From: an uncultured Flavobacteriaceae bacterium
GTDB taxonomy: Bacteria; Bacteroidota; Bacteroidia; Flavobacteriales; Flavobacteriaceae
Assembly: GCA_947495135.1 (NCBI GenBank)
Contig: CANLXN010000001.1
Location: 1 to 64,000, forward strand
Direction: 5' to 3'
DNA length: 64,000 bases
The translations under genes and the position numbers were made by a program. The notes under the pieces are model-generated. The model made no database searches and was not told the origin of the DNA. It worked only from the letters and a program-made list of their open reading frames with translations. Positions 1 to 64,000 of the stretch are shown here, in pieces (position 1 is the stretch's first letter; each line of letters starts with the position of its first letter).

Positions 1-127
1 GGGTTTATTAGGATTATTTAAATCCGTTTTGATGTTGTCTTTTGTAATCGATTGGACTGAAAAAAGTGACTGCACTCCGTGCTCACTTTTCTATTTGCAA
101 TGAGGGTTTATTAGGATTATTTAAATC
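1..127. repeat. 24-bp direct repeat pair, intergenic
   Basis: The block GGGTTTATTAGGATTATTTA followed by AATC occurs exactly at 1-24 and again at 104-127, 103 bp apart. A hairpin lies between the copies. No gene is visible between or beside them, and the left copy touches the window edge, so further copies may lie outside. It may be part of a repeated terminator region of the gene to the left. Confidence 0.7.
62..90. terminator. Hairpin, probable bidirectional terminator
   Basis: Arms AAAAGTGA (62-69) and TCACTTTT (83-90) pair, with an inner stem GCAC (72-75)/GTGC (79-82) and a three-base loop. A/T runs on both flanks would give a U-tract in either direction. Confidence 0.5.
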
Positions 128-162
128 TTTTTGCTTTTGCAGTCTGAACAAATGATAAACAA

Positions 163-197
163 AAAAAGTAGCGCGAATGACAAGCGCGCTACTTTTT
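163..197. terminator. Strong hairpin terminator
   Basis: A perfect 13-bp stem, AAAAAGTAGCGCG (163-175) with CGCGCTACTTTTT (185-197), around a 9-base loop. The U-tract forms in both directions. It probably ends a transcript coming from the left of the window. Confidence 0.75.
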
Positions 198-578
198 GGG
201 GAATCAGATCTGGGGATCGGGGATTGTTGAATTACTTATCTACCTATTAGATTTGTTATTACTTCTTAAGTCAAAACTGTACCATCTTTTGTTATGGTTT
301 TCTTAAAGGAACAGGAGGTGCTAATTTTAAAGGGATTGTAGACTCAAAGTTTGCTAGATATCTAGATGTCTATTTGAATGCCATGTTAAAAATGCGCCAC
401 TTGTGTTTATTTATTACACAATTGTATACCTAGAGATACACAATTTGCATCCCGGCGTAACTCAATTTTATCGATATTATCATACACTTTGTCGACATGT
501 TGAGGGTGAAGAAGTTGGGTTTCTCGTTTTTTATGCGTTAATTTGCTGCGTTTAAGCTTACAATTAACGCCCCATATT
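198..578. other. Intergenic stretch without recognised genes
   Basis: About 380 bp. No ORF with a convincing start was seen on either strand; an open frame at about 249-433 lacks a start codon and recognisable content. The promoter of the downstream T9SS-secreted protein gene must lie here, but no clear TAnnTTTG/-33 pair was found. Confidence 0.4.
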
Positions 579-2891
579 ATGAAAAACTTCTACTTTTTAC
601 TGGCCTTGGCCATGTCTTCTGCTATGATGCAGTCGCAAAACATTACACTCACATTCGATAATCCAATGATCACAAGCGATGGCGTAGATAACTTTTACGA
701 AGTCGATGTCAATGTCGTACGCACTAGTTCATCCGATTTCAAAATGGGTGTTGGTGAATTTTATATTGATTATAATACCGATGCTTTTGGTACCTTCATA
801 GAAGATACCACTGTTGATTTTGACTATGTTTCCGGCTCCGTATTATCGCAGCAAGTAGGAACATTTTTTAATGTTTATTCTACTGCTATTATCAATGATG
901 AGGATATTGATACATTTTCAATTTCTTGGCAGCAAATCTTTTCTGCTAGTTCGATTTCAGCAAATAATGTAACAGACACTCCAACCATCCTTGGTCGATT
1001 AAGGATTCAATATGTTGATGTAAATGAGGCACCAGACGTTTGCTTTAACGTATCTGGAGTAGACTACGACGATAGTTTTTTCACTGCTTGTGGACCTTTT
1101 ACTGGAGCAGCAGTACCCGCAAATTGTACAGGTCTCAATGCTGGAACGCAGATTTTTGATTATGATGGATCAGACTGTTCTGGATCTGTATTTTCTACAA
1201 CTTGCTTAGGGACTACTACTTATACTATTGCGGGAGGCTGGGATAACAATATACCAGATAGCACAATGGAAGCCATCATTTTAGAAGATTACAACACAGC
1301 AGATGGAAACATCGAAGCTTGTGAACTTACTGTTGGCGGTGGAGCTACCCTTACAGTAGCCGCAGGAGACTATATTTTGGTGCAAGAAGATATTTTAGTA
1401 AACGGACTCTTAGAAGTTGAACATCAAGGAAGTGTTGTTCAAGTTAATAACGATGCCGTAGTAACTAATAATGGAACTATCAACGTACTTTTGGACACTC
1501 CTAATCTTGCATCCAGAGATTTTATGATCATGGGGAGCCCGATGACTAATGAGAGCAGAGAAGAAGTTTGGACAGATGCCTTTTTAGTATTAGATCATCA
1601 TACAGGAGATTTTACTCCTAATGCTGCAGTAGCGGCTGCTTTTCCTTTAGCTGAAAATTTCGCAGACGATAACAATAATAATTGGAAGACTTATAGTATC
1701 GGAAGTATAAATCCAGCCGAAGGATATTTAGTAAGACCCCAAACTGTATTGGGAGGAGCCGGAGGAGTATTTAACTACGTTCACAGTGAAGGAACCCTAA
1801 ATAATGGGGAGATTAACTTTAGTGTGCTTTTCAATACAACTAAAAATGATAGTCCTAATGTATTAGCTAATCCATACGCAAGCGCTATTTCGGCAGACGA
1901 CTTTATAAATGCGAATGCAATGGTGGATGAACTTTATTTTTGGGAACACCTTACACCTCCAAGTACAGGTTTGCCTGGGGCTGGTGCGATGAACTTCTCT
2001 ATGGAGGATATTTCAATGTATAATCTTACCGGAGGAACCGCTGCTGCTTCAGATATTACAGGGACTGTTACAGCGCCTAATGGAGTAATATCGACAGGTC
2101 AAGGTTTTGCAATCAAAGCCAATGCAGCAGGAACTGCTGTTTTTAATAATGGTATGCGCTTAACTAGTGGTAATACCACCTTGCGTTCACCTGAAGAGAA
2201 TAGAGATCGACTATGGATTTCTATTAAAAATGACCTGTATAACATGCAAAATACAACGCTTATAGGTTTTTCTGAAAAGACCTCTGCAGGCATAGACCCT
2301 TCATACGATAGTCGAAGAATCGCTACTGTTTTGTCGTTGTTTTCTCATTTAGAGGATGGAAGTGAAGAGTTGGGAATTCAATCGAGAGAGACGTTCGACG
2401 CTGAAATCAAAATACCTTTAGGCTTTTCAAGTTTAATGGATGATGATTTGGAATACACCATCTCTATTGCTCAATTGGAAGGAGTCAATTTAGAAGAAGC
2501 TACAGTTTACCTAGAGGATACATTGTTAAAAACCACTACCAATCTTTCTGAAACCGATTATCAATTCTTTAGTAAGATAGGAACCTATAGCAATCGATTT
2601 ATTCTCCGTTTTGAGAATGAGCCGGTTTTAGCGATCAATGAAGAGCCTCTCGAATCGATAAGGGTTTATCCTAATCCTGCAAAAGAAGAATTTCAGATTG
2701 GTAATCCGCTTAACCTAGACTTAACAGAAGTTTCAATTTTCGATGTGACAGGGCGCTTAGTAATGAATACAGTTCTTAATGGAGGGCAGAATTCTTCGAT
2801 TATTAATGTTTCAGAATTAAGTAGAGCAACCTATATGGTCGTTATAAAAGGGAATGACGGTGAGATCACCAAACAGCTTATTAAGAGGTAA
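579..2891 (+). CDS. Secreted protein with T9SS type A sorting domain
   Basis: Predicted 770-residue exported protein. The ATG at 579 is chosen over an upstream in-frame TTG because it opens directly on a signal peptide (MKNFYFLLALAMSS, cleavage near residue 20). The last ~80 residues form a type A T9SS sorting domain: an IRVYPNPA motif, an IFDVTGRLV strand and the terminal TKQLIKR, which send the protein through the type IX machinery for surface attachment or release. Residues ~210-300 are short glycine- and hydrophobic-rich beta strands resembling a beta-helix or beta-sandwich. The middle has no catalytic motif I recognise. It is probably a cell-surface adhesin-like protein, function unknown. 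It stands alone, with terminators upstream and a separate promoter just downstream. Confidence 0.85.
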   Translation: MKNFYFLLALAMSSAMMQSQNITLTFDNPMITSDGVDNFYEVDVNVVRTSSSDFKMGVGEFYIDYNTDAFGTFIEDTTVDFDYVSGSVLSQQVGTFFNVYSTAIINDEDIDTFSISWQQIFSASSISANNVTDTPTILGRLRIQYVDVNEAPDVCFNVSGVDYDDSFFTACGPFTGAAVPANCTGLNAGTQIFDYDGSDCSGSVFSTTCLGTTTYTIAGGWDNNIPDSTMEAIILEDYNTADGNIEACELTVGGGATLTVAAGDYILVQEDILVNGLLEVEHQGSVVQVNNDAVVTNNGTINVLLDTPNLASRDFMIMGSPMTNESREEVWTDAFLVLDHHTGDFTPNAAVAAAFPLAENFADDNNNNWKTYSIGSINPAEGYLVRPQTVLGGAGGVFNYVHSEGTLNNGEINFSVLFNTTKNDSPNVLANPYASAISADDFINANAMVDELYFWEHLTPPSTGLPGAGAMNFSMEDISMYNLTGGTAAASDITGTVTAPNGVISTGQGFAIKANAAGTAVFNNGMRLTSGNTTLRSPEENRDRLWISIKNDLYNMQNTTLIGFSEKTSAGIDPSYDSRRIATVLSLFSHLEDGSEELGIQSRETFDAEIKIPLGFSSLMDDDLEYTISIAQLEGVNLEEATVYLEDTLLKTTTNLSETDYQFFSKIGTYSNRFILRFENEPVLAINEEPLESIRVYPNPAKEEFQIGNPLNLDLTEVSIFDVTGRLVMNTVLNGGQNSSIINVSELSRATYMVVIKGNDGEITKQLIKR

Positions 2892-2913
2892 TTGATTATT
2901 GTTTACCTTCTTT

Positions 2914-2942
2914 TTTGTATGTAATAAATTCTAGTATCTTTG
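2914..2942 (+). promoter_or_regulatory. Bacteroidota -33/-7 promoter
   Basis: TTTG at 2914-2917, then 17 bp, then TATCTTTG at 2935-2942, matching the Bacteroidota consensus (TTG / TAnnTTTG). Because the first in-frame start of the next ORF (TTG at 2915) lies inside this promoter, the true start of that gene must be further downstream. Confidence 0.65.
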
Positions 2943-2986
2943 CAGCGCTTGCAACAAACCTAAAATTAAACCCCCAAGCACTTGTT

Positions 2987-3466
2987 TTGAAAAAGGATAT
3001 TCTATACGTACTTGTGCAGTTCGTACTCTTTGCTTTATACTTTATTGACTGGAATCTATTTTCTTTTGTATTTCCAGATTGGTTAAGGTTACTGGCTATT
3101 GGCTTTTTAGCGATTGGTTTACTTATCATTTTCTTTGGAGTTCTCCATCTAAACGAAAACCTTACTGTTTTTCCTTCACCTAAGAAAGGTGCGAGTTTAA
3201 TTTGTAATGGTATCTACGCTTACATCCGGCATCCAATTTATGCAGGCATTATAGTGGCGATGACATTCTATGCGATATACGCAGTTTCTCCAATAAAGTT
3301 TGTTATTACTGGAATTATGATAGTAGTACTCTATTTAAAATCGAATTACGAAGAACGAAAGTTAATCGAGAGTTTTTCGACTTATGAAGAGTACAAAGCT
3401 ATTACGGGACGTTTTTTTCCGAATTTCAGCAAGGCAAGATGTTCGAAATTAGACGGCAACGGATAG
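2987..3466 (+). CDS. Isoprenylcysteine carboxyl methyltransferase-like membrane protein
   Basis: Integral membrane protein of the ICMT/PEMT methyltransferase superfamily, ~159 residues from a proposed TTG start at 2987. The open frame extends up to 2915, but that start sits in the promoter at 2914-2942, so the downstream TTG followed by KKDILYVLVQF is preferred. There are about four membrane segments. The C-terminal half carries the family hallmarks: GIYAYIRHPIYAG (SAM/substrate region), then YEERKLIESF and YEEYKAITGRFFP. The family transfers methyl groups from SAM to lipid-like or prenyl-cysteine substrates, but bacterial substrates are mostly unknown. It precedes trxB by ~100 bp without an obvious terminator, so the two may be co-transcribed. 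Confidence 0.75.
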   Translation: MKKDILYVLVQFVLFALYFIDWNLFSFVFPDWLRLLAIGFLAIGLLIIFFGVLHLNENLTVFPSPKKGASLICNGIYAYIRHPIYAGIIVAMTFYAIYAVSPIKFVITGIMIVVLYLKSNYEERKLIESFSTYEEYKAITGRFFPNFSKARCSKLDGNG

Positions 3467-3570
3467 AATACGTGCATATAGTAATCAACAATCTTTAATA
3501 ACTTTTAGTGCAGGGTTTTATCAACTTTAGTACTTTTACAGTCTAATTTTTTCACGAAGAATATTTAATT

Positions 3571-4539
3571 ATGTCAGATACAATCGAAAGAATCAAATGT
3601 CTTATCATAGGATCGGGGCCTGCGGGTTACACAGCAGCGATTTACGCAGCTAGAGCAGATTTAAAACCGATTATGTATACAGGTATGGAGCCAGGTGGAC
3701 AATTAACTACTACCACTGAAGTTGATAATTTCCCTGGATATCCTGAAGGAATAGATGGCCCAACTATGATGATCCAGTTACAGCAGCAAGCAGAGCGCTT
3801 TGGAACCGAAGTACGCATTGGAATGGTGACTGCGGTAGAATTTAACAAAGAAGTTGGTGGAATTCACAAAGTTACTGTGGACGGAAAAACACAAATTGAA
3901 GCGGAAGCGGTTATCATTTCAACAGGAGCTACTGCTAAATACTTAGGATTACCTAGTGAACAAAAATTAAGAGGAGGCGGAGTTTCTGCTTGTGCAGTTT
4001 GTGATGGTTTCTTTTATAAAGGACAGGATGTAGCCATTGTTGGTGCAGGAGATACTGCGGCAGAAGAAGCTACTTATCTTGCTAATATCTGTAATAAGGT
4101 AACCATGTTGGTTCGCAAAGACTATATGAAGGCGTCTAAAGCAATGCAGCACAGAGTAACTTCTACGCCAAATATCGATCTTCGATTTAACACCGAAGTA
4201 GATGAAGTTTTAGGCGATATGGTGGTAGAAGGTTTACGTATGAAAAATAATATAACCGGTGAAAAAGAGGAAATCGAGATTACTGGTTTGTTTATTGCAA
4301 TTGGGCATAAGCCAAATACAGACATTTTTAAAGGTCAATTAGATATGGACGATACTGGATATCTAATCACCGAAGGAAAATCAACCAAAACAAATATCCC
4401 TGGTGTTTTTGCGAGTGGAGATGTTCAAGATAAGGAATATCGCCAAGCGGTTACCGCAGCAGGAACAGGTTGTATGGCTGCCCTGGATGCAGAACGTTAT
4501 TTAGCGACTGTGGAAAGCAAGGAAGAAGTAGAAGCATAG
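3571..4539 (+). CDS. trxB: Thioredoxin-disulfide reductase
   Basis: NADPH-dependent flavoprotein (322 residues, usual family length) that reduces oxidised thioredoxin in the cytoplasm. FAD-binding GSGPAGYTAA is at 14-23, the redox-active CAVC at 141-144 and the NADPH-binding GAGDTAAEEA at 158-167. The C-terminal FAD-contacting motif GVFASGDVQDKEYRQ is present, as is the typical QAVTAAGTGCMAA helix. All catalytic residues are intact. A TACTTTTA box at 3531-3538 may be a -7 element. A strong bidirectional terminator follows directly. Confidence 0.97.
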   Translation: MSDTIERIKCLIIGSGPAGYTAAIYAARADLKPIMYTGMEPGGQLTTTTEVDNFPGYPEGIDGPTMMIQLQQQAERFGTEVRIGMVTAVEFNKEVGGIHKVTVDGKTQIEAEAVIISTGATAKYLGLPSEQKLRGGGVSACAVCDGFFYKGQDVAIVGAGDTAAEEATYLANICNKVTMLVRKDYMKASKAMQHRVTSTPNIDLRFNTEVDEVLGDMVVEGLRMKNNITGEKEEIEITGLFIAIGHKPNTDIFKGQLDMDDTGYLITEGKSTKTNIPGVFASGDVQDKEYRQAVTAAGTGCMAALDAERYLATVESKEEVEA

Positions 4540-4556
4540 AATCTTTTGTAATACAT

Positions 4557-4590
4557 AAAAAAAGGCTTGATCATTGATCAGGCCTTTTTT
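4557..4590. terminator. Bidirectional terminator between trxB and DUF4440 genes
   Basis: AAAAAGGCTTGATCA pairs with TGATCAGGCCTTTTT, with one G-T wobble. U-tracts form on both strands. It separates the convergent trxB (plus) and DUF4440 (minus) genes. Confidence 0.85.
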
Positions 4591-4628
4591 GGACCTATAT
4601 GTTCCATTTTTTCTGAGGAGAGTTATGG

Positions 4629-5123
4629 TTATTTCGCTCCGTGATGATAACTGTAAATTCGTTTAACCTTCCATTCTTCTTCTACTTTAATCCAAAGACC
4701 AGAAAACAGTGCGCTTCCAGTTTGATAAAGTGCTTTGTTAGGCTCTTTTATGAAAAAATCGTGTTTGCCTTCTACAATGGCTCCATAAAGGACCCCGTTG
4801 TTATAGAGAGGGTAAACCTTCATGGTATTGGGAGTTAGCTTTCTAATGGGTTTTCTTTCTGGTGCCCCACAAATATTAGCTCTCATAGCTGTCATGAATT
4901 CGTTTTTGTTTTGAATTCCAGCCACATCGTGATAAAACTCTAAATCTTCTGTTAGTAAATCTTCTAAAGGTTGCAAATTGCAATTATTAAAGCCTACCTC
5001 GAACATAAGGCTATCTGTCTTTTCGAAGGTTTTATAAAGCTCAGAGGTTACTGGTACTTGTGCTCCTATTATGGAGGTAAAACCGAATATACCGAATAAT
5101 AAAGACCATTTTAGAATGTTCAT
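4629..5123 (-). CDS. Exported DUF4440 (NTF2-like) protein
   Basis: 164-residue protein with a signal peptide (MNILKWSLLFGIFGF...GAQ). The open frame extends to 5171, but that part overlaps the upstream gene and is not signal-like, so ATG 5123 is preferred. The body is an NTF2/SnoaL-like fold: DSLMFEVGFNNCNLQ, LTEDLEFYHDVAG and a C-terminal LWIKVEEEWKVKRIYSYHH. The same three blocks occur in the neighbour 7 bp upstream, so the two are tandem paralogues in one operon. The fold binds small ligands or is catalytic in other proteins; substrate and role here are unknown. Confidence 0.8.
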   Translation of the reverse strand: MNILKWSLLFGIFGFTSIIGAQVPVTSELYKTFEKTDSLMFEVGFNNCNLQPLEDLLTEDLEFYHDVAGIQNKNEFMTAMRANICGAPERKPIRKLTPNTMKVYPLYNNGVLYGAIVEGKHDFFIKEPNKALYQTGSALFSGLWIKVEEEWKVKRIYSYHHGAK

Positions 5124-5130
5124 AATTGTT

Positions 5131-5919
5131 CTATTTATTTGTTTTGACTGCTTCTTCAACGATTGTTCCATTTTCTCTCACTATCAATTTGAGTACACTT
5201 CCATCATTGTTTCTTATAAATTCGAAGGTAAGTGGTGCCTGTTTATGAAAGAAAATAGACGGAGATTCAGGATACAGTGTTGCCTCCATATCTTTAGACT
5301 TCATTTCTAGTGCTTCATTTTTTACTGAAATAGACACCAAACCAGTTTGAGGAGCTTTATAATTACCTGCATAACTTTTCAGAATTTCTTTTGAAACCTT
5401 AATTTGGACTGATGCTGAAGGCGTTACTTCCATTTGATGATCATAGCTAAGAACGCGAGTTACTTTCCAATCGTTTCCATGTTTGATCCAAAGATGCGTA
5501 AATGAAGCAATACTACCAGTTTGCTCCGGTTTTCCTTTAGGAGTCTCAAAAAATCGGTGCTGCCCCTCTTGGATCGCGCCGTAAAGTTTTCCATTGTCGT
5601 ATAGCGGAAATACCTTTAGACTACCTTCAACTAATTCGCGACGGGAAACGAATTCATCACTCTTACAGATTCCGTTTCGGAAAAGATTTAGGAAGTTCTC
5701 TTTCGACTTGGTGACACCACCTTTATCGTGATAAAACTCTAGATCGTCTGCCATGATTCCTTCAAAGGCAGCAATATTGCAAGTGTTGAAACCAACGTCG
5801 AATAACAAACTGTCGTTGCTTTTAAGTGTTTTAAATAGTGGAGAAGTAATTGGCTCTTGAGCACTTATGGTTCCGAAGAGAAAAAGAGCGAACATTGATA
5901 ATAAATAATTTTTTTTCAT
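5131..5919 (-). CDS. Exported DUF4440 protein with DUF3471-like C-terminal domain
   Basis: 262 residues with a signal peptide cleaved after ISA. Residues ~22-160 repeat the NTF2-like domain of the downstream gene (SLLFDVGFNTCN, DDLEFYHDKGG, LWIKHGNDWKVTRVLSYDH). Residues ~170-262 are an added beta-rich domain of the DUF3471 type (LKSYAGNYKAP..., EATLYPESP, FEFIRNNDGSV), often found at the C terminus of beta-lactamase-like or peptidase proteins. First gene of a two-gene operon with its shorter paralogue. Function unknown, probably periplasmic. Confidence 0.8.
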   Translation of the reverse strand: MKKNYLLSMFALFLFGTISAQEPITSPLFKTLKSNDSLLFDVGFNTCNIAAFEGIMADDLEFYHDKGGVTKSKENFLNLFRNGICKSDEFVSRRELVEGSLKVFPLYDNGKLYGAIQEGQHRFFETPKGKPEQTGSIASFTHLWIKHGNDWKVTRVLSYDHQMEVTPSASVQIKVSKEILKSYAGNYKAPQTGLVSISVKNEALEMKSKDMEATLYPESPSIFFHKQAPLTFEFIRNNDGSVLKLIVRENGTIVEEAVKTNK

Positions 5920-5962
5920 GATTGATTGAATGATTGTTTGGATTTAAAATTCCTTCTAAGTG

Positions 5963-6499
5963 CTATTTTTTATGAAACAGCGATATGACGATTCTTGGAA
6001 GTTTATAAATAATTGCGAAAATGAGTAAAAGTACGGGGCCAAATAGGGTAGGGATACCAACTCCAAATGTAAAAGCTGCGCCAATAATAAAACCGAGTAA
6101 ATACTCAATATAAAACAGTGGTATAAAGATGGCCAGTATAAATAAGCCAATCATTATATAGTCGAGTCCAGATGAGCTAATATTAAAGAGTATGGAAATA
6201 GTGATCGCTACAAGTAAAGCTGAAACAAATCGGATTACAATGAGTCTTATACGCGAAAAGTTTTGGGCTGAAGAATCCTTCTCTTCTCTTTGTTTTATAC
6301 GATGTAGAATAATCCATACAATTAAAGGCATTACTAGAACTCCCCACCAATTTGATATTCCGGGTAGACTTCCACTTTGAAACAAGTAGTGAGTAGGTAC
6401 TCCGTCGTGAAAATAATCCCAAGCAATTTGTAAATAGGTAAGCATGGAAATGATCGCCGTAAACAGTAACCTGTTTTTATAGGAAAGTATTTTTTTCAT
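5963..6499 (-). CDS. Polytopic membrane protein, unknown function
   Basis: 178 residues. At least four hydrophobic segments are visible (~12-30, ~50-66, ~85-107, ~112-160), separated by a charged loop RIKQREEKDSSAQ. It starts MKKILSYKNRLLFTAIIS and ends with a basic tail LFHKK. I do not recognise a family. It lies on the same strand as the DUF4440 pair, 43 bp upstream of it, and downstream of a terminator that closes the GIN-domain gene, so it probably heads its own transcript or the DUF4440 operon. Confidence 0.7.
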   Translation of the reverse strand: MKKILSYKNRLLFTAIISMLTYLQIAWDYFHDGVPTHYLFQSGSLPGISNWWGVLVMPLIVWIILHRIKQREEKDSSAQNFSRIRLIVIRFVSALLVAITISILFNISSSGLDYIMIGLFILAIFIPLFYIEYLLGFIIGAAFTFGVGIPTLFGPVLLLIFAIIYKLPRIVISLFHKK

Positions 6500-6523
6500 G
6501 ACCTGTTGTTTTTATAAAAACAT

Positions 6524-6567
6524 TAAAAAAAGACCCCAAAGTGCTATGGACTTCACTTCAGGGTCTT
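6524..6567 (-). terminator. Terminator of the PadR/PspC/GIN operon
   Basis: Minus-strand hairpin: AAGACCC (6530-6536) with GGGTCTT (6561-6567), and inner AAGTG/CACTT. On the minus strand it is followed by a run of Ts at 6524-6530. Confidence 0.7.
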
Positions 6568-6606
6568 GGCATTGGTTGGTTTTGGTTGATTAGTATGGGT
6601 ACTTAG

Positions 6607-7329
6607 TTACATTTTTCGAACGCTCCCAGACGAAGCGTCTCGAACAGAAACCGCTGTTGGATCTCCGTAGTACCTTATGTCTCCTCCACTGGATGCGTTT
6701 CCGCTCATTTCTTCGAGTACGTTTACCTCTATATCTGCTCCGCTAGAAGCATCTGCCTGACAAATTTTAACTTCTAAATCTTGTGCGTTGAGTTCACTTC
6801 CACTTGAAGCATCGGCGATTAATTTAGTAGCTCTTCCCGAAACTTTGATGTCTGCTCCACTACTCGTACTCGCATTTACTTCTTTGGCAACAATGTCTAC
6901 TTCTAAGTCTGCTCCGCTACTGCTGCTAAGGGAAAGAAACTCAGATTTAACAACAGAATTTCCAATTACATCTGCACCACTAGATGCGCTAATGTCGCTT
7001 AATTCTACATAGGTAACGTGTACTTTTTTAGACTTGCAACGACCAATACTTTGGTTGGTGGTTACTTTTAGTTTTCCATTCTTAATTTCAGTTTCAATAA
7101 CCTCCATGAGGTTTTCATCTGCTTCCACTACAATTTTGTTTTCGGTTCCCTTGGTAAGAAAAACATCTACTCCGGCGCTACCGCTAATACTAGTGAAGTC
7201 TTCATTTACAGGTCTTTCTTCGGTTACTACGTTACCATTACCGCTTATTTGCCCAAAGCTAATGTCGAAGTTACAGCTACTCACAACTAGTGCGAGAAGG
7301 GCCACGATTGTTAATTTGATTGCTTTCAT
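6607..7329 (-). CDS. GIN-domain (DUF2807) lipoprotein
   Basis: 240-residue lipoprotein. ATG 7329 gives a signal peptide with a lipobox ending VVSSC; the longer frame to 7362 lacks signal character. The mature part is the 'head GIN domain' DUF2807 beta-solenoid: FTSISGSAGVDVFLTKG, then seven spaced xSSG motifs (SASSGAD, SSSSGAD, STSSGAD, DASSGSE, DASSGAD, NASSGGD, DASSGSV), about one per solenoid turn, with some intervals doubled. It is probably anchored in the outer membrane or periplasm. It is the last gene of the DUF4870-PadR-PspC operon and fits the frequent pairing of DUF2807 proteins with PspC and PadR in Bacteroidota. Molecular function unknown. Confidence 0.9.
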   Translation of the reverse strand: MKAIKLTIVALLALVVSSCNFDISFGQISGNGNVVTEERPVNEDFTSISGSAGVDVFLTKGTENKIVVEADENLMEVIETEIKNGKLKVTTNQSIGRCKSKKVHVTYVELSDISASSGADVIGNSVVKSEFLSLSSSSGADLEVDIVAKEVNASTSSGADIKVSGRATKLIADASSGSELNAQDLEVKICQADASSGADIEVNVLEEMSGNASSGGDIRYYGDPTAVSVRDASSGSVRKM

Positions 7330-7383
7330 GATTTTTGTTTTTTTTGAAATTTGCTCCTCCACTAAAAGTTTTGGAGCAAATGA

Positions 7384-9186
7384 TTAGTTTTCAATATCTA
7401 TTCTAAGGGATCCGTTATCCCCGTCGTCTGTGGCATTAATTTTTACACCATCTTCATTAATGATTACACTATCACCATCGCTATCCTGGATGTTTACTCC
7501 ATCTTCGTTGATAATCACACTGTCGCCATTTCCGCTCTGGATGTTAATTCCGTCTCTACCATCTATGTTAATGCGACTTTCCCCATCGTATTCCCAATCT
7601 TCTTTTGTTTCTATTGGGCAATCAATACAACGTGTTTCTCCGTCTTCGATGAGAAGGTATTTTTCTTCGTCTCCATTATCCAAGATATCTCTATAATGAG
7701 AATCGTTTCTGTGGAAAGAGTAGGTGTTGTCGTCTGCATAAATAATAGTTCCAACTGGCAGGTAAACAATAACTTCCACTTCTTGATCGCGGTATTTATT
7801 TTCGAAATCGGTCGTGAGGTAAGCGTTTAATCCCAAGGTGTTTCCATCGAAATTATAATCGTAGTCGATCGATTGAGCTCGGTTTTTTGCCGTAACATAA
7901 TCTCTACCTTCGGCACGCTTTTGGACTACAACTCGACCTAGCGAATCTTGGGTGGAACGAACAATTAACCTGATATCTGTTGAATAGATAAATTTCTCAT
8001 CGTTTTCGTCGTATTTTATGTCTAATTTACCTCTTCTTCTTGCGTCGTATTCGTATAGTTCATTAGATATCATTTTGATATTTAAGGTATCACCGCTTCT
8101 TACTGCTAGAGAAGATTCGGTTACAAATTCCCCATCAAAAGCTGTTTCGGTGGCTTGTTTAATTCCGAAGATACCCAATCCAATTACAGATGCGATCCAG
8201 ATAAAGAATAGCGCAATCTTCGCAGGTGTTCCAATCGACTTAAGATTGGAAATAATAAGTTTCAACCCTAATATGAATAGTGCAAAGAATGGAATACCAA
8301 CTGCAAATAAGGTGAGTAAGGAGATGAGCCAAATTGGTGCTCCTGTGGTACTACCTAAATGATACCAGTCTGCTATTTCTCCCTGTCCCCAGAATTCAAT
8401 AGATCCTGTCCAGAATAAAGCAATAATGAGTGAAATAATTGTTACGATAGAGACAAATACTACAATTGCTCCTAAAAATTTGACAAATACTTTAAGAATC
8501 GTAAGAAGGATGCTACCAAGAGTGTCGAAAAAGCTAGAAGTTCCGCTTTTTACTCGCTCTCCGTATTTGTCGTAGTCTACGTTTTTTACCCTATCGGAGA
8601 CATTTTCATATCCTTCCTTGAACTTTTTTTCGATGTTGGAGATATTTATGGGTTCCCCCGTCATCTTAAGTTTTTCTGAAGTAGTAATTGCTGCTGGAAC
8701 AATGATCCATAGCAAGATGTAAAACAGGATGAAGATTCCGCTTGAGAATACAGTAAGTAAAACCCAAAGGAGTCTTACCCAAACAGTGTCAATACCTAAG
8801 TAGTGACCTAGTCCCGCTGAAACCCCAGAGATCATTTTGTTGTCTTCGTCTCTAAAGAGTTGTTTCCTAGATGAACCAGATCTGCGAGAAGCTCTGGGAG
8901 GAGCATCTTCAAAGATTTCATCATCTACCATATAGTCTTCGGGTTGTCCCATCACTGTGATCACCTCGTCTAGTTCTTTGATCGTTACCACTTGCGTACT
9001 ACTTTCTAGTTTTTCAGAAAAAAGTTCAGCAATACGAGCTTCAATATCCCGTATGATCTCATCGCTTCCTTGCGGATCACTTAACGATTTTTTTATAGCA
9101 TCCAGATAGCGTTGTAGTTTTCCAAAAGCATCTTCATCGATGTGGAAAAACGTACCTGCTAGGTTTATGTTTACTGTTTTGTTCAT
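7384..9186 (-). CDS. PspC-domain membrane protein with C-terminal repeats
   Basis: 600-residue membrane protein. The N-terminal ~100 residues form a soluble region (IEARIAELFSEKL, VITVMGQPEDY). Residues ~107-165 are a PspC domain (KMISGVSAGLGHYLG, then the hydrophobic FILFYILLWIIVP). About four further transmembrane helices span 220-345. The extracytoplasmic C-terminal half is beta-rich and ends in two 17-residue repeats (NIQxxxGDSVIINEDGV) before a DG-rich tail. PspC proteins take part in envelope stress signalling. Its ATG overlaps the PadR stop codon (ATGA), so the two are translationally coupled. It is much longer than classical ~120-residue PspC, as is usual in flavobacteria. Confidence 0.9.
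   Translation of the reverse strand: MNKTVNINLAGTFFHIDEDAFGKLQRYLDAIKKSLSDPQGSDEIIRDIEARIAELFSEKLESSTQVVTIKELDEVITVMGQPEDYMVDDEIFEDAPPRASRRSGSSRKQLFRDEDNKMISGVSAGLGHYLGIDTVWVRLLWVLLTVFSSGIFILFYILLWIIVPAAITTSEKLKMTGEPINISNIEKKFKEGYENVSDRVKNVDYDKYGERVKSGTSSFFDTLGSILLTILKVFVKFLGAIVVFVSIVTIISLIIALFWTGSIEFWGQGEIADWYHLGSTTGAPIWLISLLTLFAVGIPFFALFILGLKLIISNLKSIGTPAKIALFFIWIASVIGLGIFGIKQATETAFDGEFVTESSLAVRSGDTLNIKMISNELYEYDARRRGKLDIKYDENDEKFIYSTDIRLIVRSTQDSLGRVVVQKRAEGRDYVTAKNRAQSIDYDYNFDGNTLGLNAYLTTDFENKYRDQEVEVIVYLPVGTIIYADDNTYSFHRNDSHYRDILDNGDEEKYLLIEDGETRCIDCPIETKEDWEYDGESRINIDGRDGINIQSGNGDSVIINEDGVNIQDSDGDSVIINEDGVKINATDDGDNGSLRIDIEN
7442..7543 (-). repeat. Two tandem 51-bp coding repeats
   Basis: Units 7442-7492 and 7493-7543 encode 17-residue repeats NIQ(SGN/DSD)GDSVIINEDGV near the C terminus of the PspC protein. 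The DNA has diverged at several synonymous sites, so the repeat is not a very recent slippage product. Confidence 0.8.
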
Positions 9187-9521
9187 TTCTTATTGGTTGT
9201 GCTGGTTACTGTATTAACGGCCTGTTGCAATTCGCTCCAGGTAGTGTTCAATTCTTTTACAAAGAGTTTACCTGTTTCGGTTAACTCGTAATACTTTCTT
9301 GGCGGTCCGCTGGTAGATTCTTCCCAGCGATAATTTAGTAACCCTGCATTTTTGAGGCGGGTTAATAGGGGGTAAACTGTTCCCTCCACCACAAGCATTT
9401 TTGCGTCTTTTAGGGAAGACAGAATATCGCTGGTATAAGCTTCTCCATCTTTGAGTATGGAGAGGATGCAATATTCAAGAACCCCTTTTCGCATTTGCGC
9501 TTTTGTGTTTTCGATTTTCAT
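9183..9521 (-). CDS. PadR family transcriptional regulator
   Basis: 112-residue winged-helix regulator. MRKGVLEYCILSILKDGEAYTSDIL leads into the wing and recognition helix (VEGTVYPLLTRLKNAGLL), followed by GPPRKYYELTETGK, the PadR signature. PadR proteins usually repress nearby genes and are released by ligands or stress. The gene sits inside an operon with DUF4870, a small protein, PspC and GIN-domain genes, and overlaps pspC by 4 bp. A palindrome over the operon promoter (10249-10269) is a plausible autoregulatory operator. Confidence 0.93.
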   Translation of the reverse strand: MKIENTKAQMRKGVLEYCILSILKDGEAYTSDILSSLKDAKMLVVEGTVYPLLTRLKNAGLLNYRWEESTSGPPRKYYELTETGKLFVKELNTTWSELQQAVNTVTSTTNKK

Positions 9522-9529
9522 ATTTTTCC

Positions 9530-9709
9530 TTAATTTTTCTGAGCTAACATTTCGTCGCTCGTGATGATGTAATGAGGATTTAGCTGTTCTACGCCATACT
9601 CACATTCTATGATTACTGCTTCAGAGATCGCTCCATGTTCCTTGGGGAGTTCCCCAGTTTGCAGTATGTTTAATACAACACCGATTACTATTTTAACTAA
9701 CGTGCTCAT
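9530..9709 (-). CDS. Small 59-residue protein between DUF4870 and PadR
   Basis: Short ORF read from the sequence: starts MSTLVKIVIGVVLNILQTGE and ends SDEMLAQKN. Its start overlaps the end of the DUF4870 gene by 17 bp and its stop is 8 bp before the padR start, so it fits tightly in the operon. The N-terminal ~17 residues are hydrophobic; the rest is acidic with a single cysteine. I do not recognise the family. Tight packing and full-length coding make it likely real. Confidence 0.65.
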   Translation of the reverse strand: MSTLVKIVIGVVLNILQTGELPKEHGAISEAVIIECEYGVEQLNPHYIITSDEMLAQKN

Positions 9710-10208
9710 TTTTTGATTGATTTACGTCTCCAGTTTCCTCAGAGACAGATTTGATGAATGGTATGCTTAATGGGTATTTGTATAGTTCTCCTCTATTGGC
9801 TTGAACAGTTGCGGTAATAACTGCATACAGTTCAAAAATGAATAAACTAAGGAGTACTACGGCGGCTACGAAAAACAGAATGAAATATCCTGAAAGTTCT
9901 GCCATGCTATTGATGCTATTGTGTTGGACGTGGTGATCAATCGCGTCTACTAGCTCCACAAAATCTGGAGCAAACATCACAAAGAAGGGAAGACAAATAA
10001 TACCTATTAAAACGGTGTACAACAAAATACTTAATTGGAAATTGATGGCTTGTCGTCCGTGTTCGTTGATAAACGCTTTGTTCTTATTCACCGTCCATAA
10101 TAATAAAGGAGCGAGAAAATTTCCCAAAGGAAAAAAGAACTTCGTAAAGGTCGATAAGTGAATGACTGCAGCCACTTGTTTCGTATTTTCTGTTAGATTA
10201 GGTTCCAT
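9693..10208 (-). CDS. DUF4870 (Tic20-like) membrane protein
   Basis: 171 residues. TKQVAAVIHLSTFTKFFFPLGNFLAPLLLW opens the domain, followed by NEHGRQAINFQLSILLY (the conserved GRQAINFQ motif of DUF4870) and three or four membrane helices, ending VTATVQANRGELYKYPLSIPFI-like. Function unknown; the family is commonly linked to PspC and PadR genes. First gene of the five-gene minus-strand operon, with the promoter and palindrome immediately upstream. Confidence 0.9.
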   Translation of the reverse strand: MEPNLTENTKQVAAVIHLSTFTKFFFPLGNFLAPLLLWTVNKNKAFINEHGRQAINFQLSILLYTVLIGIICLPFFVMFAPDFVELVDAIDHHVQHNSINSMAELSGYFILFFVAAVVLLSLFIFELYAVITATVQANRGELYKYPLSIPFIKSVSEETGDVNQSKNEHVS

Positions 10209-10227
10209 AAGCTAATATCTTCTTATG

Positions 10228-10269
10228 CAAATATATGTCTAAAAGAAGGTAGTATGTTACGCATAGTAC
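10228..10269 (-). promoter_or_regulatory. Promoter of DUF4870-PadR-PspC operon with palindromic operator
   Basis: On the minus strand, TATATTTG (10228-10235) is a perfect -7 box 20 bp from the DUF4870 start. Centred about 24 bp upstream, GTAGTATG (10249-10256) and CATAGTAC (10262-10269) form an 8-bp imperfect inverted repeat (one mismatch) with a 5-bp spacer. It covers the -33 region, where a repressor would block RNA polymerase. PadR-type operators are short inverted repeats, so PadR autoregulation is inferred. Confidence 0.55.
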
Positions 10270-10410
10270 TAATTTTTAACATTATATTAACATATTTACA
10301 TCTTGTATATTTAATGAAATGTGCTGTAAGGCCTTTATTTTTGTGTGTTTATTGAATTATTCCCCTCTCGGAAGATATTTTTAGAAATTGGAGGATTGAA
10401 CAATTTTGTA

Positions 10411-10540
10411 TTAGGGATAGTAGCGGCATCCTTTTTTACTGCTAACTGAGCTTGACGAGGGTAGTAGTGAAAAAGATATAGCGAATAGCCCGACCTGAGG
10501 GAGCTTTGAGTTTCGAAAAGCGAACGAAGGGAATACCCAT
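10411..10540. repeat. Probable dispersed intergenic element with hairpin
   Basis: This part of the 419-bp gap (10209-10627) differs in texture from its surroundings. It has a 13-bp imperfect stem, CTTTTTTACTGCT (10431-10443) with AGTAGTGAAAAAG (10463-10475), then CGAATAGCCCGACC and repeated GCGAAC. It resembles, from memory only, an intergenic element found in many copies in flavobacterial genomes. An 80-codon minus-strand ORF crosses it, but with no gene-like features. Only one copy is seen in this window. Confidence 0.4.
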
Positions 10541-10627
10541 AGCGAACAATATTCCATGAACAATTAACCGTGTTCAATTATCAATGTCTATTTTTGTACA
10601 AAGCCTAACTCATACTTTTTAACAAAC

Positions 10628-11083
10628 ATGTCCTTAAAACCTTCGCAAATAAATAAGTTTACCCTTTTTAAACTTCCTGCCTGTTATTTTTCAGGAGTTC
10701 GAACCAAGTCTATTACTGAGACGAGTTGTGTGACTTCTGTAAAGCATAGCTGGAAAAATCAGAATCCATTTAAGTCTATGTTTTGGGCGGTACAAGGAAT
10801 GGCTGCCGAATTGGCGACAGGGGCCCTTGTGATGTCTTGTATCCATAATAGTGGAGCCAAAGTTTCTATGCTGGTTGCAAATAATAAAGCGAACTTTTCG
10901 AAAAAAGCAACTGGAAGAATCACCTTTACCTGCAATGATGGCTTGGCCATAAAAGAAGCTATTTCAAAAACTGTGGAGACAGGCGAGGGCCAGACTTGTT
11001 GGATGAAAGCCGTTGGAACCAATTCTGACGGAGCTATCGTTTCAACGTTTGAGTTTGAATGGACGGTGAAACGCAAGGGGTGA
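10628..11083 (+). CDS. DUF4442 (hotdog-fold) protein
   Basis: 151-residue cytoplasmic protein of the DUF4442 family, related to hotdog-fold thioesterases. Visible features are NQNPFKSMFWAVQGMAAELATGAL (conserved S-x-x-x-A-A-Q/E region), KVSMLVANNKANFSKKATG and a final beta strand IVSTFEFEWTVKRK. The family probably hydrolyses or binds acyl-thioesters, but no substrate is known. It has no export signal. It stands between the hairpin element and an AIM24-like gene. Confidence 0.8.
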   Translation: MSLKPSQINKFTLFKLPACYFSGVRTKSITETSCVTSVKHSWKNQNPFKSMFWAVQGMAAELATGALVMSCIHNSGAKVSMLVANNKANFSKKATGRITFTCNDGLAIKEAISKTVETGEGQTCWMKAVGTNSDGAIVSTFEFEWTVKRKG

Positions 11084-11305
11084 TTTTTGTGAATGGTGAA
11101 TGGTGATCGGTAGTTTTTTAAATCGTCTACCACACCTCTTAAATATTGATGGTGTACTAATTAAAACTACTAACAACTGAATACTGATCAATGGTTACTG
11201 ATGACTGCTCACTAAATTCAGCACTCCCATCTAATATCTCATATCTAAATTGTAACATCTTCTTTGTTATTGCAACCAATATGTGAATCACTAAAACTTT
11301 TTTGA

Positions 11306-12106
11306 ATGCAAGCACACGAAATAGACTACACCATCTACGGGGAAGAAATGCAATACGTAGAAATAGAACTGGATCCAAACGAAGGCGTGATAGCCGAGGC
11401 AGGAAGCTTTATGATGATGGACAATGGGATTTCCATGGAAACAATTTTTGGAGATGGTTCGCAAAAAGATACTGGAGTTATGGGCAAGATCTTTGGAGCA
11501 GGGAAACGTCTGCTTACAGGAGAAAGCCTTTTTATGACCGCTTTTTACAATACACAGTCTGGAAAGAAACAAGTAAGTTTTGCTTCTCCATATCCCGGAA
11601 AGATTATCGCAATTGACCTTAATAAGTATGGAGGCAAGTTTATCTGCCAAAAAGACGCTTTTCTATGCGCCGCCAAAGGAGTTTCTATTGGGATTGAGTT
11701 CTCTAAGAAATTGGGGAGAGGTCTCTTTGGAGGCGAAGGATTTATTATGCAGAAACTAGAAGGCGACGGAATGGCTTTTGTACACGCAGGAGGTACTACC
11801 GCAGTAAAAGAATTGGCTCCTGGAGAAAAGTTAAAGGTTGACACTGGTTGTATTATAGGTTTTGATCAAAGTGTTCAATACGACATAGAATTTGTGGGCG
11901 GAATCAAGAATACACTCTTTGGAGGCGAAGGTCTCTTTTTCGCTACACTCACAGGCCCAGGTACTGTTTATATTCAGTCGTTACCTTTTAGCCGATTGGC
12001 AGGGAAAGTATGGGCGGCTGCTCCTAAAGGAGGAGGCAAGAGTAAAGGCGAGGGCAGTATTTTAGGTGGATTAGGGGATTTACTCGACGGAGATAACCGC
12101 TTTTAA
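11306..12106 (+). CDS. TIGR00266/AIM24 family protein
   Basis: 266 residues, the usual length for TIGR00266 proteins. The double beta-helix AIM24 fold is shown by EIELDPNEGVIAEAGSFMMM, ETIFGDGSQ, KRLLTGESLFMTAFYN, LGRGLFGGEGFIMQKLEG and a second FGGEGLFFATLTGPG, i.e. the repeated FGGEG motifs. The C-terminal ~25 residues are glycine- and lysine-rich. Cytoplasmic with no signal peptide. The bacterial role is unknown; the yeast relative acts in mitochondrial inner membrane organisation. Confidence 0.92.
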   Translation: MQAHEIDYTIYGEEMQYVEIELDPNEGVIAEAGSFMMMDNGISMETIFGDGSQKDTGVMGKIFGAGKRLLTGESLFMTAFYNTQSGKKQVSFASPYPGKIIAIDLNKYGGKFICQKDAFLCAAKGVSIGIEFSKKLGRGLFGGEGFIMQKLEGDGMAFVHAGGTTAVKELAPGEKLKVDTGCIIGFDQSVQYDIEFVGGIKNTLFGGEGLFFATLTGPGTVYIQSLPFSRLAGKVWAAAPKGGGKSKGEGSILGGLGDLLDGDNRF

Positions 12107-12239
12107 CATACTTTAACACAGCAACTTATTAACAGCTGAAATACTTTCGGTTTATTTTAGTTATCTTGTAGATGTAAACTAATTATAAAATCTCACGCCT
12201 ATACGTTTAGAAATACTTAACCTAATCCTAATAACTATT

Positions 12240-12437
12240 ATGGCTAGAGCAATGTACGATTATACCAAGGCGGTATTAAAAAAAGTAAGCTTTGATTCTA
12301 ATCTATTTTGTAAGGAGTTGCAAAAAGCAATGATGCGACTTCTACCTCACGAAATTGAGGAATTACGAATTTGGGTTAACTCACTAATTAAACAAAACCC
12401 AGAATTAAATCAGTGTTTAATTTATTTAAAAGAATAA
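12240..12437 (+). CDS. Small conserved flavobacterial protein (65 aa)
   Basis: 65 residues: MARAMYDYTKAVLKKVSFDS, then FCKELQKAMMRLLPHEIEEL and a short helical tail. I recognise this as a small protein widely present in Flavobacteriia (the MARAMYDYTK start and LLPHEIEEL block recur), always annotated as hypothetical. Mostly helical and slightly basic, with no signal peptide. It has its own leader of ~130 bp after the AIM24 gene. Its function is unknown. Confidence 0.85.
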   Translation: MARAMYDYTKAVLKKVSFDSNLFCKELQKAMMRLLPHEIEELRIWVNSLIKQNPELNQCLIYLKE

Positions 12438-12442
12438 CATTC

Positions 12443-12464
12443 AAGCCTTCAGAAATGGGGGCTT
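12443..12464 (+). terminator. Weak hairpin after the small conserved gene
   Basis: AAGCC (12443-12447) pairs with GGCTT (12460-12464), followed by TGTTTATTTT. The short stem and interrupted T-run make this only a possible terminator between convergent genes. Confidence 0.35.
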
Positions 12465-12467
12465 TGT

Positions 12468-13403
12468 TTATTTTAACGGACTAATAATCTTTACATCCTG
12501 GAAACGGATGGCACCTCTCACTACACCAGCAATTACATCGTGCAAAGCATTGATAATTTGCATTTTCAACTCACTTTTGTTATAAATAAGACTTACTTCT
12601 CTAGCTGGTGATGGGTCTGAAAAGAATTTAAGATGCTTTTTTTGCTTTTCTGAAATATCTAGGGTGTGTAAATAGGGAAGTAAAGTCATTCCCAGTCCTT
12701 CATGTGAGAGTTTGATAAGCGTTTCAAAACTCCCGCTTTCTAGTTGAAACTTATCTGTTTTTGAAAGCTTCGAGGCTTTGCAAAGGTTAATAACCCCGTC
12801 CCTAAAGCAGTGACCATCCTCCAATAAAAGAATATCTTCAATTTCAAGGTCTCCACTTTCTATCTTGTTTTTCGAGAATAAGCGATGATTTTCTGGTACA
12901 TATCCCACAAAAGGTTCAAAATAGAGTACGCGCTCCTTTATCTTATCTTGATATAATGGAGTTGCGGCAATAGCAGCATCTAGATGCCCATCATTTAGTT
13001 TTGAAATAATGTCGTCCGTGGTAAGTTCTTCAATTTTGAGTTGTACTTTTGGGAAGCGAACCGTGAATGTTTTTAGGAACATTGGAAGTAAAGTAGGCAT
13101 AACGGTAGGAATCATACCAAGACGGAATTCGCCTCCAATAAACCCCTTTTCCTGATCCACTACATCCTGCATTCTTTCGGCTTCATTTACGATACTCTTC
13201 GCCTGATTTACAATTTTTTTTCCTACGGTAGTGAGTTCAATAGGTTTTTTGGTTCGATCGAATATCTGGATGGACAACTCTTCTTCCAATTTCTGGATTT
13301 GCATACTGAGGGTAGGCTGAGTGACGAAGGTTTTTTCGGCTGCTTTGGTGAAGTTTTGATATTCGGCAACCGCTAAGACGTATTTGAGTTGAGTAATAGT
13401 CAT
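12468..13403 (-). CDS. oxyR: Hydrogen peroxide sensor OxyR (LysR family)
   Basis: 311-residue LysR-type regulator that activates peroxide-defence genes. The N-terminal winged helix-turn-helix is clear (ITQLKYVLAVAEYQNFTKAA, QPTLSMQIQKLEEEL). The redox switch is conserved: C199 and C208 in LLLEDGHCFRDGVINLC, the same residue numbers and 9-residue spacing as E. coli OxyR. T100 and H198 region residues are also in place. The gene stands alone, with a -7 box TATCTTTG upstream and a palindrome flanked by direct repeats that may be its autoregulatory site. No catalase or ahpC gene is adjacent. Confidence 0.95.
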   Translation of the reverse strand: MTITQLKYVLAVAEYQNFTKAAEKTFVTQPTLSMQIQKLEEELSIQIFDRTKKPIELTTVGKKIVNQAKSIVNEAERMQDVVDQEKGFIGGEFRLGMIPTVMPTLLPMFLKTFTVRFPKVQLKIEELTTDDIISKLNDGHLDAAIAATPLYQDKIKERVLYFEPFVGYVPENHRLFSKNKIESGDLEIEDILLLEDGHCFRDGVINLCKASKLSKTDKFQLESGSFETLIKLSHEGLGMTLLPYLHTLDISEKQKKHLKFFSDPSPAREVSLIYNKSELKMQIINALHDVIAGVVRGAIRFQDVKIISPLK

Positions 13404-13419
13404 GAAAAGAAGATTTACC

Positions 13420-13489
13420 CAAAGATAGTTTTTTGCATTGATAAAACTTATAGTTGTAGATAAATATTAAGAGTACTCTTATAGTTGTA
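13420..13489 (-). promoter_or_regulatory. oxyR promoter and candidate LysR-type operator
   Basis: Minus-strand -7 box TATCTTTG at 13420-13427. Upstream, CTTATAGTTGTA occurs twice (13447-13458 and 13478-13489, 31 bp apart), and a 14-bp perfect palindrome TAAGAGTACTCTTA lies at 13468-13481. LysR regulators usually bind such sites around -40 to -70 of their own promoter, so autoregulation is inferred. Confidence 0.5.
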
Positions 13490-13492
13490 ATG

Positions 13493-13534
13493 AAAAAAGT
13501 CTGAAGTGTAGAGTTACTCTATACTTCAGACTTT
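13493..13534. terminator. Bidirectional terminator downstream of DUF2141 gene
   Basis: An ~18-bp stem with one mismatch: AAAGTCTGAAGTGTAGAG with CTCTATACTTCAGACTTT. An A-run at 13493-13498 provides the U-tract for the minus-strand DUF2141 gene. Confidence 0.8.
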
Positions 13535-13557
13535 GATCTATGTGCTAGATGTTGCGT

Positions 13558-13992
13558 TTACATTCTAATTTCCATTTCAATAGGTGTTTCTGCTACTTCA
13601 AATTTGGCATCGCTCCATTGTGGTGGACCAAAATTCATTACGTTGTTAGAGACCCCGTACATTTCTTTGGGCATTCCATTAGCTTCGAAGTCCATTTGTT
13701 TGTTATTGTTTTTATCGTGAAATAGGGTAATTCCGTATTCTCCCGCTTCAACGTTCGTAAAGGTGACAGTGACTTTGCCATCTACTATGTCTCCTTCTAA
13801 ACCTTGGATAGGAGCAGCTTTCATGAAGGTGCTTTCGTTGTAGAGACCGAAAATTACTTTTCCTTCTGAACTCTGAACGGGAACGGTAACCGTAATGGTT
13901 GTTCCTTCGGAAGAAACCGTTAATGCATCTGTTTGTGCGTTAGTGAAAAATGCTGAGATTGATAATGCGATGGATAGGATGATAGTTTTCAT
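13558..13992 (-). CDS. Exported DUF2141 protein
   Basis: 144 residues from ATG 13992, which opens on a signal peptide (MKTIILSIALSISAFFTNAQ); the frame extends to 14040 but only into the promoter. The DUF2141 signature is present: VIFGLYNESTFM, VTFTNVEAGEYGITLFHDKNNN and the C-terminal YGVSNNVMNFGPPQWSDAKF. It is a beta-sandwich protein, probably periplasmic, of unknown function. It is paralogous to the protein at 33382-33795 (shared FHD, GFFGPPKWEDAVF/FGPPQWSDAKF), and both genes share the same tandem LytTR-type promoter, so they are likely co-regulated. Confidence 0.9.
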   Translation of the reverse strand: MKTIILSIALSISAFFTNAQTDALTVSSEGTTITVTVPVQSSEGKVIFGLYNESTFMKAAPIQGLEGDIVDGKVTVTFTNVEAGEYGITLFHDKNNNKQMDFEANGMPKEMYGVSNNVMNFGPPQWSDAKFEVAETPIEMEIRM

Positions 13993-14029
13993 AATATATG
14001 TTTTAAAGTGATTGTTATTAATTACACTA

Positions 14030-14100
14030 CAAATATGCACCGGTCTTGGAGTATTTCAGAATGAAAAGAGCTGAACTGTTGTAATTTGTGATTGAACTGT
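14030..14100 (-). promoter_or_regulatory. Tandem LytTR-type sites and -7 box (DUF2141 promoter)
   Basis: Minus strand: ACAGTTCAA (14092-14100) and ACAGTTCAG (14071-14079), start-to-start 21 bp, then exactly 33 bp, then CATATTTG (14030-14037) as a -7 box. No good -33 box is seen, as expected for an activator-dependent promoter. The layout is identical to those at 31012, 33283 and 36100. The 9-mers match the known LytTR binding consensus; the regulator is inferred to be the LytTR protein at 37671-38426. Confidence 0.75.
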
Positions 14101-14205
14101 ATAAAAGGAGGGAAATATTGAAATTATGAACGGATCGTCTAACTACAAATAGTTGCCTTATGGTTTTTTAGGAGTTTTAGGTTCAATTTTAACGCACCGC
14201 GAATT

Positions 14206-14279
14206 AACCCAGTGAGTATGATTAAGACAAGCAGCTTTTCATAGTCATTGTCTTACTCGCACTGAAAACTGCCTGGGTT
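14206..14279. other. Extended imperfect hairpin in a 330-bp gap
   Basis: AACCCAG (14206-14212) pairs with CTGGGTT (14273-14279). Alternatively the interior CAGTGAGT (14210-14217) pairs with ACTC..ACTG (14255-14264), and AAGACAA (14224-14230) with TTGTCTT (14248-14254). No T-run follows, so it is not a typical terminator. It may be a structured RNA or the 3' end of the DUF58 operon transcript. The rest of 14101-14316 shows nothing. Confidence 0.4.
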
Positions 14280-14316
14280 CATAAGTTACCTCCAAGATCG
14301 CAGTTTGTAAAGATCA

Positions 14317-15648
14317 TTACAACAAGCCTTTCGCCTTAATCTCTAAGTATTTATTAATGGTGTTTACGGTAAGATCGGCTGGAGCGGTTAGCACCGTTTG
14401 AATGCCTCTTTGTTGAAGTTCTCTCACCATTAATTTTTTATCGAACTCAAATTGCTGAGCGATGGTTTGATCAAAAATCTCTGGAACGTTGGTAGCTTCT
14501 GTTTCGCTAAGGTTTCGCAACTCGGGGTTTTCGAAAAATATAACAACCAGCACATGTCTTTTGGCGATGGCAAGTAAATAGGGAAGTTGCCTTCTCAACG
14601 ACGAAATATGCTCAAAATTAGTATATAACATCAACAAACTACGATGTGTAATACGTCTTCGTATCATTGCTTGTAATAATCCAAAATCGGAATCAAGAAA
14701 CTTAGTATCTGTATTGTAGAGCGTATCTAAAATAGTGTTGAGGTACGTCTTTTTGGCTCGAGCAGGTAGAAAGTTTCCAATTTTATTTGAAAAATCGATA
14801 AGTCCCACCTTATCGCTCTTTTTAAGTGCAATGTTCGAAAATGCCAATGCACTATTGATAGCATAGTCAACTAATTTTAATCCGTCGAACGGCATTTTCA
14901 TTACTCTACTGGTATCAATAATGGTGTAAACGGGTTGCATTTTTTCGTCCTGGTATTGATTCACCATGAGTTGTGCATGTTTTGCAGTGGCTTTCCAGTT
15001 CACCGTGCGCACATCGTCTCCAACCACATATTCTTTGATTTGTTCAAATTCCATGGTATGACCAATTTTCCTGATCTTTTTGAGTCCAATATGTGATAAT
15101 CGGTTATCGATTGCAAGGAAGTCGTATTTCTTCATTTGAATGAATGAAGGATAGACTTTTACCATTTGTTCATTATTAAAAGTATAGCGACGTCTTACAA
15201 GGCCAATTACGGAAGTGGCATAACAGTTCAGCTTTCCGAAGATATACTCACCTCGATCCACTGGTCTTACACTATAGGCATAGGTGCTTCTATCCTTCCC
15301 AGGTATTTTAGTTTTTCTGAAAAAGTCTCTCATTTGAAATTGAACTGGTAGTTCGTCAATGATCGCGACCTCAATATTAAAGGTGTACTTGTTTTGCAAT
15401 TGAATAGCGACTTCATTTTGATCGCTGTTCGAAAATTTTTCTGGAAGAATTCGTTCTCCTTTAACCGAACTACTGCTATAAAGCATTGTAAGTTCTAGAA
15501 GCACTAAAACCGCAAGTGCCAGAACAAAGAGCCATACTATTCCATACAGAGGTGTTGACCAGTTAGAAATGAGAAACAATACTGCAATCACCGTTAGCGC
15601 ATAAAAGAAGCGCGGTGTTACATAAAGCGATTTGAAGAATTTGATCAC
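14317..15648 (-). CDS. DUF58 domain protein (vWA-like)
   Basis: 443 residues. Two N-terminal membrane segments (~15-55) are followed by a beta-rich region and the DUF58 core: EYVVGDDVRTVNWKATAKH (the RxxxWKxxA motif), then a von Willebrand A-like fold with YTIIDTSRVM (modified MIDAS DxS) and KKSDKVGLIDFSN. DUF58 proteins are almost always next to a MoxR AAA ATPase; the pair is thought to work as an ATP-driven, chaperone-like system. It overlaps the moxR stop by 1 bp. Last gene of the six-gene operon. Confidence 0.92.
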   Translation of the reverse strand: MIKFFKSLYVTPRFFYALTVIAVLFLISNWSTPLYGIVWLFVLALAVLVLLELTMLYSSSSVKGERILPEKFSNSDQNEVAIQLQNKYTFNIEVAIIDELPVQFQMRDFFRKTKIPGKDRSTYAYSVRPVDRGEYIFGKLNCYATSVIGLVRRRYTFNNEQMVKVYPSFIQMKKYDFLAIDNRLSHIGLKKIRKIGHTMEFEQIKEYVVGDDVRTVNWKATAKHAQLMVNQYQDEKMQPVYTIIDTSRVMKMPFDGLKLVDYAINSALAFSNIALKKSDKVGLIDFSNKIGNFLPARAKKTYLNTILDTLYNTDTKFLDSDFGLLQAMIRRRITHRSLLMLYTNFEHISSLRRQLPYLLAIAKRHVLVVIFFENPELRNLSETEATNVPEIFDQTIAQQFEFDKKLMVRELQQRGIQTVLTAPADLTVNTINKYLEIKAKGLL

Positions 15649-16682
15649 TATCTCGGAATTTCAATAGATTGAGCGATCATTTCTATAACGGTCTCGGGAG
15701 TCATTCCTTCCATTTCTCGTTCAGGAGATAGAATAATTCTATGACGCAAAACAGGAGCCAGCGTTCGTTTTACATCTTCAGGAGTTACGAAGTCTCTTCC
15801 GTTAATTGCAGCAAAAGCCTTGGAGGCATTCATTATTGCCAAAGAAGCTCTTGGTGAACCTCCTAAATATAAATGTGGATGGTTTCTAGTTTTATCGACT
15901 AATTGAGCGATGTAATTAAAGATTTTATCTTCAATTAAAATTTCTTGCACCTGCGCACGAAGTTTTTTCAATAGACTTGGAGAAAGAACACCAGTGATGG
16001 CATCTTCTGCTATGGCCGATTTTCGATCGTGGTGGGTCTTTAAAATTGTGACTTCTTCTTCCAGTTTAGGATATCCAACTTTAATCTTAAAGATAAAGCG
16101 ATCGAGCTGAGCTTCTGGGAGGGCATAGGTTCCTTCTTGTTCTACTGGATTTTGAGTGGCAAGAACCATAAATGGATAATCCATCTTATATTCATGTCCG
16201 TCCATAGTGATTTGTCGCTCTTCCATTACTTCGAACAAGGCCGCTTGTGTCTTAGCAGGTGCACGATTAATTTCGTCGATAAGAACAATATTAGAAAAAA
16301 TAGGTCCCTTTTTGAATTCAAACTCCGACGCCTTCATATTAAGAATAGAAGTACCTAAAACATCACTTGGCATTAAATCTGGCGTAAACTGGATTCGATT
16401 GAACGCTGTTTTTAAGGTTTTAGCGAAGAGCTTAGCAGTGATGGTTTTAGCAATTCCAGGAACACCTTCTATAAGCACATGCCCGTTAGCAAACAAGCCA
16501 ACAATAAGGAGTTCTATAAATTCTTCTTGCCCAATAATAATCTTTCCAAGCTGTAATTTGATGGCTTCAACAGCGCTTTTTAGCTCCTCTAACGGAATCC
16601 GATTGTTGAATTGTAAATCTTGGTTCTGATTTTCTGGATTCGTGTTTTCTATAGGATTTGTATTTTCTTCAGGATTTTCCAT
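15648..16682 (-). CDS. MoxR family AAA ATPase
   Basis: 344 residues; AAA_3 (MoxR) ATPase. Walker A GVPGIAKT and Walker B IVLIDEINRAP are intact, as are sensor 1 LATQNPVEQEGTY and the C-terminal lid GGSPRASLAIMNASKA with the conserved GxSPRA. The N-terminal ~20 residues are an Asn/Glu-rich low-complexity tail. MoxR ATPases act with DUF58/vWA partners to remodel or mature other proteins. Translationally coupled to the genes on both sides (14-bp overlap upstream, 1-bp downstream). Confidence 0.95.
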   Translation of the reverse strand: MENPEENTNPIENTNPENQNQDLQFNNRIPLEELKSAVEAIKLQLGKIIIGQEEFIELLIVGLFANGHVLIEGVPGIAKTITAKLFAKTLKTAFNRIQFTPDLMPSDVLGTSILNMKASEFEFKKGPIFSNIVLIDEINRAPAKTQAALFEVMEERQITMDGHEYKMDYPFMVLATQNPVEQEGTYALPEAQLDRFIFKIKVGYPKLEEEVTILKTHHDRKSAIAEDAITGVLSPSLLKKLRAQVQEILIEDKIFNYIAQLVDKTRNHPHLYLGGSPRASLAIMNASKAFAAINGRDFVTPEDVKRTLAPVLRHRIILSPEREMEGMTPETVIEMIAQSIEIPR

Positions 16683-17889
16683 CTATCTTCTTTTTATACT
16701 TAGTAAGTTCTATGTTTAATTTCACTAGCTCGTCCGGACTAGTTTCGTGTTGATGTTGTATTTTTTCAATAAATGTGAAGAGGTCTTTTGTGTCTTCAAA
16801 TGTATTTCCACTTCTCGCAGCCACCGCTTTCATAAATCGGACATCTACTTTTTCGGTGGGAATACGTAGCTTGGTTCTAATATACTCCATAAACAGTGTA
16901 ATTTGTTTCTGCGCAATGGAGTGATGTTCATTTTTTTCAAGATACATACCCGCGATGGTCTGGGTGTATTCGAAGGTCTTATTGGAGAGAGGTGTCACAA
17001 TTGGGATGCTGCGCTGTTTCCGTTTTCCTTCAAACAAAACAAAAATAAACACTCCAATTAGAAGAAAGTAATAGGACCATTTTAACCTTTCATTATTTAA
17101 AAGAATGTAAAGAGGGGAAACCTGTATTGGCTTACCAGATTTGTAATGATTGTCCCACAATAACGGCTCGTTTTGATCTAAATAGGAGAGGACACCTTCT
17201 GTGTAACTTAAGTTTTCTTCTTCTTCAAGCAGAAAATAATTGGAAAATACCTCCGGTTGGTTGTGGAAAAAAATAGTTCCATCTCCTATTGGAGCTTTCA
17301 AGAAATTAATTTTCGGTTCTTTTAATACTGTTGTGTCTTGAAAAGCCTCCACAACTCCAAGAGCCACATGTGATAAAGTATCTACTTCTCGAAAGTGCCG
17401 AACAGGGAAATTTCGTTTTATATGATACGGTTTATTTGTTTTTAGATTTTCATTTACCAGCTCAAAGAATGGTTCTGTACCTAATTCTGTAAATAAAAGT
17501 CCATCAGTAACCTCTAGAGAAAGCGAATCGATAAGGCCAGGAGAGTGGTAGTTTGCGGACAGAAATAGAGTGTTTCCCCGGCCTACCCAATCTAATAGTC
17601 TATCAACTTCAGTATCGTCAAAATAAAGTCGGTCGTTTACAAAAAAATAAGTTCCCACAAGAGCAGTATCTAATAGGATCTCAAATGGAGGACGGTTTTG
17701 TTCCATCATGTTATCTCCAAATTTTTCTTTTAAGAGATCATGAAAAACATACGATCCTAAAGGAATCTTATCGGTAGCAGAATAACTTGGAAACCAATTA
17801 ATAGGATGTGGACGAGTTGCTTCTGCATAGATCATCGCTCCAACAATAAGTAGGAATCCAAAGAATACTATTTTTTGAAGCTTAGTCAA
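16669..17889 (-). CDS. DUF4350 domain membrane protein
   Basis: 406 residues, with a TTG start at 17889 overlapping the DUF4129 stop by 8 bp; no ATG lies near enough to keep the N-terminal membrane anchor (IVFFGFLLIVGAMIYA). DUF4350 core: PSYSATDKIPLGSYVFHDLL and LDWVGRGNTLFLSANYH. A second membrane segment is at ~275-293 (WSYYFLLIGVFIFVLFEG), followed by a cytoplasmic helical tail (FEYTQTIAGMYLEKNEH). Family function unknown; it is a steady partner of MoxR/DUF58 operons. Confidence 0.88.
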   Translation of the reverse strand: MTKLQKIVFFGFLLIVGAMIYAEATRPHPINWFPSYSATDKIPLGSYVFHDLLKEKFGDNMMEQNRPPFEILLDTALVGTYFFVNDRLYFDDTEVDRLLDWVGRGNTLFLSANYHSPGLIDSLSLEVTDGLLFTELGTEPFFELVNENLKTNKPYHIKRNFPVRHFREVDTLSHVALGVVEAFQDTTVLKEPKINFLKAPIGDGTIFFHNQPEVFSNYFLLEEEENLSYTEGVLSYLDQNEPLLWDNHYKSGKPIQVSPLYILLNNERLKWSYYFLLIGVFIFVLFEGKRKQRSIPIVTPLSNKTFEYTQTIAGMYLEKNEHHSIAQKQITLFMEYIRTKLRIPTEKVDVRFMKAVAARSGNTFEDTKDLFTFIEKIQHQHETSPDELVKLNIELTKYKKKIDGKS

Positions 17890-18646
17890 TTGTTTTCGGG
17901 ATATTATGTTCTAATTGGACAAAGGTGTTTTGCGCTTTTCTGAAATCGGTTGGTGTCACTTCAAAGCTACCATACCATATGTAATCGTATAGATTGGTTA
18001 CTTTTCTAAAGCCCAAATTGAGCTTTTCGGAATTGATTTCATTGGTATATTCACTATTGGTTTTATCGAATTCGTAGTCTATAATTTCGGCTTCTGTTAG
18101 TCTTTTTAAAATAAGTAGGTAATAGTATCGAACGGCCAATCTATAATCTTCATCTAAGAGTGCTTTATCTATGAGCTTTTGAATGTCTCCAGTTCTTATA
18201 ATTTCCTCTTCTTCAGTAAAGAATACACCAGGTTGTTCCTTGCTCTTAAGCATGCGAGCTCCAGGATTCATTTTATAAAAAAGCCAGACAATGAAAACTA
18301 TAAGTGTACCAAGAATTAGGTAGGGAGCAATGGTTAATAAAAAAGATACAAATCCTCCAACACTATTTAGGTCACCCAAAAGCCATTCCCAAAACCGATA
18401 CCACATGCGAGAAATCCAGTTGGTAAATTTACTCCACCAGCCATCTTCCTCATTGAGTTCGGTATAGTCGAAATCTGGATCATCTTTGTATTTGTCCAGT
18501 GTTTCTGTATCCAGTTTTAAAGGTGTGATAGCCCCATCCTCGTCGTATTGAACCGTCTCCTGAGAGATGGGTTCTGTGGCTTCTTGGGAACGAATTCCTT
18601 CAGAAACACAAAAAACGAAAATGATGAAGAGTAAAACCTTGCGCAT
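17882..18646 (-). CDS. DUF4129 domain membrane protein
   Basis: 254 residues. Signal peptide MRKVLLFIIFVFCVSEG, an acidic periplasmic stretch, a Trp-rich segment (WWSKFTNWISRMWYRFWEWL), a membrane helix (~106-124, APYLILGTLIVFIVWLFYKM) and a C-terminal cytoplasmic DUF4129 domain (DYRLAVRYYYLLILKRL, then KLNLGFRKVTNLYDYIWYG). DUF4129 is often fused to transglutaminase-like proteins and accompanies MoxR/DUF58. Role unknown. Confidence 0.88.
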   Translation of the reverse strand: MRKVLLFIIFVFCVSEGIRSQEATEPISQETVQYDEDGAITPLKLDTETLDKYKDDPDFDYTELNEEDGWWSKFTNWISRMWYRFWEWLLGDLNSVGGFVSFLLTIAPYLILGTLIVFIVWLFYKMNPGARMLKSKEQPGVFFTEEEEIIRTGDIQKLIDKALLDEDYRLAVRYYYLLILKRLTEAEIIDYEFDKTNSEYTNEINSEKLNLGFRKVTNLYDYIWYGSFEVTPTDFRKAQNTFVQLEHNIPKTID

Positions 18647-18647
18647 A

Positions 18648-19526
18648 TTATTCTTCTCTTTTTCCTAGAGATTCTATGGTTTCAATGGTTCCAGTAAAGT
18701 TCTTCTTTTCGTTGAGATTGAAATAAATAAATGCCGAAGTGAGTACCATAAATGTATAAAGCAGATATTGTCCTATAACAGAGATTACATTTAAGATGAT
18801 ATACCCAATATCGAACATTTCGGAAGGGTCGTTAGAGATGGTTTCAATATTCATGAACTGATTACCAAGAGAATAAATAGTTGCAGGAACTTGAAATATC
18901 AACGTAAACAAATAGTAAACAATCCCTGCGACCAATAGGGTTGCAAAGGTAATCCACCATTCTCCTTTAATAAGTTCAAAACAATAACTGATGGAGTCTG
19001 TTACCGACCTGTTCTCGAATACGTATACTCCGTAGACTGCGAATAGAACTGTTCCTAGATAGATTCCTGGGATTCCACATAGTGCTAGTCCAAATCCAAC
19101 CATGATGGTAGTAAGACTACTCATTCCTATAAGTCCCCAAAACTTTTCCTTTAGGTTATTTCCTACTTCTTCTTTATTGATTTCTCCGTTATTGTTCATA
19201 TACGATTTAATCGAGAACATAACTACACCGTAAAGAAGGCCGTAATATGCCACGATGCTTATGAATAGAAAAAGAATGGCGATGAGCATTACAATCATGG
19301 TATCGAAGGAAGGTTGTGAACCAAAGTCACCATACAGATTTTCCATAAACCCACTAATACCTTGGATATAGACAATAAATGATAGCACTAGTATAAGTAA
19401 GGCTGGACCAGCATATTTCAGAATAAGGCCAAAAAGAACTTTCCAATTAAGACGAAGGAACTTAAAAACATCTCCAAGGATGCCACCAAGTTCCCTTTGC
19501 TGTTTAAATTGTATCATTTCTTTCAT
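18648..19526 (-). CDS. Polytopic membrane protein of the MoxR/DUF58 operon
   Basis: 292 residues with about six membrane segments (~30-55, 75-105, 125-160, 190-215, 240-265). It begins MKEMIQFKQQRELGGILGDVF, and either M1 or M4 could be the start because both overlap the SpoIIM-like gene (23 or 14 bp). It has FKFLRLNWKVLFGLILKYAG, common to the equivalent gene in other flavobacterial operons of this type. No catalytic motif was seen. It is 1 bp upstream of the DUF4129 gene, so co-translated. Confidence 0.8.
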   Translation of the reverse strand: MKEMIQFKQQRELGGILGDVFKFLRLNWKVLFGLILKYAGPALLILVLSFIVYIQGISGFMENLYGDFGSQPSFDTMIVMLIAILFLFISIVAYYGLLYGVVMFSIKSYMNNNGEINKEEVGNNLKEKFWGLIGMSSLTTIMVGFGLALCGIPGIYLGTVLFAVYGVYVFENRSVTDSISYCFELIKGEWWITFATLLVAGIVYYLFTLIFQVPATIYSLGNQFMNIETISNDPSEMFDIGYIILNVISVIGQYLLYTFMVLTSAFIYFNLNEKKNFTGTIETIESLGKREE

Positions 19527-20475
19527 AAGTTTTCTTTAGTTTAATGGGGTATATAACGTAATAATATAGAATTAAAAATAAGGACCCTCCAATGATAATA
19601 ATTGCTAGCCAATCTGGCATTTCGGTATGTCTTGTTACAAATCCTTCTAGAAATCCTGCAATAATAAAGAATGGTATAGTACTTATCAATATTTTAACTC
19701 CATCTTTTGCTCCTCTAACAAAAGATTGTACTCTGGTATAGGTTCTTGGAAATAAAATACTATTACCCATCACTAAACCAGCGCATCCAGCGATAATAAT
19801 GACCGAAATTTCTATGGTTCCATGGATCCAGATGGTACGCGCACTTTCCCATAACAGGCCTTGGTCGTAAAAGAAATACTGAAATGACCCTAGCATAATG
19901 GCATTTCTCATCAAAATGAAGAGGGTGCCTACACTAAGAAAAAGACCATATGCAAATGCCAATAACGCGACTCGAATATTATTTACCGTAATCCCTAAAA
20001 ACATATTTAGTTCTCCCATGTCCTTGTAAACCGCCATAGGATCACCGTTATCGATATTATCTAGTGTCATATTCACATAGCCGTCTCCAAGGATGAGTCT
20101 TACAAAATCACCATCTGTTGCAGCAGAGTAGGCACCAATAATGCTAAATAACATAAAAGTTAAAAAAGCAATAAGAAGTTGTCTGTGGTATTGAGAAAAG
20201 AAGAGTGGAAATTCTTTGGTGTAAAAAGTAATTAGACGATTACGCGATTCTCTTTTTGTTTTATAAATCTTTTGATGCGCTAAAACGGAGAGCCCGTTTA
20301 AGTACCTCAGTGTGTTGCTATTCGGATAAAAAGTTTGGGCATAGCTGAGGTGATCGGTTACTTCCACGTAAAGTGAACTTAACTCGTCTGGTGAAACCTG
20401 AATATTATTCTTAAGAACACTTTCAAATCTTAACCATTTGTCTTTATTTTGTTTTGCAAAAGCAGCTTCGCGCAT
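19504..20475 (-). CDS. Stage II sporulation protein M-like (DUF95) membrane protein
   Basis: 323 residues. A cytoplasmic helical N-terminus (REAAFAKQNKDKWLRFESVL) precedes five or six membrane helices. DUF95/SpoIIM features include FLGITVNNIRVALLAFAYGLF (N-N-x-R-V motif), WIHGTIEISVIIIAGCAGLVMG and PRTYTRVQSFVRGAKDGVKI. SpoIIM acts in peptidoglycan remodelling in sporulating bacteria, but this family is widespread in non-sporulators with MoxR/DUF58 genes. First gene of the minus-strand operon and divergent from the RDD gene, whose ATG is only 33 bp away. Confidence 0.9.
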   Translation of the reverse strand: MREAAFAKQNKDKWLRFESVLKNNIQVSPDELSSLYVEVTDHLSYAQTFYPNSNTLRYLNGLSVLAHQKIYKTKRESRNRLITFYTKEFPLFFSQYHRQLLIAFLTFMLFSIIGAYSAATDGDFVRLILGDGYVNMTLDNIDNGDPMAVYKDMGELNMFLGITVNNIRVALLAFAYGLFLSVGTLFILMRNAIMLGSFQYFFYDQGLLWESARTIWIHGTIEISVIIIAGCAGLVMGNSILFPRTYTRVQSFVRGAKDGVKILISTIPFFIIAGFLEGFVTRHTEMPDWLAIIIIGGSLFLILYYYVIYPIKLKKTYERNDTI

Positions 20476-20508
20476 GGTGAGCGGTATTTGTTCAAAGAAA
20501 CAGATTTA

Positions 20509-21225
20509 ATGGATAACTTTCAAATAGAAACAGCTCAAAATGTCAACATTGTTCAAAATGTTGCTGGACTAGGTGACCGGATTTTGGCATACCTCATAGA
20601 CTTTTTAATTTTGGCGGCATATGTGTTTGCTGTTGTTGTTATTTTTATGGCAATCGACCTGCCTTCAGATTCCGAGTTTCTTATTTATATAACCATTAGT
20701 TTGCCTGTAGTTACTTATCATTTACTGTGGGAGACCTTTTGGGACGGCAGAAGCCCTGGAAAACGAGCTATGAATCTAAAGGTTGTAAAGCTGGATGGTT
20801 CAAAGCCAAGTTTTTCTAATTATTTATTGCGTTGGTTGTTAAGAGTGATCGACCTCACCTCTACGGGAGGTTCTCTTGCGCTGGTAAGTATCCTCTTTAA
20901 TGGAAAAGGGCAACGCGTTGGGGACATTGCAGCAGGCACTACGGTTATTTCTGAAAACGCCGTGGTTGGATTGGCACAAACTGTTTTAGTTGATATCCCA
21001 GAAGGTTATGTACCTATGTATCCGCAAGTAACGGTGTTCACAGATCATGAAATGCAGACCATTAAAAATTTATTTCAATCGGCTAGATATGGCGGAAATC
21101 ATCATGTTATTTTGAAGCTTTCTAATCGGGTTTCCAAAGTAATGGAAATTACGGTAGAAGAAACGCCTATCAAGTTTTTGGACAAGGTAATAAAGGACTA
21201 CAACTATTACACCCAGAACATGTGA
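20509..21225 (+). CDS. RDD family membrane protein
   Basis: 238 residues from ATG 20509 (MDNFQIETAQNVNIVQN). The open frame extends upstream into the divergent SpoIIM-like gene and is rejected. RDD domain: GLGDRILAYLIDFLIL (R-D-D residues), LWETFWDGRSPGKRAMNLKVV and NGKGQRVGDIAAGTTVI. The C-terminal ~60 residues are soluble. It is commonly the divergent partner of this operon in Bacteroidota. The downstream TRIC gene overlaps it by 4 bp. Confidence 0.92.
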   Translation: MDNFQIETAQNVNIVQNVAGLGDRILAYLIDFLILAAYVFAVVVIFMAIDLPSDSEFLIYITISLPVVTYHLLWETFWDGRSPGKRAMNLKVVKLDGSKPSFSNYLLRWLLRVIDLTSTGGSLALVSILFNGKGQRVGDIAAGTTVISENAVVGLAQTVLVDIPEGYVPMYPQVTVFTDHEMQTIKNLFQSARYGGNHHVILKLSNRVSKVMEITVEETPIKFLDKVIKDYNYYTQNM

Positions 21226-21842
21226 GTTTATTATTGATCATCGATATTTTGGGAACTATCGCCTTTGCTGTATCTGGTGGGTTAACTGCCATTAAGAAAG
21301 GGCTAGATCCCTTTGGGCTATTTATTATTGCCTTTGTGACGGCAGTTGGAGGTGGAACTTTAAGAGACATTTTAATAGACGCACCAATCACTTGGATGTT
21401 GGATCTTACGTATGTATATGTGATTGCTGGAACTGTGGTCGTTACTGTTATTTTTCGCAAGAAATTAGGTTATGTCCGCAGGTCGTTGTTCTTATTCGAC
21501 ACAATTGGGATTGCGTTATACACCGTCTTAGGAATAGAGAAGGGAATTGCTGCTGGTTTTCCTGCACTTATTTGTATTGCTTTAGGAACTATGTCGGCTT
21601 GTTTCGGGGGAGTAATTCGTGATATTTTATGTAATGAGATTCCGATTATTTTTAGAAAGGAAGTGTATGCTACCGCTTGTATTTTAGGAGGTGTAGCGTA
21701 TTTTTTACTACTGAAAACCTCATTAACCGGGGATGTAGTCCTTGTAATCGCTGGTTCCATCGTGATTGCCGTGCGTTTGCTGGCGGTGACATTCAATCTA
21801 TCGTTGCCTATTCTGTATAAAAAATCTGAAACAGACCTGTAA
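21222..21842 (+). CDS. TRIC-type cation channel (UPF0126) protein
   Basis: 206 residues with a GTG start that overlaps the RDD stop (GTGA). Seven hydrophobic segments are arranged as two UPF0126 repeats with the hallmark glycines and KxGxGG-like elements: TAIKKGLDPFGLFIIAFVTAVGGGTLRDIL and ALGTMSACFGGVIRDILCNEIP. Prokaryotic TRIC proteins form trimeric cation channels in the inner membrane. A strong terminator follows. Confidence 0.92.
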   Translation: MSLLLIIDILGTIAFAVSGGLTAIKKGLDPFGLFIIAFVTAVGGGTLRDILIDAPITWMLDLTYVYVIAGTVVVTVIFRKKLGYVRRSLFLFDTIGIALYTVLGIEKGIAAGFPALICIALGTMSACFGGVIRDILCNEIPIIFRKEVYATACILGGVAYFLLLKTSLTGDVVLVIAGSIVIAVRLLAVTFNLSLPILYKKSETDL

Positions 21843-21847
21843 TAAAA

Positions 21848-21880
21848 CAACCCGAACAATTTGTTCGGGTTGCCATTTTT
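21848..21880. terminator. Perfect terminator between TRIC and T9SS genes
   Basis: A 12-bp perfect inverted repeat, CAACCCGAACAA (21848-21859) with TTGTTCGGGTTG (21861-21872), followed by a T-rich tail. It serves the two convergent genes. Confidence 0.85.
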
Positions 21881-21897
21881 CTTTTTCAAATTTCATT

Positions 21898-22431
21898 TTA
21901 CTCTTTAATCACTGTTTTTGTGACTATTTCTCCATCTTTAAAAGTGATACTTATAAAGTATATTCCAGTTGGATAATCAGTGAGATCTATAGTCGCACTT
22001 TTCAGACTATGCTCATTGGACAACCCTTTCAAGTTTAAATTTCCAAACTGATTACTCAATTCCCATCTCATCATATCTTCTTGAGTTGTAAGATTGAAAT
22101 TGGTTTTAACTGGGTTGGGAGACAGCGTAATAGTTTTGTCAACTTTAGGAGCAGAATCACAATTTTCGATACGTCCATTAAAACTAACTGTTGCAGAACC
22201 AGTCACACTAAAACCAGATGTTAGTAAAATTTGATTTCCAGCTATGTATTCTACGTGTCCGTCGAGTATTTCATTATTGGCTTCTATTAGATGTTGCGCT
22301 CGTTTTTGTTCGTTAGAAGTAGACGAGATACTAGTGGTAATGGATAAGTTTTCAGGGCATTTCTGCGCCATTACAGAGTAACTCACTAAGCAGACCATCA
22401 ATAGAGATAGATATTTTATCTTTCTTTTCAT
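21898..22431 (-). CDS. Secreted 3-coathanger-stack protein with T9SS tail
   Basis: 177 residues. Signal peptide (MKRKIKYLSLLMVCLVSYSVMAQ), then a 3-coathanger stack region with EYIAGNQILLTSGFSVTGS and SFNGRIENC, a short repeat fold found in Bacteroidota surface proteins. From ~95 to the end is a type A T9SS sorting domain (ITLSPNPV, LTDYPTGIYFISI, ETVTKTVIKE-like tail). Encoded 5 bp after the tail-fibre-like gene and probably co-transcribed with it. Probably a small surface protein of unknown role. Confidence 0.85.
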   Translation of the reverse strand: MKRKIKYLSLLMVCLVSYSVMAQKCPENLSITTSISSTSNEQKRAQHLIEANNEILDGHVEYIAGNQILLTSGFSVTGSATVSFNGRIENCDSAPKVDKTITLSPNPVKTNFNLTTQEDMMRWELSNQFGNLNLKGLSNEHSLKSATIDLTDYPTGIYFISITFKDGEIVTKTVIKE

Positions 22432-22436
22432 GATGT

Positions 22437-23153
22437 TTAGTTTTTAGAGATTAATAATTCTAATTGCTCAATGCGTTTTTCTTGTTCGATAGTATAAAGA
22501 GTCAATTCTTCAATTTTTTGAAGCAATAAGTTACTCATTTCACCAACGTCCAATCCCTCTTCCATGATCTCTCTTGCAGACGGGACTCCTGGTAAATGAT
22601 TATTTTCTTGAGTAAATTTTTCCACTTCTTGAAGTGACGGCATGGTGTAGTCTTCTTTCAATGTAGAAAAACCTGTGTAGTATTTTTGGAATACATAATC
22701 TGCTGGTACCTGCGCATCCAGTCTCAAGGATATTGCATGTATATCTCCTCGTACGGTTAGCTTGGCGTCTGGATTAGCAGAACCAATTCCCACTCTTCCT
22801 TGTCTGGTCATTATAATTGATCTAACCGGAGCACCTGTCTTCGTGCTTGAAACGCCTAGTGAGAATCGACCGCTAACTGGATCTAAAGTAATCTCAGACG
22901 AATATGCGTTACTGTTTAAATCTCCTCCTCCACTGCCACGCGCGTATCCAAATCCGAGTACCTCATGGCCTCCATCATGAAACGAAAAGGAATTTCCAAT
23001 TTGAAGTTTGTTTAAAGGATTGGAAGTTCCTATTCCTACATTTCCAGTTCTGTAGATGGTGCTAGAGCTGCTGTTATTTCCAATCCATTGTTGAGCAAAG
23101 GTTACACTCATGCAGAATAAACCTGCCACTGCTGCTAAAATCAATTTTTTCAT
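22437..23153 (-). CDS. Exported tail-fibre-like repeat protein
   Basis: 238 residues with a signal peptide (cleavage after TFAQ). It has two 'GNVGIGTSNPLNKLQI / GRVGIGSANPDAKLTV' repeats typical of trimeric beta-solenoid fibres, then a conserved module ADYVFQKYYTGFSTL, YTMPSLQEVEKF, NNHLPGVPSA, and a C-terminal coiled coil (MSNLLLQKIEELTLYTIEQE). The architecture resembles phage tail-fibre or S74-chaperone stubs but lacks a protease domain. Widespread in Bacteroidota as an exported protein. Unlike its downstream partner it has no T9SS tail. Confidence 0.8.
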   Translation of the reverse strand: MKKLILAAVAGLFCMSVTFAQQWIGNNSSSSTIYRTGNVGIGTSNPLNKLQIGNSFSFHDGGHEVLGFGYARGSGGGDLNSNAYSSEITLDPVSGRFSLGVSSTKTGAPVRSIIMTRQGRVGIGSANPDAKLTVRGDIHAISLRLDAQVPADYVFQKYYTGFSTLKEDYTMPSLQEVEKFTQENNHLPGVPSAREIMEEGLDVGEMSNLLLQKIEELTLYTIEQEKRIEQLELLISKN

Positions 23154-23301
23154 AGTTGTAAATTTTTAAATTATTAAAAAGAATTATACTACTATGTACA
23201 GAAAACAGCGTTTTCTTACCTCTTTACGAATTATAATTTTGATGAATACTTCGCAATGATACTTCAGCTTTGTTTTTCCAAAAGAGAATGGAAAGCAACT
23301 A

Positions 23302-24018
23302 TTAGCGCACCGTCACACTGATATAAACATTCGATTTTGGCCATTCTCCTTCATCGGCTGGGAGTTTTGATATAGCCTCTACCACATCCATACCGTTGGT
23401 TACTTTTCCAAAAATGGTGTAATCGCCGTTCAAATGATTGGCTTGTCTAGGTTCTCCAATAAAAATATAGAATTCGAAGGGAGCCGACTTCTTATCCGGA
23501 TTTTCGCGGTACTCTTTGGCACCACAAACACTTCCATATTGGTGTGTCCGTTTATTGGAGATTTCTGCGGGGAGTAAATAATTTTTACCAATTGCCGCTC
23601 GTTTTTTTGGGGTAGATCGGAGGTCACTATTGCCAGCCTGAATTATAAAACCAGGAGCAATTCGATGCACAAAGGTCTCCTCAAAGTATTCTTGCTTGGT
23701 GAGATAAATGAAATTGGCTCTATGCAAAGGAGTGTCTTCAAAAAGTTCGATGTCTATATCGCCGAGATATGTGGAGACTCGGACTTTAGTTTCTGGGTTC
23801 TCTTTTCCGTATTGCGTAAGAAAAGCTACCATGTTTTCTTCGGTAATCTCTGGGTATTTATTTGTTTCGACTTCTGGTTCAATTGGTTTTTCAGAGGGTA
23901 CCGTATCTTTTACGATTTCTTTTGTGACTTCTGTTTTTTCTTCGGAAGTCTTTTTTTTATCTTCACAACTCGCGAGCACGAGGCAAAAGGCGATTACTAT
24001 AACTAGTGATAATTTCAT
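23302..24018 (-). CDS. Peptidylprolyl isomerase (cyclophilin) lipoprotein
   Basis: 238-residue cyclophilin with a lipobox (VLASC, residues ~14-18) and a charged Glu/Lys-rich linker (20-60). Catalytic core: RVSTYLGDIDIELFED, FVHRIAPGFIIQAG, HQYGSVCGAKEY and HLNGDYTIFGKVTNGMDVV. Accelerates proline isomerisation during folding of periplasmic or outer-membrane proteins. Its ATG is just 2 bp from the ATG of the divergent NUDIX gene. It contains an extra segment (AAIGKNYLLPAEISNKRTHQ) common to flavobacterial versions. Confidence 0.92.
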   Translation of the reverse strand: MKLSLVIVIAFCLVLASCEDKKKTSEEKTEVTKEIVKDTVPSEKPIEPEVETNKYPEITEENMVAFLTQYGKENPETKVRVSTYLGDIDIELFEDTPLHRANFIYLTKQEYFEETFVHRIAPGFIIQAGNSDLRSTPKKRAAIGKNYLLPAEISNKRTHQYGSVCGAKEYRENPDKKSAPFEFYIFIGEPRQANHLNGDYTIFGKVTNGMDVVEAISKLPADEGEWPKSNVYISVTVR

Positions 24019-24020
24019 TA

Positions 24021-24662
24021 ATGCAATATTCAGAGTTTTCTAAACGGATTGTAAAAGTAAAAAATTTGGAACTTCCAGGGGAAGCCTTTCATCTTAAAAT
24101 GGCTCCAATAGAGCGATTGTTGGAATTGAAGAACAAAGCCCGTGAGATGAAGACGGCCAGAACAGCGGCTGTAATGTGTATGTTCTACCCTTCAGATCAA
24201 GGGGAAACTCATATGGCGCTTATTCTTCGTAAAACTTATAAGGGCGTACATTCTGCTCAAATTGGTTTTCCGGGCGGCAAGACGGAAAAGGAAGACGCGT
24301 CTTCCGAGGAAACCGCATTGCGTGAAACTGAAGAAGAAGTAGGGGTTCCTTCATCGGATATTTCAGTATTAAAAAAGCTAACGGAGGTCTACATTCCCCC
24401 TAGCAATTTTTTTGTGCAACCCTTTCTAGGAATCTCCTCTAAAACGCCCATGTTTATTAAACAAGAAGAGGAGGTGGAAGATATTATCGAAGTTCCGATC
24501 ACGGAGTTTTTAGACGATACTACTATGGTAACCCAGACTTTATCTACTAGTTATGCCAAATCTATTAAAGTCCCAGCGTTTCAATTACAAGGCCATTTGG
24601 TGTGGGGCGCAACTGCCATGATGTTGAATGAGGTACGAGAACTATTAAAATCTACTCTATAA
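24021..24662 (+). CDS. CoA pyrophosphatase (NUDIX hydrolase)
   Basis: 213 residues from ATG 24021; a GTG at 24006 lies within the divergent cyclophilin gene and is rejected. NUDIX box: GFPGGKTEKEDASSEETALRE-type sequence followed by TEEEVG (GX5EX7REUXEEXGU, intact). UPF0035/CoA-specific features are also present: LPGEAFHLKMAPIERL and LTEVYIPPSNFFVQPF. It hydrolyses CoA and related dinucleotides in the cytoplasm. The 2-bp intergenic distance means that each promoter must lie inside the other gene. Confidence 0.9.
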   Translation: MQYSEFSKRIVKVKNLELPGEAFHLKMAPIERLLELKNKAREMKTARTAAVMCMFYPSDQGETHMALILRKTYKGVHSAQIGFPGGKTEKEDASSEETALRETEEEVGVPSSDISVLKKLTEVYIPPSNFFVQPFLGISSKTPMFIKQEEEVEDIIEVPITEFLDDTTMVTQTLSTSYAKSIKVPAFQLQGHLVWGATAMMLNEVRELLKSTL

Positions 24663-24671
24663 CTCGCCGCA

Positions 24672-25172
24672 TTAAGACGTAGCGGCAATTCTTATTTTGT
24701 ATATACAGGAAGGAAGGTAATTTACACCCATTCTATCCCAAATATCATTTAAATTATTAAGTGGAATTTGAATGGGTTCAATGTAAATTCGTTCCAGAGA
24801 GTTAGGTAGGGCGGGATGTGTTTCATGATTGAAAATAACGGTTTCATTAAAAATAGCCATCGTTTCCGAAAGCATTTTTAGTCCCTCGAGGTACTGTTGA
24901 GAAATGTAATTGGCTGTAATGAGCACATAATAGTCTAACAAAACAGGTTGCTTTTCTTGAACAGTACTGAAAGTAGAAGGTCTATTTCTTAGAGATGGTC
25001 CCTGTTCTAAATGGATGATAGAAATTACTATTTTGTTTTCAATGTCTCTGGTAGTGGATCCATCGAGATCCATGAGAGGTCCCACAACAGCGCATTCTGA
25101 ATCTACTTGAAAATACGTCTTTAACTCTTGATCTAAGAATTGTCCGAGAAATGAAATCGATTGGTCAAGCAT
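24672..25172 (-). CDS. DUF4255 / Pvc16-N-like protein, orphan
   Basis: 166 residues matching the DUF4255 (Pvc16 N-terminal) family: an N-terminal helix with the amphipathic LDQELKTYFQ, NKIVISIIHLEQGPSLRN, LDYYVLITANYISQQYLEGLKMLSETMAIF and LNDIWDRMGVNYLPSCIYKIRI. In contractile injection systems (eCIS, PVC, Afp) this protein is the cap/terminator that ends the tail tube and sheath. No sheath, tube, baseplate or AAA ATPase gene is nearby, so here it is a solitary copy. Either a remnant or a repurposed protein. The flavobacterial context is seen; its function is inferred. Confidence 0.75.
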   Translation of the reverse strand: MLDQSISFLGQFLDQELKTYFQVDSECAVVGPLMDLDGSTTRDIENKIVISIIHLEQGPSLRNRPSTFSTVQEKQPVLLDYYVLITANYISQQYLEGLKMLSETMAIFNETVIFNHETHPALPNSLERIYIEPIQIPLNNLNDIWDRMGVNYLPSCIYKIRIAATS

Positions 25173-25335
25173 ATACTTTTATTTTAAGACTGAAATTTGA
25201 TGTACTAAGGTATGTAATGCAGCCAAAAGTAAATGCATTATTTTGTAGGTAAATTCTTCAATTTTTTGCTATTGAACTGAATCGCAATTATCTAGGTGTA
25301 GTGGCTTAAAAACTCGATGTAAGGGCGAATTTTAG

Positions 25336-25343
25336 TATATTTG
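25336..25343 (+). promoter_or_regulatory. Candidate -7 box of the acyltransferase gene
   Basis: TATATTTG matches TAnnTTTG and lies 59 bp upstream of the ATG at 25403. No clear -33 TTG was found at the right distance. Confidence 0.4.
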
Positions 25344-25402
25344 AGCCCTAGTTGTGATTGCGCAGATGATGCAGATCACAGAAAATAACCGAACACACTT
25401 GT

Positions 25403-26206
25403 ATGGGGCTTTTCAAAAAAAATCCTTTTGGACATATTTTATTTTTTAAGCTATGGCTTATTCGAATCCTTGGTGCTATGACACATCGGCGTTTTAAAGG
25501 GTTCAATCAACTACAAATTGATGGTAGTGAGGTAATAAAAGGTCTTCCAGATACGAATGTTCTATTTGTGTCAAACCATCAGACGTATTTCGCAGATGTA
25601 GTTGCGATGTTTCATGTATTTAATGCAAGTTTGAGCGGGAGAGAGGATAATATTAAGAATATCGGTTATCTCTGGCGCCCTAAACTAAATATCTATTTTG
25701 TGGCAGCAAAAGAAACCATGTCTTCTGGTTTTTTACCAAAATTACTCGCCTATGCGGGTTCTGTGAGTATTGAAAGGACTTGGCGTGCCGAAGGGAAAGA
25801 GGTGAACAGACAAGTAAAGATGAGTGATGTAAGCAGTATTTCGACAGCACTTAATGATGGTTGGGTAATTACCTTTCCGCAGGGAACTACACGTCCGTGG
25901 AAACCCATTAGACGTGGAACGGCTCATATCATTAAAAAGAACAAGCCTTTAGTTGTACCCATTGTTATTGATGGGTTTAGACGTTCATTCGATCGCAAAG
26001 GGCTTCGCATCAAGAAACGTGGAATTCTCCAATCAATGGAAATTAAAGCGCCATTGGACATCGATTACGAAAATGATACGGTAGATCAAATAGTGGAAAA
26101 ACTAGAGTACGCTATTGAGCAACACCCTTCTTTCCTGAAGGTTATTCCTAAAGAAGACATCCTGAGTGAAGAAGAGTTGAACAAAGAGCGACAGTGGAGG
26201 TATTAG
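25403..26206 (+). CDS. 1-acyl-glycerol-phosphate acyltransferase family protein
   Basis: 267 residues of the PlsC/LPLAT family. Motif I NHQTYFADV (residues ~54-62, catalytic NHxxxxD) is intact. The motif III region reads FPQGTTRPW, with Q in place of the usual E of EGTR, and KNKPLVVPIVIDGF gives motif IV. Its C-terminal tail (~250-267) is charged. It would acylate lysophosphatidic acid or related lipids at the inner membrane. The ORF has no strong membrane helix, so it is probably membrane-associated. Orphan gene with its own promoter. Confidence 0.85.
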   Translation: MGLFKKNPFGHILFFKLWLIRILGAMTHRRFKGFNQLQIDGSEVIKGLPDTNVLFVSNHQTYFADVVAMFHVFNASLSGREDNIKNIGYLWRPKLNIYFVAAKETMSSGFLPKLLAYAGSVSIERTWRAEGKEVNRQVKMSDVSSISTALNDGWVITFPQGTTRPWKPIRRGTAHIIKKNKPLVVPIVIDGFRRSFDRKGLRIKKRGILQSMEIKAPLDIDYENDTVDQIVEKLEYAIEQHPSFLKVIPKEDILSEEELNKERQWRY

Positions 26207-26293
26207 TGTTTTTGATGAACGATATTACTCGTACAATTTAAGTTGAATAGATGATGAAAAATGTAGAAATTAAACTGTGTTTTTTAATTTTAC

Positions 26294-26335
26294 TCACCAC
26301 TCACCACTCACCACTCACCACTCACCACTCACCAC
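26294..26335. repeat. Six tandem copies of a TCACCAC heptamer
   Basis: Perfect 7-bp microsatellite, six units, immediately 3' of the acyltransferase and directly abutting the stop of the convergent gene at 26339. It carries a short spurious ORF. Copy number is likely to vary between strains by slippage. Confidence 0.9.
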
Positions 26336-26338
26336 TAG

Positions 26339-26983
26339 TTAAACCTCAATCTTCTGCAGTTCCCTGTAGTTTCTCTTTAACCTTTTCAGCAGTAATCCAT
26401 AAACGATATAATAAAAGAGCATTAAGAATCCAATAAATACGATTCCAACAACTAGCTGTGCGATGAAAAAGGTGTTCAAGAACGCTTCTGGAGGTAATGC
26501 ACCAAAGGTTTCTTCTGCCATTAAAAGGTCATAGAGCCTATCTTTGTTTGCATAATAGTAAATATTAACTCCAAGGAGCATAGCTGCCGCCATTCCAATA
26601 TTGTAATAGACAAAGTAATGAACGGTTTTTCTAGTGCGCAGAATATTTTTCATGAGCGTACTTACCGTATTGGTTACTTGTATTTTTTGATAGTTTTTGT
26701 AAAACAGATAGATGAAAATAGCCACAACTACGTAATTAATTACATTAATTACGATAAAAGTATTTTTCAGCCCCATTTCTTCCTGAAACTGTTTGTTCGA
26801 TTCTGGTATTAAAAGCGAAAGCAATGTCCATAAGGCGATTTCAGCAAGACTAATAATCACTATCCACTTCACTATAGAAGAGGACTTCTTCAATAGCATT
26901 GGATAAATTTCTTTAAAGGTGAACTTTGGGAACTCTTGTTCCCGTGACATCCATTCTTTTTTTAATATTTCAAGTTGATCCAT
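26339..26983 (-). CDS. Membrane protein co-encoded with ECF sigma factor
   Basis: 214 residues. A soluble N-terminal helix (MDQLEILKKEWMSREQEFPKFT) then four membrane segments (~38-60, 75-97, 125-145, 172-196), ending in a basic tail (LLKRLKRNYRELQ). It follows the ECF sigma gene by 4 bp, a position usual for a regulatory partner. It lacks a classical zinc-binding anti-sigma (ZAS) domain, so any anti-sigma role is inferred from context only. Common in Flavobacteriaceae next to this sigma factor. Confidence 0.75.
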   Translation of the reverse strand: MDQLEILKKEWMSREQEFPKFTFKEIYPMLLKKSSSIVKWIVIISLAEIALWTLLSLLIPESNKQFQEEMGLKNTFIVINVINYVVVAIFIYLFYKNYQKIQVTNTVSTLMKNILRTRKTVHYFVYYNIGMAAAMLLGVNIYYYANKDRLYDLLMAEETFGALPPEAFLNTFFIAQLVVGIVFIGFLMLFYYIVYGLLLKRLKRNYRELQKIEV

Positions 26984-26987
26984 GAGC

Positions 26988-27482
26988 TTAAGGGTTAAGT
27001 ATGGTTCGTAGTTTTTCTTTAATTCTATTCATCTTTACACGAGCGTTGACTTCGGAGATTCCAAGTGTTTCAGAAATCTCTCTGTAATTTTTGTTTTCGA
27101 GGTATAAGAAAACGAGCGCTTTATCAATGTCGTTTAAAGTCTTTACCGCATTATACATTAGTTTTAATTGATCTTCAATAGTACTGTCGTAGTCCTCAGA
27201 TGATATTTTAAAACTTACTCCTTCAAAATCCTGTGTTTGTACTCGGCGTTTGCTTTTTCGATACAGCGTAATAGCGGTATTTAATGCAACCCTATACATC
27301 CAGGTGCTAAATTTTGAGTCTCCTCTAAACTTCGGAAATGCTCGCCATAACTGTATAGTTATTTCCTGAAACAAATCATTGTGCGCATCGCTATCGTTGG
27401 TGTATAGACGACATATCTTATGCACAATGTTCTGGTTGGCCTCAAGCTGGCTCACAAAACTATGTTCGAGTTCTTTGGTCAA
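26988..27482 (-). CDS. ECF RNA polymerase sigma factor
   Basis: 164 residues. Region 2: HNDLFQEITIQLWRAFPKFRGDSKFSTWMYRVALNTAITLYRK. Region 4: LEDQLKLMYNAVKTLNDIDKALVFLYLENKNYREISETLGISEVNARVKMNRIKEK. It directs RNA polymerase to -35/-10 promoters of the GTAAC type, and its own upstream region has such a promoter (27506-27532), suggesting autoregulation. Co-encoded with a four-helix membrane protein downstream. Confidence 0.95.
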   Translation of the reverse strand: MTKELEHSFVSQLEANQNIVHKICRLYTNDSDAHNDLFQEITIQLWRAFPKFRGDSKFSTWMYRVALNTAITLYRKSKRRVQTQDFEGVSFKISSEDYDSTIEDQLKLMYNAVKTLNDIDKALVFLYLENKNYREISETLGISEVNARVKMNRIKEKLRTILNP

Positions 27483-27505
27483 TGTTTTTTTGTTGGTTGC
27501 TCTAT

Positions 27506-27532
27506 TAGTAGCGGATGTGAAATTTTGTTACA
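27506..27532 (-). promoter_or_regulatory. ECF-type promoter of the sigma gene
   Basis: Minus strand: GTAAC (27528-27532), 13 bp, then CGCTACTAA (27506-27514), 24 bp before the ATG at 27482. GTAAC also precedes the other ECF sigma operon (60839). Bacteroidota ECF sigma genes are often autoregulated through GTAAC-containing promoters. Confidence 0.55.
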
Positions 27533-27560
27533 ATTTTCAAAATAAAAAGAATAGTATTCG

Positions 27561-27908
27561 CTATTGTTGTTTGATAGTCACAGGAATAGGACTACCACTA
27601 TTTACCCAACTACCACCAACTTCATCTATGTTCACATCTAATTCGTCGCTAGTGTCAATACTTTTTAGACTCACCTTTACTTGATCATAGGTGTCGACAC
27701 TCTTTAAATTTACATTTAGTTCGTCATACGTATTAATATCCACGATGCGAACGTCAATAGTTTCGGTAGGTAACGGGAGAGGATTGGTGGTGGTATCTGT
27801 GGTGTTTGCATAGGCCTTTGGAACGATTTCCAAATCCTTAGCAACATTAAAGGTTAAGCAAACGGCAATAATCGTAAGAATGACCTTGGTGTAGCGATCT
27901 GTTTTCAT
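27561..27908 (-). CDS. Small exported protein (115 aa), signal-anchor type
   Basis: 115 residues from ATG 27908 (the longer frame to 27962 overlaps the spacer after the cyclase). The N-terminus KTDRYTKVILTIIAVCLTFN is a hydrophobic signal or anchor, followed by a conserved short proline-alanine motif (VPKAYANT) and a low-complexity, Ser/Thr/Pro- and Asp-rich tail with the repeated theme (V/N)DINTYDELNVNLKSVD, KSVDTYDQVKVSLKSID, KSIDTSDELDVNID. The three ~15-residue repeats are internal. The N-terminal type is common in Bacteroidota and cyanobacteria. No known function. It lies 50 bp downstream of the nucleotide cyclase gene. Confidence 0.75.
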   Translation of the reverse strand: MKTDRYTKVILTIIAVCLTFNVAKDLEIVPKAYANTTDTTTNPLPLPTETIDVRIVDINTYDELNVNLKSVDTYDQVKVSLKSIDTSDELDVNIDEVGGSWVNSGSPIPVTIKQQ

Positions 27909-27958
27909 ATTTAAGAGTTTAATAAGTGAATTATAGTGTTTTTTGTACTGAAAGTTTA

Positions 27959-29053
27959 TCAATTTTCATTCCGAAACGTTACAAGAGATACGGGTTCGGC
28001 TTTTCCTTTTAATTGGTGAGGCCCCAAGTCTTCTTTGGTAATATTACTAGGAAGTTTAATATTAATAGTAGAAAATTCTGAAGAGGCTAGAATGTCTACA
28101 CCTAATTCGTTGCATTTGGCTTCGATCCGGGCAGTTGTATTGAGCACATCGCCCGAGAATGCGATGTCTCGTTTTATTTGTCCAATCTCACCCGTCATTA
28201 CGGCCCCATAATGATATCCGGCTTTAAAATGTGGGTGAGCATTATAACGTTTAGCGTAATAATCGGATTTTTTCTGTAGTAATTCTCGCATTTTAAAAAA
28301 GCAGGCAATTGCGTTTCCTTTATCGAGACCTTTTTTCATTTTCCAAGAAACAACGATTTCATCTCCAACATATTGATACACCTCTCCCTTGGTTGCAAGA
28401 ATCGCTGGTGCTATATGTTTGAAGAAGTCTTTCAGGAAGTTGAAGTATTTTTCTTCCCCTAAATTTTCGGCTATAGTTGTAGCATCCTTGATATCTGCAA
28501 ACATAAAAATGCGTCTTTCTCTTTTGGGGTGAAAATACTTCCCTTTTAAATAATCTGGAAAAACTCCTGGCCCATATTTGTCGTTTACCATTAAAATAAT
28601 GAGCGTTACCACTACAATAATTAGCCAAACAAAATAATTTTTTAAAAAGACGGCTTCCCTAAAGAAAAATAGATGTTCTTCCATCACCTCGGGATGAAAC
28701 ATGGGAAGGTCTAAATCTGCTCCTGTGAGATAGAGACTTCCAAGAGTACCTATTGCAAGCGCAACACCGGTATATACAATAATGATTAATAGTAATGCCT
28801 GCCAAAACGCATAACGTCTTAGCCAGTATTCCATCAAGTTTACCGTAAAGATTCCACCAACAGTGGACGCACAAAGCGCTACAATTAAATAGGCAGTGTA
28901 GGCCGACCTGAAGTCGTAAGTGGAATCCAGCGCTCTATGATTGATGAGTGTAATATAATCGTAATAAAAGATAAGGTTGGAAAGAACCATCCATGCAATA
29001 AATATCCATAATGCACGTCTGGCATAAAATGGGAAATTAATAGATCTCCCCAT
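27959..29053 (-). CDS. Class III adenylate/guanylate cyclase, membrane-bound
   Basis: 364 residues. Four N-terminal membrane segments (~15-32, 50-72, 85-107, 135-155) precede a class III catalytic domain (~185-360). Metal-binding Asp occurs in RRIFMFADIKDATT, the second metal Asp in YQYVGDEIVVSW, and the transition-state Asn/Arg in GDVLNTTARIEAKC. Thus the catalytic residues are intact. It would make cAMP or cGMP; substrate specificity cannot be decided from sequence. No dedicated cyclic-nucleotide receptor is nearby. Closely packed (3 bp) after the YdeI-like gene. Confidence 0.88.
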   Translation of the reverse strand: MGRSINFPFYARRALWIFIAWMVLSNLIFYYDYITLINHRALDSTYDFRSAYTAYLIVALCASTVGGIFTVNLMEYWLRRYAFWQALLLIIIVYTGVALAIGTLGSLYLTGADLDLPMFHPEVMEEHLFFFREAVFLKNYFVWLIIVVVTLIILMVNDKYGPGVFPDYLKGKYFHPKRERRIFMFADIKDATTIAENLGEEKYFNFLKDFFKHIAPAILATKGEVYQYVGDEIVVSWKMKKGLDKGNAIACFFKMRELLQKKSDYYAKRYNAHPHFKAGYHYGAVMTGEIGQIKRDIAFSGDVLNTTARIEAKCNELGVDILASSEFSTINIKLPSNITKEDLGPHQLKGKAEPVSLVTFRNEN

Positions 29054-29056
29054 AAA

Positions 29057-29656
29057 CTAGCAATTTTTGTATTTATCGTTTAAGCCTTGTCCATCTTGAA
29101 TCATAGGAATAATTTTCTCCAATCGTTTTATCTGAGTAGCTGCTCGTTTTGCCTCCCCAATGTAATTTGCATATTCCTTCCTTTTTCCTGCACTTAAAGT
29201 ATTGAAAGCAGCTTCGAAGGCTGGATTTTTCTGAAATTCGTTTTTTAATAAGGGCGGAATAGTAACTTCTGAAATTTTAGTTCGTTGCGGTTTTACTTCT
29301 TTACCAGCCAAACAGTTTTCAATGGTTTCCTGCACATAGGCAGAAATACGTTCTGCATCTATTTCATCGCCTTCTTCAAAACGCCACTGTCTCAAGGCTT
29401 TTGTTTTTTCCTGTCCAGTGATTAAATGGTTACCAGTGTCTTTCAAAAATACACCTTGATGAAACCATATTCCCATATGATTTTTAAAAGCTCCAAATCC
29501 TAGCAAAATTTTACCGTTTAAAGTGTAGGCAGGTGCTCCCCATTTTATTTCTTCCTTTAGTTCTGTTTCTTCTAAAATAGCTCTAATAAGCTCGAACTGT
29601 TTTTTCCATTTGACATGCTTTTCTAAAAAAGCATCTACTTTTTGCGAATCGGTCAT
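29057..29656 (-). CDS. DUF1801 and YdeI/OmpD-associated domain protein
   Basis: 199 residues. N-terminal DUF1801 (EEIKWGAPAYTLNGKILLGFGAFKNHMGIWF, then ALRQWRFEEGDEID) is followed by a C-terminal OmpD-associated domain (IPPLLKNEFQKNPAFEAAFNTLSAGKRKEYANYIGEAKR). The family includes proteins implicated in resistance to bacteriocins and polymyxin, and in iron-sulfur-like stress, but the biochemical role is unclear. The cyclase gene follows 3 bp downstream. A second YdeI-like gene lies at 51011. Confidence 0.88.
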   Translation of the reverse strand: MTDSQKVDAFLEKHVKWKKQFELIRAILEETELKEEIKWGAPAYTLNGKILLGFGAFKNHMGIWFHQGVFLKDTGNHLITGQEKTKALRQWRFEEGDEIDAERISAYVQETIENCLAGKEVKPQRTKISEVTIPPLLKNEFQKNPAFEAAFNTLSAGKRKEYANYIGEAKRAATQIKRLEKIIPMIQDGQGLNDKYKNC

Positions 29657-29727
29657 GGCAGGTTGTTTTGTGCTTCTAAGATACTAATTTGGAAACTAAA
29701 TTCCCCTTCGTTTTTTACAATAAGAAT

Positions 29728-29755
29728 AAAAACCTGCCATAAATGACAGGTTTTT
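29728..29755. terminator. Hairpin terminator
   Basis: AAAAACCTG (29728-29736) pairs with CAGGTTTTT (29747-29755) around a 10-base loop. It lies between two minus-strand genes and ends the DUF1028 gene transcript. Confidence 0.75.
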
Positions 29756-29776
29756 AGCTCTATTTTTTTAGTACTC

Positions 29777-30784
29777 CTATTCCTTAATAAATTGTAAAGT
29801 TATTTCTCCTTGATCACTCGTTATTTTGATGAAATAAGCTCCGCTACTCAGTTTTGATACATCTATATTTTTTGGAAGTAATTGAAGAGAGTCTTTCTTC
29901 ATTTTTATCATACTTCTGCCATTAGCATCGAACACTTCATATCCTTCTACCGCAATAGAGGGATCTGTATTGAGAGTCAATTTTTTGGTCACTGGGTTGG
30001 GAAATAATTTAATTTTAGCCTTCAGCGCTACTTCTTGTGTAGACAAGAGCTCGTTGTATAGGTCTTGTAAAATGTCAATAGGTTCGGTGCCAGACGCCTG
30101 TTGTCCTACATTGAGTCTAATAGATGGATCATTAGGGTCATCGTCTGCTGCGTATACTAATAAGTAAGCAGTTGTAGATGAAGTGCCTGCCGTTAAACAT
30201 CGAGCATCTGCTCCGGCAAAATTAGCTCCTTGCATTGCGGCCATTAGCTTGTCTGCTAGGGTTCCCGTGGTGTTATTGAAATTGGCTTCCATTTGATCGA
30301 TTACACTAACATTGAGCAAGATATTTCCTTGAATACTAAAGGTAGCACCTTGACGATCTTCTTTATAATCGTCTGCAGACCCTCCAGTCCAACCTGCAAG
30401 ACGAGGATTTCCATCATCGTCTAAATCTGCAATGCCATATTGGCGGTAGGCTGGATTAAAGTTTTGTGAGTTACAAGCGTCATTTGCAACTAGATAATCT
30501 ATGATTTCGGAAGGACTTAGCCCTGCTTCCATTTGGGTAATCCCATTGTTGAGGTTTACATTGGGAATACATACATACGCTTGCGAATTAATTCCTCCTT
30601 TTCCAGGGATAATTTTGGTAATGATGTCGATAATTCCTCCAGCACCCACTCCATTTACACAGGAGGCTCCAGCAGATCCTATTTCCCCTGTTGCAGGATC
30701 AACTGCAATAATCGAAAAGGTGTCTTGAGCAAATGCAGTGAAACCAATAAGGGCTGCAATTAATAAAGTAACTGTATTTTTCAT
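29777..30784 (-). CDS. Secreted DUF1028 protein with T9SS tail
   Basis: 335 residues. Signal peptide, then a DUF1028 domain (FSIIAVDPATGEIGSAGASCV, GGINSQAYVCIPNVNL, GATFSIQGNILLNVSVI, ADARCLTAGTSSTTAYLLV), predicted Ntn-hydrolase-like family proteins, some linked to peptidases. Residues ~258-335 are a T9SS sorting domain (KIKLFPNPVTKKLTL, DVSKLSSGAYFIKITS, QFIKE). Secreted or surface-anchored; substrate unknown. The adjacent 324-bp gap (30785-31108) contains the LytTR-type promoter of the next gene and nothing else recognised. Confidence 0.88.
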   Translation of the reverse strand: MKNTVTLLIAALIGFTAFAQDTFSIIAVDPATGEIGSAGASCVNGVGAGGIIDIITKIIPGKGGINSQAYVCIPNVNLNNGITQMEAGLSPSEIIDYLVANDACNSQNFNPAYRQYGIADLDDDGNPRLAGWTGGSADDYKEDRQGATFSIQGNILLNVSVIDQMEANFNNTTGTLADKLMAAMQGANFAGADARCLTAGTSSTTAYLLVYAADDDPNDPSIRLNVGQQASGTEPIDILQDLYNELLSTQEVALKAKIKLFPNPVTKKLTLNTDPSIAVEGYEVFDANGRSMIKMKKDSLQLLPKNIDVSKLSSGAYFIKITSDQGEITLQFIKE

Positions 30785-31011
30785 AGCACGAATTTTTATA
30801 AAGATATGGAATTTTGGTAATGGATACGTTAGAGGTGAGAAGCTCGATACAAGAACAGGAAAATAACTTGGGAGTAGGGAGCAAGCAGAAAGAAATAAGA
30901 AGAGTGTAGAATTAGTTTGTTATTTTGAAAGCACATAGAAAATAAAACGGTCGCGAAACTATAAAACCCGATCCCAAAATTTTTAATTATCATCTCACGT
31001 CTCATATAAAA

Positions 31012-31082
31012 ACAATTCAGTCCCTTTTAATTACAGTTCAGTATTATTTTTACTGAAGTTTAAATAGATCATCGCATTTTTG
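31012..31082 (+). promoter_or_regulatory. Tandem LytTR-type sites and -7 box (TonB receptor promoter)
   Basis: ACAATTCAG (31012-31020) and ACAGTTCAG (31033-31041), 21 bp apart, then 33 bp, then CATTTTTG (31075-31082), a -7 box 26 bp before the ATG. The layout matches those at 14030, 33283 and 36100 base for base in spacing. A 7-bp inverted repeat TTCAGTA/TACTGAA (31037-31057) overlaps the second site. Sequences 30785-31011 are otherwise featureless. Confidence 0.75.
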
Positions 31083-31108
31083 AGCCATCAAACACAATCA
31101 ATCATACC

Positions 31109-33283
31109 ATGAAGATTCACAACCAACTAAACAGATCTATTTTAATTGCCCTTATTATAATGCTATTGCCAACACTAGTTTTGGCTCAAACCGAAGTGTC
31201 AGGAATCGTTACTGCCAAGAATGGAACTCCTATTTTTGGGGCAAACGTATACCTCGATGGGACCTACGATGGAGCTTCGACCGATATGGAGGGTAAGTTC
31301 ACTTTTGAAACGGAAGAAACAGGTGTTCAAACTTTAATGGTTTCTTACGTGGCTTACGAACCTTTTATGATGGCGGCAGATGTTTCTCAATTCAAGAATA
31401 TTTCAGTAGAACTAAGAGAAGATGTAAATTCTTTGGATGCAGTAGTGATATCTGCGGGAACTTTTGAAGCAGGGGACAATAGTAAGGTGTCTGTCCTTAA
31501 ACCATTAGATGTGGTGACTACGGCAAGTGCTCTGGGAGATTTTGTTGGAGCCTTGCAAACGCTGCCTGGGACGACTACTGTAGCAGAAGATGGACGTTTA
31601 TTTGTGAGAGGTGGAGATGCTGGAGAAACTCAAATTTTTATTGATGGCGTTCGTGTATTTACTCCCTACTCACCAACGACTAACAATGCACCAACTCGAG
31701 GAAGGTATAGTCCGTTTTTATTTGACGGAATTACGTTTTCTACTGGGGGCTATTCGGCAGAATATGGGCAAGCACTTTCTTCTGTACTTCTTTTAAATAC
31801 CATTGATGAACCAGATCAGGAAAAGACAGATATTTCTATTATGAGCGTAGGTGCGGGTCTTGGAAATACGCAAAAGTGGGAAAAAAGTTCGCTAAGTTTT
31901 AATGCAAATTACATAAGCCTTGCTCCTTATGTAGCGGTATTCCCCAATAGAAATGATTGGGAAAAACCTTTTGAAACGTTCTCGGGTGAGACCGTATTTC
32001 GCAGAAAATTTGACAATGGGATTTTTAAGTTCTACGCAGCTTTTGATGCTTCAAATTTTAAATTAACTCAAGAGGACATCAATCTTCCAGAAGGATTGAG
32101 GTTTAGATTAAAAAATAAGAATCTCTATACCAACGCAAGTTATAGTGGGTCGTTAGGGAATAGTTGGAAAATAAATGCAGGGGCAAGTTTGACGCATGCA
32201 AATAATGAAATAGGCGTGGGGGAAAATGATATTGACAATATTGAAAACTCTGCCCACTTTAAATTAAAACTACGGAAGCGTTTTAGTAACCGTGTGAAGT
32301 TAACAGTAGGTGCTGAGCAATTTTTAACCGATTTCGTAGAGGATTTTGAAAACCCTTTTGCCGAAGCACGATATGGCTTCAATAACGGGATTAGTGCGGT
32401 ATTTTCGGAAGCCGATTTTGTATTTTCAAGAAAGCTGGCCATGAAAGTAGGAGCACGTGGAGAGTATAGCGATTTATTTAATGATTTTACATTTTCTCCT
32501 AGAGCGTCGATTGCCTATAAAACGGGCAAATCTAGTCAGGTTTCTATTGCGTATGGAGATTTCTTTCAGCAGCCATTTAATGATATTTTAAAATTTCAGC
32601 AGGAGTTAGAAGCACAAAAGACGCAGCACTATATCCTTAATTATCAGTATTCAGCCAACAGTCGGATTTTTAGAGTGGAGGCCTATCATAAAAAGTATAG
32701 CAATTTAATTACGTACGATACAGAGTTTCCTAGTTTTGATAGTAGTTATGGAAACAACGGAGATGGATATGCACGGGGAATTGATCTTTTTTGGAGAGAT
32801 AATAACAGTATTAAGAATATAGATTACTGGGTGAGTTATTCGCTTTTAGATAGTGAGCGAGCGTATCTCAATTTTCCAACGGCGGCTACTCCTTCGTTCG
32901 CTAATACTCATAATTTTTCAGTAGTAGGTAAATACTTTTTGGCAGATTGGAAGAGCCAGTTTGGATTGAGTTATCAATATGCCAGTGGTAGAAGCTATAC
33001 AAACCCGAATGAACCAGGTTTCTTGCAAGAGAAGACGAGAGATTTTAATAGTTTGAGTTTAAACTGGGCTTATCTTATTTCACAACAAAAAATTCTCTAT
33101 GTTTCTGTGAACAATGTTCTTGCCTTTAAAAATATTAATGGTTACCAATACGCAAATACCCCAGATGTAAATGGTAATTTTAATAGAAGAGGATTACAGC
33201 CAGCAACCGATCAGTTCTTCTTTGTCGGTTTCTTTTGGACCATTAGTGATGATGGAACCGATAACCAGTTGGATAACTTATAA
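31109..33283 (+). CDS. TonB-dependent receptor with carboxypeptidase-like domain
   Basis: 724-residue outer-membrane receptor. Signal peptide (~25), a CarboxypepD_reg-like domain (~28-110, VSGIVTAKNGTPIFGANVYL, GKFTFETEETGVQTL), a plug domain (~115-230, LGDFVGALQTLPGTTTVAEDGRLFVRGGDAGETQIFIDGVRVF) and a 22-strand beta-barrel ending DGTDNQLDNL. It lacks the SusC signature length (~1000 residues) and has no SusD partner, so it probably imports a small metal chelate or other ligand, not a polysaccharide. It leads the TonB-DUF2141-histidine kinase cluster and carries tandem LytTR sites at its promoter. Confidence 0.92.
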   Translation: MKIHNQLNRSILIALIIMLLPTLVLAQTEVSGIVTAKNGTPIFGANVYLDGTYDGASTDMEGKFTFETEETGVQTLMVSYVAYEPFMMAADVSQFKNISVELREDVNSLDAVVISAGTFEAGDNSKVSVLKPLDVVTTASALGDFVGALQTLPGTTTVAEDGRLFVRGGDAGETQIFIDGVRVFTPYSPTTNNAPTRGRYSPFLFDGITFSTGGYSAEYGQALSSVLLLNTIDEPDQEKTDISIMSVGAGLGNTQKWEKSSLSFNANYISLAPYVAVFPNRNDWEKPFETFSGETVFRRKFDNGIFKFYAAFDASNFKLTQEDINLPEGLRFRLKNKNLYTNASYSGSLGNSWKINAGASLTHANNEIGVGENDIDNIENSAHFKLKLRKRFSNRVKLTVGAEQFLTDFVEDFENPFAEARYGFNNGISAVFSEADFVFSRKLAMKVGARGEYSDLFNDFTFSPRASIAYKTGKSSQVSIAYGDFFQQPFNDILKFQQELEAQKTQHYILNYQYSANSRIFRVEAYHKKYSNLITYDTEFPSFDSSYGNNGDGYARGIDLFWRDNNSIKNIDYWVSYSLLDSERAYLNFPTAATPSFANTHNFSVVGKYFLADWKSQFGLSYQYASGRSYTNPNEPGFLQEKTRDFNSLSLNWAYLISQQKILYVSVNNVLAFKNINGYQYANTPDVNGNFNRRGLQPATDQFFFVGFFWTISDDGTDNQLDNL

Positions 33284-33353
33284 CAGTTCAGTCCTTAAAT
33301 TCGACAGTTGGGTAAAACCAATTGTGTAGAATGACCATTTCCGAAGATATTTG
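33283..33353 (+). promoter_or_regulatory. Tandem LytTR-type sites and -7 box (second DUF2141 promoter)
   Basis: ACAGTTCAG (33283-33291, overlapping the last base of the receptor stop codon) and ACAGTTGGG (33304-33312), 21 bp apart, then 33 bp, then GATATTTG (33346-33353), 28 bp before the ATG. Same spacing as the other three sites. It gives the DUF2141-TPR-histidine kinase genes their own controlled promoter downstream of the receptor. Confidence 0.75.
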
Positions 33354-33381
33354 ACTTGTCATTAATTTTAAAACAAACGCC

Positions 33382-33795
33382 ATGCAAACAGTACTCAATT
33401 ATTTAATGCTTTTAGTTACCGGTTTGGTGATGCAAGGGCAGAACAACGTAGAAGTTTCCATCACCAAATTTGATAACAATGAGGGAGTGGTGATGGTTGG
33501 ACTATATAGCGAAGAAGGTCAGTTTTTAAATAAGACCTTTATGAGTTTGACTTCTGAAATTTCCGAAAAGGAAGCTGTCGTAACTTTTACAGATGTACCA
33601 GCGGGATCTTATGCAATCTCTTGCTTCCACGATGAAGACAGCAACGGACAACTGAATATGCGGATGGGAATGTTTCCGTCTGAACCTTATGGTTGTTCTA
33701 ATGGAGCGAAAGGCTTCTTTGGTCCTCCAAAATGGGAAGATGCTGTATTTGAAGTCAAAGAAGGTGAAACGATGAGTGTCGATATTCGACTTTAG
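33382..33795 (+). CDS. Exported DUF2141 protein of the LytTR cluster
   Basis: 137 residues. A short signal sequence (MQTVLNYLMLLVTGLVMQGQ), then DUF2141: VVMVGLYSEEGQFLNK, VTFTDVPAGSYAISCFHDEDSNGQL and GCSNGAKGFFGPPKWEDAVFEVKEG. Paralogue of 13558-13992, with the same promoter type. Possibly periplasmic. The gene lies between the TonB receptor and a histidine kinase, so it may be a signal-transduction or cargo component; its function is unknown. DUF2141 proteins often accompany TonB receptors in flavobacteria. Confidence 0.88.
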   Translation: MQTVLNYLMLLVTGLVMQGQNNVEVSITKFDNNEGVVMVGLYSEEGQFLNKTFMSLTSEISEKEAVVTFTDVPAGSYAISCFHDEDSNGQLNMRMGMFPSEPYGCSNGAKGFFGPPKWEDAVFEVKEGETMSVDIRL

Positions 33796-33870
33796 TGACT
33801 TCGAAAGTCAAGAAGAAGGGAAATATTAATTTTCATCATCAACAAATTATTAAAACTAAATTTATATCTA

Positions 33871-33984
33871 ATGCTCGGAATAATTTTACGTCTACTCGGT
33901 AGGCATAAATCGATTAATGTCCTTTTTTTAGTAAGTGCTGGAGTACTTTGTTTAGGATTGGGACTCAATTTACTTTTAACTTAA
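33871..33984 (+). CDS. 37-residue membrane peptide
   Basis: Short ORF starting MLGIILRLLGRHKSINVLFL and ending SAGVLCLGLGLNLLLT. It has a basic N-terminal third and a single hydrophobic helix. It sits between the DUF2141 gene and the next gene, all on the same strand, in a tightly packed region. No family known. A true small membrane protein is likely given codon regularity, but it could be a chance ORF. Confidence 0.5.
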   Translation: MLGIILRLLGRHKSINVLFLVSAGVLCLGLGLNLLLT

Positions 33985-34015
33985 TAACTTAGTAACTTTA
34001 AATATTTAATTCAAA

Positions 34016-34645
34016 ATGAAAAATTTACTCATTATCGCAATCGCTTTTATCTCATTTACAGGTCTTGCACAGGGCAAATACGAGAAAGGAATGACGAAGG
34101 CATTCGAATTATGGCAGAATGAAAAGCCATGGGAAGCTGCTAATATGTTTGAGCGAATAGCTCAGGCAGAAATGGACAATTGGTTGCCTCCTTTTTATGT
34201 GGCGCAAGTAAATGTCATAAACAGTTTTAACGAAAAAGATGAGACCAAACTAACTGCTCAATTAAAAAAGGCGCAGGACTTTTTAAATGATGCAAAGGCA
34301 TTATCAAAAGACAATGCCGAAATTCTAGTTTTACAAGCGCAATTGTATACGGCTTGGGTGGTCTATGACGGTGCGAAATACGGAATGACGTATTCGCAGA
34401 AAATAGCGCAGCTATATAATGAGGCCTATAAAATTGAGCCAACTAATCCGAGAGTTGCTTTTGGAAAAACAGAATGGGATATGGGGACCGCTCGCTTCTT
34501 TGGGCAAGATACTAGTAAATTTTGTGAGGATCTAAAAAAGGCAGTAGCCTTGTATGAAACTTATGAGCCAAAAGGACCATTTCATCCGCAAGGAGGCGTT
34601 GAATATGCGCGTGGATCGTTGGAGCAGAATTGTAAAGAAGAATAA
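34016..34645 (+). CDS. Exported TPR-like protein preceding the histidine kinase
   Basis: 209 residues. Signal peptide (MKNLLIIAIAFISFTGLAQG). The rest is alpha-helical with TPR-like pairs: KAFELWQNEKPWEAANMFERIAQ, LKKAQDFLNDAKALSKDNAEIL and AQLYNEAYKIEPTNPRVAF. It ends 3 bp before the histidine kinase start. It could sense or scaffold in the periplasm for the kinase; this is inference from position. No catalytic motif. Confidence 0.75.
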   Translation: MKNLLIIAIAFISFTGLAQGKYEKGMTKAFELWQNEKPWEAANMFERIAQAEMDNWLPPFYVAQVNVINSFNEKDETKLTAQLKKAQDFLNDAKALSKDNAEILVLQAQLYTAWVVYDGAKYGMTYSQKIAQLYNEAYKIEPTNPRVAFGKTEWDMGTARFFGQDTSKFCEDLKKAVALYETYEPKGPFHPQGGVEYARGSLEQNCKEE

Positions 34646-34648
34646 TCG

Positions 34649-35980
34649 ATGAAGATTTTAAAAGAACTCGGGAAAGCATTTTTTATTGGATCTCTCATAT
34701 TTGTGATATTGGGGGCTGTTCAATTGTTTTCGGGGACTTTTTACCAGAATGGAAAGCAAATTCTAGTTGCTTTTATTTATAATCAAGTCTATTCGGTAGC
34801 CTTGTACATGGCCAATGTTTTCTTGTTCATGCATTTACTGAAAAAATACAAAGGCGAGCTCTTTAAATTTAAAGTGCTCGTTTTTGCTATTTGCGCCGGA
34901 ATCATGATTTCGTTTGTGGTGATTAGTCTTGTGGAGATGTTTTTACAAACCACCTTCGTAGGACTCACTTTTGCCGAGTTTTGGGAGCAGCTAACACCTG
35001 GAGACTATTATATAAGTATGACCATTTCTATGGTTGTAAACACCATATTCTATGTGGTCTTCTATTATAGGTATCGACAAGAGACCACCGTTAAAGAGCA
35101 AAAAATTATTGCAGGAGCCGCTTCGGCGCAGTTTGATGCTTTAAAGAATCAACTCGACCCCCATTTTCTGTTTAATAGTCTCAATGTCCTCACTAGTTTA
35201 ATTGAAGAGAACCCAGAAGCAGCTACTCGCTTTACCACAGCACTTTCGAAGGTGTATCGATATGTCCTTGAACAGAAAAACAAACAATTGGTTACCGTGG
35301 AAGAGGAGTTAAAATTTGCTAAGCTGTATATGTCGCTTATCAAAATGAGGTTTGAAGATAGTATTGTTTATACACCTCCAACTCAGATTTCGAATCCAGA
35401 TGCTAAGGTGGTTCCGCTATCGCTGCAGCTGCTTTTAGAGAACGCTGTTAAGCATAACAAGGTGACCCCAGATAAGAAGCTTTACATCACTATTTATGAA
35501 GAGAACGGCAACCTAGTGATCAAGAATAATGTACAACCTAAAAACGTAATGCGAGAAAGCACAGGAGTAGGTTTACAAAATATTAGAAAACGTTATTATT
35601 TACTAACAGATCGAAAGGTAGCAATAGAACAAAATCAAAAAGAATTTAAAGTTGCAGTACCGCTGCTTACCAAGAATATTTCTTCTGGAATCCCAAAACA
35701 AGAGGCTTATATCTCGAGCAAGAAATACGATAGGGCAAAGAAAAAAGTAGAGGAGTTAAAAGGGTTTTATATTCACTTTTCCATCTATCTTATCATGATT
35801 CCCGTCTTCATTTATCTCAATGTTAAAAGTACTGGATTTCCATGGGCCTTATTTCCAATTTTAGGATGGGGGGCTGGAGTTGCAGGACACGCTATGGAGA
35901 CCTTTAATTACAATCCGTTTTTAGGAAAGAACTGGGAGGAAAGGAAGGTAAGGGAACTCATGGATAAAGATAATAAGTAG
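34649..35980 (+). CDS. LytS-type histidine kinase fused to a 2TM domain
   Basis: 443 residues. Four N-terminal membrane helices (~12-30, 43-62, 76-99, 121-140) with no periplasmic sensor of size. A LytS/YehU-type kinase follows: phosphorylation box NQLDPHFLFNSLN (H172), YRYVLEQKNKQLVTVEEEL, and a short HATPase with LLLENAVKHN and GVGLQNIRKRYYLL. The C-terminal ~85 residues are a 2TM domain (KYDRAKKKVEELKGFYIHFS...FPWALFPILGWG...GKNWEERK) as found in the four following proteins. A kinase-2TM fusion next to free 2TM proteins points to 2TM domains as partners or modulators of the kinase. Confidence 0.92.
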   Translation: MKILKELGKAFFIGSLIFVILGAVQLFSGTFYQNGKQILVAFIYNQVYSVALYMANVFLFMHLLKKYKGELFKFKVLVFAICAGIMISFVVISLVEMFLQTTFVGLTFAEFWEQLTPGDYYISMTISMVVNTIFYVVFYYRYRQETTVKEQKIIAGAASAQFDALKNQLDPHFLFNSLNVLTSLIEENPEAATRFTTALSKVYRYVLEQKNKQLVTVEEELKFAKLYMSLIKMRFEDSIVYTPPTQISNPDAKVVPLSLQLLLENAVKHNKVTPDKKLYITIYEENGNLVIKNNVQPKNVMRESTGVGLQNIRKRYYLLTDRKVAIEQNQKEFKVAVPLLTKNISSGIPKQEAYISSKKYDRAKKKVEELKGFYIHFSIYLIMIPVFIYLNVKSTGFPWALFPILGWGAGVAGHAMETFNYNPFLGKNWEERKVRELMDKDNK

Positions 35981-36099
35981 TTTAGCTGTTAGGTGCTGTT
36001 AAAGGAAATAGTACTCTTTAAACAGACAGATTATGAGTAAGATCTGGATTGAAAAACGGCGACATTCTTTTTAAATTTCATCAATTTATAGCGCTTTCT

Positions 36100-36170
36100 A
36101 CAGTTCATCCTAAGAAAACTACAGCTCGGTTGTTTTCATTGTAACAAAAGACAAAGGAGCAGTACTTTTA
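36100..36170 (+). promoter_or_regulatory. Tandem LytTR-type sites and -7 box (2TM-LytTR operon)
   Basis: ACAGTTCAT (36100-36108) and ACAGCTCGG (36121-36129), 21 bp apart, then 33 bp, then TACTTTTA (36163-36170) as the -7 box, 24 bp before the ATG. The same spacing as the other three. Since the operon encodes the LytTR regulator, this is likely positive autoregulation. This copy is the least consensus-like (second 9-mer and -7 box each vary). Confidence 0.7.
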
Positions 36171-36193
36171 TAGTGTAATTAAAAACATACATT

Positions 36194-36481
36194 ATGGAAT
36201 TTTCAAATAGCAATACCCAACAGTACAGATACCAACGAGCTAAAGAGCAAGTTGATAAAATAAAAGGATTTTACATACATGCCAGTATTTATGCTATCTT
36301 TTGTTTGGTCTTTATTTGGCTAAACTTACAATCGTCTTATTTTCCTTGGGCTATTTTTCCAATCGCAGGATGGGGACTAGGAGTATTAGGGCACGCCTCC
36401 GATACATTTGAGTTTAATTTATTCTTCGGAAAAGACTGGGAGAAGCGCAAGATCGAAGAGATCATGAAGAAGGATGTTTAA
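36194..36481 (+). CDS. 2TM domain protein 1
   Basis: 95 residues, one 2TM domain: an amphipathic entry helix RYQRAKEQVDKIKGFYIHAS, membrane segment 1 (~31-48), a short turn SSYFPWAIFPIAGWGLGVLGHA (segment 2), and an exit FFGKDWEKRKIEEIMKKD. It is almost identical in layout to the C-terminal domain of the histidine kinase at 34649 and probably associates with it. First gene of the 2TM-LytTR operon. Confidence 0.9.
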   Translation: MEFSNSNTQQYRYQRAKEQVDKIKGFYIHASIYAIFCLVFIWLNLQSSYFPWAIFPIAGWGLGVLGHASDTFEFNLFFGKDWEKRKIEEIMKKDV

Positions 36482-36483
36482 TC

Positions 36484-36516
36484 TACTGAAAGTCTAAATC
36501 AATTAAAATTTCAGTA
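36484..36516 (+). other. Inverted repeat between 2TM genes 1 and 2
   Basis: Perfect 8-bp arms TACTGAAA (36484-36491) and TTTCAGTA (36509-36516) around a 17-base loop, followed by seven As. The last two bases of the left arm's flanking sequence touch the stop region of 2TM gene 1. It may be a stem that tunes mRNA stability or partial readthrough between the genes; it lacks a T-run so is not a standard terminator. Confidence 0.55.
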
Positions 36517-36530
36517 AAAAAATAGAAAAC

Positions 36531-36839
36531 ATGGAACTTGAAGACAAAGAAAGCAAATATATGCGCGCTAAAGATCGCGTTAGAGAAATGAAGAAGTTTT
36601 ATACGAGCTTAGGATTCTACGTGGTCTTCATTGGATTTCTTGCCGCACTTAATTATTACACGAACGAATTTAGATATATGTGGTTTTTATGGGCTGCATT
36701 TGGATGGGGAATTGGACTTATTTTTCAGGCACTCAAAGCATTCAATTGGGCCCCGTTCATGAACAAAGACTGGGAAGATCGAAAGATCAAAGAGTTAATG
36801 GATAAGGACGATGAGGTTTCGAATAACCGTTGGAATTAA
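36531..36839 (+). CDS. 2TM domain protein 2
   Basis: 102 residues. KYMRAKDRVREMKKFYTSLGFY then membrane segment 1, loop with NEFRYMWFLWAAFGWGIGLIFQALKAF (segment 2), and NKDWEDRKIKELMDKDDE. It keeps the (K/R)DWE(D/E)RKI exit motif but is more diverged in the membrane part than protein 1. Third element in the same array of 2TM domains. Confidence 0.88.
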   Translation: MELEDKESKYMRAKDRVREMKKFYTSLGFYVVFIGFLAALNYYTNEFRYMWFLWAAFGWGIGLIFQALKAFNWAPFMNKDWEDRKIKELMDKDDEVSNNRWN

Positions 36840-36848
36840 TAAGGAGCT

Positions 36849-37187
36849 ATGGAACCAGAATCTTACCACAAATACGATCGTGCAAAGAAACAAGTGAAGA
36901 AAATCAAAGATTTTTACGATCACATCAAGATTTTTATAGTTGCCGTTGTTGTTATATTAATAATCCGATTCTATGTAGTGCCCAAATTGGGACTAAATTG
37001 GGACGATGAAAAAGATTTTAACAACTGGCTTAACTGGAATACATATCTCTTTCCAAGTATATGGGCACTGGTTATTTTAATCCATGGATTAATCGTTTTT
37101 AAACCGAAAGTCTTCAGGAAATGGGAAGATCGAAAAATGAAAGAATTCATGCAGAAGGAAGATAAAGCTGAACAAAGATGGGATTAG
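36849..37187 (+). CDS. 2TM domain protein 3
   Basis: 112 residues. KYDRAKKQVKKIKDFYDHIK, two membrane segments (~27-42 and ~68-86), and an exit RKWEDRKMKEFMQKED. The loop is longer than in the others (LNWDDEKDFNNWLNWN) and the exit motif has R-K-W-E-D-R-K. A diverged paralogue in the same operon, 9 bp after protein 2. Confidence 0.85.
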   Translation: MEPESYHKYDRAKKQVKKIKDFYDHIKIFIVAVVVILIIRFYVVPKLGLNWDDEKDFNNWLNWNTYLFPSIWALVILIHGLIVFKPKVFRKWEDRKMKEFMQKEDKAEQRWD

Positions 37188-37257
37188 AATTTTGGATAAA
37201 CGAAACCATATTCTAATAAAGACTTTAACATCAATCAAAAATTAAAACGAACTTATT

Positions 37258-37587
37258 ATGGAGCAGTATAATGAAGATAAGCTGAACAAAGCAAAAAAGA
37301 AAGTTAAGGAGATCAAAGGATTTTATTCTCACTTAACCGTATATATTATTATAAATGTTTTTCTAATATTAGCGCAGATGGGACTTTTCACTCCTGGCGG
37401 ACTCAATTGGGGAATGCCTGGATGGGCTTACTTTACCACTCCTTTTTTCTGGGGTATCGGACTTTTCTTTCACGGATTGTACGTGTTTCAGCACAAATTC
37501 AGGTTCTTTAAAGAATGGGAAGAACGCAAGATTAAACAGTACATGGAAAAAGAAGAAGAAGAGTTGAAAAGCACAAAATGGGATTGA
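37258..37587 (+). CDS. 2TM domain protein 4
   Basis: 109 residues. LNKAKKKVKEIKGFYSHLTVY, membrane segment 1 (~28-48), loop GGLNWGMPGWAYFTTPFFWGIGLFFHGL (segment 2), and FKEWEERKIKQYMEKEEEE. Last 2TM protein before the LytTR regulator; gap to the regulator 83 bp, with no terminator. Confidence 0.88.
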   Translation: MEQYNEDKLNKAKKKVKEIKGFYSHLTVYIIINVFLILAQMGLFTPGGLNWGMPGWAYFTTPFFWGIGLFFHGLYVFQHKFRFFKEWEERKIKQYMEKEEEELKSTKWD

Positions 37588-37670
37588 AAAAATCAAAATT
37601 GAAATCTAATATTAGAAACTCGAAGAAAGCTTAATTTTAACGATCAACTATTAACCATTATCACACAACT

Positions 37671-38426
37671 ATGAAAGTCCTTATTATCGAAGATGAAAAA
37701 CCAGCAGCAAGAAGATTACAGCGTATGCTTGACAGACAAAATGTAGCGGTGGATCAAATGTTACATAGTGTGGGAGAGGCGGTAGAATGGTTTTCTAATA
37801 ATGAGCATCCTGACCTCATATTTTTAGACATACAGTTGAGCGACGGGCTATCTTTTGAAATATTTGATGAGGTTGAGGTGAAAAGCGCGGTAATTTTTAC
37901 AACAGCCTTCGACGAATACGCTTTGCAAGCTTTTAAGCTCAATAGTATCGACTACTTACTAAAGCCAATCGACGAAGAAGAATTGGAGGCAGCCGTAAAC
38001 AAGTTCAAAGAAAGAGTTCCTAAAGCACAAAATCTCCAGCTTAATTTTGACGATATTAAGAAGTTACTCACCAACCCTGTGGAACGGGAATATAAAAAGC
38101 GGTTCACAACTAAGATTGGACAGCATATAAAAATGATTCCTGTGGATGAGATCGAGTGTTTTTATTCTGAAAATAAAGGGACTTATGCACACACCGTGGA
38201 GGGAAGAAATTATTTGCTAGACACTACGTTAGAGCAATTAGAAGAAGAGCTTTCTCCTGAAGTGTTTTTTAGAATCAATCGGAAATTTTACGTGAGTATA
38301 AATTGCATTAAAGATATCATTAGCTATACCAATAGCAGACTTCAATTAAAACTAAATAGTTATAAGGAAGAAGATGTGATCGTAGCTCGAGAACGTGTTC
38401 GTGATTTTAAATTGTGGTTGGAATAA
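37671..38426 (+). CDS. LytTR-family response regulator
   Basis: 251 residues. Receiver domain 1-115: KVLIIEDEKPAARR, phosphoacceptor D53 in PDLIFLDIQLSDG, TTAFDEYALQAF and K-P-I (LLKPIDEEE). LytTR DNA-binding domain ~145-250: KIGQHIKMIPVDEIECFYSENK, then FFRINRKFYVSINCIKDI (LytTR-core). Standard LytR/AlgR-type pairing with the LytS-like kinase at 34649. LytTR proteins bind pairs of 9-mers with 12-13 bp spacers; the four promoters noted above have 12-bp spacers (21 bp start to start), so this protein is inferred to bind them. Confidence 0.95.
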   Translation: MKVLIIEDEKPAARRLQRMLDRQNVAVDQMLHSVGEAVEWFSNNEHPDLIFLDIQLSDGLSFEIFDEVEVKSAVIFTTAFDEYALQAFKLNSIDYLLKPIDEEELEAAVNKFKERVPKAQNLQLNFDDIKKLLTNPVEREYKKRFTTKIGQHIKMIPVDEIECFYSENKGTYAHTVEGRNYLLDTTLEQLEEELSPEVFFRINRKFYVSINCIKDIISYTNSRLQLKLNSYKEEDVIVARERVRDFKLWLE

Positions 38427-38471
38427 AATGATAGACAACAGGAGGGTAATGTTGACCTAGATGAGAGTAGT

Positions 38472-39368
38472 CTAACAAACATATCCCCACTTCAAGGTGT
38501 TTAATAAGAATTCTTTAAATGAAAGTTTTGCAGGCGCAATACCTTTCTCTTTTACTTCAAATGTAGCTTTTTGTCTATTCCATCTTAAAACAATGGTTGG
38601 GTGTTTTATTTGAAGATATTCATCGTATATTTTTTTTAATTCAAGAGCCTGTGTTTGGAAGTGAGCAAAGGAGTCTATGTCCGAATTGCTTTTCATAAGT
38701 TGCTCCATAATGGTCTTGTCGGTAGCGCCAATTGCTTCAAAATCACCGTTTAGAATGGCGTTGAGCGTATGTTCGTTTTTAGATCGATGTACCACTTGGA
38801 TGATTTCATAGTAAGATGTTCGCGTGGGGCTATCTTCTTGCGAATAGTTGAAGGTGGCATGCCCAACACTTTCTGATGACAACCCTAACGGAATTACTTT
38901 GATGCTTACTTCGGTGTCGGTGCCAATTTGTGGGATCTCAATGTCTATATAAAAGTAAGCGTTTGCAGTTGCTTTCTCTTTCAGCTGAGAAGAAAAGAAG
39001 AGTGCTTTTAAGTTCTTCGGAAATAATTGTTCTAATTTCTTATTCGACTTTATCGAATGTGACCAGTCGCAGCCCCATTGTTCTTTTTCAAGAAAAACAT
39101 AAGCTCCAAATGCATCTTTGTAAGCACCAATGGTATGATTACAGTTGCAACCACAAGTTGGAAAGCTTCCCGATATTTTGAGGTATCCGTTTTTGGCATC
39201 GTCTATCAACTCTTCATATGCAACGGTCCCATTCTCGGTGTCCTCAGTGATGGCAGAACTGCAAAGTTTTACTTTACTCCAGAGTTGGGCTTCTAGTTTT
39301 TCATTCTGAGCACTTGTTACAGTTACAACAAACAATAAGAATAGGTATAGAAAATTGAGTCGAAGCAT
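38472..39368 (-). CDS. Exported protein with Cys-rich N-terminal motif
   Basis: 298 residues. Signal peptide (MLRLNFLYLFLLFVVTVTSAQ). A cysteine cluster FPTCGCNCNHTIGAYKDAFGAY, with nearby CDW and LCSS residues, could bind a metal or form disulfides. The rest is mixed alpha/beta with no motif I recognise. Single gene, convergent with the LytTR regulator. Function unknown. Confidence 0.65.
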   Translation of the reverse strand: MLRLNFLYLFLLFVVTVTSAQNEKLEAQLWSKVKLCSSAITEDTENGTVAYEELIDDAKNGYLKISGSFPTCGCNCNHTIGAYKDAFGAYVFLEKEQWGCDWSHSIKSNKKLEQLFPKNLKALFFSSQLKEKATANAYFYIDIEIPQIGTDTEVSIKVIPLGLSSESVGHATFNYSQEDSPTRTSYYEIIQVVHRSKNEHTLNAILNGDFEAIGATDKTIMEQLMKSNSDIDSFAHFQTQALELKKIYDEYLQIKHPTIVLRWNRQKATFEVKEKGIAPAKLSFKEFLLNTLKWGYVC

Positions 39369-39532
39369 AGAATGTAAAGATAGTGTTTAGAACATTGTGT
39401 TTAGAGTCGTCCACTTCTCCCGAATTTGCCGTATACCATCTCAATGTTTACAGATTTTCTCACTTTCATCATACCTAAAAAAGCTTGCCATTATCTAGCT
39501 ATGTTTGATATGGGGGCATTCCTTGGAAATAC

Positions 39533-40144
39533 TTAGACGTTTGTGAAGTAATGACTAATTCCGCTTAAAATACTTTGCACGGCATATGAAGCCAGAATTA
39601 ATCCCATTATTTTACTAATCACAGTAATCCCATAATTACCAATCTTCTTTTGAAGATGATTTGCCGTTAAAAGAATCAAGCAAGTAACCCCAATAATAAC
39701 TAGCACCAAGAAAGTTGTTACCGTCTGTTGTTGAATAGTGTAGATATGGTTGTCTGTCATTAAAACCACTGCCATTATAGCTCCTGGAGAAGCAATGGAG
39801 GGTATTGCAATTGGAAAAACAGTAACGTGTTTGTAATCTGTAATCCTGTTTTTTTCCTGTTCAGGCTTTCCGTCTCCAAAAATCATAGTAAGTGCAAACA
39901 GAAACAGAATGACTCCGCCCGATATTTGAAAGGCATCCAGTGATACGGACATTCCCTCTAAAATAAGTTGTCCAATCACAATAAAAAATAGAAGAATAAA
40001 GAAGGCCATTACAGATGCACGAATGGCAATTTTCTTTTTATGAATAAGATCAAACTCTTTTGTTGCTTCTAAGTAGACAGGAATAGAACCTATTGGGTCA
40101 ATTACAGCAAAAATGAAAAATAAGGATGTTATGTATTCTACCAT
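39533..40144 (-). CDS. MarC family (UPF0056) membrane protein
   Basis: 203 residues, six membrane segments with two-fold repeat character. UPF0056 motifs include FIFAVIDPIGSIPVYLEAT and IAIPSIASPGAIMAVVLM, and the C-terminal IMGLILASYAVQSILSGI. MarC proteins are integral inner-membrane proteins once linked to multiple antibiotic resistance; the present view is that their function is unknown. It is 1 bp downstream of the DUF3124 gene, so co-transcribed. Confidence 0.92.
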   Translation of the reverse strand: MVEYITSLFFIFAVIDPIGSIPVYLEATKEFDLIHKKKIAIRASVMAFFILLFFIVIGQLILEGMSVSLDAFQISGGVILFLFALTMIFGDGKPEQEKNRITDYKHVTVFPIAIPSIASPGAIMAVVLMTDNHIYTIQQQTVTTFLVLVIIGVTCLILLTANHLQKKIGNYGITVISKIMGLILASYAVQSILSGISHYFTNV

Positions 40145-40145
40145 A

Positions 40146-40655
40146 TTATTGCGTGCGCACCGCTTGTGTTGTAAATGATAATCCCTGTTGTCCCATGGTC
40201 GAATTCATAATTGCTTCAAACAAGGGTTCTGAACAATCTTTCGGGATTTTCCATTCGAAAATAAAATTGGAGCCCGTACCACCGGAAACATCTGTTTCAT
40301 TTATAATAATTTCAGAGGTTTCTAGGGGAGCTAAGAATATAGGACGGTCAAAATATTTTCGTACAGAAGCTCCGTGCGTATCGTAGTATTGGGCATTTAA
40401 AATATATATAGTGTCTACATCACTGGTGTTGCGTAAACTTATCATTGCGGTTAAGTTGTGGGTCTTGTGCTCGGAAAGGCTGTAGATTTGAGAGTAAATA
40501 GAAAGATACGATTTGCCGTATTCCAGACTGTCTTTTTGACCTATATCGATCATTCTCTTTGACCAGTTTTCTAGATTTATAGAACTTGTCTTATTCTGCT
40601 CCTTACAGCTTAAAGAACTTACAACAATCAATAAGATTATTAGTTTTTGAAACAT
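40146..40655 (-). CDS. DUF3124 lipoprotein
   Basis: 169 residues. Lipobox VSSLSCKEQ (Cys at ~17). DUF3124 features: SYLSIYSQIYSLSEHKTHNLTAMISLRNTS (the S-x-Y-S-x-I-Y family start), VRKYFDRPIFLAPLET and NETDVSGGTGSNFIFEW. A periplasmic/outer-membrane lipoprotein of unknown function. Its stop is 1 bp from the marC start. Confidence 0.85.
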   Translation of the reverse strand: MFQKLIILLIVVSSLSCKEQNKTSSINLENWSKRMIDIGQKDSLEYGKSYLSIYSQIYSLSEHKTHNLTAMISLRNTSDVDTIYILNAQYYDTHGASVRKYFDRPIFLAPLETSEIIINETDVSGGTGSNFIFEWKIPKDCSEPLFEAIMNSTMGQQGLSFTTQAVRTQ

Positions 40656-40751
40656 TTGTGATCAACTATTGTGTTTTAAGTGATTTACCTCTTGGTTAAA
40701 ACTAGAAGAAATGTAGTTATTTTTATTGACTTCTAGCGCTATTTTCAATCG

Positions 40752-41612
40752 TTAATGCCATCTCACTTGATAGGGATAACGTTCATAAATAGCATTATCT
40801 TCATTAAATGAATATCCTTGCTTCCCATTGGCTTCTGCTATTTTGTATAAAGCTCGCGCCTCTTCTTTCTTTCCAATTTTCCATAGGCAGTTGGATTTGT
40901 AATACTGAACATCAGAAAATTGGTCTTGAAGTCCGAGGGCCAAATCGAATAATTGGATCGCTTCTTCATACTTTGCTTGTTCGTATTTGCTAATGCCATA
41001 GTAGAATAGATCTACCGGGTGCATCCATTTTTCTCCATGTTCTGCGAGCTGTTTCTCATGGTCTTTTTCAAAAATTGCTTCGGCTTTTTCAAACTCATTG
41101 AGTTGAAGATAAGAAAGAGCAATATGAAAATTATACGTATGATCCATTACATACCCATCTCCATAACGTTTTTGGTAATCTTCAAAGTCCACGATTGCCG
41201 CACGATATGTTTTGGCAAAAATACATTTAATAAACGCTCTATAATCCTGCCAGCGCTGTCTGTCGTATATCACCGCTTGGTCGATATATTCCATTCCTTT
41301 TTCGTATTTACCCTGTTTAAAGAGTGGCATTGCTTTTTGTTGCCAGAGATAGGCAATGGTAGAATCTACTGCTAAGCCTTTGTCCAGTTCAATTTGACGC
41401 TCCATGTCATATAGCCCATATTTGTTGGCGCCGTTTACCAAATACGTGTCGATAATAGAGTCCTGTCGTTGTGTTATAATTTTTAGATCAACTTCCGTTT
41501 TCTCCAATTGGTTCGCATCCACATTTTCTTGTTCTTTGCAGTTGGAGAATAGAGCACTTATCACCACAATGAAAAAGCATGTTTTTGTCAAGGAAAGTTC
41601 TTTAGAGTTCAA
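40752..41612 (-). CDS. TPR-repeat lipoprotein
   Basis: 286 residues. Signal peptide and lipobox ALFSNCKEQE. At least four tetratricopeptide repeats: AYLWQQKAMPLFKQGKYEKGMEYIDQAV, QDYRAFIKCIFAKTYRAAIVDFEDY, FHIALSYLQLNEFEKAEAIFEKD and FYYGISKYEQAKYEEAIQLFDLALGL. A protein-interaction scaffold in the periplasm or outer membrane. Single gene upstream of a propeller lipoprotein, 42 bp apart. Confidence 0.85.
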   Translation of the reverse strand: MNSKELSLTKTCFFIVVISALFSNCKEQENVDANQLEKTEVDLKIITQRQDSIIDTYLVNGANKYGLYDMERQIELDKGLAVDSTIAYLWQQKAMPLFKQGKYEKGMEYIDQAVIYDRQRWQDYRAFIKCIFAKTYRAAIVDFEDYQKRYGDGYVMDHTYNFHIALSYLQLNEFEKAEAIFEKDHEKQLAEHGEKWMHPVDLFYYGISKYEQAKYEEAIQLFDLALGLQDQFSDVQYYKSNCLWKIGKKEEARALYKIAEANGKQGYSFNEDNAIYERYPYQVRWH

Positions 41613-41654
41613 TTTTTTTATTTTTTCTGAAAATTTATCAAATATTCTATATCA

Positions 41655-42749
41655 CTATTCATCCCAAGAAGTGCCCTGGGTAATAGCCTTAAAAGTTGCG
41701 CCATCGAAAAGATAGAGTCCAGTCCAGCCTCCAAACCAAAATCTACCTTCGTTATCTTCGTATATGCATTGTATTGCATTAGTGGTAAGACCATCTTTTT
41801 CGCCGTAATTGGTAAACGAAGTACCATCGTATTTATAGACCCCATAATTTTCGGCAGGGAACCAGATATTTCCCTTTTTATCCTCGTAAATGCTCCATAC
41901 TTCATCGCCGCTAATCTCTCCGTTCTTGGTGAAGTTGGTGAACGATTTTCCGTCGTATCGACTAATACCTTTGTGATGAGTTGCAAACCAAAAATGATGA
42001 TTTTCATCTTCTAAAATATGGTTGACATCGTTGTTCGGGAGGCCATCTTTTTCAGAGAGATTGGTTAAGGTCGTTCCGTCGTACTTGTAAGCTCCTCCCG
42101 GTGTGCCAAACCACATATTGCCCTTACTGTCTTCTAGTATACAATGGACTACGTTTTCGCTGGTCACGCCTCTTGAGTAGTTCGGTTCGGATGGAGGAAG
42201 GTCGAAGGGTGTAAATGTTGTTCCGTCAAATTTTGATAGTCCTTTAAGGGTACCAATCCAAAGGATGTCATGACGGTCTATTGCCATACTCCAAACGTTA
42301 CTGCCTAGCAAACCATCCTTCTCTGTGTAGTTCGTAAATGTTTCTCCATTGAATTTAGTGATTCCTCTCTCGGTCCCAAACCAAACATTTCCCTCTTTGT
42401 CTTCTAAAATTCCTCTCACAGCAAGACCTCCAAAACCCTCATCCAAGGAGAAGTAATCGAACCTTTTTCCATTAAATCGAACTACTCCATCACCATTGGT
42501 TCCTATCCAGAGGTTTCCTTTCTTATCTTGAAAAATTCTCCGTACAAAGTCACTTACCCGTTCCGAATTTACCAAAGGAACTCCAAAATTTTCAGGATTG
42601 CTAACTGGTTTGTTTTTCTGGAATTCGCTTGCGTTGGGAGTGGTTCTCAATTCCGAATCTTGCGTTTTATTTTGAGCGTTTTGGCTATTGCAGGAAATTA
42701 TAAAAACAGTGAATAGTGCCGATAGGTATAACGTAAAATGAGTTCTCAT
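41655..42749 (-). CDS. Two-component-regulator propeller lipoprotein
   Basis: 364 residues from ATG 42749 (lipobox FIISCNSQN); an alternative ATG at 42770 adds seven residues. Beta-propeller of the 'two component regulator propeller' (reg_prop) type with repeats such as DGVVRFNGKRFDYFS, GITKFNGETFTNYTEKDGL, GLSKFDGTTFTPF, GGAYKYDGTTLTNLSEKDGL and GVYKYDGTSFTNYGEKDGL. Such propellers are usually the periplasmic sensor of hybrid two-component systems; here the blade module stands alone as a lipoprotein without kinase or DNA-binding parts. Probably an extracellular or outer-membrane ligand-binding protein. Confidence 0.9.
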   Translation of the reverse strand: MRTHFTLYLSALFTVFIISCNSQNAQNKTQDSELRTTPNASEFQKNKPVSNPENFGVPLVNSERVSDFVRRIFQDKKGNLWIGTNGDGVVRFNGKRFDYFSLDEGFGGLAVRGILEDKEGNVWFGTERGITKFNGETFTNYTEKDGLLGSNVWSMAIDRHDILWIGTLKGLSKFDGTTFTPFDLPPSEPNYSRGVTSENVVHCILEDSKGNMWFGTPGGAYKYDGTTLTNLSEKDGLPNNDVNHILEDENHHFWFATHHKGISRYDGKSFTNFTKNGEISGDEVWSIYEDKKGNIWFPAENYGVYKYDGTSFTNYGEKDGLTTNAIQCIYEDNEGRFWFGGWTGLYLFDGATFKAITQGTSWDE

Positions 42750-42852
42750 ATGTATAAAATAGTTTTTCATTTTTTAACTGAAATAGTATTACCCTCAAAG
42801 CTTTGTGCCAAGATTTGAATCTATCCGCTGAAATCCTATCAATTAACTTCTA

Positions 42853-42996
42853 ATGACAAATGATAATTGGGTAGAACAAATAGATCAAGATAAGTTCTAC
42901 AACGACTACAAAAAGCTTTTTTTCAGAACTAAGACCTCTAACTATCCAAAGAGGCATTTTTTAATGCCAACCGTGAATCCTGGTTGTATCTTTTAA
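42853..42996 (+). CDS. Possible 47-residue ORF
   Basis: ATG 42853 to TAA 42996 reads MTNDNWVEQIDQDKFYNDYK and onward, ending NPGCIF. A small CCTCT/AGAGG hairpin with a T-run lies inside it (42935-42962), which argues either for an internal terminator or against coding. No family recognised. The surrounding stretch 42750-43058 shows no other feature. Confidence 0.25.
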   Translation: MTNDNWVEQIDQDKFYNDYKKLFFRTKTSNYPKRHFLMPTVNPGCIF

Positions 42997-43058
42997 AAGA
43001 TGCACTGGGTTTGTAGTTTAGGGAGTTGATGCTAGTTGTGAAAGATAAGATTTATCTC

Positions 43059-45116
43059 TTAAACACTTGTCTTTTTCTTCTTGGAGAACATCCAAATTAG
43101 AAAGAAGATTAAAACAATGATTAAACCAAAGACAAAAACGACTTTGCTGAAGGTCAAAAAGTAATTCTCATTTTGAGAACCACTAGACCCCTTGGGAATA
43201 AAAATAGAATACCCAAACGAATCGTCTAATTCCTTTAATGCTTTGTTGTAAGTGTCAAATTCGTCGGGTTTCACCGAGGGTTTCTGAATCTTAAGATAGC
43301 TTTTTAAATAGATTTCCTTTTTCTTTTTACTGTAGTCTACGCTATAGTCGTAGTAGAGAATATCATTGCTCACCAGATCGCTATCCTTTTCTACACTCCA
43401 AGCTCTCGGTAATTTGATGGTTGTTTTATGCTCTCTGGAAACAGGGTAGGGAAGGCTCATTTCATTGGTCCTATTTTCCATGTTGGGTATATACAATATG
43501 TCTCGTAGACTAGCAGGTAAAAATTCTATTGCTATATAACCTTTCTTGGACTGCATAGGTTGCCAAATGCTATCGATGGTATACGACTCTTTTACTTGAA
43601 ATTCATTCTTTAATAAATTATCTGTTACAGACGGTTCTTTCACCATTTTCACTTTCGAATAGTAGTTGGCGTAATAGTTTTCGTAATCTTTTACGATGGA
43701 ACTCTCACTATTGTTTTTGAAATATTCACGCAACTGATCGGCTTCTACATCGGTATAAGTGGTGGTTACATTTAGGGTAGCACCACCGTTGATTTCATGA
43801 ATGATAAATTCTTCTAACGTGGTTACCTTGTTATTAGAATGAGAAGTGATAGTATCGAAACCTATATTTTTCTCTTTTACTACTAGTCCGTATTTATAAT
43901 TTGGAAAGTGTGTGTTTTTATAGGTTCCTCCTTGATTGCTTATGGTTGGGTCATAATATAACTCTCGATCATTTTTGTCGATTACTTTTACCACACAGTG
44001 GTCAAAGAAAGCAGGCGACGGAGGCATTGTTGTAATGGTGCCTTTCATAGAGGTACTTAGCAGCATTGGATAAGCATTCACATTTATTTCCTTTAGCATT
44101 TGCACCATGAGTAAACTCTTGTCTTTACAATCGCCATATCGCTGCTCGAAAACTTGATTGGGAGAATGGGGCTTGTATCCACCAATTCCATACTCTAAAC
44201 CTAAATACCTAATATCGTTTTGTACAAAATCAAGAATGGCCTTTATTTTTTCTCCTTCTGTTGCATGAGCGGAGCTAATTTCGCTAACTTTCGTTTTAAG
44301 TACTTTACTTGATGGTTCGCTAGTTTTATAAATTGGAGTGGCCCAGTTTACCACCTCTTCCCAAGAAGAATAATCACTTAAAATCACCGTAGGCATTACA
44401 ATCTTCCATGACGGAATGTTCTCTTCATATGGAAAGCGTTCTGGTGTCTCAACCGTCCAATTGTAATGCTGGTAACCATTTTCTTTACTAATTTTTGGTT
44501 CTTGAGTTGTATTGTAGAGCTTATAATTTAATGTGCTTTTGGTATTAATAGACACGTTAATTTTTCCAACAGGCACATAATCATTTAGCACAAAACTATC
44601 AGAAAACTTCCCCTTATGAATTGGATTGAAACCCTTAATGGTATAACTCAAGTCGATAATATCTCCATTTCTAACATCAGACAAGTTGAGCATGGCAGAT
44701 AGGGTTCCATCGTACAGATAGTTTTCGGCATTAAGCTCTCGCCTAATCACCTGAAAATCGTTGGGATTCAACTTATTTATTTCTTTTCCGTCCCTAATAA
44801 TATTTATAGCATGAAATGTGAGTTTCTGGTACAAAGGATCGTAAACGGCATTGATATTGGAAGCATTTTGGACGCCTACATTATCTGTAATTTTAGTGAC
44901 CAATCGATAATAAACCTCTTGTTCATGGACGTTCGTTTGGTAATCGGCTAATAGCGTTAATGCGCCTTGCGATATTTCAGCTTCTTCTATTTCTGGAGAT
45001 GGGTTGTATTCCTGATAGTCTATCCAGGAAGGATGCGAAGAAACGTTTACAGTGTTTTGGCTATAGGCATAACAAACAAAAAGTAATGCGAATAAATGGC
45101 TAGTTAGTTTGTGCAA
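43059..45116 (-). CDS. Transglutaminase-like DUF3857 protein
   Basis: About 685 residues from a proposed TTG at 45116, which opens a signal peptide (HKLTSHLFALLFVCYAYSQ); the frame also has a TTG 18 codons further upstream. DUF3857 region ~40-230 (ITDNVGVQNASNIN, KLTFHAINIIRDG). A transglutaminase-like core follows: Cys in VFEQRYGDCKDKSLLMVQML, His in FFDHCVVKV and Asp in LYYDPTIS. A C-terminal membrane helix (VFGLIIVLIFFLIWMF) and KKKK tail end it. A likely periplasmic cysteine-protease/transglutaminase-like enzyme, of unknown substrate. Confidence 0.85.
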   Translation of the reverse strand: MHKLTSHLFALLFVCYAYSQNTVNVSSHPSWIDYQEYNPSPEIEEAEISQGALTLLADYQTNVHEQEVYYRLVTKITDNVGVQNASNINAVYDPLYQKLTFHAINIIRDGKEINKLNPNDFQVIRRELNAENYLYDGTLSAMLNLSDVRNGDIIDLSYTIKGFNPIHKGKFSDSFVLNDYVPVGKINVSINTKSTLNYKLYNTTQEPKISKENGYQHYNWTVETPERFPYEENIPSWKIVMPTVILSDYSSWEEVVNWATPIYKTSEPSSKVLKTKVSEISSAHATEGEKIKAILDFVQNDIRYLGLEYGIGGYKPHSPNQVFEQRYGDCKDKSLLMVQMLKEINVNAYPMLLSTSMKGTITTMPPSPAFFDHCVVKVIDKNDRELYYDPTISNQGGTYKNTHFPNYKYGLVVKEKNIGFDTITSHSNNKVTTLEEFIIHEINGGATLNVTTTYTDVEADQLREYFKNNSESSIVKDYENYYANYYSKVKMVKEPSVTDNLLKNEFQVKESYTIDSIWQPMQSKKGYIAIEFLPASLRDILYIPNMENRTNEMSLPYPVSREHKTTIKLPRAWSVEKDSDLVSNDILYYDYSVDYSKKKKEIYLKSYLKIQKPSVKPDEFDTYNKALKELDDSFGYSIFIPKGSSGSQNENYFLTFSKVVFVFGLIIVLIFFLIWMFSKKKKTSV

Positions 45117-45358
45117 AATTTTGGCTTTTAATGGCGTAAAAATATCATTTAAGTTTAATAATTGATACAATTAAATGAAATGTTCGGTGAGTGAGGCATT
45201 TATAGTGAAAATGATCTTAACCAAAAAGGTGTTAATAGCCTTTTTCATTTACAGGATTCTAGTTGTTTTAGCCTTTTTGAACATCATAAATAGAAAGAAC
45301 TGGAGTGATGAGAGAATAGGGAATTCGCCTTGTTTTTAGGCTAGAAAGTTGTTTCGGT

Positions 45359-46267
45359 CTAAATCCAAGCTGCGTCTATTCCCATGGCGTTTAACTCATC
45401 CACTATATTCTTTTTGGCATAACAAAGTGTCGCTTTTTTCAACTTCGGAAATTGTCGAGCATCACCTACACTTTCAATGTCCCAATATTCTTCCCAACCT
45501 TCTCCAAAGCGCAGCAAATTTAGATAGATCTTGTTTCCACCATCTTGATAGATTTCGGTCACTGCTGAAGCTAGTCTTTTGGGGATGGGTAACTCCTTAA
45601 AGTAATTGGTCACTTCTAAAATAGGATAGTAACCTTCTTCCTCCAGATCTATTTTTCTTTTGTCATACAAGTCTACAAATTCGGATAATTTGAACATGGG
45701 CTTTAATAATTCTTGATGATACATCAGCTCCTGAATAACGGCTAGCTTAAAACCAAAATCCTCAAATTCTATTTGCTCTTCTGCGAGTGGTTTAATAACG
45801 TATTTATCTTTTGGTACTTCCTTCCGAACTATACGTTTATCATAAATTTTATTATAGGTGATACCAATAATACAGGGCAACCTGTCTCCAGTATAGGTAA
45901 ACGAGCTTACTTCGTACATACGCCCCTTCATTTTTTTGAAAGAACGATTCATTACATTTTTACCATCGGCAATTATTTTTCCGGTAAAAAATGGCTTTTG
46001 CTCTGCTTTAGAAGTTACCGACATCGCGTTGTAAGCAACGTTAAATTCGATATGGTTAATTTTTGAAGGAGACACTGGATTGGTAAAGATGCCTAACTCT
46101 TTCCAGTGGATTTGAGATTTTATCTGCGTCGACCTCCCTAATATTTTTTCAAGTACCTCCAAGTGGGTGGGTAATTGCACCTCGTAGCCATTGATCGTAA
46201 GATCGTTTTTAGTCACTTCAATTACGATGTTTGCCGATTTGTTTTTTTTCTGAAACCAATGGATCAT
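45359..46267 (-). CDS. DUF6892-like cytoplasmic protein
   Basis: 302 residues, no signal peptide. N-terminal half has a beta-rich DUF7738-like region (NIVIEVTKNDLTINGYEVQLPTHLEVL). C-terminal half ends with a highly structured segment, NKIYLNLLRFGEGWEEYWDIESVGDARQFPKLKKATL, reminiscent of DUF6892. Related proteins are often associated with polymorphic toxin or immunity loci, but no toxin gene is adjacent. Function unknown. Single gene with about 190 bp upstream gap. Confidence 0.55.
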   Translation of the reverse strand: MIHWFQKKNKSANIVIEVTKNDLTINGYEVQLPTHLEVLEKILGRSTQIKSQIHWKELGIFTNPVSPSKINHIEFNVAYNAMSVTSKAEQKPFFTGKIIADGKNVMNRSFKKMKGRMYEVSSFTYTGDRLPCIIGITYNKIYDKRIVRKEVPKDKYVIKPLAEEQIEFEDFGFKLAVIQELMYHQELLKPMFKLSEFVDLYDKRKIDLEEEGYYPILEVTNYFKELPIPKRLASAVTEIYQDGGNKIYLNLLRFGEGWEEYWDIESVGDARQFPKLKKATLCYAKKNIVDELNAMGIDAAWI

Positions 46268-46288
46268 GAGGAGGTCTTATAGTATTGA

Positions 46289-47182
46289 TTACCCTTTCAA
46301 TTCGTAAACAACTTGTATTTCCATGACATATTGAATTCCCACTGCTGGAGAAACCTTGTCTATAATTTTATCCACCCCAAGATCAGTCTCTATCCCGTCG
46401 TAATAAAAGGATTTTTCTTTCCTCATTTCCGTTTTGGTGTAATTGCTGTTGTAGTTTGTGTTCACTAGGGACGATTCGTACGCTTCGTCATACTGTTTGT
46501 ACAAGTTCTTAGGGTAGTAAATTTTAAAGCGCTCAGATGCTAACCTATAATTGCTGGATAACGAAACGGAACTGTTTTTCTCAAATACCTGTTTCTTCCG
46601 CTGAACAATTTTTAAAGCTTCCGATAAAAGTTGTTCATTGATGGTTTCCAAATCTTTACTCACATAATCCACTTTAACGATGTCATGGATTCCTTCCTCT
46701 GAGCAAAAGTCGATGATACGGTCAATTTTGCTGAGTTTATCTAGTTTAATAATAATGTTTTTTCTCATATTGAAACCGTCAAAGTATTCAGTAATGGTTC
46801 TATCGGTTATTTTGTGGTCGTACACCTTGGTTTCAGAAATGAAATCGACATTGATATCTTCGTTTTTAATCCCTTGCGTATTCAATTTGGAAAGTACTCG
46901 CTTTATGCTCGAATTTAATTTTTGGTTGGCCTCAACAACCGTTTTTCCTAACTGATTTACACCAATCGTCATCACATAATGATCTGCTTTTTGATTGAGC
47001 AATACCTTTGAGGTCACCACCAAAGTGCTATCGGTAGAGTAGATGCTCATAGTCTCTACCGGATTCCTATTGTAGTTAGTAGAATTTTTTTGATATAAAT
47101 AATTACCGCCATTTTGTGCATGCATGCCCCAACCAAGGCAATAAAAGATTACAACTATTATAATAAAGGGTGCTTTTTTCAT
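46289..47182 (-). CDS. SIMPL (DUF541) domain exported protein
   Basis: 297 residues. Signal peptide (after HAQ). SIMPL/DUF541 core: DHYVMTIGVNQLGKTVVEANQKLNSSIKRVLSKL, GIKNEDINVDFISETKVYD, FNMRKNIIIKLDKLSKID and a C-terminal strand YVMEIQVVYELKG. DUF541 proteins are widespread periplasmic oligomeric proteins, some linked to stress or immune evasion. Neighbours belong to unrelated small genes. The first ~40 residues after the signal are Asn/Tyr-rich. Confidence 0.85.
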   Translation of the reverse strand: MKKAPFIIIVVIFYCLGWGMHAQNGGNYLYQKNSTNYNRNPVETMSIYSTDSTLVVTSKVLLNQKADHYVMTIGVNQLGKTVVEANQKLNSSIKRVLSKLNTQGIKNEDINVDFISETKVYDHKITDRTITEYFDGFNMRKNIIIKLDKLSKIDRIIDFCSEEGIHDIVKVDYVSKDLETINEQLLSEALKIVQRKKQVFEKNSSVSLSSNYRLASERFKIYYPKNLYKQYDEAYESSLVNTNYNSNYTKTEMRKEKSFYYDGIETDLGVDKIIDKVSPAVGIQYVMEIQVVYELKG

Positions 47183-47293
47183 GGAGTTATTCTTTAACGA
47201 TCAACAACTCTTTTAAGTGATCGCTTTTTGTGCAAAACGATTAAACTACGTTGTTCAGAATTTAAAGATAGGGAAGTTTGATGATTGAGAAAC

Positions 47294-47704
47294 TTATTGA
47301 GTCGCTCCAATTTTCCGGATTTTAAAGAAGACCCATAAAAAGAAAATGCAAAACAACCAATCGTTTACACCGTAGACTGCATAAAATATGCCAGCCATGC
47401 TGTCTTTGTTATATACTTCGGAAAGGTTATTACGTTGCAACCATTGAATCCAAATATATCCATACACCAATTTTTCAATAGCAAACAGTGCAATTAGCCA
47501 TTTTACCTGACGGTAATTCTTAGCAACAGACATGTACGCCACCCCCCAAAGTACAATCATTAACAATCCAAAATTAGACATTACCACAGGATCAAATGCT
47601 GGTATGGTGTCGTTGGTAAAGAATCGAGAAAATACCAAGACGCTCATATTCATTAGTCCTGAAATGATAAAGCCTTTTGAAATTGTTCGGTGGTCGATGG
47701 TCAT
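47294..47704 (-). CDS. Four-helix membrane protein (136 aa)
   Basis: 136 residues with four membrane segments (~12-30, 43-61, 70-90, 108-130). Starts MTIDHRTISKGFIISGLMNMSVLVFSRFF and contains DKDSMAGIFYAVYGVNDWLFCIFFLWVFFK. Conserved hypothetical membrane protein of flavobacteria; no function known. Confidence 0.75.
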   Translation of the reverse strand: MTIDHRTISKGFIISGLMNMSVLVFSRFFTNDTIPAFDPVVMSNFGLLMIVLWGVAYMSVAKNYRQVKWLIALFAIEKLVYGYIWIQWLQRNNLSEVYNKDSMAGIFYAVYGVNDWLFCIFFLWVFFKIRKIGATQ

Positions 47705-47826
47705 TGATGTTTTACTTTAGACGAGTTGATATTATTATATTCAGTACTATTGATGATCTTAGGTCTTTTATGGTAATAACTTTCAGAGAGCGATTTCTTT
47801 TTGCCGTAATACGTTCATTATCAAAA

Positions 47827-48234
47827 TTACTTTGCCCAATAGTCTAATACCAATACATCGTCCAAATGTGGACTTAAGGTATTTACAAAGTCCATGTGCG
47901 CGGGATGAGGGAGGTAAATAGATCGGTCTTCCTCACTATCGAAAGTCACAAAAAAACAATGCGTAAAGCCTTTATTTAAATCCTCTGGGCTATTATTCAG
48001 TCCCCACTCAAAATCTTTTATTTCTTTTATTTTAGAAGATAAATTAATAAAACTAGTTTCTACTTTTTGGATGTCGGTAGCAGTGGATGTGTCTTTAAAC
48101 TTAAATAGCACTACATGGCGCAACTGTGCTGCATTTTTATCTTCGGTAGGCATATCACCAATTGTATTATCAGTTTTACTCATACAACTACTAATTAAGA
48201 TGAAGGTAAGGAGTAATAAAATATTATTTTTCAT
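47827..48234 (-). CDS. Dabb-family lipoprotein
   Basis: 135 residues. Lipobox ILISSCMSK. Stress-responsive alpha/beta barrel (Dabb) domain: RHVVLFKFKDTSTATDIQKVETSFINLSSKI, FEWGLNNSPEDLNKGFTHCFFVTF and HPAHMDFVNTLSPHLDDVLVLDYW, with the conserved H-P-x-H. Dabb domains are dimeric, sometimes decarboxylase-like, and stress-related; the lipoprotein version is exported. Function unknown. Confidence 0.88.
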   Translation of the reverse strand: MKNNILLLLTFILISSCMSKTDNTIGDMPTEDKNAAQLRHVVLFKFKDTSTATDIQKVETSFINLSSKIKEIKDFEWGLNNSPEDLNKGFTHCFFVTFDSEEDRSIYLPHPAHMDFVNTLSPHLDDVLVLDYWAK

Positions 48235-48405
48235 ATCTGCTAAAGTTACATTTTATTACGGTCGCTAATTTTTATTTAGTGCCAATTATATATTTAGTTC
48301 AAATAACTCGCCACTTTCGGGATAAAAAATAGGGCTTACCTTCAGTAGAAAAGTAGACCTTACTTTATCATAAATCTAAATCATAAAAGATCCATCATTT
48401 TAGGT

Positions 48406-48630
48406 CTAATTTTTAGACTGCATATTTCTTTTCAAAATTAAATGAATCAAAACGGTAAGAATAATTCCTGCGCCTGCTATTTTCGCTTTTACATTGAACT
48501 TAAATTCTGCGGAAGACCAATTCAAAGTATCTGTTGCTTCATCTTTAACATTTAATCCGAAATAAATAAAAAGTGAAATTAATATTAGAATTACTAGAGT
48601 TGTGATTAGGTTTAGGTGGGGTTGTTTCAT
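48406..48630 (-). CDS. Small two-helix membrane protein (74 aa)
   Basis: 74 residues. Two hydrophobic segments (~8-25 and ~52-68), with a short polar loop NVKDEATDTLNWSSAEF between and a basic C-terminal tail. Starts MKQPHLNLITTLVILILISLF. No family recognised. Confidence 0.65.
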   Translation of the reverse strand: MKQPHLNLITTLVILILISLFIYFGLNVKDEATDTLNWSSAEFKFNVKAKIAGAGIILTVLIHLILKRNMQSKN

Positions 48631-48750
48631 TTAGTGTGAGGGCATCATGCTTGACTAGATGGACTGATTATTGAATCTGTGCCTAATGAGTTTCTTTTTT
48701 AGATCGGTTTTTCGTTTGACTAATGCTTTTCAATTCGAGATCCATAACAA

Positions 48751-48797
48751 AAAACACCCCAACCTCCCGACAAATTCTTCGGGGATCAAGGTGTTTT
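48751..48797 (-). terminator. Terminator of the Cu-Zn superoxide dismutase gene
   Basis: AAAACACC (48751-48758) and GGTGTTTT (48790-48797) form the outer stem, with inner CCCGA (48766-48770)/TCGGG (48779-48783). The minus-strand U-tract is at the AAAAAA run just before 48755. The gap 48631-48935 also holds the repeat element 48838-48930. Confidence 0.7.
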
Positions 48798-48837
48798 ATT
48801 CTTAAAATTTCAGCAGAAAAATACCTACCGGTATAGG

Positions 48838-48930
48838 ATTCAGCGCTTCAGCCCGAAGTCTTTCGCTTTAGCAAAGGATCAGCGCATCCACATAGTCCGT
48901 AGCTTCAGCGCATAGCCTGTAGCTTCAGCG
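48838..48930. repeat. Short GCTTCAGC-rich repeat block near sodC
   Basis: GTAGCTTCAGCG occurs at 48899-48910 and 48919-48930 (20-bp period), with related GCGCTTCAGCCCG and CAGCGCATCC copies before them (48841-48890). The near-palindromic core GCTTCAGC/GCTGAAGC could fold. It runs up to the 3' end of sodC. Texture differs from flanking AT-rich DNA, suggesting a mobile or slippage-prone repeat. Confidence 0.6.
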
Positions 48931-48935
48931 TAGGA

Positions 48936-49517
48936 CTACTGTATTATTCCACCACAACTTACACGAGCACCTGCGGCACCGCTTGGTTGGGAGGTAAGGT
49001 CGTCTGTTCCTTGGTGTACGATAATCGCTTTTCCGATGACGTTTTTTGTTTCATCATCACAGCCTAGACACCATTCGTTGGTAGAAAAGTTAACAGTTCC
49101 TGTGCCGTCTTCTCCAACTTCAAAGTTTCCAATGTCTCCTTTGTGGTATCCCGTATCTGCGCCCCAAGCTCCGTGAGGCTTGAAAGTAGGATTCCAATGT
49201 CCGCCAGACGATTTCCCGTCTGCGCTAGAACAGTCTGCTTTTTCGTGAATATGAATGGCGTGAGTTCCTGGTGTAAGTCCAGAAAGCAAAGCGAGCATGG
49301 TTACAGAACCATTCACTTCCGTAAACTGAATTTTACCAGTTGCAGTAGATTCGCTTTTAGATTCTAGAGAGAAGGCAATGGCCTGCGGGGCTATTTCTAC
49401 TTCTTCCACTTCCTCAACCACCGTGTCTACAACTTCTTCTGTTTTTTTAGCAGCGTCTTTACAAGCCACAAAAGCCAGAAGGGAAAATGCCATAAGGCCT
49501 AAACTTAATTTTTTCAT
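48936..49517 (-). CDS. sodC: Cu-Zn superoxide dismutase, lipoprotein
   Basis: 193 residues. Lipobox LAFVACKDAAKK, an acidic linker, then the SodC core: metal ligands in HAIHIHEKADCS and GGHWNPTFKPHG, a bridging region with GAWGADTGYHKGDIGNFEVG, and VGKAIIVHQGTDDL. The disulfide Cys and active-site Arg region GARVSCGGI are present. It converts superoxide to H2O2 and O2 in the periplasm or at the outer membrane. A promoter (49554-49584) lies upstream. Confidence 0.94.
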   Translation of the reverse strand: MKKLSLGLMAFSLLAFVACKDAAKKTEEVVDTVVEEVEEVEIAPQAIAFSLESKSESTATGKIQFTEVNGSVTMLALLSGLTPGTHAIHIHEKADCSSADGKSSGGHWNPTFKPHGAWGADTGYHKGDIGNFEVGEDGTGTVNFSTNEWCLGCDDETKNVIGKAIIVHQGTDDLTSQPSGAAGARVSCGGIIQ

Positions 49518-49553
49518 TGGTCTATTCTTAAAAGGTTCGTGTTATCAATCCAT

Positions 49554-49584
49554 CTAAGATACCATCAATTTTCCCTTCTGCAAA
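49554..49584 (-). promoter_or_regulatory. sodC promoter
   Basis: Minus strand: TTTG (49581-49584), 19 bp, then TATCTTAG (49554-49561), close to the TTTG/TAnnTTTG consensus, 36 bp before the ATG at 49517. Confidence 0.5.
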
Positions 49585-49600
49585 ATTTGTGTTCCTTCTT

Positions 49601-50341
49601 TTAAATGTCGATTTCGCTTAAGAAGGTGGTATTTTCTATATTCCCAGGGTCCAATTGGTACTGATATAACCCATTGGTTCCAATAGCGATAAGGACATCG
49701 TTGTAGATAATCACGTCAAATGCGTTTTGGTCAATCGAGTGGACAAGAGTTGCGTCTTCTGGAACGCTTACGTCAAATATTTTAATCTCATCGTCGCAAA
49801 CAATTAAGTAGTCGCCATACAATCCAAGTCCTTTGGGAGCTGAAAGATTGCGTTGGTTCACCAAAATTGGGTTTACAGGGTCTTGCACATTATAGGTTTC
49901 AAGTAGATTCACAAAATTACCGCAACCCACATCGGTCCATAAGGTAACGTAAGCGTATTCGCCATCGCTCACCACAGGGTCACATGCTGTAAAATGTTCT
50001 ACAGCAGATAGTTGTTCTGGGAACTCCGGATTGGCGATGCTGTAAATAAACATGCCATCTCTAGAACCAATATAGAGATTGTCTCCTAGTCCGAATAAGG
50101 TTTCAATAGCAAAACCAATAGGAACTTGATTCACCAATACGGGATCACTTGCGGTGGCAATGTTGAAAACGTTTAGTCCAAATTCGTCCACCACGTAGAG
50201 GTAATCTCCCGCAATTGCAAATCGAGCCAGTGAGCCACCTTGACCACTTAAATCCCCTCCTGAAAGTTCAGAGTTGTTGCTGTCGCTGTCACAACTAAAT
50301 GCGACTAGACTTATCAATAGTATATAAAATATCTTTCTCAT
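49601..50341 (-). CDS. LVIVD-repeat lipoprotein
   Basis: 246 residues from ATG 50341 (lipobox VAFSCDSDS). The frame extends upstream to 50374, into the neighbouring gene's end, and is not used. LVIVD-type beta-propeller repeats: ARFAIAGDYLYVVDEFGLNVFNIATASDPVLVNQV, NLYIGSRDGMFIYSI, LYGDYLIVCDDEIKIFDVS and DVLIAIGTNGLYQYQLD. Extracellular or surface lipoprotein of unknown ligand. It follows the partner lipoprotein by 4 bp and both appear to make one module. Confidence 0.85.
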   Translation of the reverse strand: MRKIFYILLISLVAFSCDSDSNNSELSGGDLSGQGGSLARFAIAGDYLYVVDEFGLNVFNIATASDPVLVNQVPIGFAIETLFGLGDNLYIGSRDGMFIYSIANPEFPEQLSAVEHFTACDPVVSDGEYAYVTLWTDVGCGNFVNLLETYNVQDPVNPILVNQRNLSAPKGLGLYGDYLIVCDDEIKIFDVSVPEDATLVHSIDQNAFDVIIYNDVLIAIGTNGLYQYQLDPGNIENTTFLSEIDI

Positions 50342-50345
50342 CGCC

Positions 50346-50864
50346 TTAGTTTTTAGGAATCCAGTTAACAACAATATTCTCTTCAGATGCCTCTGCAGCG
50401 ATCTGTCCTTCGGGAGAGGTCATTACAGGAAAAACATTTCTAATACGTTTACTCACTTGTAACTCCGAGTTACGGGCGGCAAAAGTAATGGCGATAAGGT
50501 CTACAGCTTGGTTTACATAATAAACACCGTTTTTAATGGACAGATCACTTCCTCCAGGAGTACTAATAAAATTAAGTGGCTGCGGATTTTCGGGGTCTCC
50601 ATTAAAAAAAACATGGAATCCTTCATTCTTCTCATTAACGAATAGCAGGTCGTTAATAACGTAAATTTTTCCAGAATTGATAATTGGTTTTGGCTCCTGA
50701 AGAACAATACTTTCTTCCAGTTGGGCTCGTGTCATGTAAACCGGGTCGTAGCTATACGACTGAGGTTCAACAATAGGGCCTTCATCCCCGCAGTCGTCAT
50801 AAAAACAACAACTTTGCAAGAATACAAGACCACAGAGCAGCAGTAGCTGAGTGGTTTTTTTCAT
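50346..50864 (-). CDS. Lipoprotein partner of the LVIVD protein
   Basis: 172 residues. Lipobox FLQSCCFYDDCGDEGP with three clustered cysteines. Ends with EENIVVNWIPKN. It has one propeller-like blade (GKIYVINDLLFVNEKNEGFHVFFNGDPENPQPLNF) similar to its neighbour's repeats, so it may be a split or companion propeller protein. Function unknown. Upstream gap 50865-51010 is AT-rich. Confidence 0.7.
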   Translation of the reverse strand: MKKTTQLLLLCGLVFLQSCCFYDDCGDEGPIVEPQSYSYDPVYMTRAQLEESIVLQEPKPIINSGKIYVINDLLFVNEKNEGFHVFFNGDPENPQPLNFISTPGGSDLSIKNGVYYVNQAVDLIAITFAARNSELQVSKRIRNVFPVMTSPEGQIAAEASEENIVVNWIPKN

Positions 50865-51010
50865 AGTTTTCTTTTTTCTTTATAAGAGTAACGTTTTATC
50901 GAAAGGTTGCGTATGTGTTTTTAGATTGGCGGTATTAGCTCTCAAATGTGAGACGCACTATTTTTTTATACCAATCGCTACTGCCAACTAAATACTGAAC
51001 AAAGCACTGT

Positions 51011-51499
51011 CTATCGTCTATCCTTCACCAATTCTCGTTGATCTGTAATTCCCATCTTGAGGTTTTCAGTAATAATTAGAGCTTTGTCGATTCTAGTCTG
51101 GGAGTTTTTTATTCGTATAATGAAGTAGATAAGCGAACGTTTTTTTCCGTCTGTTAGTAGTTCAAAGCGTTCCATAGCTTCTGGATCACTTTGCAGTACA
51201 GCGTCAAATTCCTCTGGCATTTCTACCCCGTATTTGGTAGTGTTTTCTGAAAGTTGAAGTTCGAAATAATCGCTAGGAAATACCCCTAGTTCTTTTTGGT
51301 AACGCTTTCCGAAGCTCAAAACAAATCGGTTCTTATAATTGTGAAGCTTCCCATGAAACGAAATTTCCTTTCCTTCAAAAAAGGCCTTTACCGCGACTCG
51401 GCTGTGTCCACCATCTGCAAAAGGTTGTGCATACACATCTGGAATAGGAAGGCTGTGAGTGCCTTCAATGGTTACTTCAAATTTTTCGGAAATAAGCAA
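51011..51499 (-). CDS. DUF1905 / YdeI-like protein
   Basis: 162 residues. N-terminal DUF1905 (GTHSLPIPDVYAQPFADGGHSRVAVKAFFEGKEISFHGKLH, SFGKRYQKELG) and a C-terminal YdeI/OmpD-associated region (LQSDPEAMERFELLTDGKKRSLIYFIIRIKNSQTRIDKAL). Related in type to 29057-29656 but distinct in the N-terminal domain. The family is linked to bacteriocin or polymyxin tolerance; function here is inferred. It is 77 bp from the hydrolase-OsmC gene. Confidence 0.85.
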   Translation of the reverse strand: MLISEKFEVTIEGTHSLPIPDVYAQPFADGGHSRVAVKAFFEGKEISFHGKLHNYKNRFVLSFGKRYQKELGVFPSDYFELQLSENTTKYGVEMPEEFDAVLQSDPEAMERFELLTDGKKRSLIYFIIRIKNSQTRIDKALIITENLKMGITDQRELVKDRR

Positions 51500-51576
51500 T
51501 AATTAAAAAATTTAATGAGTGAATTCGAAAACTTATAGTATGGCAGTTTCTATTTAGCTTAGAGGGCTTTTAAGTA

Positions 51577-52791
51577 CTAAACCAAACTAGTCAATACCTG
51601 TGTCTCACTATGTAGCGTTTTATGTACTGGGCATTTATCTGCGATTTGAAGGAGTCGTTCTTTTTGTTTCTCATCCAAATTGGCAGTGAGTTTAATTTCG
51701 CGCGTAAACGTATCAATTTTAGCTGTGTCGTCGTTCTCGCAGGCTTCGCAATCTACTGCATGACTTTTAGAGTAGCTGGTGTGTACTTCTACATTTTCGA
51801 TCAACCAATCTTTGCGTTTGGCGTACATCTGTATGGTCATCGCAGTACAGGCAGATAGACTTCCGGCGAGCAATTCGTACGGAGTGGGACCAAAGTCGTT
51901 TCCTCCAATTCTAATAGGTTCATCCGCTTTCGAATAATGATTTCCCATTTTCATTTGCGTAGTGAAGCCATCTTCGTTGTCTAAGCTTGCAACTACTTGA
52001 TGTGTGGTTTTTATAGTGTCATCTACTTCTTTTGGAATATATCTACCAGCCCAACCCGCGATCACTTTTCCAACATAGGCGGCATTTTGCTTATCGATTA
52101 AGAGGTGTTCAGACCCATCCAAGGTAACAAAGCTTTTTGGGTGACGAGCTACATGATAAATTTCTTCAGCATTCTTAATTGAAACAGTCGCATCCTGTGG
52201 AGAATGGAAGATGAGTAGTGCGGCCTCTACATTTTTTGCTGCCTCGGGAAGTGAAACCGATTCCAGATCATCGAAAAATTGTTTTTTAAACGTGAAATCA
52301 CGTCCAGCTAATTTCACAACGGCTTCTCCTTGTTTGGTGACCGCTTCCGCTTGTGATCCAAATTGTTTTTTTACGTGTACAGGATTACTAGGTGCACCAA
52401 TAGTGGCAACGGCCAAAATAGAGTCTAGTTCTGCAGTAGCAAAAATAGCCGCGGCTCCACCAAGTGAGTGTCCAACGAGTAGGGAAGGAGCTTTGTATTC
52501 TTTGGCTAGAAAATTAGCCGCACATACCAGATCCGAAACATTGCTCGAAAAATTAGTGTCAGCAAAATCACCATCACTATCTCCTAATCCAGTAAAATCG
52601 AACCGTAGCACTCCAAAACCTTCTGAGGCTAATGCTTTACTAACATTTCGTACCGCCGAAAAATCCTTAGTACAGGTAAAACAGTGTGCAAAAATGGCAA
52701 AGTTATGCGGAACCTGATTTGCAGGTAAATCAAGGCGTCCAGACAACATCTCGCCGTGCTTATTGGTGAAGTTAATTTTACTAGATCTCAT
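51577..52791 (-). CDS. Alpha/beta hydrolase-OsmC fusion protein
   Basis: 404 residues from ATG 52791, preferred over ATG 52845 because homologues begin near 'RSSKINFTNKHG'. N-terminal alpha/beta hydrolase (~1-255): nucleophile GHSLGGA and HSPQDATVSI. C-terminal OsmC/Ohr domain (~270-404): GGNDFGPTPYELLAGSLSACTAM (with the peroxidatic Cys) and VEAKDKCPVHKTL-like end with the second Cys (ADKCPVHKTL). The fusion is a known, broadly distributed architecture; OsmC/Ohr reduces organic hydroperoxides. Cytoplasmic. Encoded downstream of a 130-bp gap. Confidence 0.9.
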   Translation of the reverse strand: MRSSKINFTNKHGEMLSGRLDLPANQVPHNFAIFAHCFTCTKDFSAVRNVSKALASEGFGVLRFDFTGLGDSDGDFADTNFSSNVSDLVCAANFLAKEYKAPSLLVGHSLGGAAAIFATAELDSILAVATIGAPSNPVHVKKQFGSQAEAVTKQGEAVVKLAGRDFTFKKQFFDDLESVSLPEAAKNVEAALLIFHSPQDATVSIKNAEEIYHVARHPKSFVTLDGSEHLLIDKQNAAYVGKVIAGWAGRYIPKEVDDTIKTTHQVVASLDNEDGFTTQMKMGNHYSKADEPIRIGGNDFGPTPYELLAGSLSACTAMTIQMYAKRKDWLIENVEVHTSYSKSHAVDCEACENDDTAKIDTFTREIKLTANLDEKQKERLLQIADKCPVHKTLHSETQVLTSLV

Positions 52792-52981
52792 TTTTTTAGT
52801 TTTCTGTTGGTATAGCGGTGCAATGTGACTAGATAAATCACTCATTTAATGACGGCGCTATTTATATATGATGTACAATTTGTTTGATATGGTAAGTTAA
52901 TCATTTTGTCAGAATTATAAGTCGAATCGTCATTACCAATTACTCAACAACGAACACTTATCACTTAAAAAATGAAAACAC

Positions 52982-53665
52982 CTACTCTTTCCTTCGTAAG
53001 TCGGTTTTAAAATTGATACTTAACATAAGTCGATCAAAATCTGGTCCATCTCTCGAATCTCTAAAATACCCGAGACGGACTTTAATGGGCGCACTAATTT
53101 GATAACTAACGCCACCCCCAAGCCAGTTGAGAGCAAAAAACGGTTGTTCAGCATTCAGGAATACTTCGTCGTATAAATCCAAACTCACTTTTTCGGTAAG
53201 TGGATAAACCAACTGCACCATGTATCGAATAAAGTGGCTAGTCTCAATTTCATCTACAGAAAAGAACCGATGTTCTAAACGGTAGCGGTGAGAAAGTCTA
53301 AACTTCCCCAATAGATTTTGAACCGTAACTTCTTCGTAAATACGGTGCTCATCAAAATTTTTAGGTAGGTCGCCCAGATAAGACGGATCCACTCTAAAAT
53401 ATGCGTGGCCAACCCGGGCGCTTACATTTTTATTAAAGTTGTATTTGAGTCCGACCCGCGCTTTAAAACGTTCTATTTCCCCTGCAATTTCATAGTACCG
53501 AAATTGCACTTCAGCGGTTACGGTCCATTTATCGGCCACTTTATTAGAGGAACCAATGATATACCATGCGCCCAGTTGATCCTCGGCTTCTTCTTGGGCT
53601 TGGAGAGAAGAAAGATTTGTTAAGGTTGTAAAAAAGATAAAAAGGAAAACAGGAATAGCCTTCAT
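52982..53665 (-). CDS. DUF2490 outer-membrane protein
   Basis: 227 residues. Signal peptide (cleaved after LQAQ). DUF2490 beta-barrel-like features: GAWYIIGSSNKVADKWTVTAEVQFRYYEI, ARVGLKYNFNKNVSARVGHAYFRV and a terminal strand DRLMLSINFKTDLRRKE. A possible outer-membrane porin-like barrel of unknown function. It faces the riboswitch region in divergent orientation, separated by ~190 bp. Confidence 0.85.
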   Translation of the reverse strand: MKAIPVFLFIFFTTLTNLSSLQAQEEAEDQLGAWYIIGSSNKVADKWTVTAEVQFRYYEIAGEIERFKARVGLKYNFNKNVSARVGHAYFRVDPSYLGDLPKNFDEHRIYEEVTVQNLLGKFRLSHRYRLEHRFFSVDEIETSHFIRYMVQLVYPLTEKVSLDLYDEVFLNAEQPFFALNWLGGGVSYQISAPIKVRLGYFRDSRDGPDFDRLMLSINFKTDLRRKE

Positions 53666-53858
53666 AAATGGTTTTAGGTTGAATACTTAATTCAAAGTCA
53701 GAACCCCATACAACATTCACTGTATTGGATCGAAATAGAGAAATAAGATGAACGGCCGAAATTACTAAATAAAAAACCTTTGACAACTAAGATATAAAGC
53801 CTAATTTCGCATCGAATTTTGGTTGCAATTTAATTTTGAAAGATAAATTGCATTAAAA

Positions 53859-54070
53859 GGGAAATAGGTGCTGGGCCCGATTTTGAGCGAATGCAATAAA
53901 TCGAACTTGAATTAGATCGTACTTTAATAGACTAGATCGAAACGTCCAAATTCCTATGCTGTTCCCGCAACTGTAAACCTTCCGCCTTAGGTGGATCGTG
54001 CACTACTTCAAACCACTGTTCGCTTTAGGCGGATGGGAAGGTAGCACAAAGGTAAGCCAGGAGACCTGCC
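53859..54070 (+). promoter_or_regulatory. Cobalamin riboswitch (adenosylcobalamin-binding)
   Basis: A 212-nt leader with the class hallmarks: GGGAAATAGGTG near 53859-53870, CTGTTCCCGCAACTGTAA (about 53959-53976) and the B12 box AAGCCAGGAGACCTGCC (54054-54070). Paired arms CTTCCGCC and GGCGG/GGAAG form the intervening stem. The gene that follows is a BtuB-like receptor 48 bp downstream. It should shut translation or transcription off when cobalamin is plentiful. The rest of 53666-53858 shows no gene. Confidence 0.92.
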
Positions 54071-54117
54071 ATCATTCACAACAAATTATCGGCCTTCGGG
54101 ATAAGGGTTGTTTTGTG

Positions 54118-55944
54118 ATGAGATTTTTAATCTGTACCATATTCGTGGTGTTTTACAGCACCTTTGCACTAGCACAATTGGATTCAATTCAGCGATTGGA
54201 AACGGTCTATTTAACAGACCCCAAGTTGAAAAAGTTTTCCGAGGGTTATCAGCTGCAAGAAATTTCAGATTCTACGCTGGAGCGCACTACCTATTCGCTT
54301 ACCAATACACTTCGAAACAATTCTACTATCTATTTTAGGGAGAATGGCTATGGAATGGTTTCGTCTGCCTCTTTTCGGGGTACCAACGCGGCTCAAACTG
54401 CGGTTATTTGGAACGGGATCCCTATTAATTCTAGTCTTACAGGGCAGACAGACTTCAATACCATTGCACCCAATGCATTTGATGAGCTTACTATTAAATC
54501 TGGAGGTGGTGGAGCAGCTTTTGGTAGCGGTGCGGTTGGTGGAAGCATTCATTTAAATAATTCGGTAGAGTTTGTAGAGCAGCAAACTAGTGAGGTGCGT
54601 TTGGGGTATGGAAGTTTTGATACGTTCTTCGGAAATTTTAAGCTCCGTAAAAGTGCTGAAAATTGGTATATGGATCTCGCGGCTCAGGCAATTTCTTCGG
54701 AAAACAACTACGAATATCTTGAACAGGATCGTCTCAATGAGAACGGAGCCTTTAAAAATGCGAATATTTCATTTAATTCTGGATGGAAATGGAAGCAACA
54801 TACTGTTAGTTTTCATTCCAATTATTTCAAGGCAGATCGCAATTTATCAGGTACGCTTACAGCTCCTTCCGAAGAAAACTATAAAGACGAAACCACTAGA
54901 AATTTAATTACTTGGAACTTCAGAAAAGGGAATTGGAATCACCTTACCAAGGTCGCACACTTATACGAACGCTACCAATATCTTCCGAACAAAGAGAATG
55001 AACTTTATTTTCAAGGAAAAGCACGTACAACCATCACCAACTATCAATTGGATCATCACATTTCAGAAAAAATAAAATTAACAGGATTACTGGACTATAC
55101 CCATATTGAAGGGGAAGGCAGCAATATTGGAAGAAATTCAAGAAATACAATGGCCGCCGTTTTGCTTGGAAAGCATGAGTTGTCTTCAAAATTTACCTAT
55201 GGTTTCCATTTACGACAGGAATTTTTAAACGATTTTCAGAATCCGCTGCTGTTTGGATTGGACGCTAAATACCGCATTTCGAGTACGTATCATTTAAGTG
55301 TGAATGCTTCGCGAAACTACAGAATTCCTGCTTTTAACGATCTTTTTTGGAATGCAGGTGGAAACATGAGTCTGCAACCGGAGAATTCTTATCAGGCAGA
55401 TATTGGGAACGATTTTCACTTCGGAAAATTTAACGCGACCATACGCGGCTTTTATATTGCATCTACCGATCTCATTAAATGGCAACCCAATGCCCAAGGA
55501 ATCTGGAGTCCCGTTAACATTGCCGAAACAGAAAATTACGGATGGGAGTTCTCAGGAACCTTTCAGCATCACATAAAAGAACATCGTTTTACAGCAGATC
55601 TCAACTATGCATATACTAAGGCAATCGATAAAGAAAGAGACAAACAACTCATTTATGTGCCCTTTCATAAACTCACAGGAATTTTAAAGTACAGTTATAA
55701 AAACACGGCTCTTTCTTTTCAAACCTTGACCAATGGAGAAGTTTTTACAACCACCGATAACCGTGGGACATTGGCCGGGTATACCGTTGCAAACCTAGGA
55801 GGGGAATACACTGTTTATATAAACAAACACCCGCTTTTGATAGGTGGGGCTGTCAACAATCTATTTAATCGGTATTACGAAAATGTGGCATTTAGACCTA
55901 TGCCAAATAGAAACTACACACTTTTTATAAATTTTAAATTTTAA
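54118..55944 (+). CDS. btuB: BtuB-like TonB-dependent cobalamin receptor
   Basis: 608 residues from ATG 54118 (signal peptide MRFLICTIFVVFYSTFALAQ). The frame extends upstream to 53998 through the riboswitch and is excluded. Plug features: YSLTNTLRNNSTIYFRENGYGMVSSASFRGTNAAQTAVIWNGIPINS; barrel strands end PLLIGGAVNNLFNRYYENV and a terminal aromatic NRNYTLFINFKF. The size and position behind a cobalamin riboswitch, with a BtuG-like gene following by 3 bp, mark it as the outer-membrane vitamin B12 importer. Its TonB box is not obvious. Confidence 0.92.
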   Translation: MRFLICTIFVVFYSTFALAQLDSIQRLETVYLTDPKLKKFSEGYQLQEISDSTLERTTYSLTNTLRNNSTIYFRENGYGMVSSASFRGTNAAQTAVIWNGIPINSSLTGQTDFNTIAPNAFDELTIKSGGGGAAFGSGAVGGSIHLNNSVEFVEQQTSEVRLGYGSFDTFFGNFKLRKSAENWYMDLAAQAISSENNYEYLEQDRLNENGAFKNANISFNSGWKWKQHTVSFHSNYFKADRNLSGTLTAPSEENYKDETTRNLITWNFRKGNWNHLTKVAHLYERYQYLPNKENELYFQGKARTTITNYQLDHHISEKIKLTGLLDYTHIEGEGSNIGRNSRNTMAAVLLGKHELSSKFTYGFHLRQEFLNDFQNPLLFGLDAKYRISSTYHLSVNASRNYRIPAFNDLFWNAGGNMSLQPENSYQADIGNDFHFGKFNATIRGFYIASTDLIKWQPNAQGIWSPVNIAETENYGWEFSGTFQHHIKEHRFTADLNYAYTKAIDKERDKQLIYVPFHKLTGILKYSYKNTALSFQTLTNGEVFTTTDNRGTLAGYTVANLGGEYTVYINKHPLLIGGAVNNLFNRYYENVAFRPMPNRNYTLFINFKF

Positions 55945-55947
55945 CAA

Positions 55948-57015
55948 ATGAACCTAATTAAAAAAATTAGCTATTTACTTGCCATTACTATTATATCCTC
56001 AGCTTGTAGCTCAGACGATGACGCAGGAAATGTAATCGACGATACGCCTCAAGGAGATTTTGATAACGGAATTTTAGTCACAAACGAAGGACCTTTTGGA
56101 ACAGGAACTGGAACAGTTTCTTTTATTACGGAAGACCTTTCTACCGTAGAGGAACAAATTTTTCAAACAGTAAATGGCTCCGATTTAGGGAATATTGTGC
56201 AGTCGTTGGGGTTCTACGAAGACCAGGCATACATTGTTGCTAATAACTCGAGTAAGATCACAGTGGTAAACAGATATACCTTTGAAGAAATTGCGGTGAT
56301 TGAGAACGATCTTGAGAATCCGCGTTACTTTCTCACGGTTGGAGATACGGGATATGTAACCAACTGGGGAGATCCATTCGATAATAGTGACGACTATGTG
56401 GCGGTGATCGATTTAGAGACGCAAACAGTCTCAAGTACCATTCCGGTTTCTTTTGGACCAGAAAGACTAGTGGCAAATGGAGACAAATTATATGTTGCAC
56501 ACAGTGGAGGTTTTGACTACAACAACGTGGTATCGCTTATTGATACCAACAGTAATACGGTCGATACCACTATTACTGTGGGGGATGTACCTAATTCTGT
56601 TGTTTTAGACGGAGTAAATCTTTGGGTGCTTTGCGGTGGTAAACCCGCTTTTACAGGCAATGAGTCCAATGGAAGTATGTATCAAATTAATACGGCAACC
56701 GATATTGTGAGTCAGAGTTTCGATTTTGGAGCTACCGATCATCCAAGTAACTTGGTTTTTGATGCATCCGATCTTTATTACGGATTAAATGGTGAAGTTT
56801 ATCAGATGAAGACCATTGCTTCTGGCTTACCAACTTCTAGCGTTTTATCGGGATCGTATTATTCGTTAACTGCCAATGACGGGAAGTTGTACGCTACAGA
56901 TGCAGCCGATTTCCAGAGCTCTGGTACTTTGAAGGTATTTGATTTGTTAGATTTTAGTGAAATAACTTCATTAGAGATGGGCATTATTCCTGGAGGTGTG
57001 TATTTCAATAATTAG
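55948..57015 (+). CDS. BtuG-like surface B12-binding lipoprotein
   Basis: 355 residues. Lipobox ISSACSSDDD. YncE/DUF5074-type beta-propeller repeats: GNIVQSLGFYEDQAYIVANNSSKITVVNRYTFEEIAVIE, GDTGYVTNWG, YVAVIDLETQTVSSTIPV and NKLYVAHSGGFDYNNVVSLIDTNSNTV. In Bacteroides, BtuG is a surface-exposed propeller that captures B12 with very high affinity and hands it to BtuB. Identification as BtuG rests on the propeller fold plus direct coupling (3-bp gap) to a riboswitch-controlled btuB. Confidence 0.85.
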   Translation: MNLIKKISYLLAITIISSACSSDDDAGNVIDDTPQGDFDNGILVTNEGPFGTGTGTVSFITEDLSTVEEQIFQTVNGSDLGNIVQSLGFYEDQAYIVANNSSKITVVNRYTFEEIAVIENDLENPRYFLTVGDTGYVTNWGDPFDNSDDYVAVIDLETQTVSSTIPVSFGPERLVANGDKLYVAHSGGFDYNNVVSLIDTNSNTVDTTITVGDVPNSVVLDGVNLWVLCGGKPAFTGNESNGSMYQINTATDIVSQSFDFGATDHPSNLVFDASDLYYGLNGEVYQMKTIASGLPTSSVLSGSYYSLTANDGKLYATDAADFQSSGTLKVFDLLDFSEITSLEMGIIPGGVYFNN

Positions 57016-57035
57016 TAAAGAACATAACATTTAAG

Positions 57036-57069
57036 AAACATCCATTTCGAAAGAGGTGGATGTTTTTTT
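57036..57069 (+). terminator. Terminator of the cobalamin operon
   Basis: AAACATCCA (57036-57044) and TGGATGTTT (57057-57065) form a 9-bp stem, followed by TTTTTTA. It closes the btuB-btuG transcript. Confidence 0.88.
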
Positions 57070-57154
57070 ATGCTGAAATTTTCATGAGGTGTTAACCTTT
57101 TTTAGAGAAGTGCATAAAGAGGTAATTAAATTCAATTAATAATTATCAATTACA

Positions 57155-57664
57155 ATGAAAACTTACATGATGAACATTTTAAAACCCAGCGTTCTTTTAT
57201 TAGTAGTAGCGCTCTCAACTTTTTCTTTTACCTCTTGCAAGGATGATGACGAAGGTGGACCAGCCCAGAGTAGTGCGCAATTTTTCGCCAAAGTGAATGG
57301 TGCCGATTTCAATCCAGAATTTGTAACTGGCTTTTCTCAAAGTCTTCCTAACAATATTTTACTTACGGGAGGGATGGGTAATGGAGAACAGATTCAGTTG
57401 TTTATTCCGAAGGATGTAACAGTAGGAACCTACGACTATGGAGACCCTACTTCGTCTCATATAGCCTATTATCAAAAGATAGATGGAGATGCGCTGGATG
57501 TAGCTGCATTTGCTACCTCTGGAAGTATTACGATAAGCGAACATGACGTTTCGACCAAAACGCTCGAAGGATCTTTTAATTTTGACGGAATGATACCAAA
57601 TACACAGGAATCTTTTACTATTACTAGTGGAACTTTTGATTTAACCTACGAGGCATTGGATTAG
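57155..57664 (+). CDS. DUF6252-like lipoprotein
   Basis: 169 residues. Signal peptide and lipobox FTSCKDDDEG. DUF6252-type features: FFAKVNGADFNPEFVTGFSQ, NNILLTGGMGNGEQIQLFIPKDVTVGTYDYG and LEGSFNFDGMIPNTQESFTITSGTFDLTYE. A beta-rich surface or periplasmic lipoprotein. A separate transcript from the B12 operon (terminator between). Function unknown. Confidence 0.8.
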   Translation: MKTYMMNILKPSVLLLVVALSTFSFTSCKDDDEGGPAQSSAQFFAKVNGADFNPEFVTGFSQSLPNNILLTGGMGNGEQIQLFIPKDVTVGTYDYGDPTSSHIAYYQKIDGDALDVAAFATSGSITISEHDVSTKTLEGSFNFDGMIPNTQESFTITSGTFDLTYEALD

Positions 57665-57757
57665 TCGATTATTTGTTAATAGCCTATTTGGCTGTTGTGT
57701 CTTTTCGTTATAGGAAGAGATGTAGCGGCCATTTGTTTTATAAAAGAGTTTGAATTT

Positions 57758-59146
57758 TTATTTCTTCAAGAGTCGTTTGGTAATCTTCAAGCCGTTTTCA
57801 GTAGTGATTTTTATAAAATACAAGCCAGTTGTCATGGTGCTGAAATCTAAAGTTGTTTGCATGTCTGCTTTCATTTCAGAAATTAACCTTCCAGCACTAT
57901 CGTAAAGCTGTATTTGTATGGGACCAAGATTGGTTTCAACCATGGTGGTTTGTACAACTGGATTTGGAGAGATGGAGACAAAAGGCGATACGCTATTTTC
58001 AGAAATACCTAAGTTACCACCAATAATAGTTATGGAGCCGTCTGGATCGAAAGGATCGGACCATTTAGGATTGGTGTAGATGTCTGAACCTGTAAGTGTA
58101 CCTAAAAATGCAACGAGACTTTGTTTTTGATTTTCGGTAAGGTTTAATTGCTGTGGATTTCCGTTGGCATCTATTAAGCGGGCATCTAACTCGGTGTTTT
58201 CAGGGTTGTTGGGGATGGCGTTGTAGTGGTTAATTACATCCAATAGACTCGTAAAACTTCCATCGTGCATGAGAGGACTGTTTAAAGTGCCATCTGGATT
58301 GACCAAGTCTCTTAAAGAGGGCGGACGATTGATGGTTAAATCGGTTTCTCCCGGAAGTCCTGCTACGGTAATTACCCCGTTGTTTTTAGAATGTAACGTA
58401 ATAGAAAACTCTGGCGGAATATGGCAGTCTGCACAGCCAGCACCTTCGTTAGGAGTGTTCACGAATAAGTCTTTACCCATGTTTTCTAGTGCTGTGAAAT
58501 TGGGGAAAGGTTCTGTGAAGTTATTTACCTGTGCCAGACCTTCATCGAAGCGCGAATCGAACGACTGTATACTTCGTATGAATTGCGCTAGTGCCAATTG
58601 CATTCGGTTTTCGGTGATTTCGGTATCGCCGAAAGCAAATTCGAAAAGGGTGTTGTAGTAGTCAAGGCTTTCTAAATGAAGAACTAAATCTTCCAGACTT
58701 GGATCGCCATTAGTGCCGCTATATCCCATCTCAATATGATCTTGAATGGGTTGGCTAGTTTGGGCTTCTAATGTTTCTGCTCGCTCATCCCAGAAGAAAT
58801 GTTCTTCCCGTCCAAATCGAGGATTAACCAATCGCATAGAATGTCTAGGTGTGAGTCCGTTTACTCCCATGCTCTGAACGTTGGGGTCTCCAAACGCCCG
58901 ATCCTGAAAGTGGCAACTGGCACAAGCTACGGCGCCATCGCTGGAAAGATTTTTGTCGTAAAATAGAACCCGACCTAAAGTAGCGGTCTTATCATCAATA
59001 ATATTGTCGCCTGTATTGTCTTTTGTAATGTAATCTGGGATGCTTTGGTTTGCATAATTGAAGAGATTGTCTAAATCAATGGTAGCACTAATCAATATCC
59101 ATCCTAAGGGCAGTAGCAGAAGAAAATTGGCGAATTTATTTTTCAT
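57758..59146 (-). CDS. Dihaem cytochrome c peroxidase with T9SS tail
   Basis: 462 residues. Two c-type haem sites: CASCH (75-79) and CADCH (238-242). Also QDRAFGDPNV, FFWDERAETLEAQTSQPIQDHIEMG and a long MauG/CcpA-like core (SFDSRFDEGLAQVNNF, GLPGETDLTINRPPSLRDL). The C-terminal ~80 residues are a type A T9SS sorting domain (VSISPNPVVQTTMVET, FSTMTTGLYFIKITTEN, RLLKK). So a peroxidase normally periplasmic is here directed to the outside. It reduces peroxides with electrons from small donors or modifies other proteins. Function on the surface is inferred. Confidence 0.92.
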   Translation of the reverse strand: MKNKFANFLLLLPLGWILISATIDLDNLFNYANQSIPDYITKDNTGDNIIDDKTATLGRVLFYDKNLSSDGAVACASCHFQDRAFGDPNVQSMGVNGLTPRHSMRLVNPRFGREEHFFWDERAETLEAQTSQPIQDHIEMGYSGTNGDPSLEDLVLHLESLDYYNTLFEFAFGDTEITENRMQLALAQFIRSIQSFDSRFDEGLAQVNNFTEPFPNFTALENMGKDLFVNTPNEGAGCADCHIPPEFSITLHSKNNGVITVAGLPGETDLTINRPPSLRDLVNPDGTLNSPLMHDGSFTSLLDVINHYNAIPNNPENTELDARLIDANGNPQQLNLTENQKQSLVAFLGTLTGSDIYTNPKWSDPFDPDGSITIIGGNLGISENSVSPFVSISPNPVVQTTMVETNLGPIQIQLYDSAGRLISEMKADMQTTLDFSTMTTGLYFIKITTENGLKITKRLLKK

Positions 59147-59290
59147 AAGACGATGTTCTTAACCATCATTGTATTATTTCGAAGATACTTAGGTAGTGCG
59201 GTCGAAGTAATTGATTTTCAACTAAGATAGTAAATGATTAAGATATTTCAATAGTTAAGTCTTCAATTGATCTTAATTACGGATCATAAT

Positions 59291-60697
59291 CTATTCTCGA
59301 TCCAAAATCATTAATTGATAGTTTGGCAGTGACGCCTTGCTCTCTGAAACTGTTTCCAGTACCGTAATGGCTTGTCGAGGTTGAGGAGCTGGGATACCAG
59401 TGATGTCTGCGATGGCAGCTGCTAGTAAGGGTTCTGTTTCTTCTCCCAATACTCCCAAGTTGGTGTAATCTTCGGGTAACTCTATGTCTGGCACTAACCC
59501 GTTATCAAAACCAGTAAATCCGTTGGCATTTGCTGTTTGGAATACCAAAGGAAGCATTGCATAGGTGTGGTCCAAATTTGCTTGATTGCGACTAAATCCA
59601 GGAGCAGGAGCATCGTAAAGCAAGAACGAAGCCTGGTATTTACCAGTGGTATTGGTACCCACTTGCACTACGTCTATATATGGATTGAGTCCATTGATAA
59701 CCAATTCGCTCGCAGAAGCCGTTCTGGAGGAGGTGAGTACATATACTTTTGAAAGATTGAGGCTATTTATTGCTTCACCTCCATTAATGAAGCTGTTCAC
59801 GAAAAGGCCATTTTCGGCATATTCTTCTTGTCTATCTTCGTTCCATTCTTCGGTATAGAAGATCTCTCCGCTATTTTGTCCGGTGATCATCCCTGCCAAA
59901 TAAATTGCTGTTCGTACAGATCCACCGCCGTTGTATCTTAAGTCTATTACGAGGTCGCTTACGCCATCCGATTGAAATTGCGCGAATGCGGAGTTCAATT
60001 GAGAATCGAATTCGTTGGTAAAGGCGTTATACATGAGGTATCCAATTTTCTGACCATTCACATCTAATGTCTTTGCAACTTGTATTGGGTTTTCGGTAAA
60101 TTCTTCTTTTCGTAGTTCGATACTTTCATTGGTAGAGAAAACATCGGTGCCATCAAAAGTGGCAAGACTAATGGTAAACCCAAGGGGAGCAAGGAGGTCG
60201 CTAAAATTAGTTTCGGTAAGTTGTTGACCATCTACCCTATTAAATATCATTCCTCTTTCCACGCCTTTTGCTGCTGCGTCCGAATTTGGTAACACATAGC
60301 GCACATAACCAAATATATTTTCGCTTCCATCTGGGTAGAATAAAAGCCCGTATTCCATTCCAGTATTAAAGGTGGTGCCGCTTAAAGCATTTTCTAGTTC
60401 AACAAAGTCTGGTACTAAGATGCTAAAACGATCTTGAGGTGCTTTGAGGTAATCGAAGAACGTTTCAGGAGTTGAAAAACTGGATAGAAAATCGTTGTAC
60501 TCTCCTTCATTTGCAAAGAAGTCGTTTGCCAATTCAGCTCTATCCGACTTATACACGTAGAAGAAATTGAGTCCGCGATAAATAAAATCATTGATCTCTG
60601 ATGTAGATGCTTCTCTGATGTTATCGTCGTTATCCTCAAAACAAGAGGTGAATAATACCGAAATGGTTAGCAAAAGTAGGATCAATGTCTTTTTCAT
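59291..60697 (-). CDS. S41 family C-terminal processing peptidase, lipoprotein
   Basis: 468 residues from ATG 60697 (lipobox VLFTSCFEDN). A PDZ-like region (VLPNSDAAAKGVERGMIFNRVDG) is followed by the S41 catalytic core: SDLVIDLRYNGGGSVRTAIYL and the Ser/Lys motif VYVLTSSRTASASELVINGL (catalytic Ser, then general base Lys or Gln downstream). Periplasmic tail-specific protease-like (C-terminal processing peptidase). No substrate gene is adjacent. The cytochrome c peroxidase gene is convergent downstream on the same strand. Confidence 0.9.
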   Translation of the reverse strand: MKKTLILLLLTISVLFTSCFEDNDDNIREASTSEINDFIYRGLNFFYVYKSDRAELANDFFANEGEYNDFLSSFSTPETFFDYLKAPQDRFSILVPDFVELENALSGTTFNTGMEYGLLFYPDGSENIFGYVRYVLPNSDAAAKGVERGMIFNRVDGQQLTETNFSDLLAPLGFTISLATFDGTDVFSTNESIELRKEEFTENPIQVAKTLDVNGQKIGYLMYNAFTNEFDSQLNSAFAQFQSDGVSDLVIDLRYNGGGSVRTAIYLAGMITGQNSGEIFYTEEWNEDRQEEYAENGLFVNSFINGGEAINSLNLSKVYVLTSSRTASASELVINGLNPYIDVVQVGTNTTGKYQASFLLYDAPAPGFSRNQANLDHTYAMLPLVFQTANANGFTGFDNGLVPDIELPEDYTNLGVLGEETEPLLAAAIADITGIPAPQPRQAITVLETVSESKASLPNYQLMILDRE

Positions 60698-60838
60698 ATA
60701 GTTATCTTTAAGGGGTATGTCTAGCAAACTCCTAAATTACTTACATTATTGCGAAGAAAAAAATAATTCATATCTACCTGATAAACAGTCTGCAATAAAC
60801 TTTTTTTGTGAAAATTTCAGAATAGATAAAAACAGTAT

Positions 60839-60866
60839 GTAACAAAAAAAGAGGTGGTTCGTCATA
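60839..60866 (+). promoter_or_regulatory. ECF-type promoter of the sigma/DUF4252 operon
   Basis: GTAAC (60839-60843), 16 bp, then CGTCATA (60860-60866), 39 bp before the ATG at 60905. The GTAAC box also fits the other sigma gene at 27482. Autoregulation by the sigma factor is inferred. Confidence 0.6.
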
Positions 60867-60904
60867 ATTACAGAACGGCCTAATAAGCTTTAACCTAACC
60901 AAGG

Positions 60905-61411
60905 ATGAAACAGAAAGAATTTTTAGCCACAGTGCTTCCTATAAAGGATAAGCTATATCGTTTGGCAAAACGTCTTTTGGTTTCGAGCGAAGAAGCAGAA
61001 GATGCCGTTCAGGAAGTTTTTTTGAAATTATGGAAGGGAAAAAGTAGTATGAAAAACTATAAAAATCCGGAAGCGTTTGCAGTTACAATGACCAAAAACT
61101 ATTGTTTAGATCGTTTAAAGTCCAAGCAGGCAGGAAACTTGAAGATTGTTCACAGCAATTTTCAGACAGGAGAGAATCTGCAGAAGAAAATTGAAACGAA
61201 CGATGGAGTGGAACTAGTTTTTAAGATTATGGAGTCCTTACCAGAAAAACAACGGTTGGTCTTGCAGTTAAGAGACGTAGAGCAATATGATTTTGAAGAA
61301 ATAGCCGAAATTTTAGACAGCAGTGAAACAACCATCCGCGTGACTTTGTCGCGTGCGCGTAAAGCTGTTAGAGAACAATTAATTAAAAAGCACAACTATG
61401 GAGTTAGTTAA
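60905..61411 (+). CDS. ECF RNA polymerase sigma factor
   Basis: 168 residues. Region 2: LYRLAKRLLVSSEEAEDAVQEVFLKLWKGKSSM and KNPEAFAVTMTKNYCLDRLKS. Region 4: VFKIMESLPEKQRLVLQLRDVEQYDFEEIAEILDSSETTIRVTLSRARKAVREQL. Controls an envelope-related operon. Followed by a 14-bp-overlapping gene for a possible anti-sigma and two DUF4252 proteins. The operon type (sigma, membrane partner, DUF4252) is widespread in Bacteroidota. Confidence 0.95.
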   Translation: MKQKEFLATVLPIKDKLYRLAKRLLVSSEEAEDAVQEVFLKLWKGKSSMKNYKNPEAFAVTMTKNYCLDRLKSKQAGNLKIVHSNFQTGENLQKKIETNDGVELVFKIMESLPEKQRLVLQLRDVEQYDFEEIAEILDSSETTIRVTLSRARKAVREQLIKKHNYGVS

Positions 61412-61871
61412 AATAGAACAAATGCTGGAAGCTTATTTCGAAGGAAATACGTCGCTTTCTGAAGAGCAGGAGTTACGATCATTCTTTAGAAAAGAAGAGA
61501 TTCCGGCTCATTTGGAAGCATATCGTCCATTGTTCAAGGGTTTAGATACCGCTAAAAAGGAAACGCTTCAACGCACGCTTTCTATCCCTGCGCCTGAAAA
61601 ACGGAACAGATTTTGGATGTATAGCATTGCGGCCTCTTTTTTAGTAGTGCTAGGAGTAGCTGGATTTATGAATTCACAGTCCGGTTTATCCTCAGAAGAA
61701 AAGGAAGCTCTGGCGGCTTTTAAACAAACAAAGGAAACGATGCTGCTGTTTTCGGAGAACCTAAATAAAGGAACAGAAAGCATGGTTCATTTAAAGGAAT
61801 TAACAAAAGGTAGTGAAGCAATAGCAGTATTAAACGAATTTAACGAAAGCAAAAAATTAATTTTAAAATAA
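61398..61871 (+). CDS. Single-pass membrane protein, possible anti-sigma factor
   Basis: 157 residues. Cytoplasmic N-terminus (QMLEAYFEGNTSLSEEQELRSFFRKEEIPAHLEAYRPLFKGL) with a zinc-less anti-sigma-like shape, one membrane helix (~73-89, FWMYSIAASFLVVLGVAGF), then a periplasmic helical tail. It overlaps the sigma gene by 14 bp, so it is translated together with it, the usual position for an anti-sigma factor. No catalytic motif. Function inferred from position. Confidence 0.8.
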   Translation: MELVKIEQMLEAYFEGNTSLSEEQELRSFFRKEEIPAHLEAYRPLFKGLDTAKKETLQRTLSIPAPEKRNRFWMYSIAASFLVVLGVAGFMNSQSGLSSEEKEALAAFKQTKETMLLFSENLNKGTESMVHLKELTKGSEAIAVLNEFNESKKLILK

Positions 61872-61888
61872 CACTTAAATATAAACAG

Positions 61889-62419
61889 ATGAAAAAGTTA
61901 GCAATTATAGCAGTATTAATGATGACACCATTTTTGATGTCGGCTCAAGGAATCTTTGATAGTTACGAAGATGAAAAAGATGTAACATCGGTGGTAGTGA
62001 CTAAAAACATGTTCAAACTCTTGGCCAAGATAGATATTGAAAGCGATGATCCAGAAGTTCGAGAATATATGGAAATGGTAAACAGTCTAGACAACATTAA
62101 GGTGTTTATGACCGAGAATGAAAGTGTAGGAGTTAGAATGAAGACAGACGTTCAGAAATACGTCTCGGCCTCCAAAGGTTTGGAAGAGTTGATGCGCGTA
62201 AAAGACGACGGAAAAAATGTAAAGTTTTATTCGAAAGAAGGGAAGGATGAGAATCACGTGAGTGAGTTGCTTATGTTTTTAGATGGAGAGATGGACGGGA
62301 AAGAAGGTACGGTTGTGATGAGTATCACAGGAAATATCGATTTAAAGCAAATTTCGAAACTTACAAAAGAGCTCAATGTTCCTGGAAGCGATGAGTTGAA
62401 AAACGTTAAGAAGAACTAA
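61889..62419 (+). CDS. Exported DUF4252 protein
   Basis: 176 residues. Signal peptide (cleaved after MSAQ). DUF4252 features: FDSYEDEKDVTSVVVTKNMFKLLAKIDI, YMEMVNSLDNIKVFMTENE and SELLMFLDGEMDGKEGTVVMSITGNIDLKQISKL. A Bacteroidota-specific envelope family of unknown function. Downstream of the sigma/anti-sigma genes and just 1 bp upstream of a second DUF4252 gene. Confidence 0.88.
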   Translation: MKKLAIIAVLMMTPFLMSAQGIFDSYEDEKDVTSVVVTKNMFKLLAKIDIESDDPEVREYMEMVNSLDNIKVFMTENESVGVRMKTDVQKYVSASKGLEELMRVKDDGKNVKFYSKEGKDENHVSELLMFLDGEMDGKEGTVVMSITGNIDLKQISKLTKELNVPGSDELKNVKKN

Positions 62420-62420
62420 A

Positions 62421-62969
62421 ATGACAGCTATTCTAAAATACATAACCGCCCTTGTTCTTGCAGCCATGTCATTAGTGAGTTGCAATACAGATCCATCACT
62501 GCAAAAGTATTTAGTAGATAAGCAGGAAGACGACCGTTACTTAAAAATTGATTTGGCTACCAGCCTGTTAGAGAGTAACGATGCCAACTTAACTGACGAT
62601 GAACGAGACATTCTCAAAACTGTTAAGAAAGTAAACGTAGTTGCTTATCCGCTTAAAGATACAGATTTAAGTGAATACGAAACGGAGAAAGCCGAAGTGA
62701 AAAAAATCATTGGACAAGAGAAGTACAAAACGCTCACGACCATGAAATCTGGGAATATGAATTTTACCTTAAAATACTTAGGTGAAGAAGAAGCGATCGA
62801 TGAGGTCATTGTTTTTGCCAGTGATAATGAAAAAGGATTTGGAGTTTTTAGATTACTCTGTGACGATATGCGCCCAGATCAGGTTCTAAAACTGATGAAT
62901 TCTATTGAAAGAGGAGACTTGGATGTTTCTAAACTCTCTGGAATAGGAGATATTTTTCAGGAAATGTAA
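62421..62969 (+). CDS. DUF4252 lipoprotein
   Basis: 182 residues. Lipobox MSLVSCNTDP. DUF4252 core: DDRYLKIDLATSLLES, VKKVNVVAYPLKDTDLSEY and DEVIVFASDNEKGFGVFRLLCDDMRPDQVLKLMNSIE. Shares fold and family with the previous protein but is outer-membrane-anchored by lipidation. Last gene of the sigma operon; a strong terminator follows (62993-63017). Confidence 0.88.
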   Translation: MTAILKYITALVLAAMSLVSCNTDPSLQKYLVDKQEDDRYLKIDLATSLLESNDANLTDDERDILKTVKKVNVVAYPLKDTDLSEYETEKAEVKKIIGQEKYKTLTTMKSGNMNFTLKYLGEEEAIDEVIVFASDNEKGFGVFRLLCDDMRPDQVLKLMNSIERGDLDVSKLSGIGDIFQEM

Positions 62970-62992
62970 AAATATTTTATAATATAATTTGT

Positions 62993-63017
62993 AAAAGCCT
63001 CATTATGTGAGGCTTTT
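62993..63017 (+). terminator. Terminator of the sigma/DUF4252 operon
   Basis: Perfect 10-bp stem AAAAGCCTCA (62993-63002) with TGAGGCTTTT (63008-63017) around a five-base loop TTATG. Confidence 0.9.
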
Positions 63018-63139
63018 GCATTTTAGTATGTGAACCCCATTCATTTTGTAGACTTTTATTTGGGAAAACCAGATATTATTTATAGTTTCACTTAACAAAC
63101 CTGATGGAACAATATTTTCCCCAGTGAAAATTTTTTCCT

Positions 63140-63222
63140 ATTTCCAGTCCAGAGACCCCTAAATACTAAAGGGATAGGTAGAGAAATTAAAAAGCCTTGG
63201 CGCCAACCTGCCAAGGCTTTTT
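63140..63222 (+). ncRNA. Structured RNA copy 1 with terminator
   Basis: A ~48-nt block (63140-63187) closed by ATTTC/GAAAT, containing CCAGTCCAGAGACCCCTA and TAAAGGGATAGGT, is followed immediately by a 13-bp perfect terminator, AAAAAGCCTTGGC (63189-63201) and GCCAAGGCTTTTT (63210-63222). A second copy lies 238 bp on. Its closing stem has a compensatory change. It does not precede a plus-strand gene, so it is likely a free small RNA or the 3' end of one. Rfam identity not determined. Confidence 0.6.
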
Positions 63223-63377
63223 TGTTGAACTTATTTTACAAAATGAAGTTGTTGGTGGGGAAAAGAAAACGGTTAACCGAAAACCCTCGTTTTTCGTTTT
63301 TATTTATCGTTTTTGGCTCGTAAATTGAATTAACATTTAAAGTAGGTTGACTTACTACCCAAATAGAGTAAACCGCG

Positions 63378-63460
63378 TCTTTCCAGTCCAGAGACCCCTA
63401 TGTGTAAAGGGATAGGTGGTGAAAGAGTAAGGCCTCAGGAGAAATCTTGGGGCCTTTTTT
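63378..63460 (+). ncRNA. Structured RNA copy 2 with terminator
   Basis: Second copy of the same motif (63378-63426), closed by TCTTTC/GAAAGA (six base pairs); the CCAGTCCAGAGACCCCTA and TAAAGGGATAGGT blocks are exact. Next comes a 12-bp stem with wobble pairs and a GAAA tetraloop (63429-63456) followed by six Ts, a strong plus-strand terminator. Unlike copy 1 there is no A-run on the 5' side, so it terminates only plus-strand transcription. This supports plus-strand expression. Confidence 0.6.
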
Positions 63461-63478
63461 ATCATTCTACAATATGGT

Positions 63479-64000
63479 CTAGATTCCGGTATAGTTACTA
63501 GGCGTAATAACTCTCATTTCTGCTTTTATCTCTTCCGAAATATCCAGCGTTTCGATGAAGTTTGCCATGGATTTCTGTGTGATTGCTTCATTAGTTCGGG
63601 TCAATCCTTTAAGCGCTTCGTAGGGATTTGGATAGGCTTCTCGTCTCAGAATGGTCTGAATGGCTTCAGCAACCACAGCCCAGTTGTTTTCCAGATCTTC
63701 CGCAAATTTAGATTCATTCAATAATAATTTGTTAAGACCTTTCATAGTAGACTGAATAGCAATCATTGTATGTCCAATAGGCACTCCAATATTTCGCAAT
63801 ACCGTGCTGTCGGTTAGATCGCGTTGAAGTCTACTTACGGGCAACTTAGACGAAAGATGCTCAAAGATTGCGTTGGCAATTCCGAGGTTTCCTTCACTGT
63901 TCTCGAAGTCTATCGGATTTACCTTATGAGGCATTGCACTAGACCCTACCTCTCCCTTTTTGATCTTTTGCTTAAAGTAATCCATAGACACATAGGTCCA
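63479..64000 (-). CDS. purB: Adenylosuccinate lyase, partial (C-terminal part)
   Basis: Runs off the right edge; the reading frame continues past position 64000 (codons for W-T-Y lie before the visible VSMDYF). Carries the fumarate-lyase superfamily signature GSSAMPHKVNPIDFENSEGN with the flexible catalytic loop serine. Also LQRDLTDSTVLRNIGVPIGHTMIA and the C-terminal NYTGI. Catalyses two steps of purine synthesis (SAICAR to AICAR and adenylosuccinate to AMP). The two small RNA copies lie just 3' of it, convergent. Confidence 0.95.
   Translation of the reverse strand, partial: WTYVSMDYFKQKIKKGEVGSSAMPHKVNPIDFENSEGNLGIANAIFEHLSSKLPVSRLQRDLTDSTVLRNIGVPIGHTMIAIQSTMKGLNKLLLNESKFAEDLENNWAVVAEAIQTILRREAYPNPYEALKGLTRTNEAITQKSMANFIETLDISEEIKAEMRVITPSNYTGI

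Follow-up and report, generated by a model that had tools for sequence, protein, structure and literature searches.

Four Flavobacterial Promoters of One Fixed Geometry as the Predicted Regulon of an Autoregulated LytTR Two-Component System

INTRODUCTION

The streptococcal two-component regulons of the ComE/BlpR type consist of competence and bacteriocin genes, and AgrA of Staphylococcus aureus is likewise the response regulator of a two-component system. In Bacteroidota, the core promoter is of the -33/-7 type (-7 box, TAnnTTTG). AgrA binds direct repeats at P2 and P3 as a dimer, centered near -60 (PMC4227749). The promoters of LytTR Regulatory Systems (LRS; HdrRM and BrsRM of Streptococcus mutans) carry 9-bp direct repeats, mostly 12 bp apart, immediately ahead of the -35 region; the spacing to -35 in other species is most often 10 bp (PMC6193735). 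A linkage between LytTR and Toastrack has been described in Firmicutes (PMC11237479). Among the literature matches listed, we found no defined LytTR site or regulon in flavobacteria.

RESULTS

A preliminary description had claimed that four promoters with the layout 9-N12-9-N33-nAnnTTT(G/A) lie in the window (i.e., the whole 64-kb stretch of DNA analyzed here). The promoters are present as described (Table 1), beyond chance, and the case for them is stronger than originally stated. A scan for ACAGTTCAG-N12-ACAGTTCAG with up to 3 mismatches returned exactly four matches in the window (1, 1, 2, and 3 mismatches, in the order of Table 1), while shuffled windows yielded a mean of 0.02 matches and none of 100 shuffles reached four. 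The gap between the 9-bp direct repeats is 12 bp at all four sites, within the 11 to 13 bp of LytTR-activated promoters, and direct reading of the sequence placed the -7 box exactly 33 bp past the second repeat in each case. A PWM trained on 105 sites, the 4 window sites included (print threshold, 10; lowest training score, 34), recovered only the same four sites above the threshold, with scores of 42 to 58.

Table 1. Promoter elements and genes of the predicted regulon in the window
Feature	Position (strand)	Sequence or domain	Basis and remarks
DUF2141-A	13558..13992 (-)	PF09912	Pfam run on 13558-13989; start codon read from sequence; signal-peptide-like start by eye
-7 box, DUF2141-A	14030..14037 (-)	CATATTTG	33 bp past second repeat; predicted +1 at 14025
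Repeat pair upstream of DUF2141-A	14071..14100 (-)	ACAGTTCAA-N12-ACAGTTCAG	Pattern scans and PWM
Repeat pair upstream of TonB receptor	31012..31041 (+)	ACAATTCAG-N12-ACAGTTCAG	Pattern scans and PWM
-7 box, TonB receptor	31075..31082 (+)	CATTTTTG	Predicted +1 at 31087
TonB-dependent receptor	31109..33283 (+)	CarbopepD_reg_2, Plug	Pfam; modeled beta-barrel
Repeat pair upstream of DUF2141-B, TPR-like gene, and kinase	33283..33312 (+)	ACAGTTCAG-N12-ACAGTTGGG	Pattern scans and PWM
-7 box, DUF2141-B	33346..33353 (+)	GATATTTG	Predicted +1 at 33358
DUF2141-B	33382..33795 (+)	PF09912	Pfam; modeled beta-sandwich
209-aa protein	34016..34645 (+)		Signal-peptide-like start and TPR-like by eye; no Pfam match; recurring regulon member
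Histidine kinase	34649..35980 (+)	PF06580; C-terminal 2TM domain (PF13239)	Four hydrophobic segments ahead of kinase domain
Repeat pair upstream of 2TM-regulator gene row	36100..36129 (+)	ACAGTTCAT-N12-ACAGCTCGG	Pattern scan and PWM
-7 box, 2TM-regulator gene row	36163..36170 (+)	TACTTTTA	Predicted +1 at 36175
Small 2TM protein a	36194..36481 (+)	PF13239	Pfam
Small 2TM protein b	36531..36839 (+)	PF13239	Pfam
Small 2TM protein c	36849..37187 (+)	PF13239	Pfam
Small 2TM protein d	37258..37587 (+)	PF13239	Pfam
Response regulator	37671..38426 (+)	Receiver and LytTR domains	Recognition motif FFRINRKF

Genome-wide (4.29 Mb), a scan for the pair without the -7 box gave 8 matches with up to 3 mismatches, compared with 2 for a reversed-pattern control. 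All three matches with up to 2 mismatches fall inside the window; the pair at 36100 is one of five with exactly 3 mismatches and is therefore unremarkable genome-wide by the pair alone. The genome-wide scan proposed in the preliminary description, run for the full layout (the pair plus N33-NANNTTTG), gave four matches (control, 0), of which three are window sites and one lies on contig C16; the 36100 site was missed because its -7 box ends in A. None of the pair matches on contigs C15, C2, and C11 is followed 33 bp later by a -7 box with up to 3 mismatches, and PWM scores did not exceed 8 for C15 and C11 and reached 13.2 for C2; these matches were rejected as further targets.

Several columns outside the search pattern were also conserved. 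A T tract (columns 40 to 43) follows 9 bp past the second repeat, so that the pair lies at a fixed distance upstream of the -35/-33 region. The T at column 41 (-35) was present in 104 of 105 sites, the window TonB site being the sole exception, and in 98/98 sites of the regulator-picked set. The predicted +1 (column 76 of the 105-site alignment) was a purine in 94/105 and 89/98 sites, an A tract was conserved in the middle of the spacer (columns 15 to 18), and T31 was found in 81/105 sites. The first base of the -7 box was G or C in 86/105 and 87/98 sites, with T at the 36100 promoter. That this base is mostly not the T of TAnnTTTG fits a weak core in need of an activator.

Regarding the genes, Pfam bore out the names given earlier and identified two DUF2141 proteins, a TonB plug with CarbopepD_reg_2, and four stand-alone 2TM proteins; the LytTR regulator placed in the last operon was found to be a receiver-LytTR response regulator. 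The kinase gene downstream of the second DUF2141 gene is an addition to the earlier gene list. The locus contains both partners of a LytTR two-component system, a His_kinase (PF06580) and a receiver (PF00072). An FLDIQL or LLDIQL stretch surrounds Asp53, which we take from the receiver family to be the phospho-acceptor, in 124 of 125 regulators (from overlapping sets). The 36100 site precedes the 2TM-regulator gene row, and relatives have a similar arrangement, as predicted for autoregulation. Structure modeling gave no lead on function. The DUF2141 model (mean pLDDT, 90.7) is good and gave weak beta-sandwich matches in the PDB, with TM scores of <0.5 by query length and none at an E value of ≤0.001 among the 50 matches listed. 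The TonB receptor model was mediocre (66.9), and PDB sequence searches with this receptor and DUF2141-B gave no matches; the regulator matched receiver domains and, weakly, one LytTR region (3d6w).

The comparison across related flavobacteria that had been suggested for these promoters revealed wide conservation. Within the genus, the layout (up to 3 mismatches) was detected in 9/9 genomes, including the window's own (control, 0/9). A degenerate form was present in 196 of the 299 family genomes (reversed control, 1/299) and, outside the family, in 3 of 179 genomes sampled. Absence of the pair upstream of orthologues had been named as refuting the proposal; instead, for each of the four genes or operons, promoters of homologues carry the pair in many genera. 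The locus of the marine relative Zobellia uliginosa has two sites. Among 80 loci picked by regulator similarity, blind to the motif, 64 pairs with up to 1 mismatch had a 12-bp gap, compared with 1 at all other gaps from 3 to 30, and the -7 box followed at exactly 33 bp for 64/64 of the pairs with up to 1 mismatch. The same distance was found in 15/15 cases at 20 loci picked by 2TM rank and in 65/66 in 39 motif-picked regions (34 bp in the remaining one). In all three collections, 12 was the sole peak of the gap histogram. Across the scans, Markov controls were near zero, as were shuffles and reversed patterns. Since the genomes are related and the locus sets partly overlap, these numbers cannot be read as independent events.

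The layout goes together with the locus for the 2TM-linked regulator. It was present in 194 of 225 genomes with at least two 2TM matches and in 2 of 74 with no more than one (194/31 versus 2/72; Fisher P = 1.5e-41, for genomes that are not independent). One of the two exceptions (L263) still has the kinase and regulator lined up behind a site. Two genomes of other families carry sites ahead of gene rows containing the regulator itself; in L262 (another family of the same class), one site is followed by a TonB receptor, a TPR-like gene, the kinase, and the regulator. The layout was absent at up to 1 mismatch from 31 of the 225 genomes. Five of these were inspected: two had 2-mismatch sites, two had PWM-level sites only, and one was without the regulator at the fetched place. 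In L184, the kinase and regulator are present with only a poor site. A match in G342, outside the family, was taken as chance because the 14-kb region fetched is without system genes.

At 39 loci retrieved by motif matches alone, 35 sites precede genes of the window's types (i.e., TonB receptor, DUF2141, TPR-like protein, kinase with 2TM domain, or small 2TM proteins of the regulator operon), 3 precede Toastrack (DUF2807) genes, and 1 precedes neither. The window's separate PspC-Toastrack-PadR cluster (6607-9521) is without a site. In the window's genome, 10 of 13 DUF2807 matches were given as loci; none of the 10 had a site in this geometry with up to 6 mismatches, and Toastrack genes were rejected as targets in this genome.

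The window's genome has 27 LytTR matches. The recognition motif F(F/Y)Rx(N/S)R(K/T)(F/Y) is common to 124 of 125 regulators (overlapping sets) and is also carried by those of L260, L262, and L263. Among the 19 further LytTR loci of the window's genome that were examined, 14 have His in the recognition motif, and an N/S-R core occurs in three loci besides the regulator (20 examined, including the regulator): FFRINRRC (C2:358917), FFRTSRQQ (C2:283975), and FYKINRGQ. The C16 promoter, with the same geometry and a slightly different half-site, is most likely that of a paralogous LytTR system. Of seven close orthologues of C16, three showed a site at up to 4 mismatches within the flanking sequence retrieved; the remaining four and the distant one showed none there at this level. 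A de novo search near paralogues for period-21 repeats 33 bp from a -7 box found 0 in 20 short loci, whose flanks are too short for a conclusion, and 5 in 20 wider regions (offset 33), compared with 6 to 13 at offsets 28 to 32. Because offset 33 was not enriched in the wider regions, we rejected the idea that other LytTR genes share the geometry with other half-sites. In Flavobacterium johnsoniae, a LytTR gene and a kinase gene (FJOH_RS09515/09520) were found mutated across coevolved lines (PMC10197871). As candidates for the present system they were set aside, because the tag order suggests adjacent genes, with no 2TM genes between.

DISCUSSION

We consider it highly likely that the four promoters constitute the regulon of one autoregulated LytTR two-component system, which would activate them from about -60. 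Judging from gene linkage, the membrane histidine kinase with its fused 2TM domain most likely phosphorylates the receiver-LytTR regulator, a dimer of which would bind both direct repeats (about -75 to -67 and -54 to -46; pair center, about -60). The bound regulator would recruit vegetative RNA polymerase to a weak core, composed of a T-rich -33 element and, in relatives, mostly an SAnnTTTG -7 box. The genes predicted to be switched on are those for the TonB receptor, for three probably secreted proteins (two of the DUF2141 type and one TPR-like), and for the kinase, together with the 2TM-regulator row. With the kinase and the regulator row among its own targets, the system would be under positive autoregulation.

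A different LytTR protein (e.g., C2:358917, C2:283975, or the C16 paralogue) might instead bind and control these promoters, alone or by cross-regulation. The number of LytTR matches in the genome, the three other loci with an N/S-R core, and the identical geometry of the C16 promoter point in this direction. We nevertheless regard this as unlikely: among 16 hand-picked genomes without the motif and with no more than one 2TM match, 15 still carry 1 to 9 LytTR matches; the C16 membrane protein was found in just 9 of 120 genomes, compared with 196 of 299 for the layout; and the half-sites of orthologous C16 promoters, where found, end in A. Furthermore, the sites flank the 2TM-linked regulator itself, while the fetched regions around C2:283975 and C2:358917 contain none with up to 4 mismatches.

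The sites may also be repressor operators, in which case the active system would shut the genes off, and AgrA does repress bsaA as well (PMC4227749). However, the pair keeps a rigid distance from the -33 element and lies entirely on its upstream side, and the mostly non-T first base of the -7 box fits a weak core needing an activator, which makes this quite improbable. Chance, or a dispersed repeat that copied the promoter around, might be suspected because three of the four sites lie inside 5.2 kb. However, the window spacers differ from each other while the repeats and distances are constant, the shuffled, reversed, and Markov controls were at about zero, and the layout is conserved family-wide. 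The near-identical spacers of some relatives belong to related promoters where inspected (L074 and L096). This last explanation thus appears extremely improbable, and we retain activation by the 2TM-linked regulator as the preferred reading.

The physiological role of the system is probably, albeit with less confidence, cell-envelope sensing or remodeling, because the targets are of envelope type and Toastrack (DUF2807) is an extra target in relatives. A tentative and rather doubtful extension concerns an envelope circuit throughout the family, in which one to four stand-alone 2TM proteins from the regulator's row may pair with the kinase 2TM domain and set the output (i.e., a membrane rheostat of sensor-domain copies); in the paralogous C16 system, the recognition motif and the last half-site base may have changed together, insulating two circuits of one geometry.

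For one regulon that occurs in much of the family, the analysis provides a site model, predicted start sites, and a candidate regulator. Similar tags stand ahead of the same kinds of genes, near the gene of their likely controller, in many related genomes. DUF2141 proteins, 2TM proteins, and the TonB receptor would thereby be assigned to a single, hitherto uncharacterized circuit.

In letters and spacing, the ComE box is very close to the pair found here. The system resembles Lia/Psp-type envelope stress responses in that Toastrack (DUF2807) genes lie behind the same promoter type in some relatives; in the ten system genes, Pfam detected none of PspA/LiaH, LiaI-LiaF-TM, or PspC. With AgrA, it shares repeats near -60 and its own operon among the targets, binding here being predicted. 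The recognition motif of AgrA is FFRCHNS (PMC4227749), compared with F(F/Y)Rx(N/S)R(K/T) here. No peptide quorum-sensing genes were identified among the system genes, and the predicted targets are of envelope type.

LRS are alike in their repeats, 12-bp gap, and distance and in positive autoregulation, here predicted, the operon in question including a membrane protein gene (PMC6193735). In contrast, LRS pair a LytTR regulator with a membrane inhibitor, without a kinase, and are set apart from two-component systems (PMC6193735); the present regulator has Response_reg, and its locus encodes His_kinase. The half-sites here are ACARTTSRG, compared with LRS types such as ACCACTTAT (PMC6193735), and the core promoter is of the Bacteroidota -33/-7 type, unlike that of LRS. 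In published LytTR promoters with 10 bp between the repeats and a 6-bp -35 box and a further 17 bp to the -10 box (PMC6193735), the repeats and the -10 box are likewise 33 bp apart, so that other LytTR promoters share this geometry with the present regulon. The agreement with many published LytTR promoters, despite the different shape of the core, suggests that the contact between LytTR regulators and RNA polymerase is old and rigid.

Four promoter sites and their genes

A search of the window for ACAGTTCAG-N12-ACAGTTCAG, allowing 3 mismatches, returned exactly 4 matches, against 0.02 expected from shuffles, and all 4 pairs are followed after 33 bp by a -7 box of the form nAnnTTT(G/A); repeats and box are together called a site. 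The preliminary description had proposed a four-promoter LytTR regulon with this fixed geometry, bound by a regulator encoded in the last operon. The positions and the 33-bp spacing were borne out by the pattern search and by reading the sequence, and the regulator gene is present there. Given its Pfam domains, the encoded protein is a response regulator.

Genes of the system, sites in the window, and the second locus on contig C16
Feature	Position	Strand	Annotation
DUF2141-A	13558-13992	-	Pfam DUF2141
Site before DUF2141-A	14100-14071	-	repeat pair
Site before TonB receptor	31012-31041		repeat pair
TonB receptor	31109-33283		Pfam CarbopepD_reg_2 and Plug
Site before DUF2141-B	33283-33312		repeat pair
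DUF2141-B	33382-33795		Pfam DUF2141
TPR-like gene	34016-34645		TPR-like by eye; no Pfam family
Kinase	34649-35980		Pfam His_kinase and C-terminal 2TM
Site before 2TM-regulator row	36100-36129		repeat pair
Four small 2TM genes	36194-37587		Pfam 2TM
Regulator	37671-38426		Pfam Response_reg and LytTR
C16 gene row and promoter (L043)	G000:C16:17107-20262		ABA4-like PF14108, 266-aa membrane protein, His_kinase, receiver-LytTR

The kinase shares its 2TM domain with the four small proteins encoded between it and the regulator, and hydropathy suggests four membrane segments ahead of the kinase domain. The genome has 6 2TM matches, 5 of them in the system locus. A LysR-family regulator gene (window 12468-13403, minus strand) directly follows DUF2141-A and has a like neighbor in relatives (loci L030, L035, L093, and L096).

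When 3 mismatches were allowed, the pair alone matched 8 times across the whole genome (4.29 Mb), against 2 for the reversed control. The only 3 matches with at most 2 mismatches all lie in the window, and the 36100 pair is one of 5 with exactly 3. The genome-wide scan proposed as a check, with pair and -7 box combined, yielded 4 matches (3 window sites and C16:20192-20262; control, 0), of which one thus lies outside the window.

The C16 site lies 38 bp ahead of its gene row. The membrane protein encoded there has a close relative in 7 other genomes of 120 (an eighth match is distant); the retrieved flanks of 3 of these 7 contain a geometry-true site (up to 4 mismatches) and those of 4 do not. 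The repeats of those 3 end in A, not G (e.g., ACAATTCAA/ACAATTGAA). These data thinly suggest a paralogous autoregulated system that would share the 21/33 geometry, with a diverged half-site tending to end in A.

Geometry in loci selected without the motif

In 39 fetched regions, the box lay at 33 bp in 65 of 66 pairs and at 34 bp in the remaining one, a count that is partly by construction because these regions were picked mostly from fixed-pattern matches. They held six close pairs in total at gaps other than 12, and ten Markov replicates held zero N12 pairs. Two sets of loci were therefore selected independently of the motif. Set one, made up of the 20 top-ranking 2TM places in genomes not represented among the regions fetched before, contained, with at most 1 mismatch, 15 pairs at gap 12, 2 at gap 21, and none elsewhere across gaps of 3 to 30; the box was at 33 bp in 15/15 gap-12 pairs, and, when 2 mismatches were allowed, 16 of the 20 loci had one site or more. 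Set two (the best 80 of at least 568 regulator relatives from a named genome collection) gave 64 pairs at gap 12 versus 1 summed over other gaps, the box at 33 bp in 64/64, and, again allowing 2 mismatches, a site in 66 of 80 loci; the sets partly overlap (e.g., L133 and L201 are apparently both Zobellia uliginosa), and counts from related genomes do not represent independent events.

Across both sets, 18 loci lacked a site, and these were rescored with a position weight matrix (lowest training score, 34) built from 105 distinct sites (window, 39 regions, and set one; repeats and box fixed by the search letters). Nine scored above 34 (L121, L127, L130, L155, L180, L194, L205, L206, and L215), and L184 had a poor site only (21.7). 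The other eight had nothing above 12: L118, whose fetched region contains a small 2TM match only and no regulator; L138, L153, L170, and L173, with no kinase or 2TM gene beside the regulator gene in the fetched stretch (just 2.2 kb upstream for L153); and L192, L200, and L209, whose promoter may be off the contig because little sequence lies upstream of the 2TM genes. Immediately 5' of the regulator gene, L170 and L173 have a repeat pair with 3 mismatches, followed at 33 bp by an almost matching -7 box.

Core promoter and predicted start

Conservation extends to columns that the search letters left free. Among the 105 sites, T occupies column 41 in 104, inside a T-rich tract (columns 40 to 43), the sole exception being the window's TonB site. 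Columns 15 to 18, in midspacer, are A-rich, T31 occurs in 81 sites, and a purine stands at column 76 in 94 (context YYRT). The 98 sites of set two (best 80 of at least 568 relatives) have T41 in 98 and the purine in 89. With column 76 taken as +1, the -7 box falls at -12 to -5 and the repeats at -75 to -67 and -54 to -46 (center, -60.5). A start-site study of F. psychrophilum located the sigma-A box TAnnTTTG at -12 to -5 (PMC9723704). The first base of the box, left free in the search, is G or C in 86/105 sites and in 87/98 of set two (best 80 of at least 568 relatives) instead of the consensus T, from which we infer a weakened core in need of an activator; the box of the 36100 site does start with T.

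Conservation and choice of regulator

Comparison with related flavobacteria, another of the checks proposed, showed the layout to be conserved. The layout (up to 3 mismatches) occurs in 9/9 genus genomes searched, the window's own included (control, 0). Across the family, ACARTTSRG-N12-ACARTTSRG-N33-NANNTTTR with at most 1 mismatch matched 196/299 genomes (175/249 of good quality; reversed pattern, 1/299). In a phylum sample (n = 198), 17/19 family genomes matched versus 3/179 others (reversed control, 0). Of those three loci, L262 has a site at the head of a row formed by TonB receptor, TPR-like gene, kinase, and regulator; in L260, the site is followed by a small 2TM-like gene and then by kinase and regulator; and L261 has no system genes within the fetched 14 kb.

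The layout accompanies the 2TM/regulator locus, being present in 194/225 genomes with at least two 2TM matches versus 2/74 with one or none. One of those two genomes (G165, locus L263) still has kinase and regulator lined up behind a site, although its fetched stretch shows no separate 2TM match, so the site apparently goes with the regulator and not with the small 2TM genes. Nor does genome size alone account for the pattern: 15 of 16 hand-picked motif-free genomes (2.7 to 4.4 Mb, at most one 2TM match) still hold 1 to 9 LytTR matches. The recognition segment, given as FFRCHNS for AgrA and FhRhHRS in a domain summary (PMC4227749), reads F(F/Y)Rx(N/S)R(K/T)(F/Y) in 124/125 of the system's regulators (overlapping sets); those of L260, L262, and L263 share it. 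His occurs at that segment in 14/19 other LytTR loci looked at in the window's genome (27 LytTR matches in total). A similar motif makes C2:358917 (FFRINRRC) and C2:283975 (FFRTSRQQ) competing candidates. The former match (C2:358917-359204), close in motif to the regulon's regulator, lies within a 128-aa open frame; the 11 kb fetched around it contained no site at up to 4 mismatches.

Genes behind the sites

The cleanest count of targets comes from loci retrieved by motif matches alone. In other genus genomes, 10/10 such sites precede a homolog of a window system gene; in the family, 25/29 do, 3 precede a Toastrack lipoprotein, and one (L074) precedes a gene of neither kind, with Toastrack second. 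All fetched loci of relatives, many system-centered and hence biased, hold 218 distinct sites (up to 2 mismatches), preceding TPR-like (58), DUF2141 (52), TonB (48), small 2TM (27), kinase or kinase-like 2TM (26), and Toastrack (5; queried only after being noticed behind sites) genes, with 2 sites unassigned. At L134:10543-11420, three consecutive repeat-pair promoters (2 mismatches each) each precede their own small 2TM-type gene.

The Toastrack genes offer the only new hint of function: Psp/Lia membrane-stress systems are described as repeatedly containing these domains, and Firmicutes have been noted to carry LytTR-Toastrack operons (PMC11237479). Head-GIN/Toastrack (DUF2807) genes stand behind sites at L096:9130, L066, and L074, and in some genera the spacers of such sites closely resemble one another. 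In the window's genome, 0/10 DUF2807 loci looked at (13 matches in total) carry a site. The window also encodes, at 6607-9521 (minus strand), a DUF2807 gene, a 600-aa HAAS-PspC-LiaI/LiaF-TM-Toastrack protein, and a PadR regulator; the matrix scan found no site of the regulon at this cluster.

Proposed mechanism and comparison with known systems

Judging from sequence, the kinase-regulator pair very probably activates these promoters from immediately 5' of the -33 element, and it would switch on its own genes. That the small 2TM proteins act as modulators is a bolder reading of fairly low probability, drawn from gene order and the shared domain. The literature searched, which covered few subscription works, yielded no described LytTR regulon of flavobacteria and nothing linking LytTR with DUF2141. 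The system is unusual in how widely and rigidly it is conserved, in its variant -7 box, and in having a kinase whose 2TM domain recurs as small proteins encoded nearby.

Promoters of the LytTR Regulatory System (LRS) are reported to carry 9-12-9 repeats, for which 10 bp is the strongly preferred distance to the -35 box (PMC6193735); 10 + 6 + 17 gives 33 bp, so that both repeats and distance are common to the sites here. Because receiver and kinase are present, the system is by its domains a LytTR two-component system, not LRS. The AgrA repeats, centered near -60 (PMC4227749), are placed much like those predicted here. In the best reading, by analogy, the circuit would work in the manner of AgrA and LRS.
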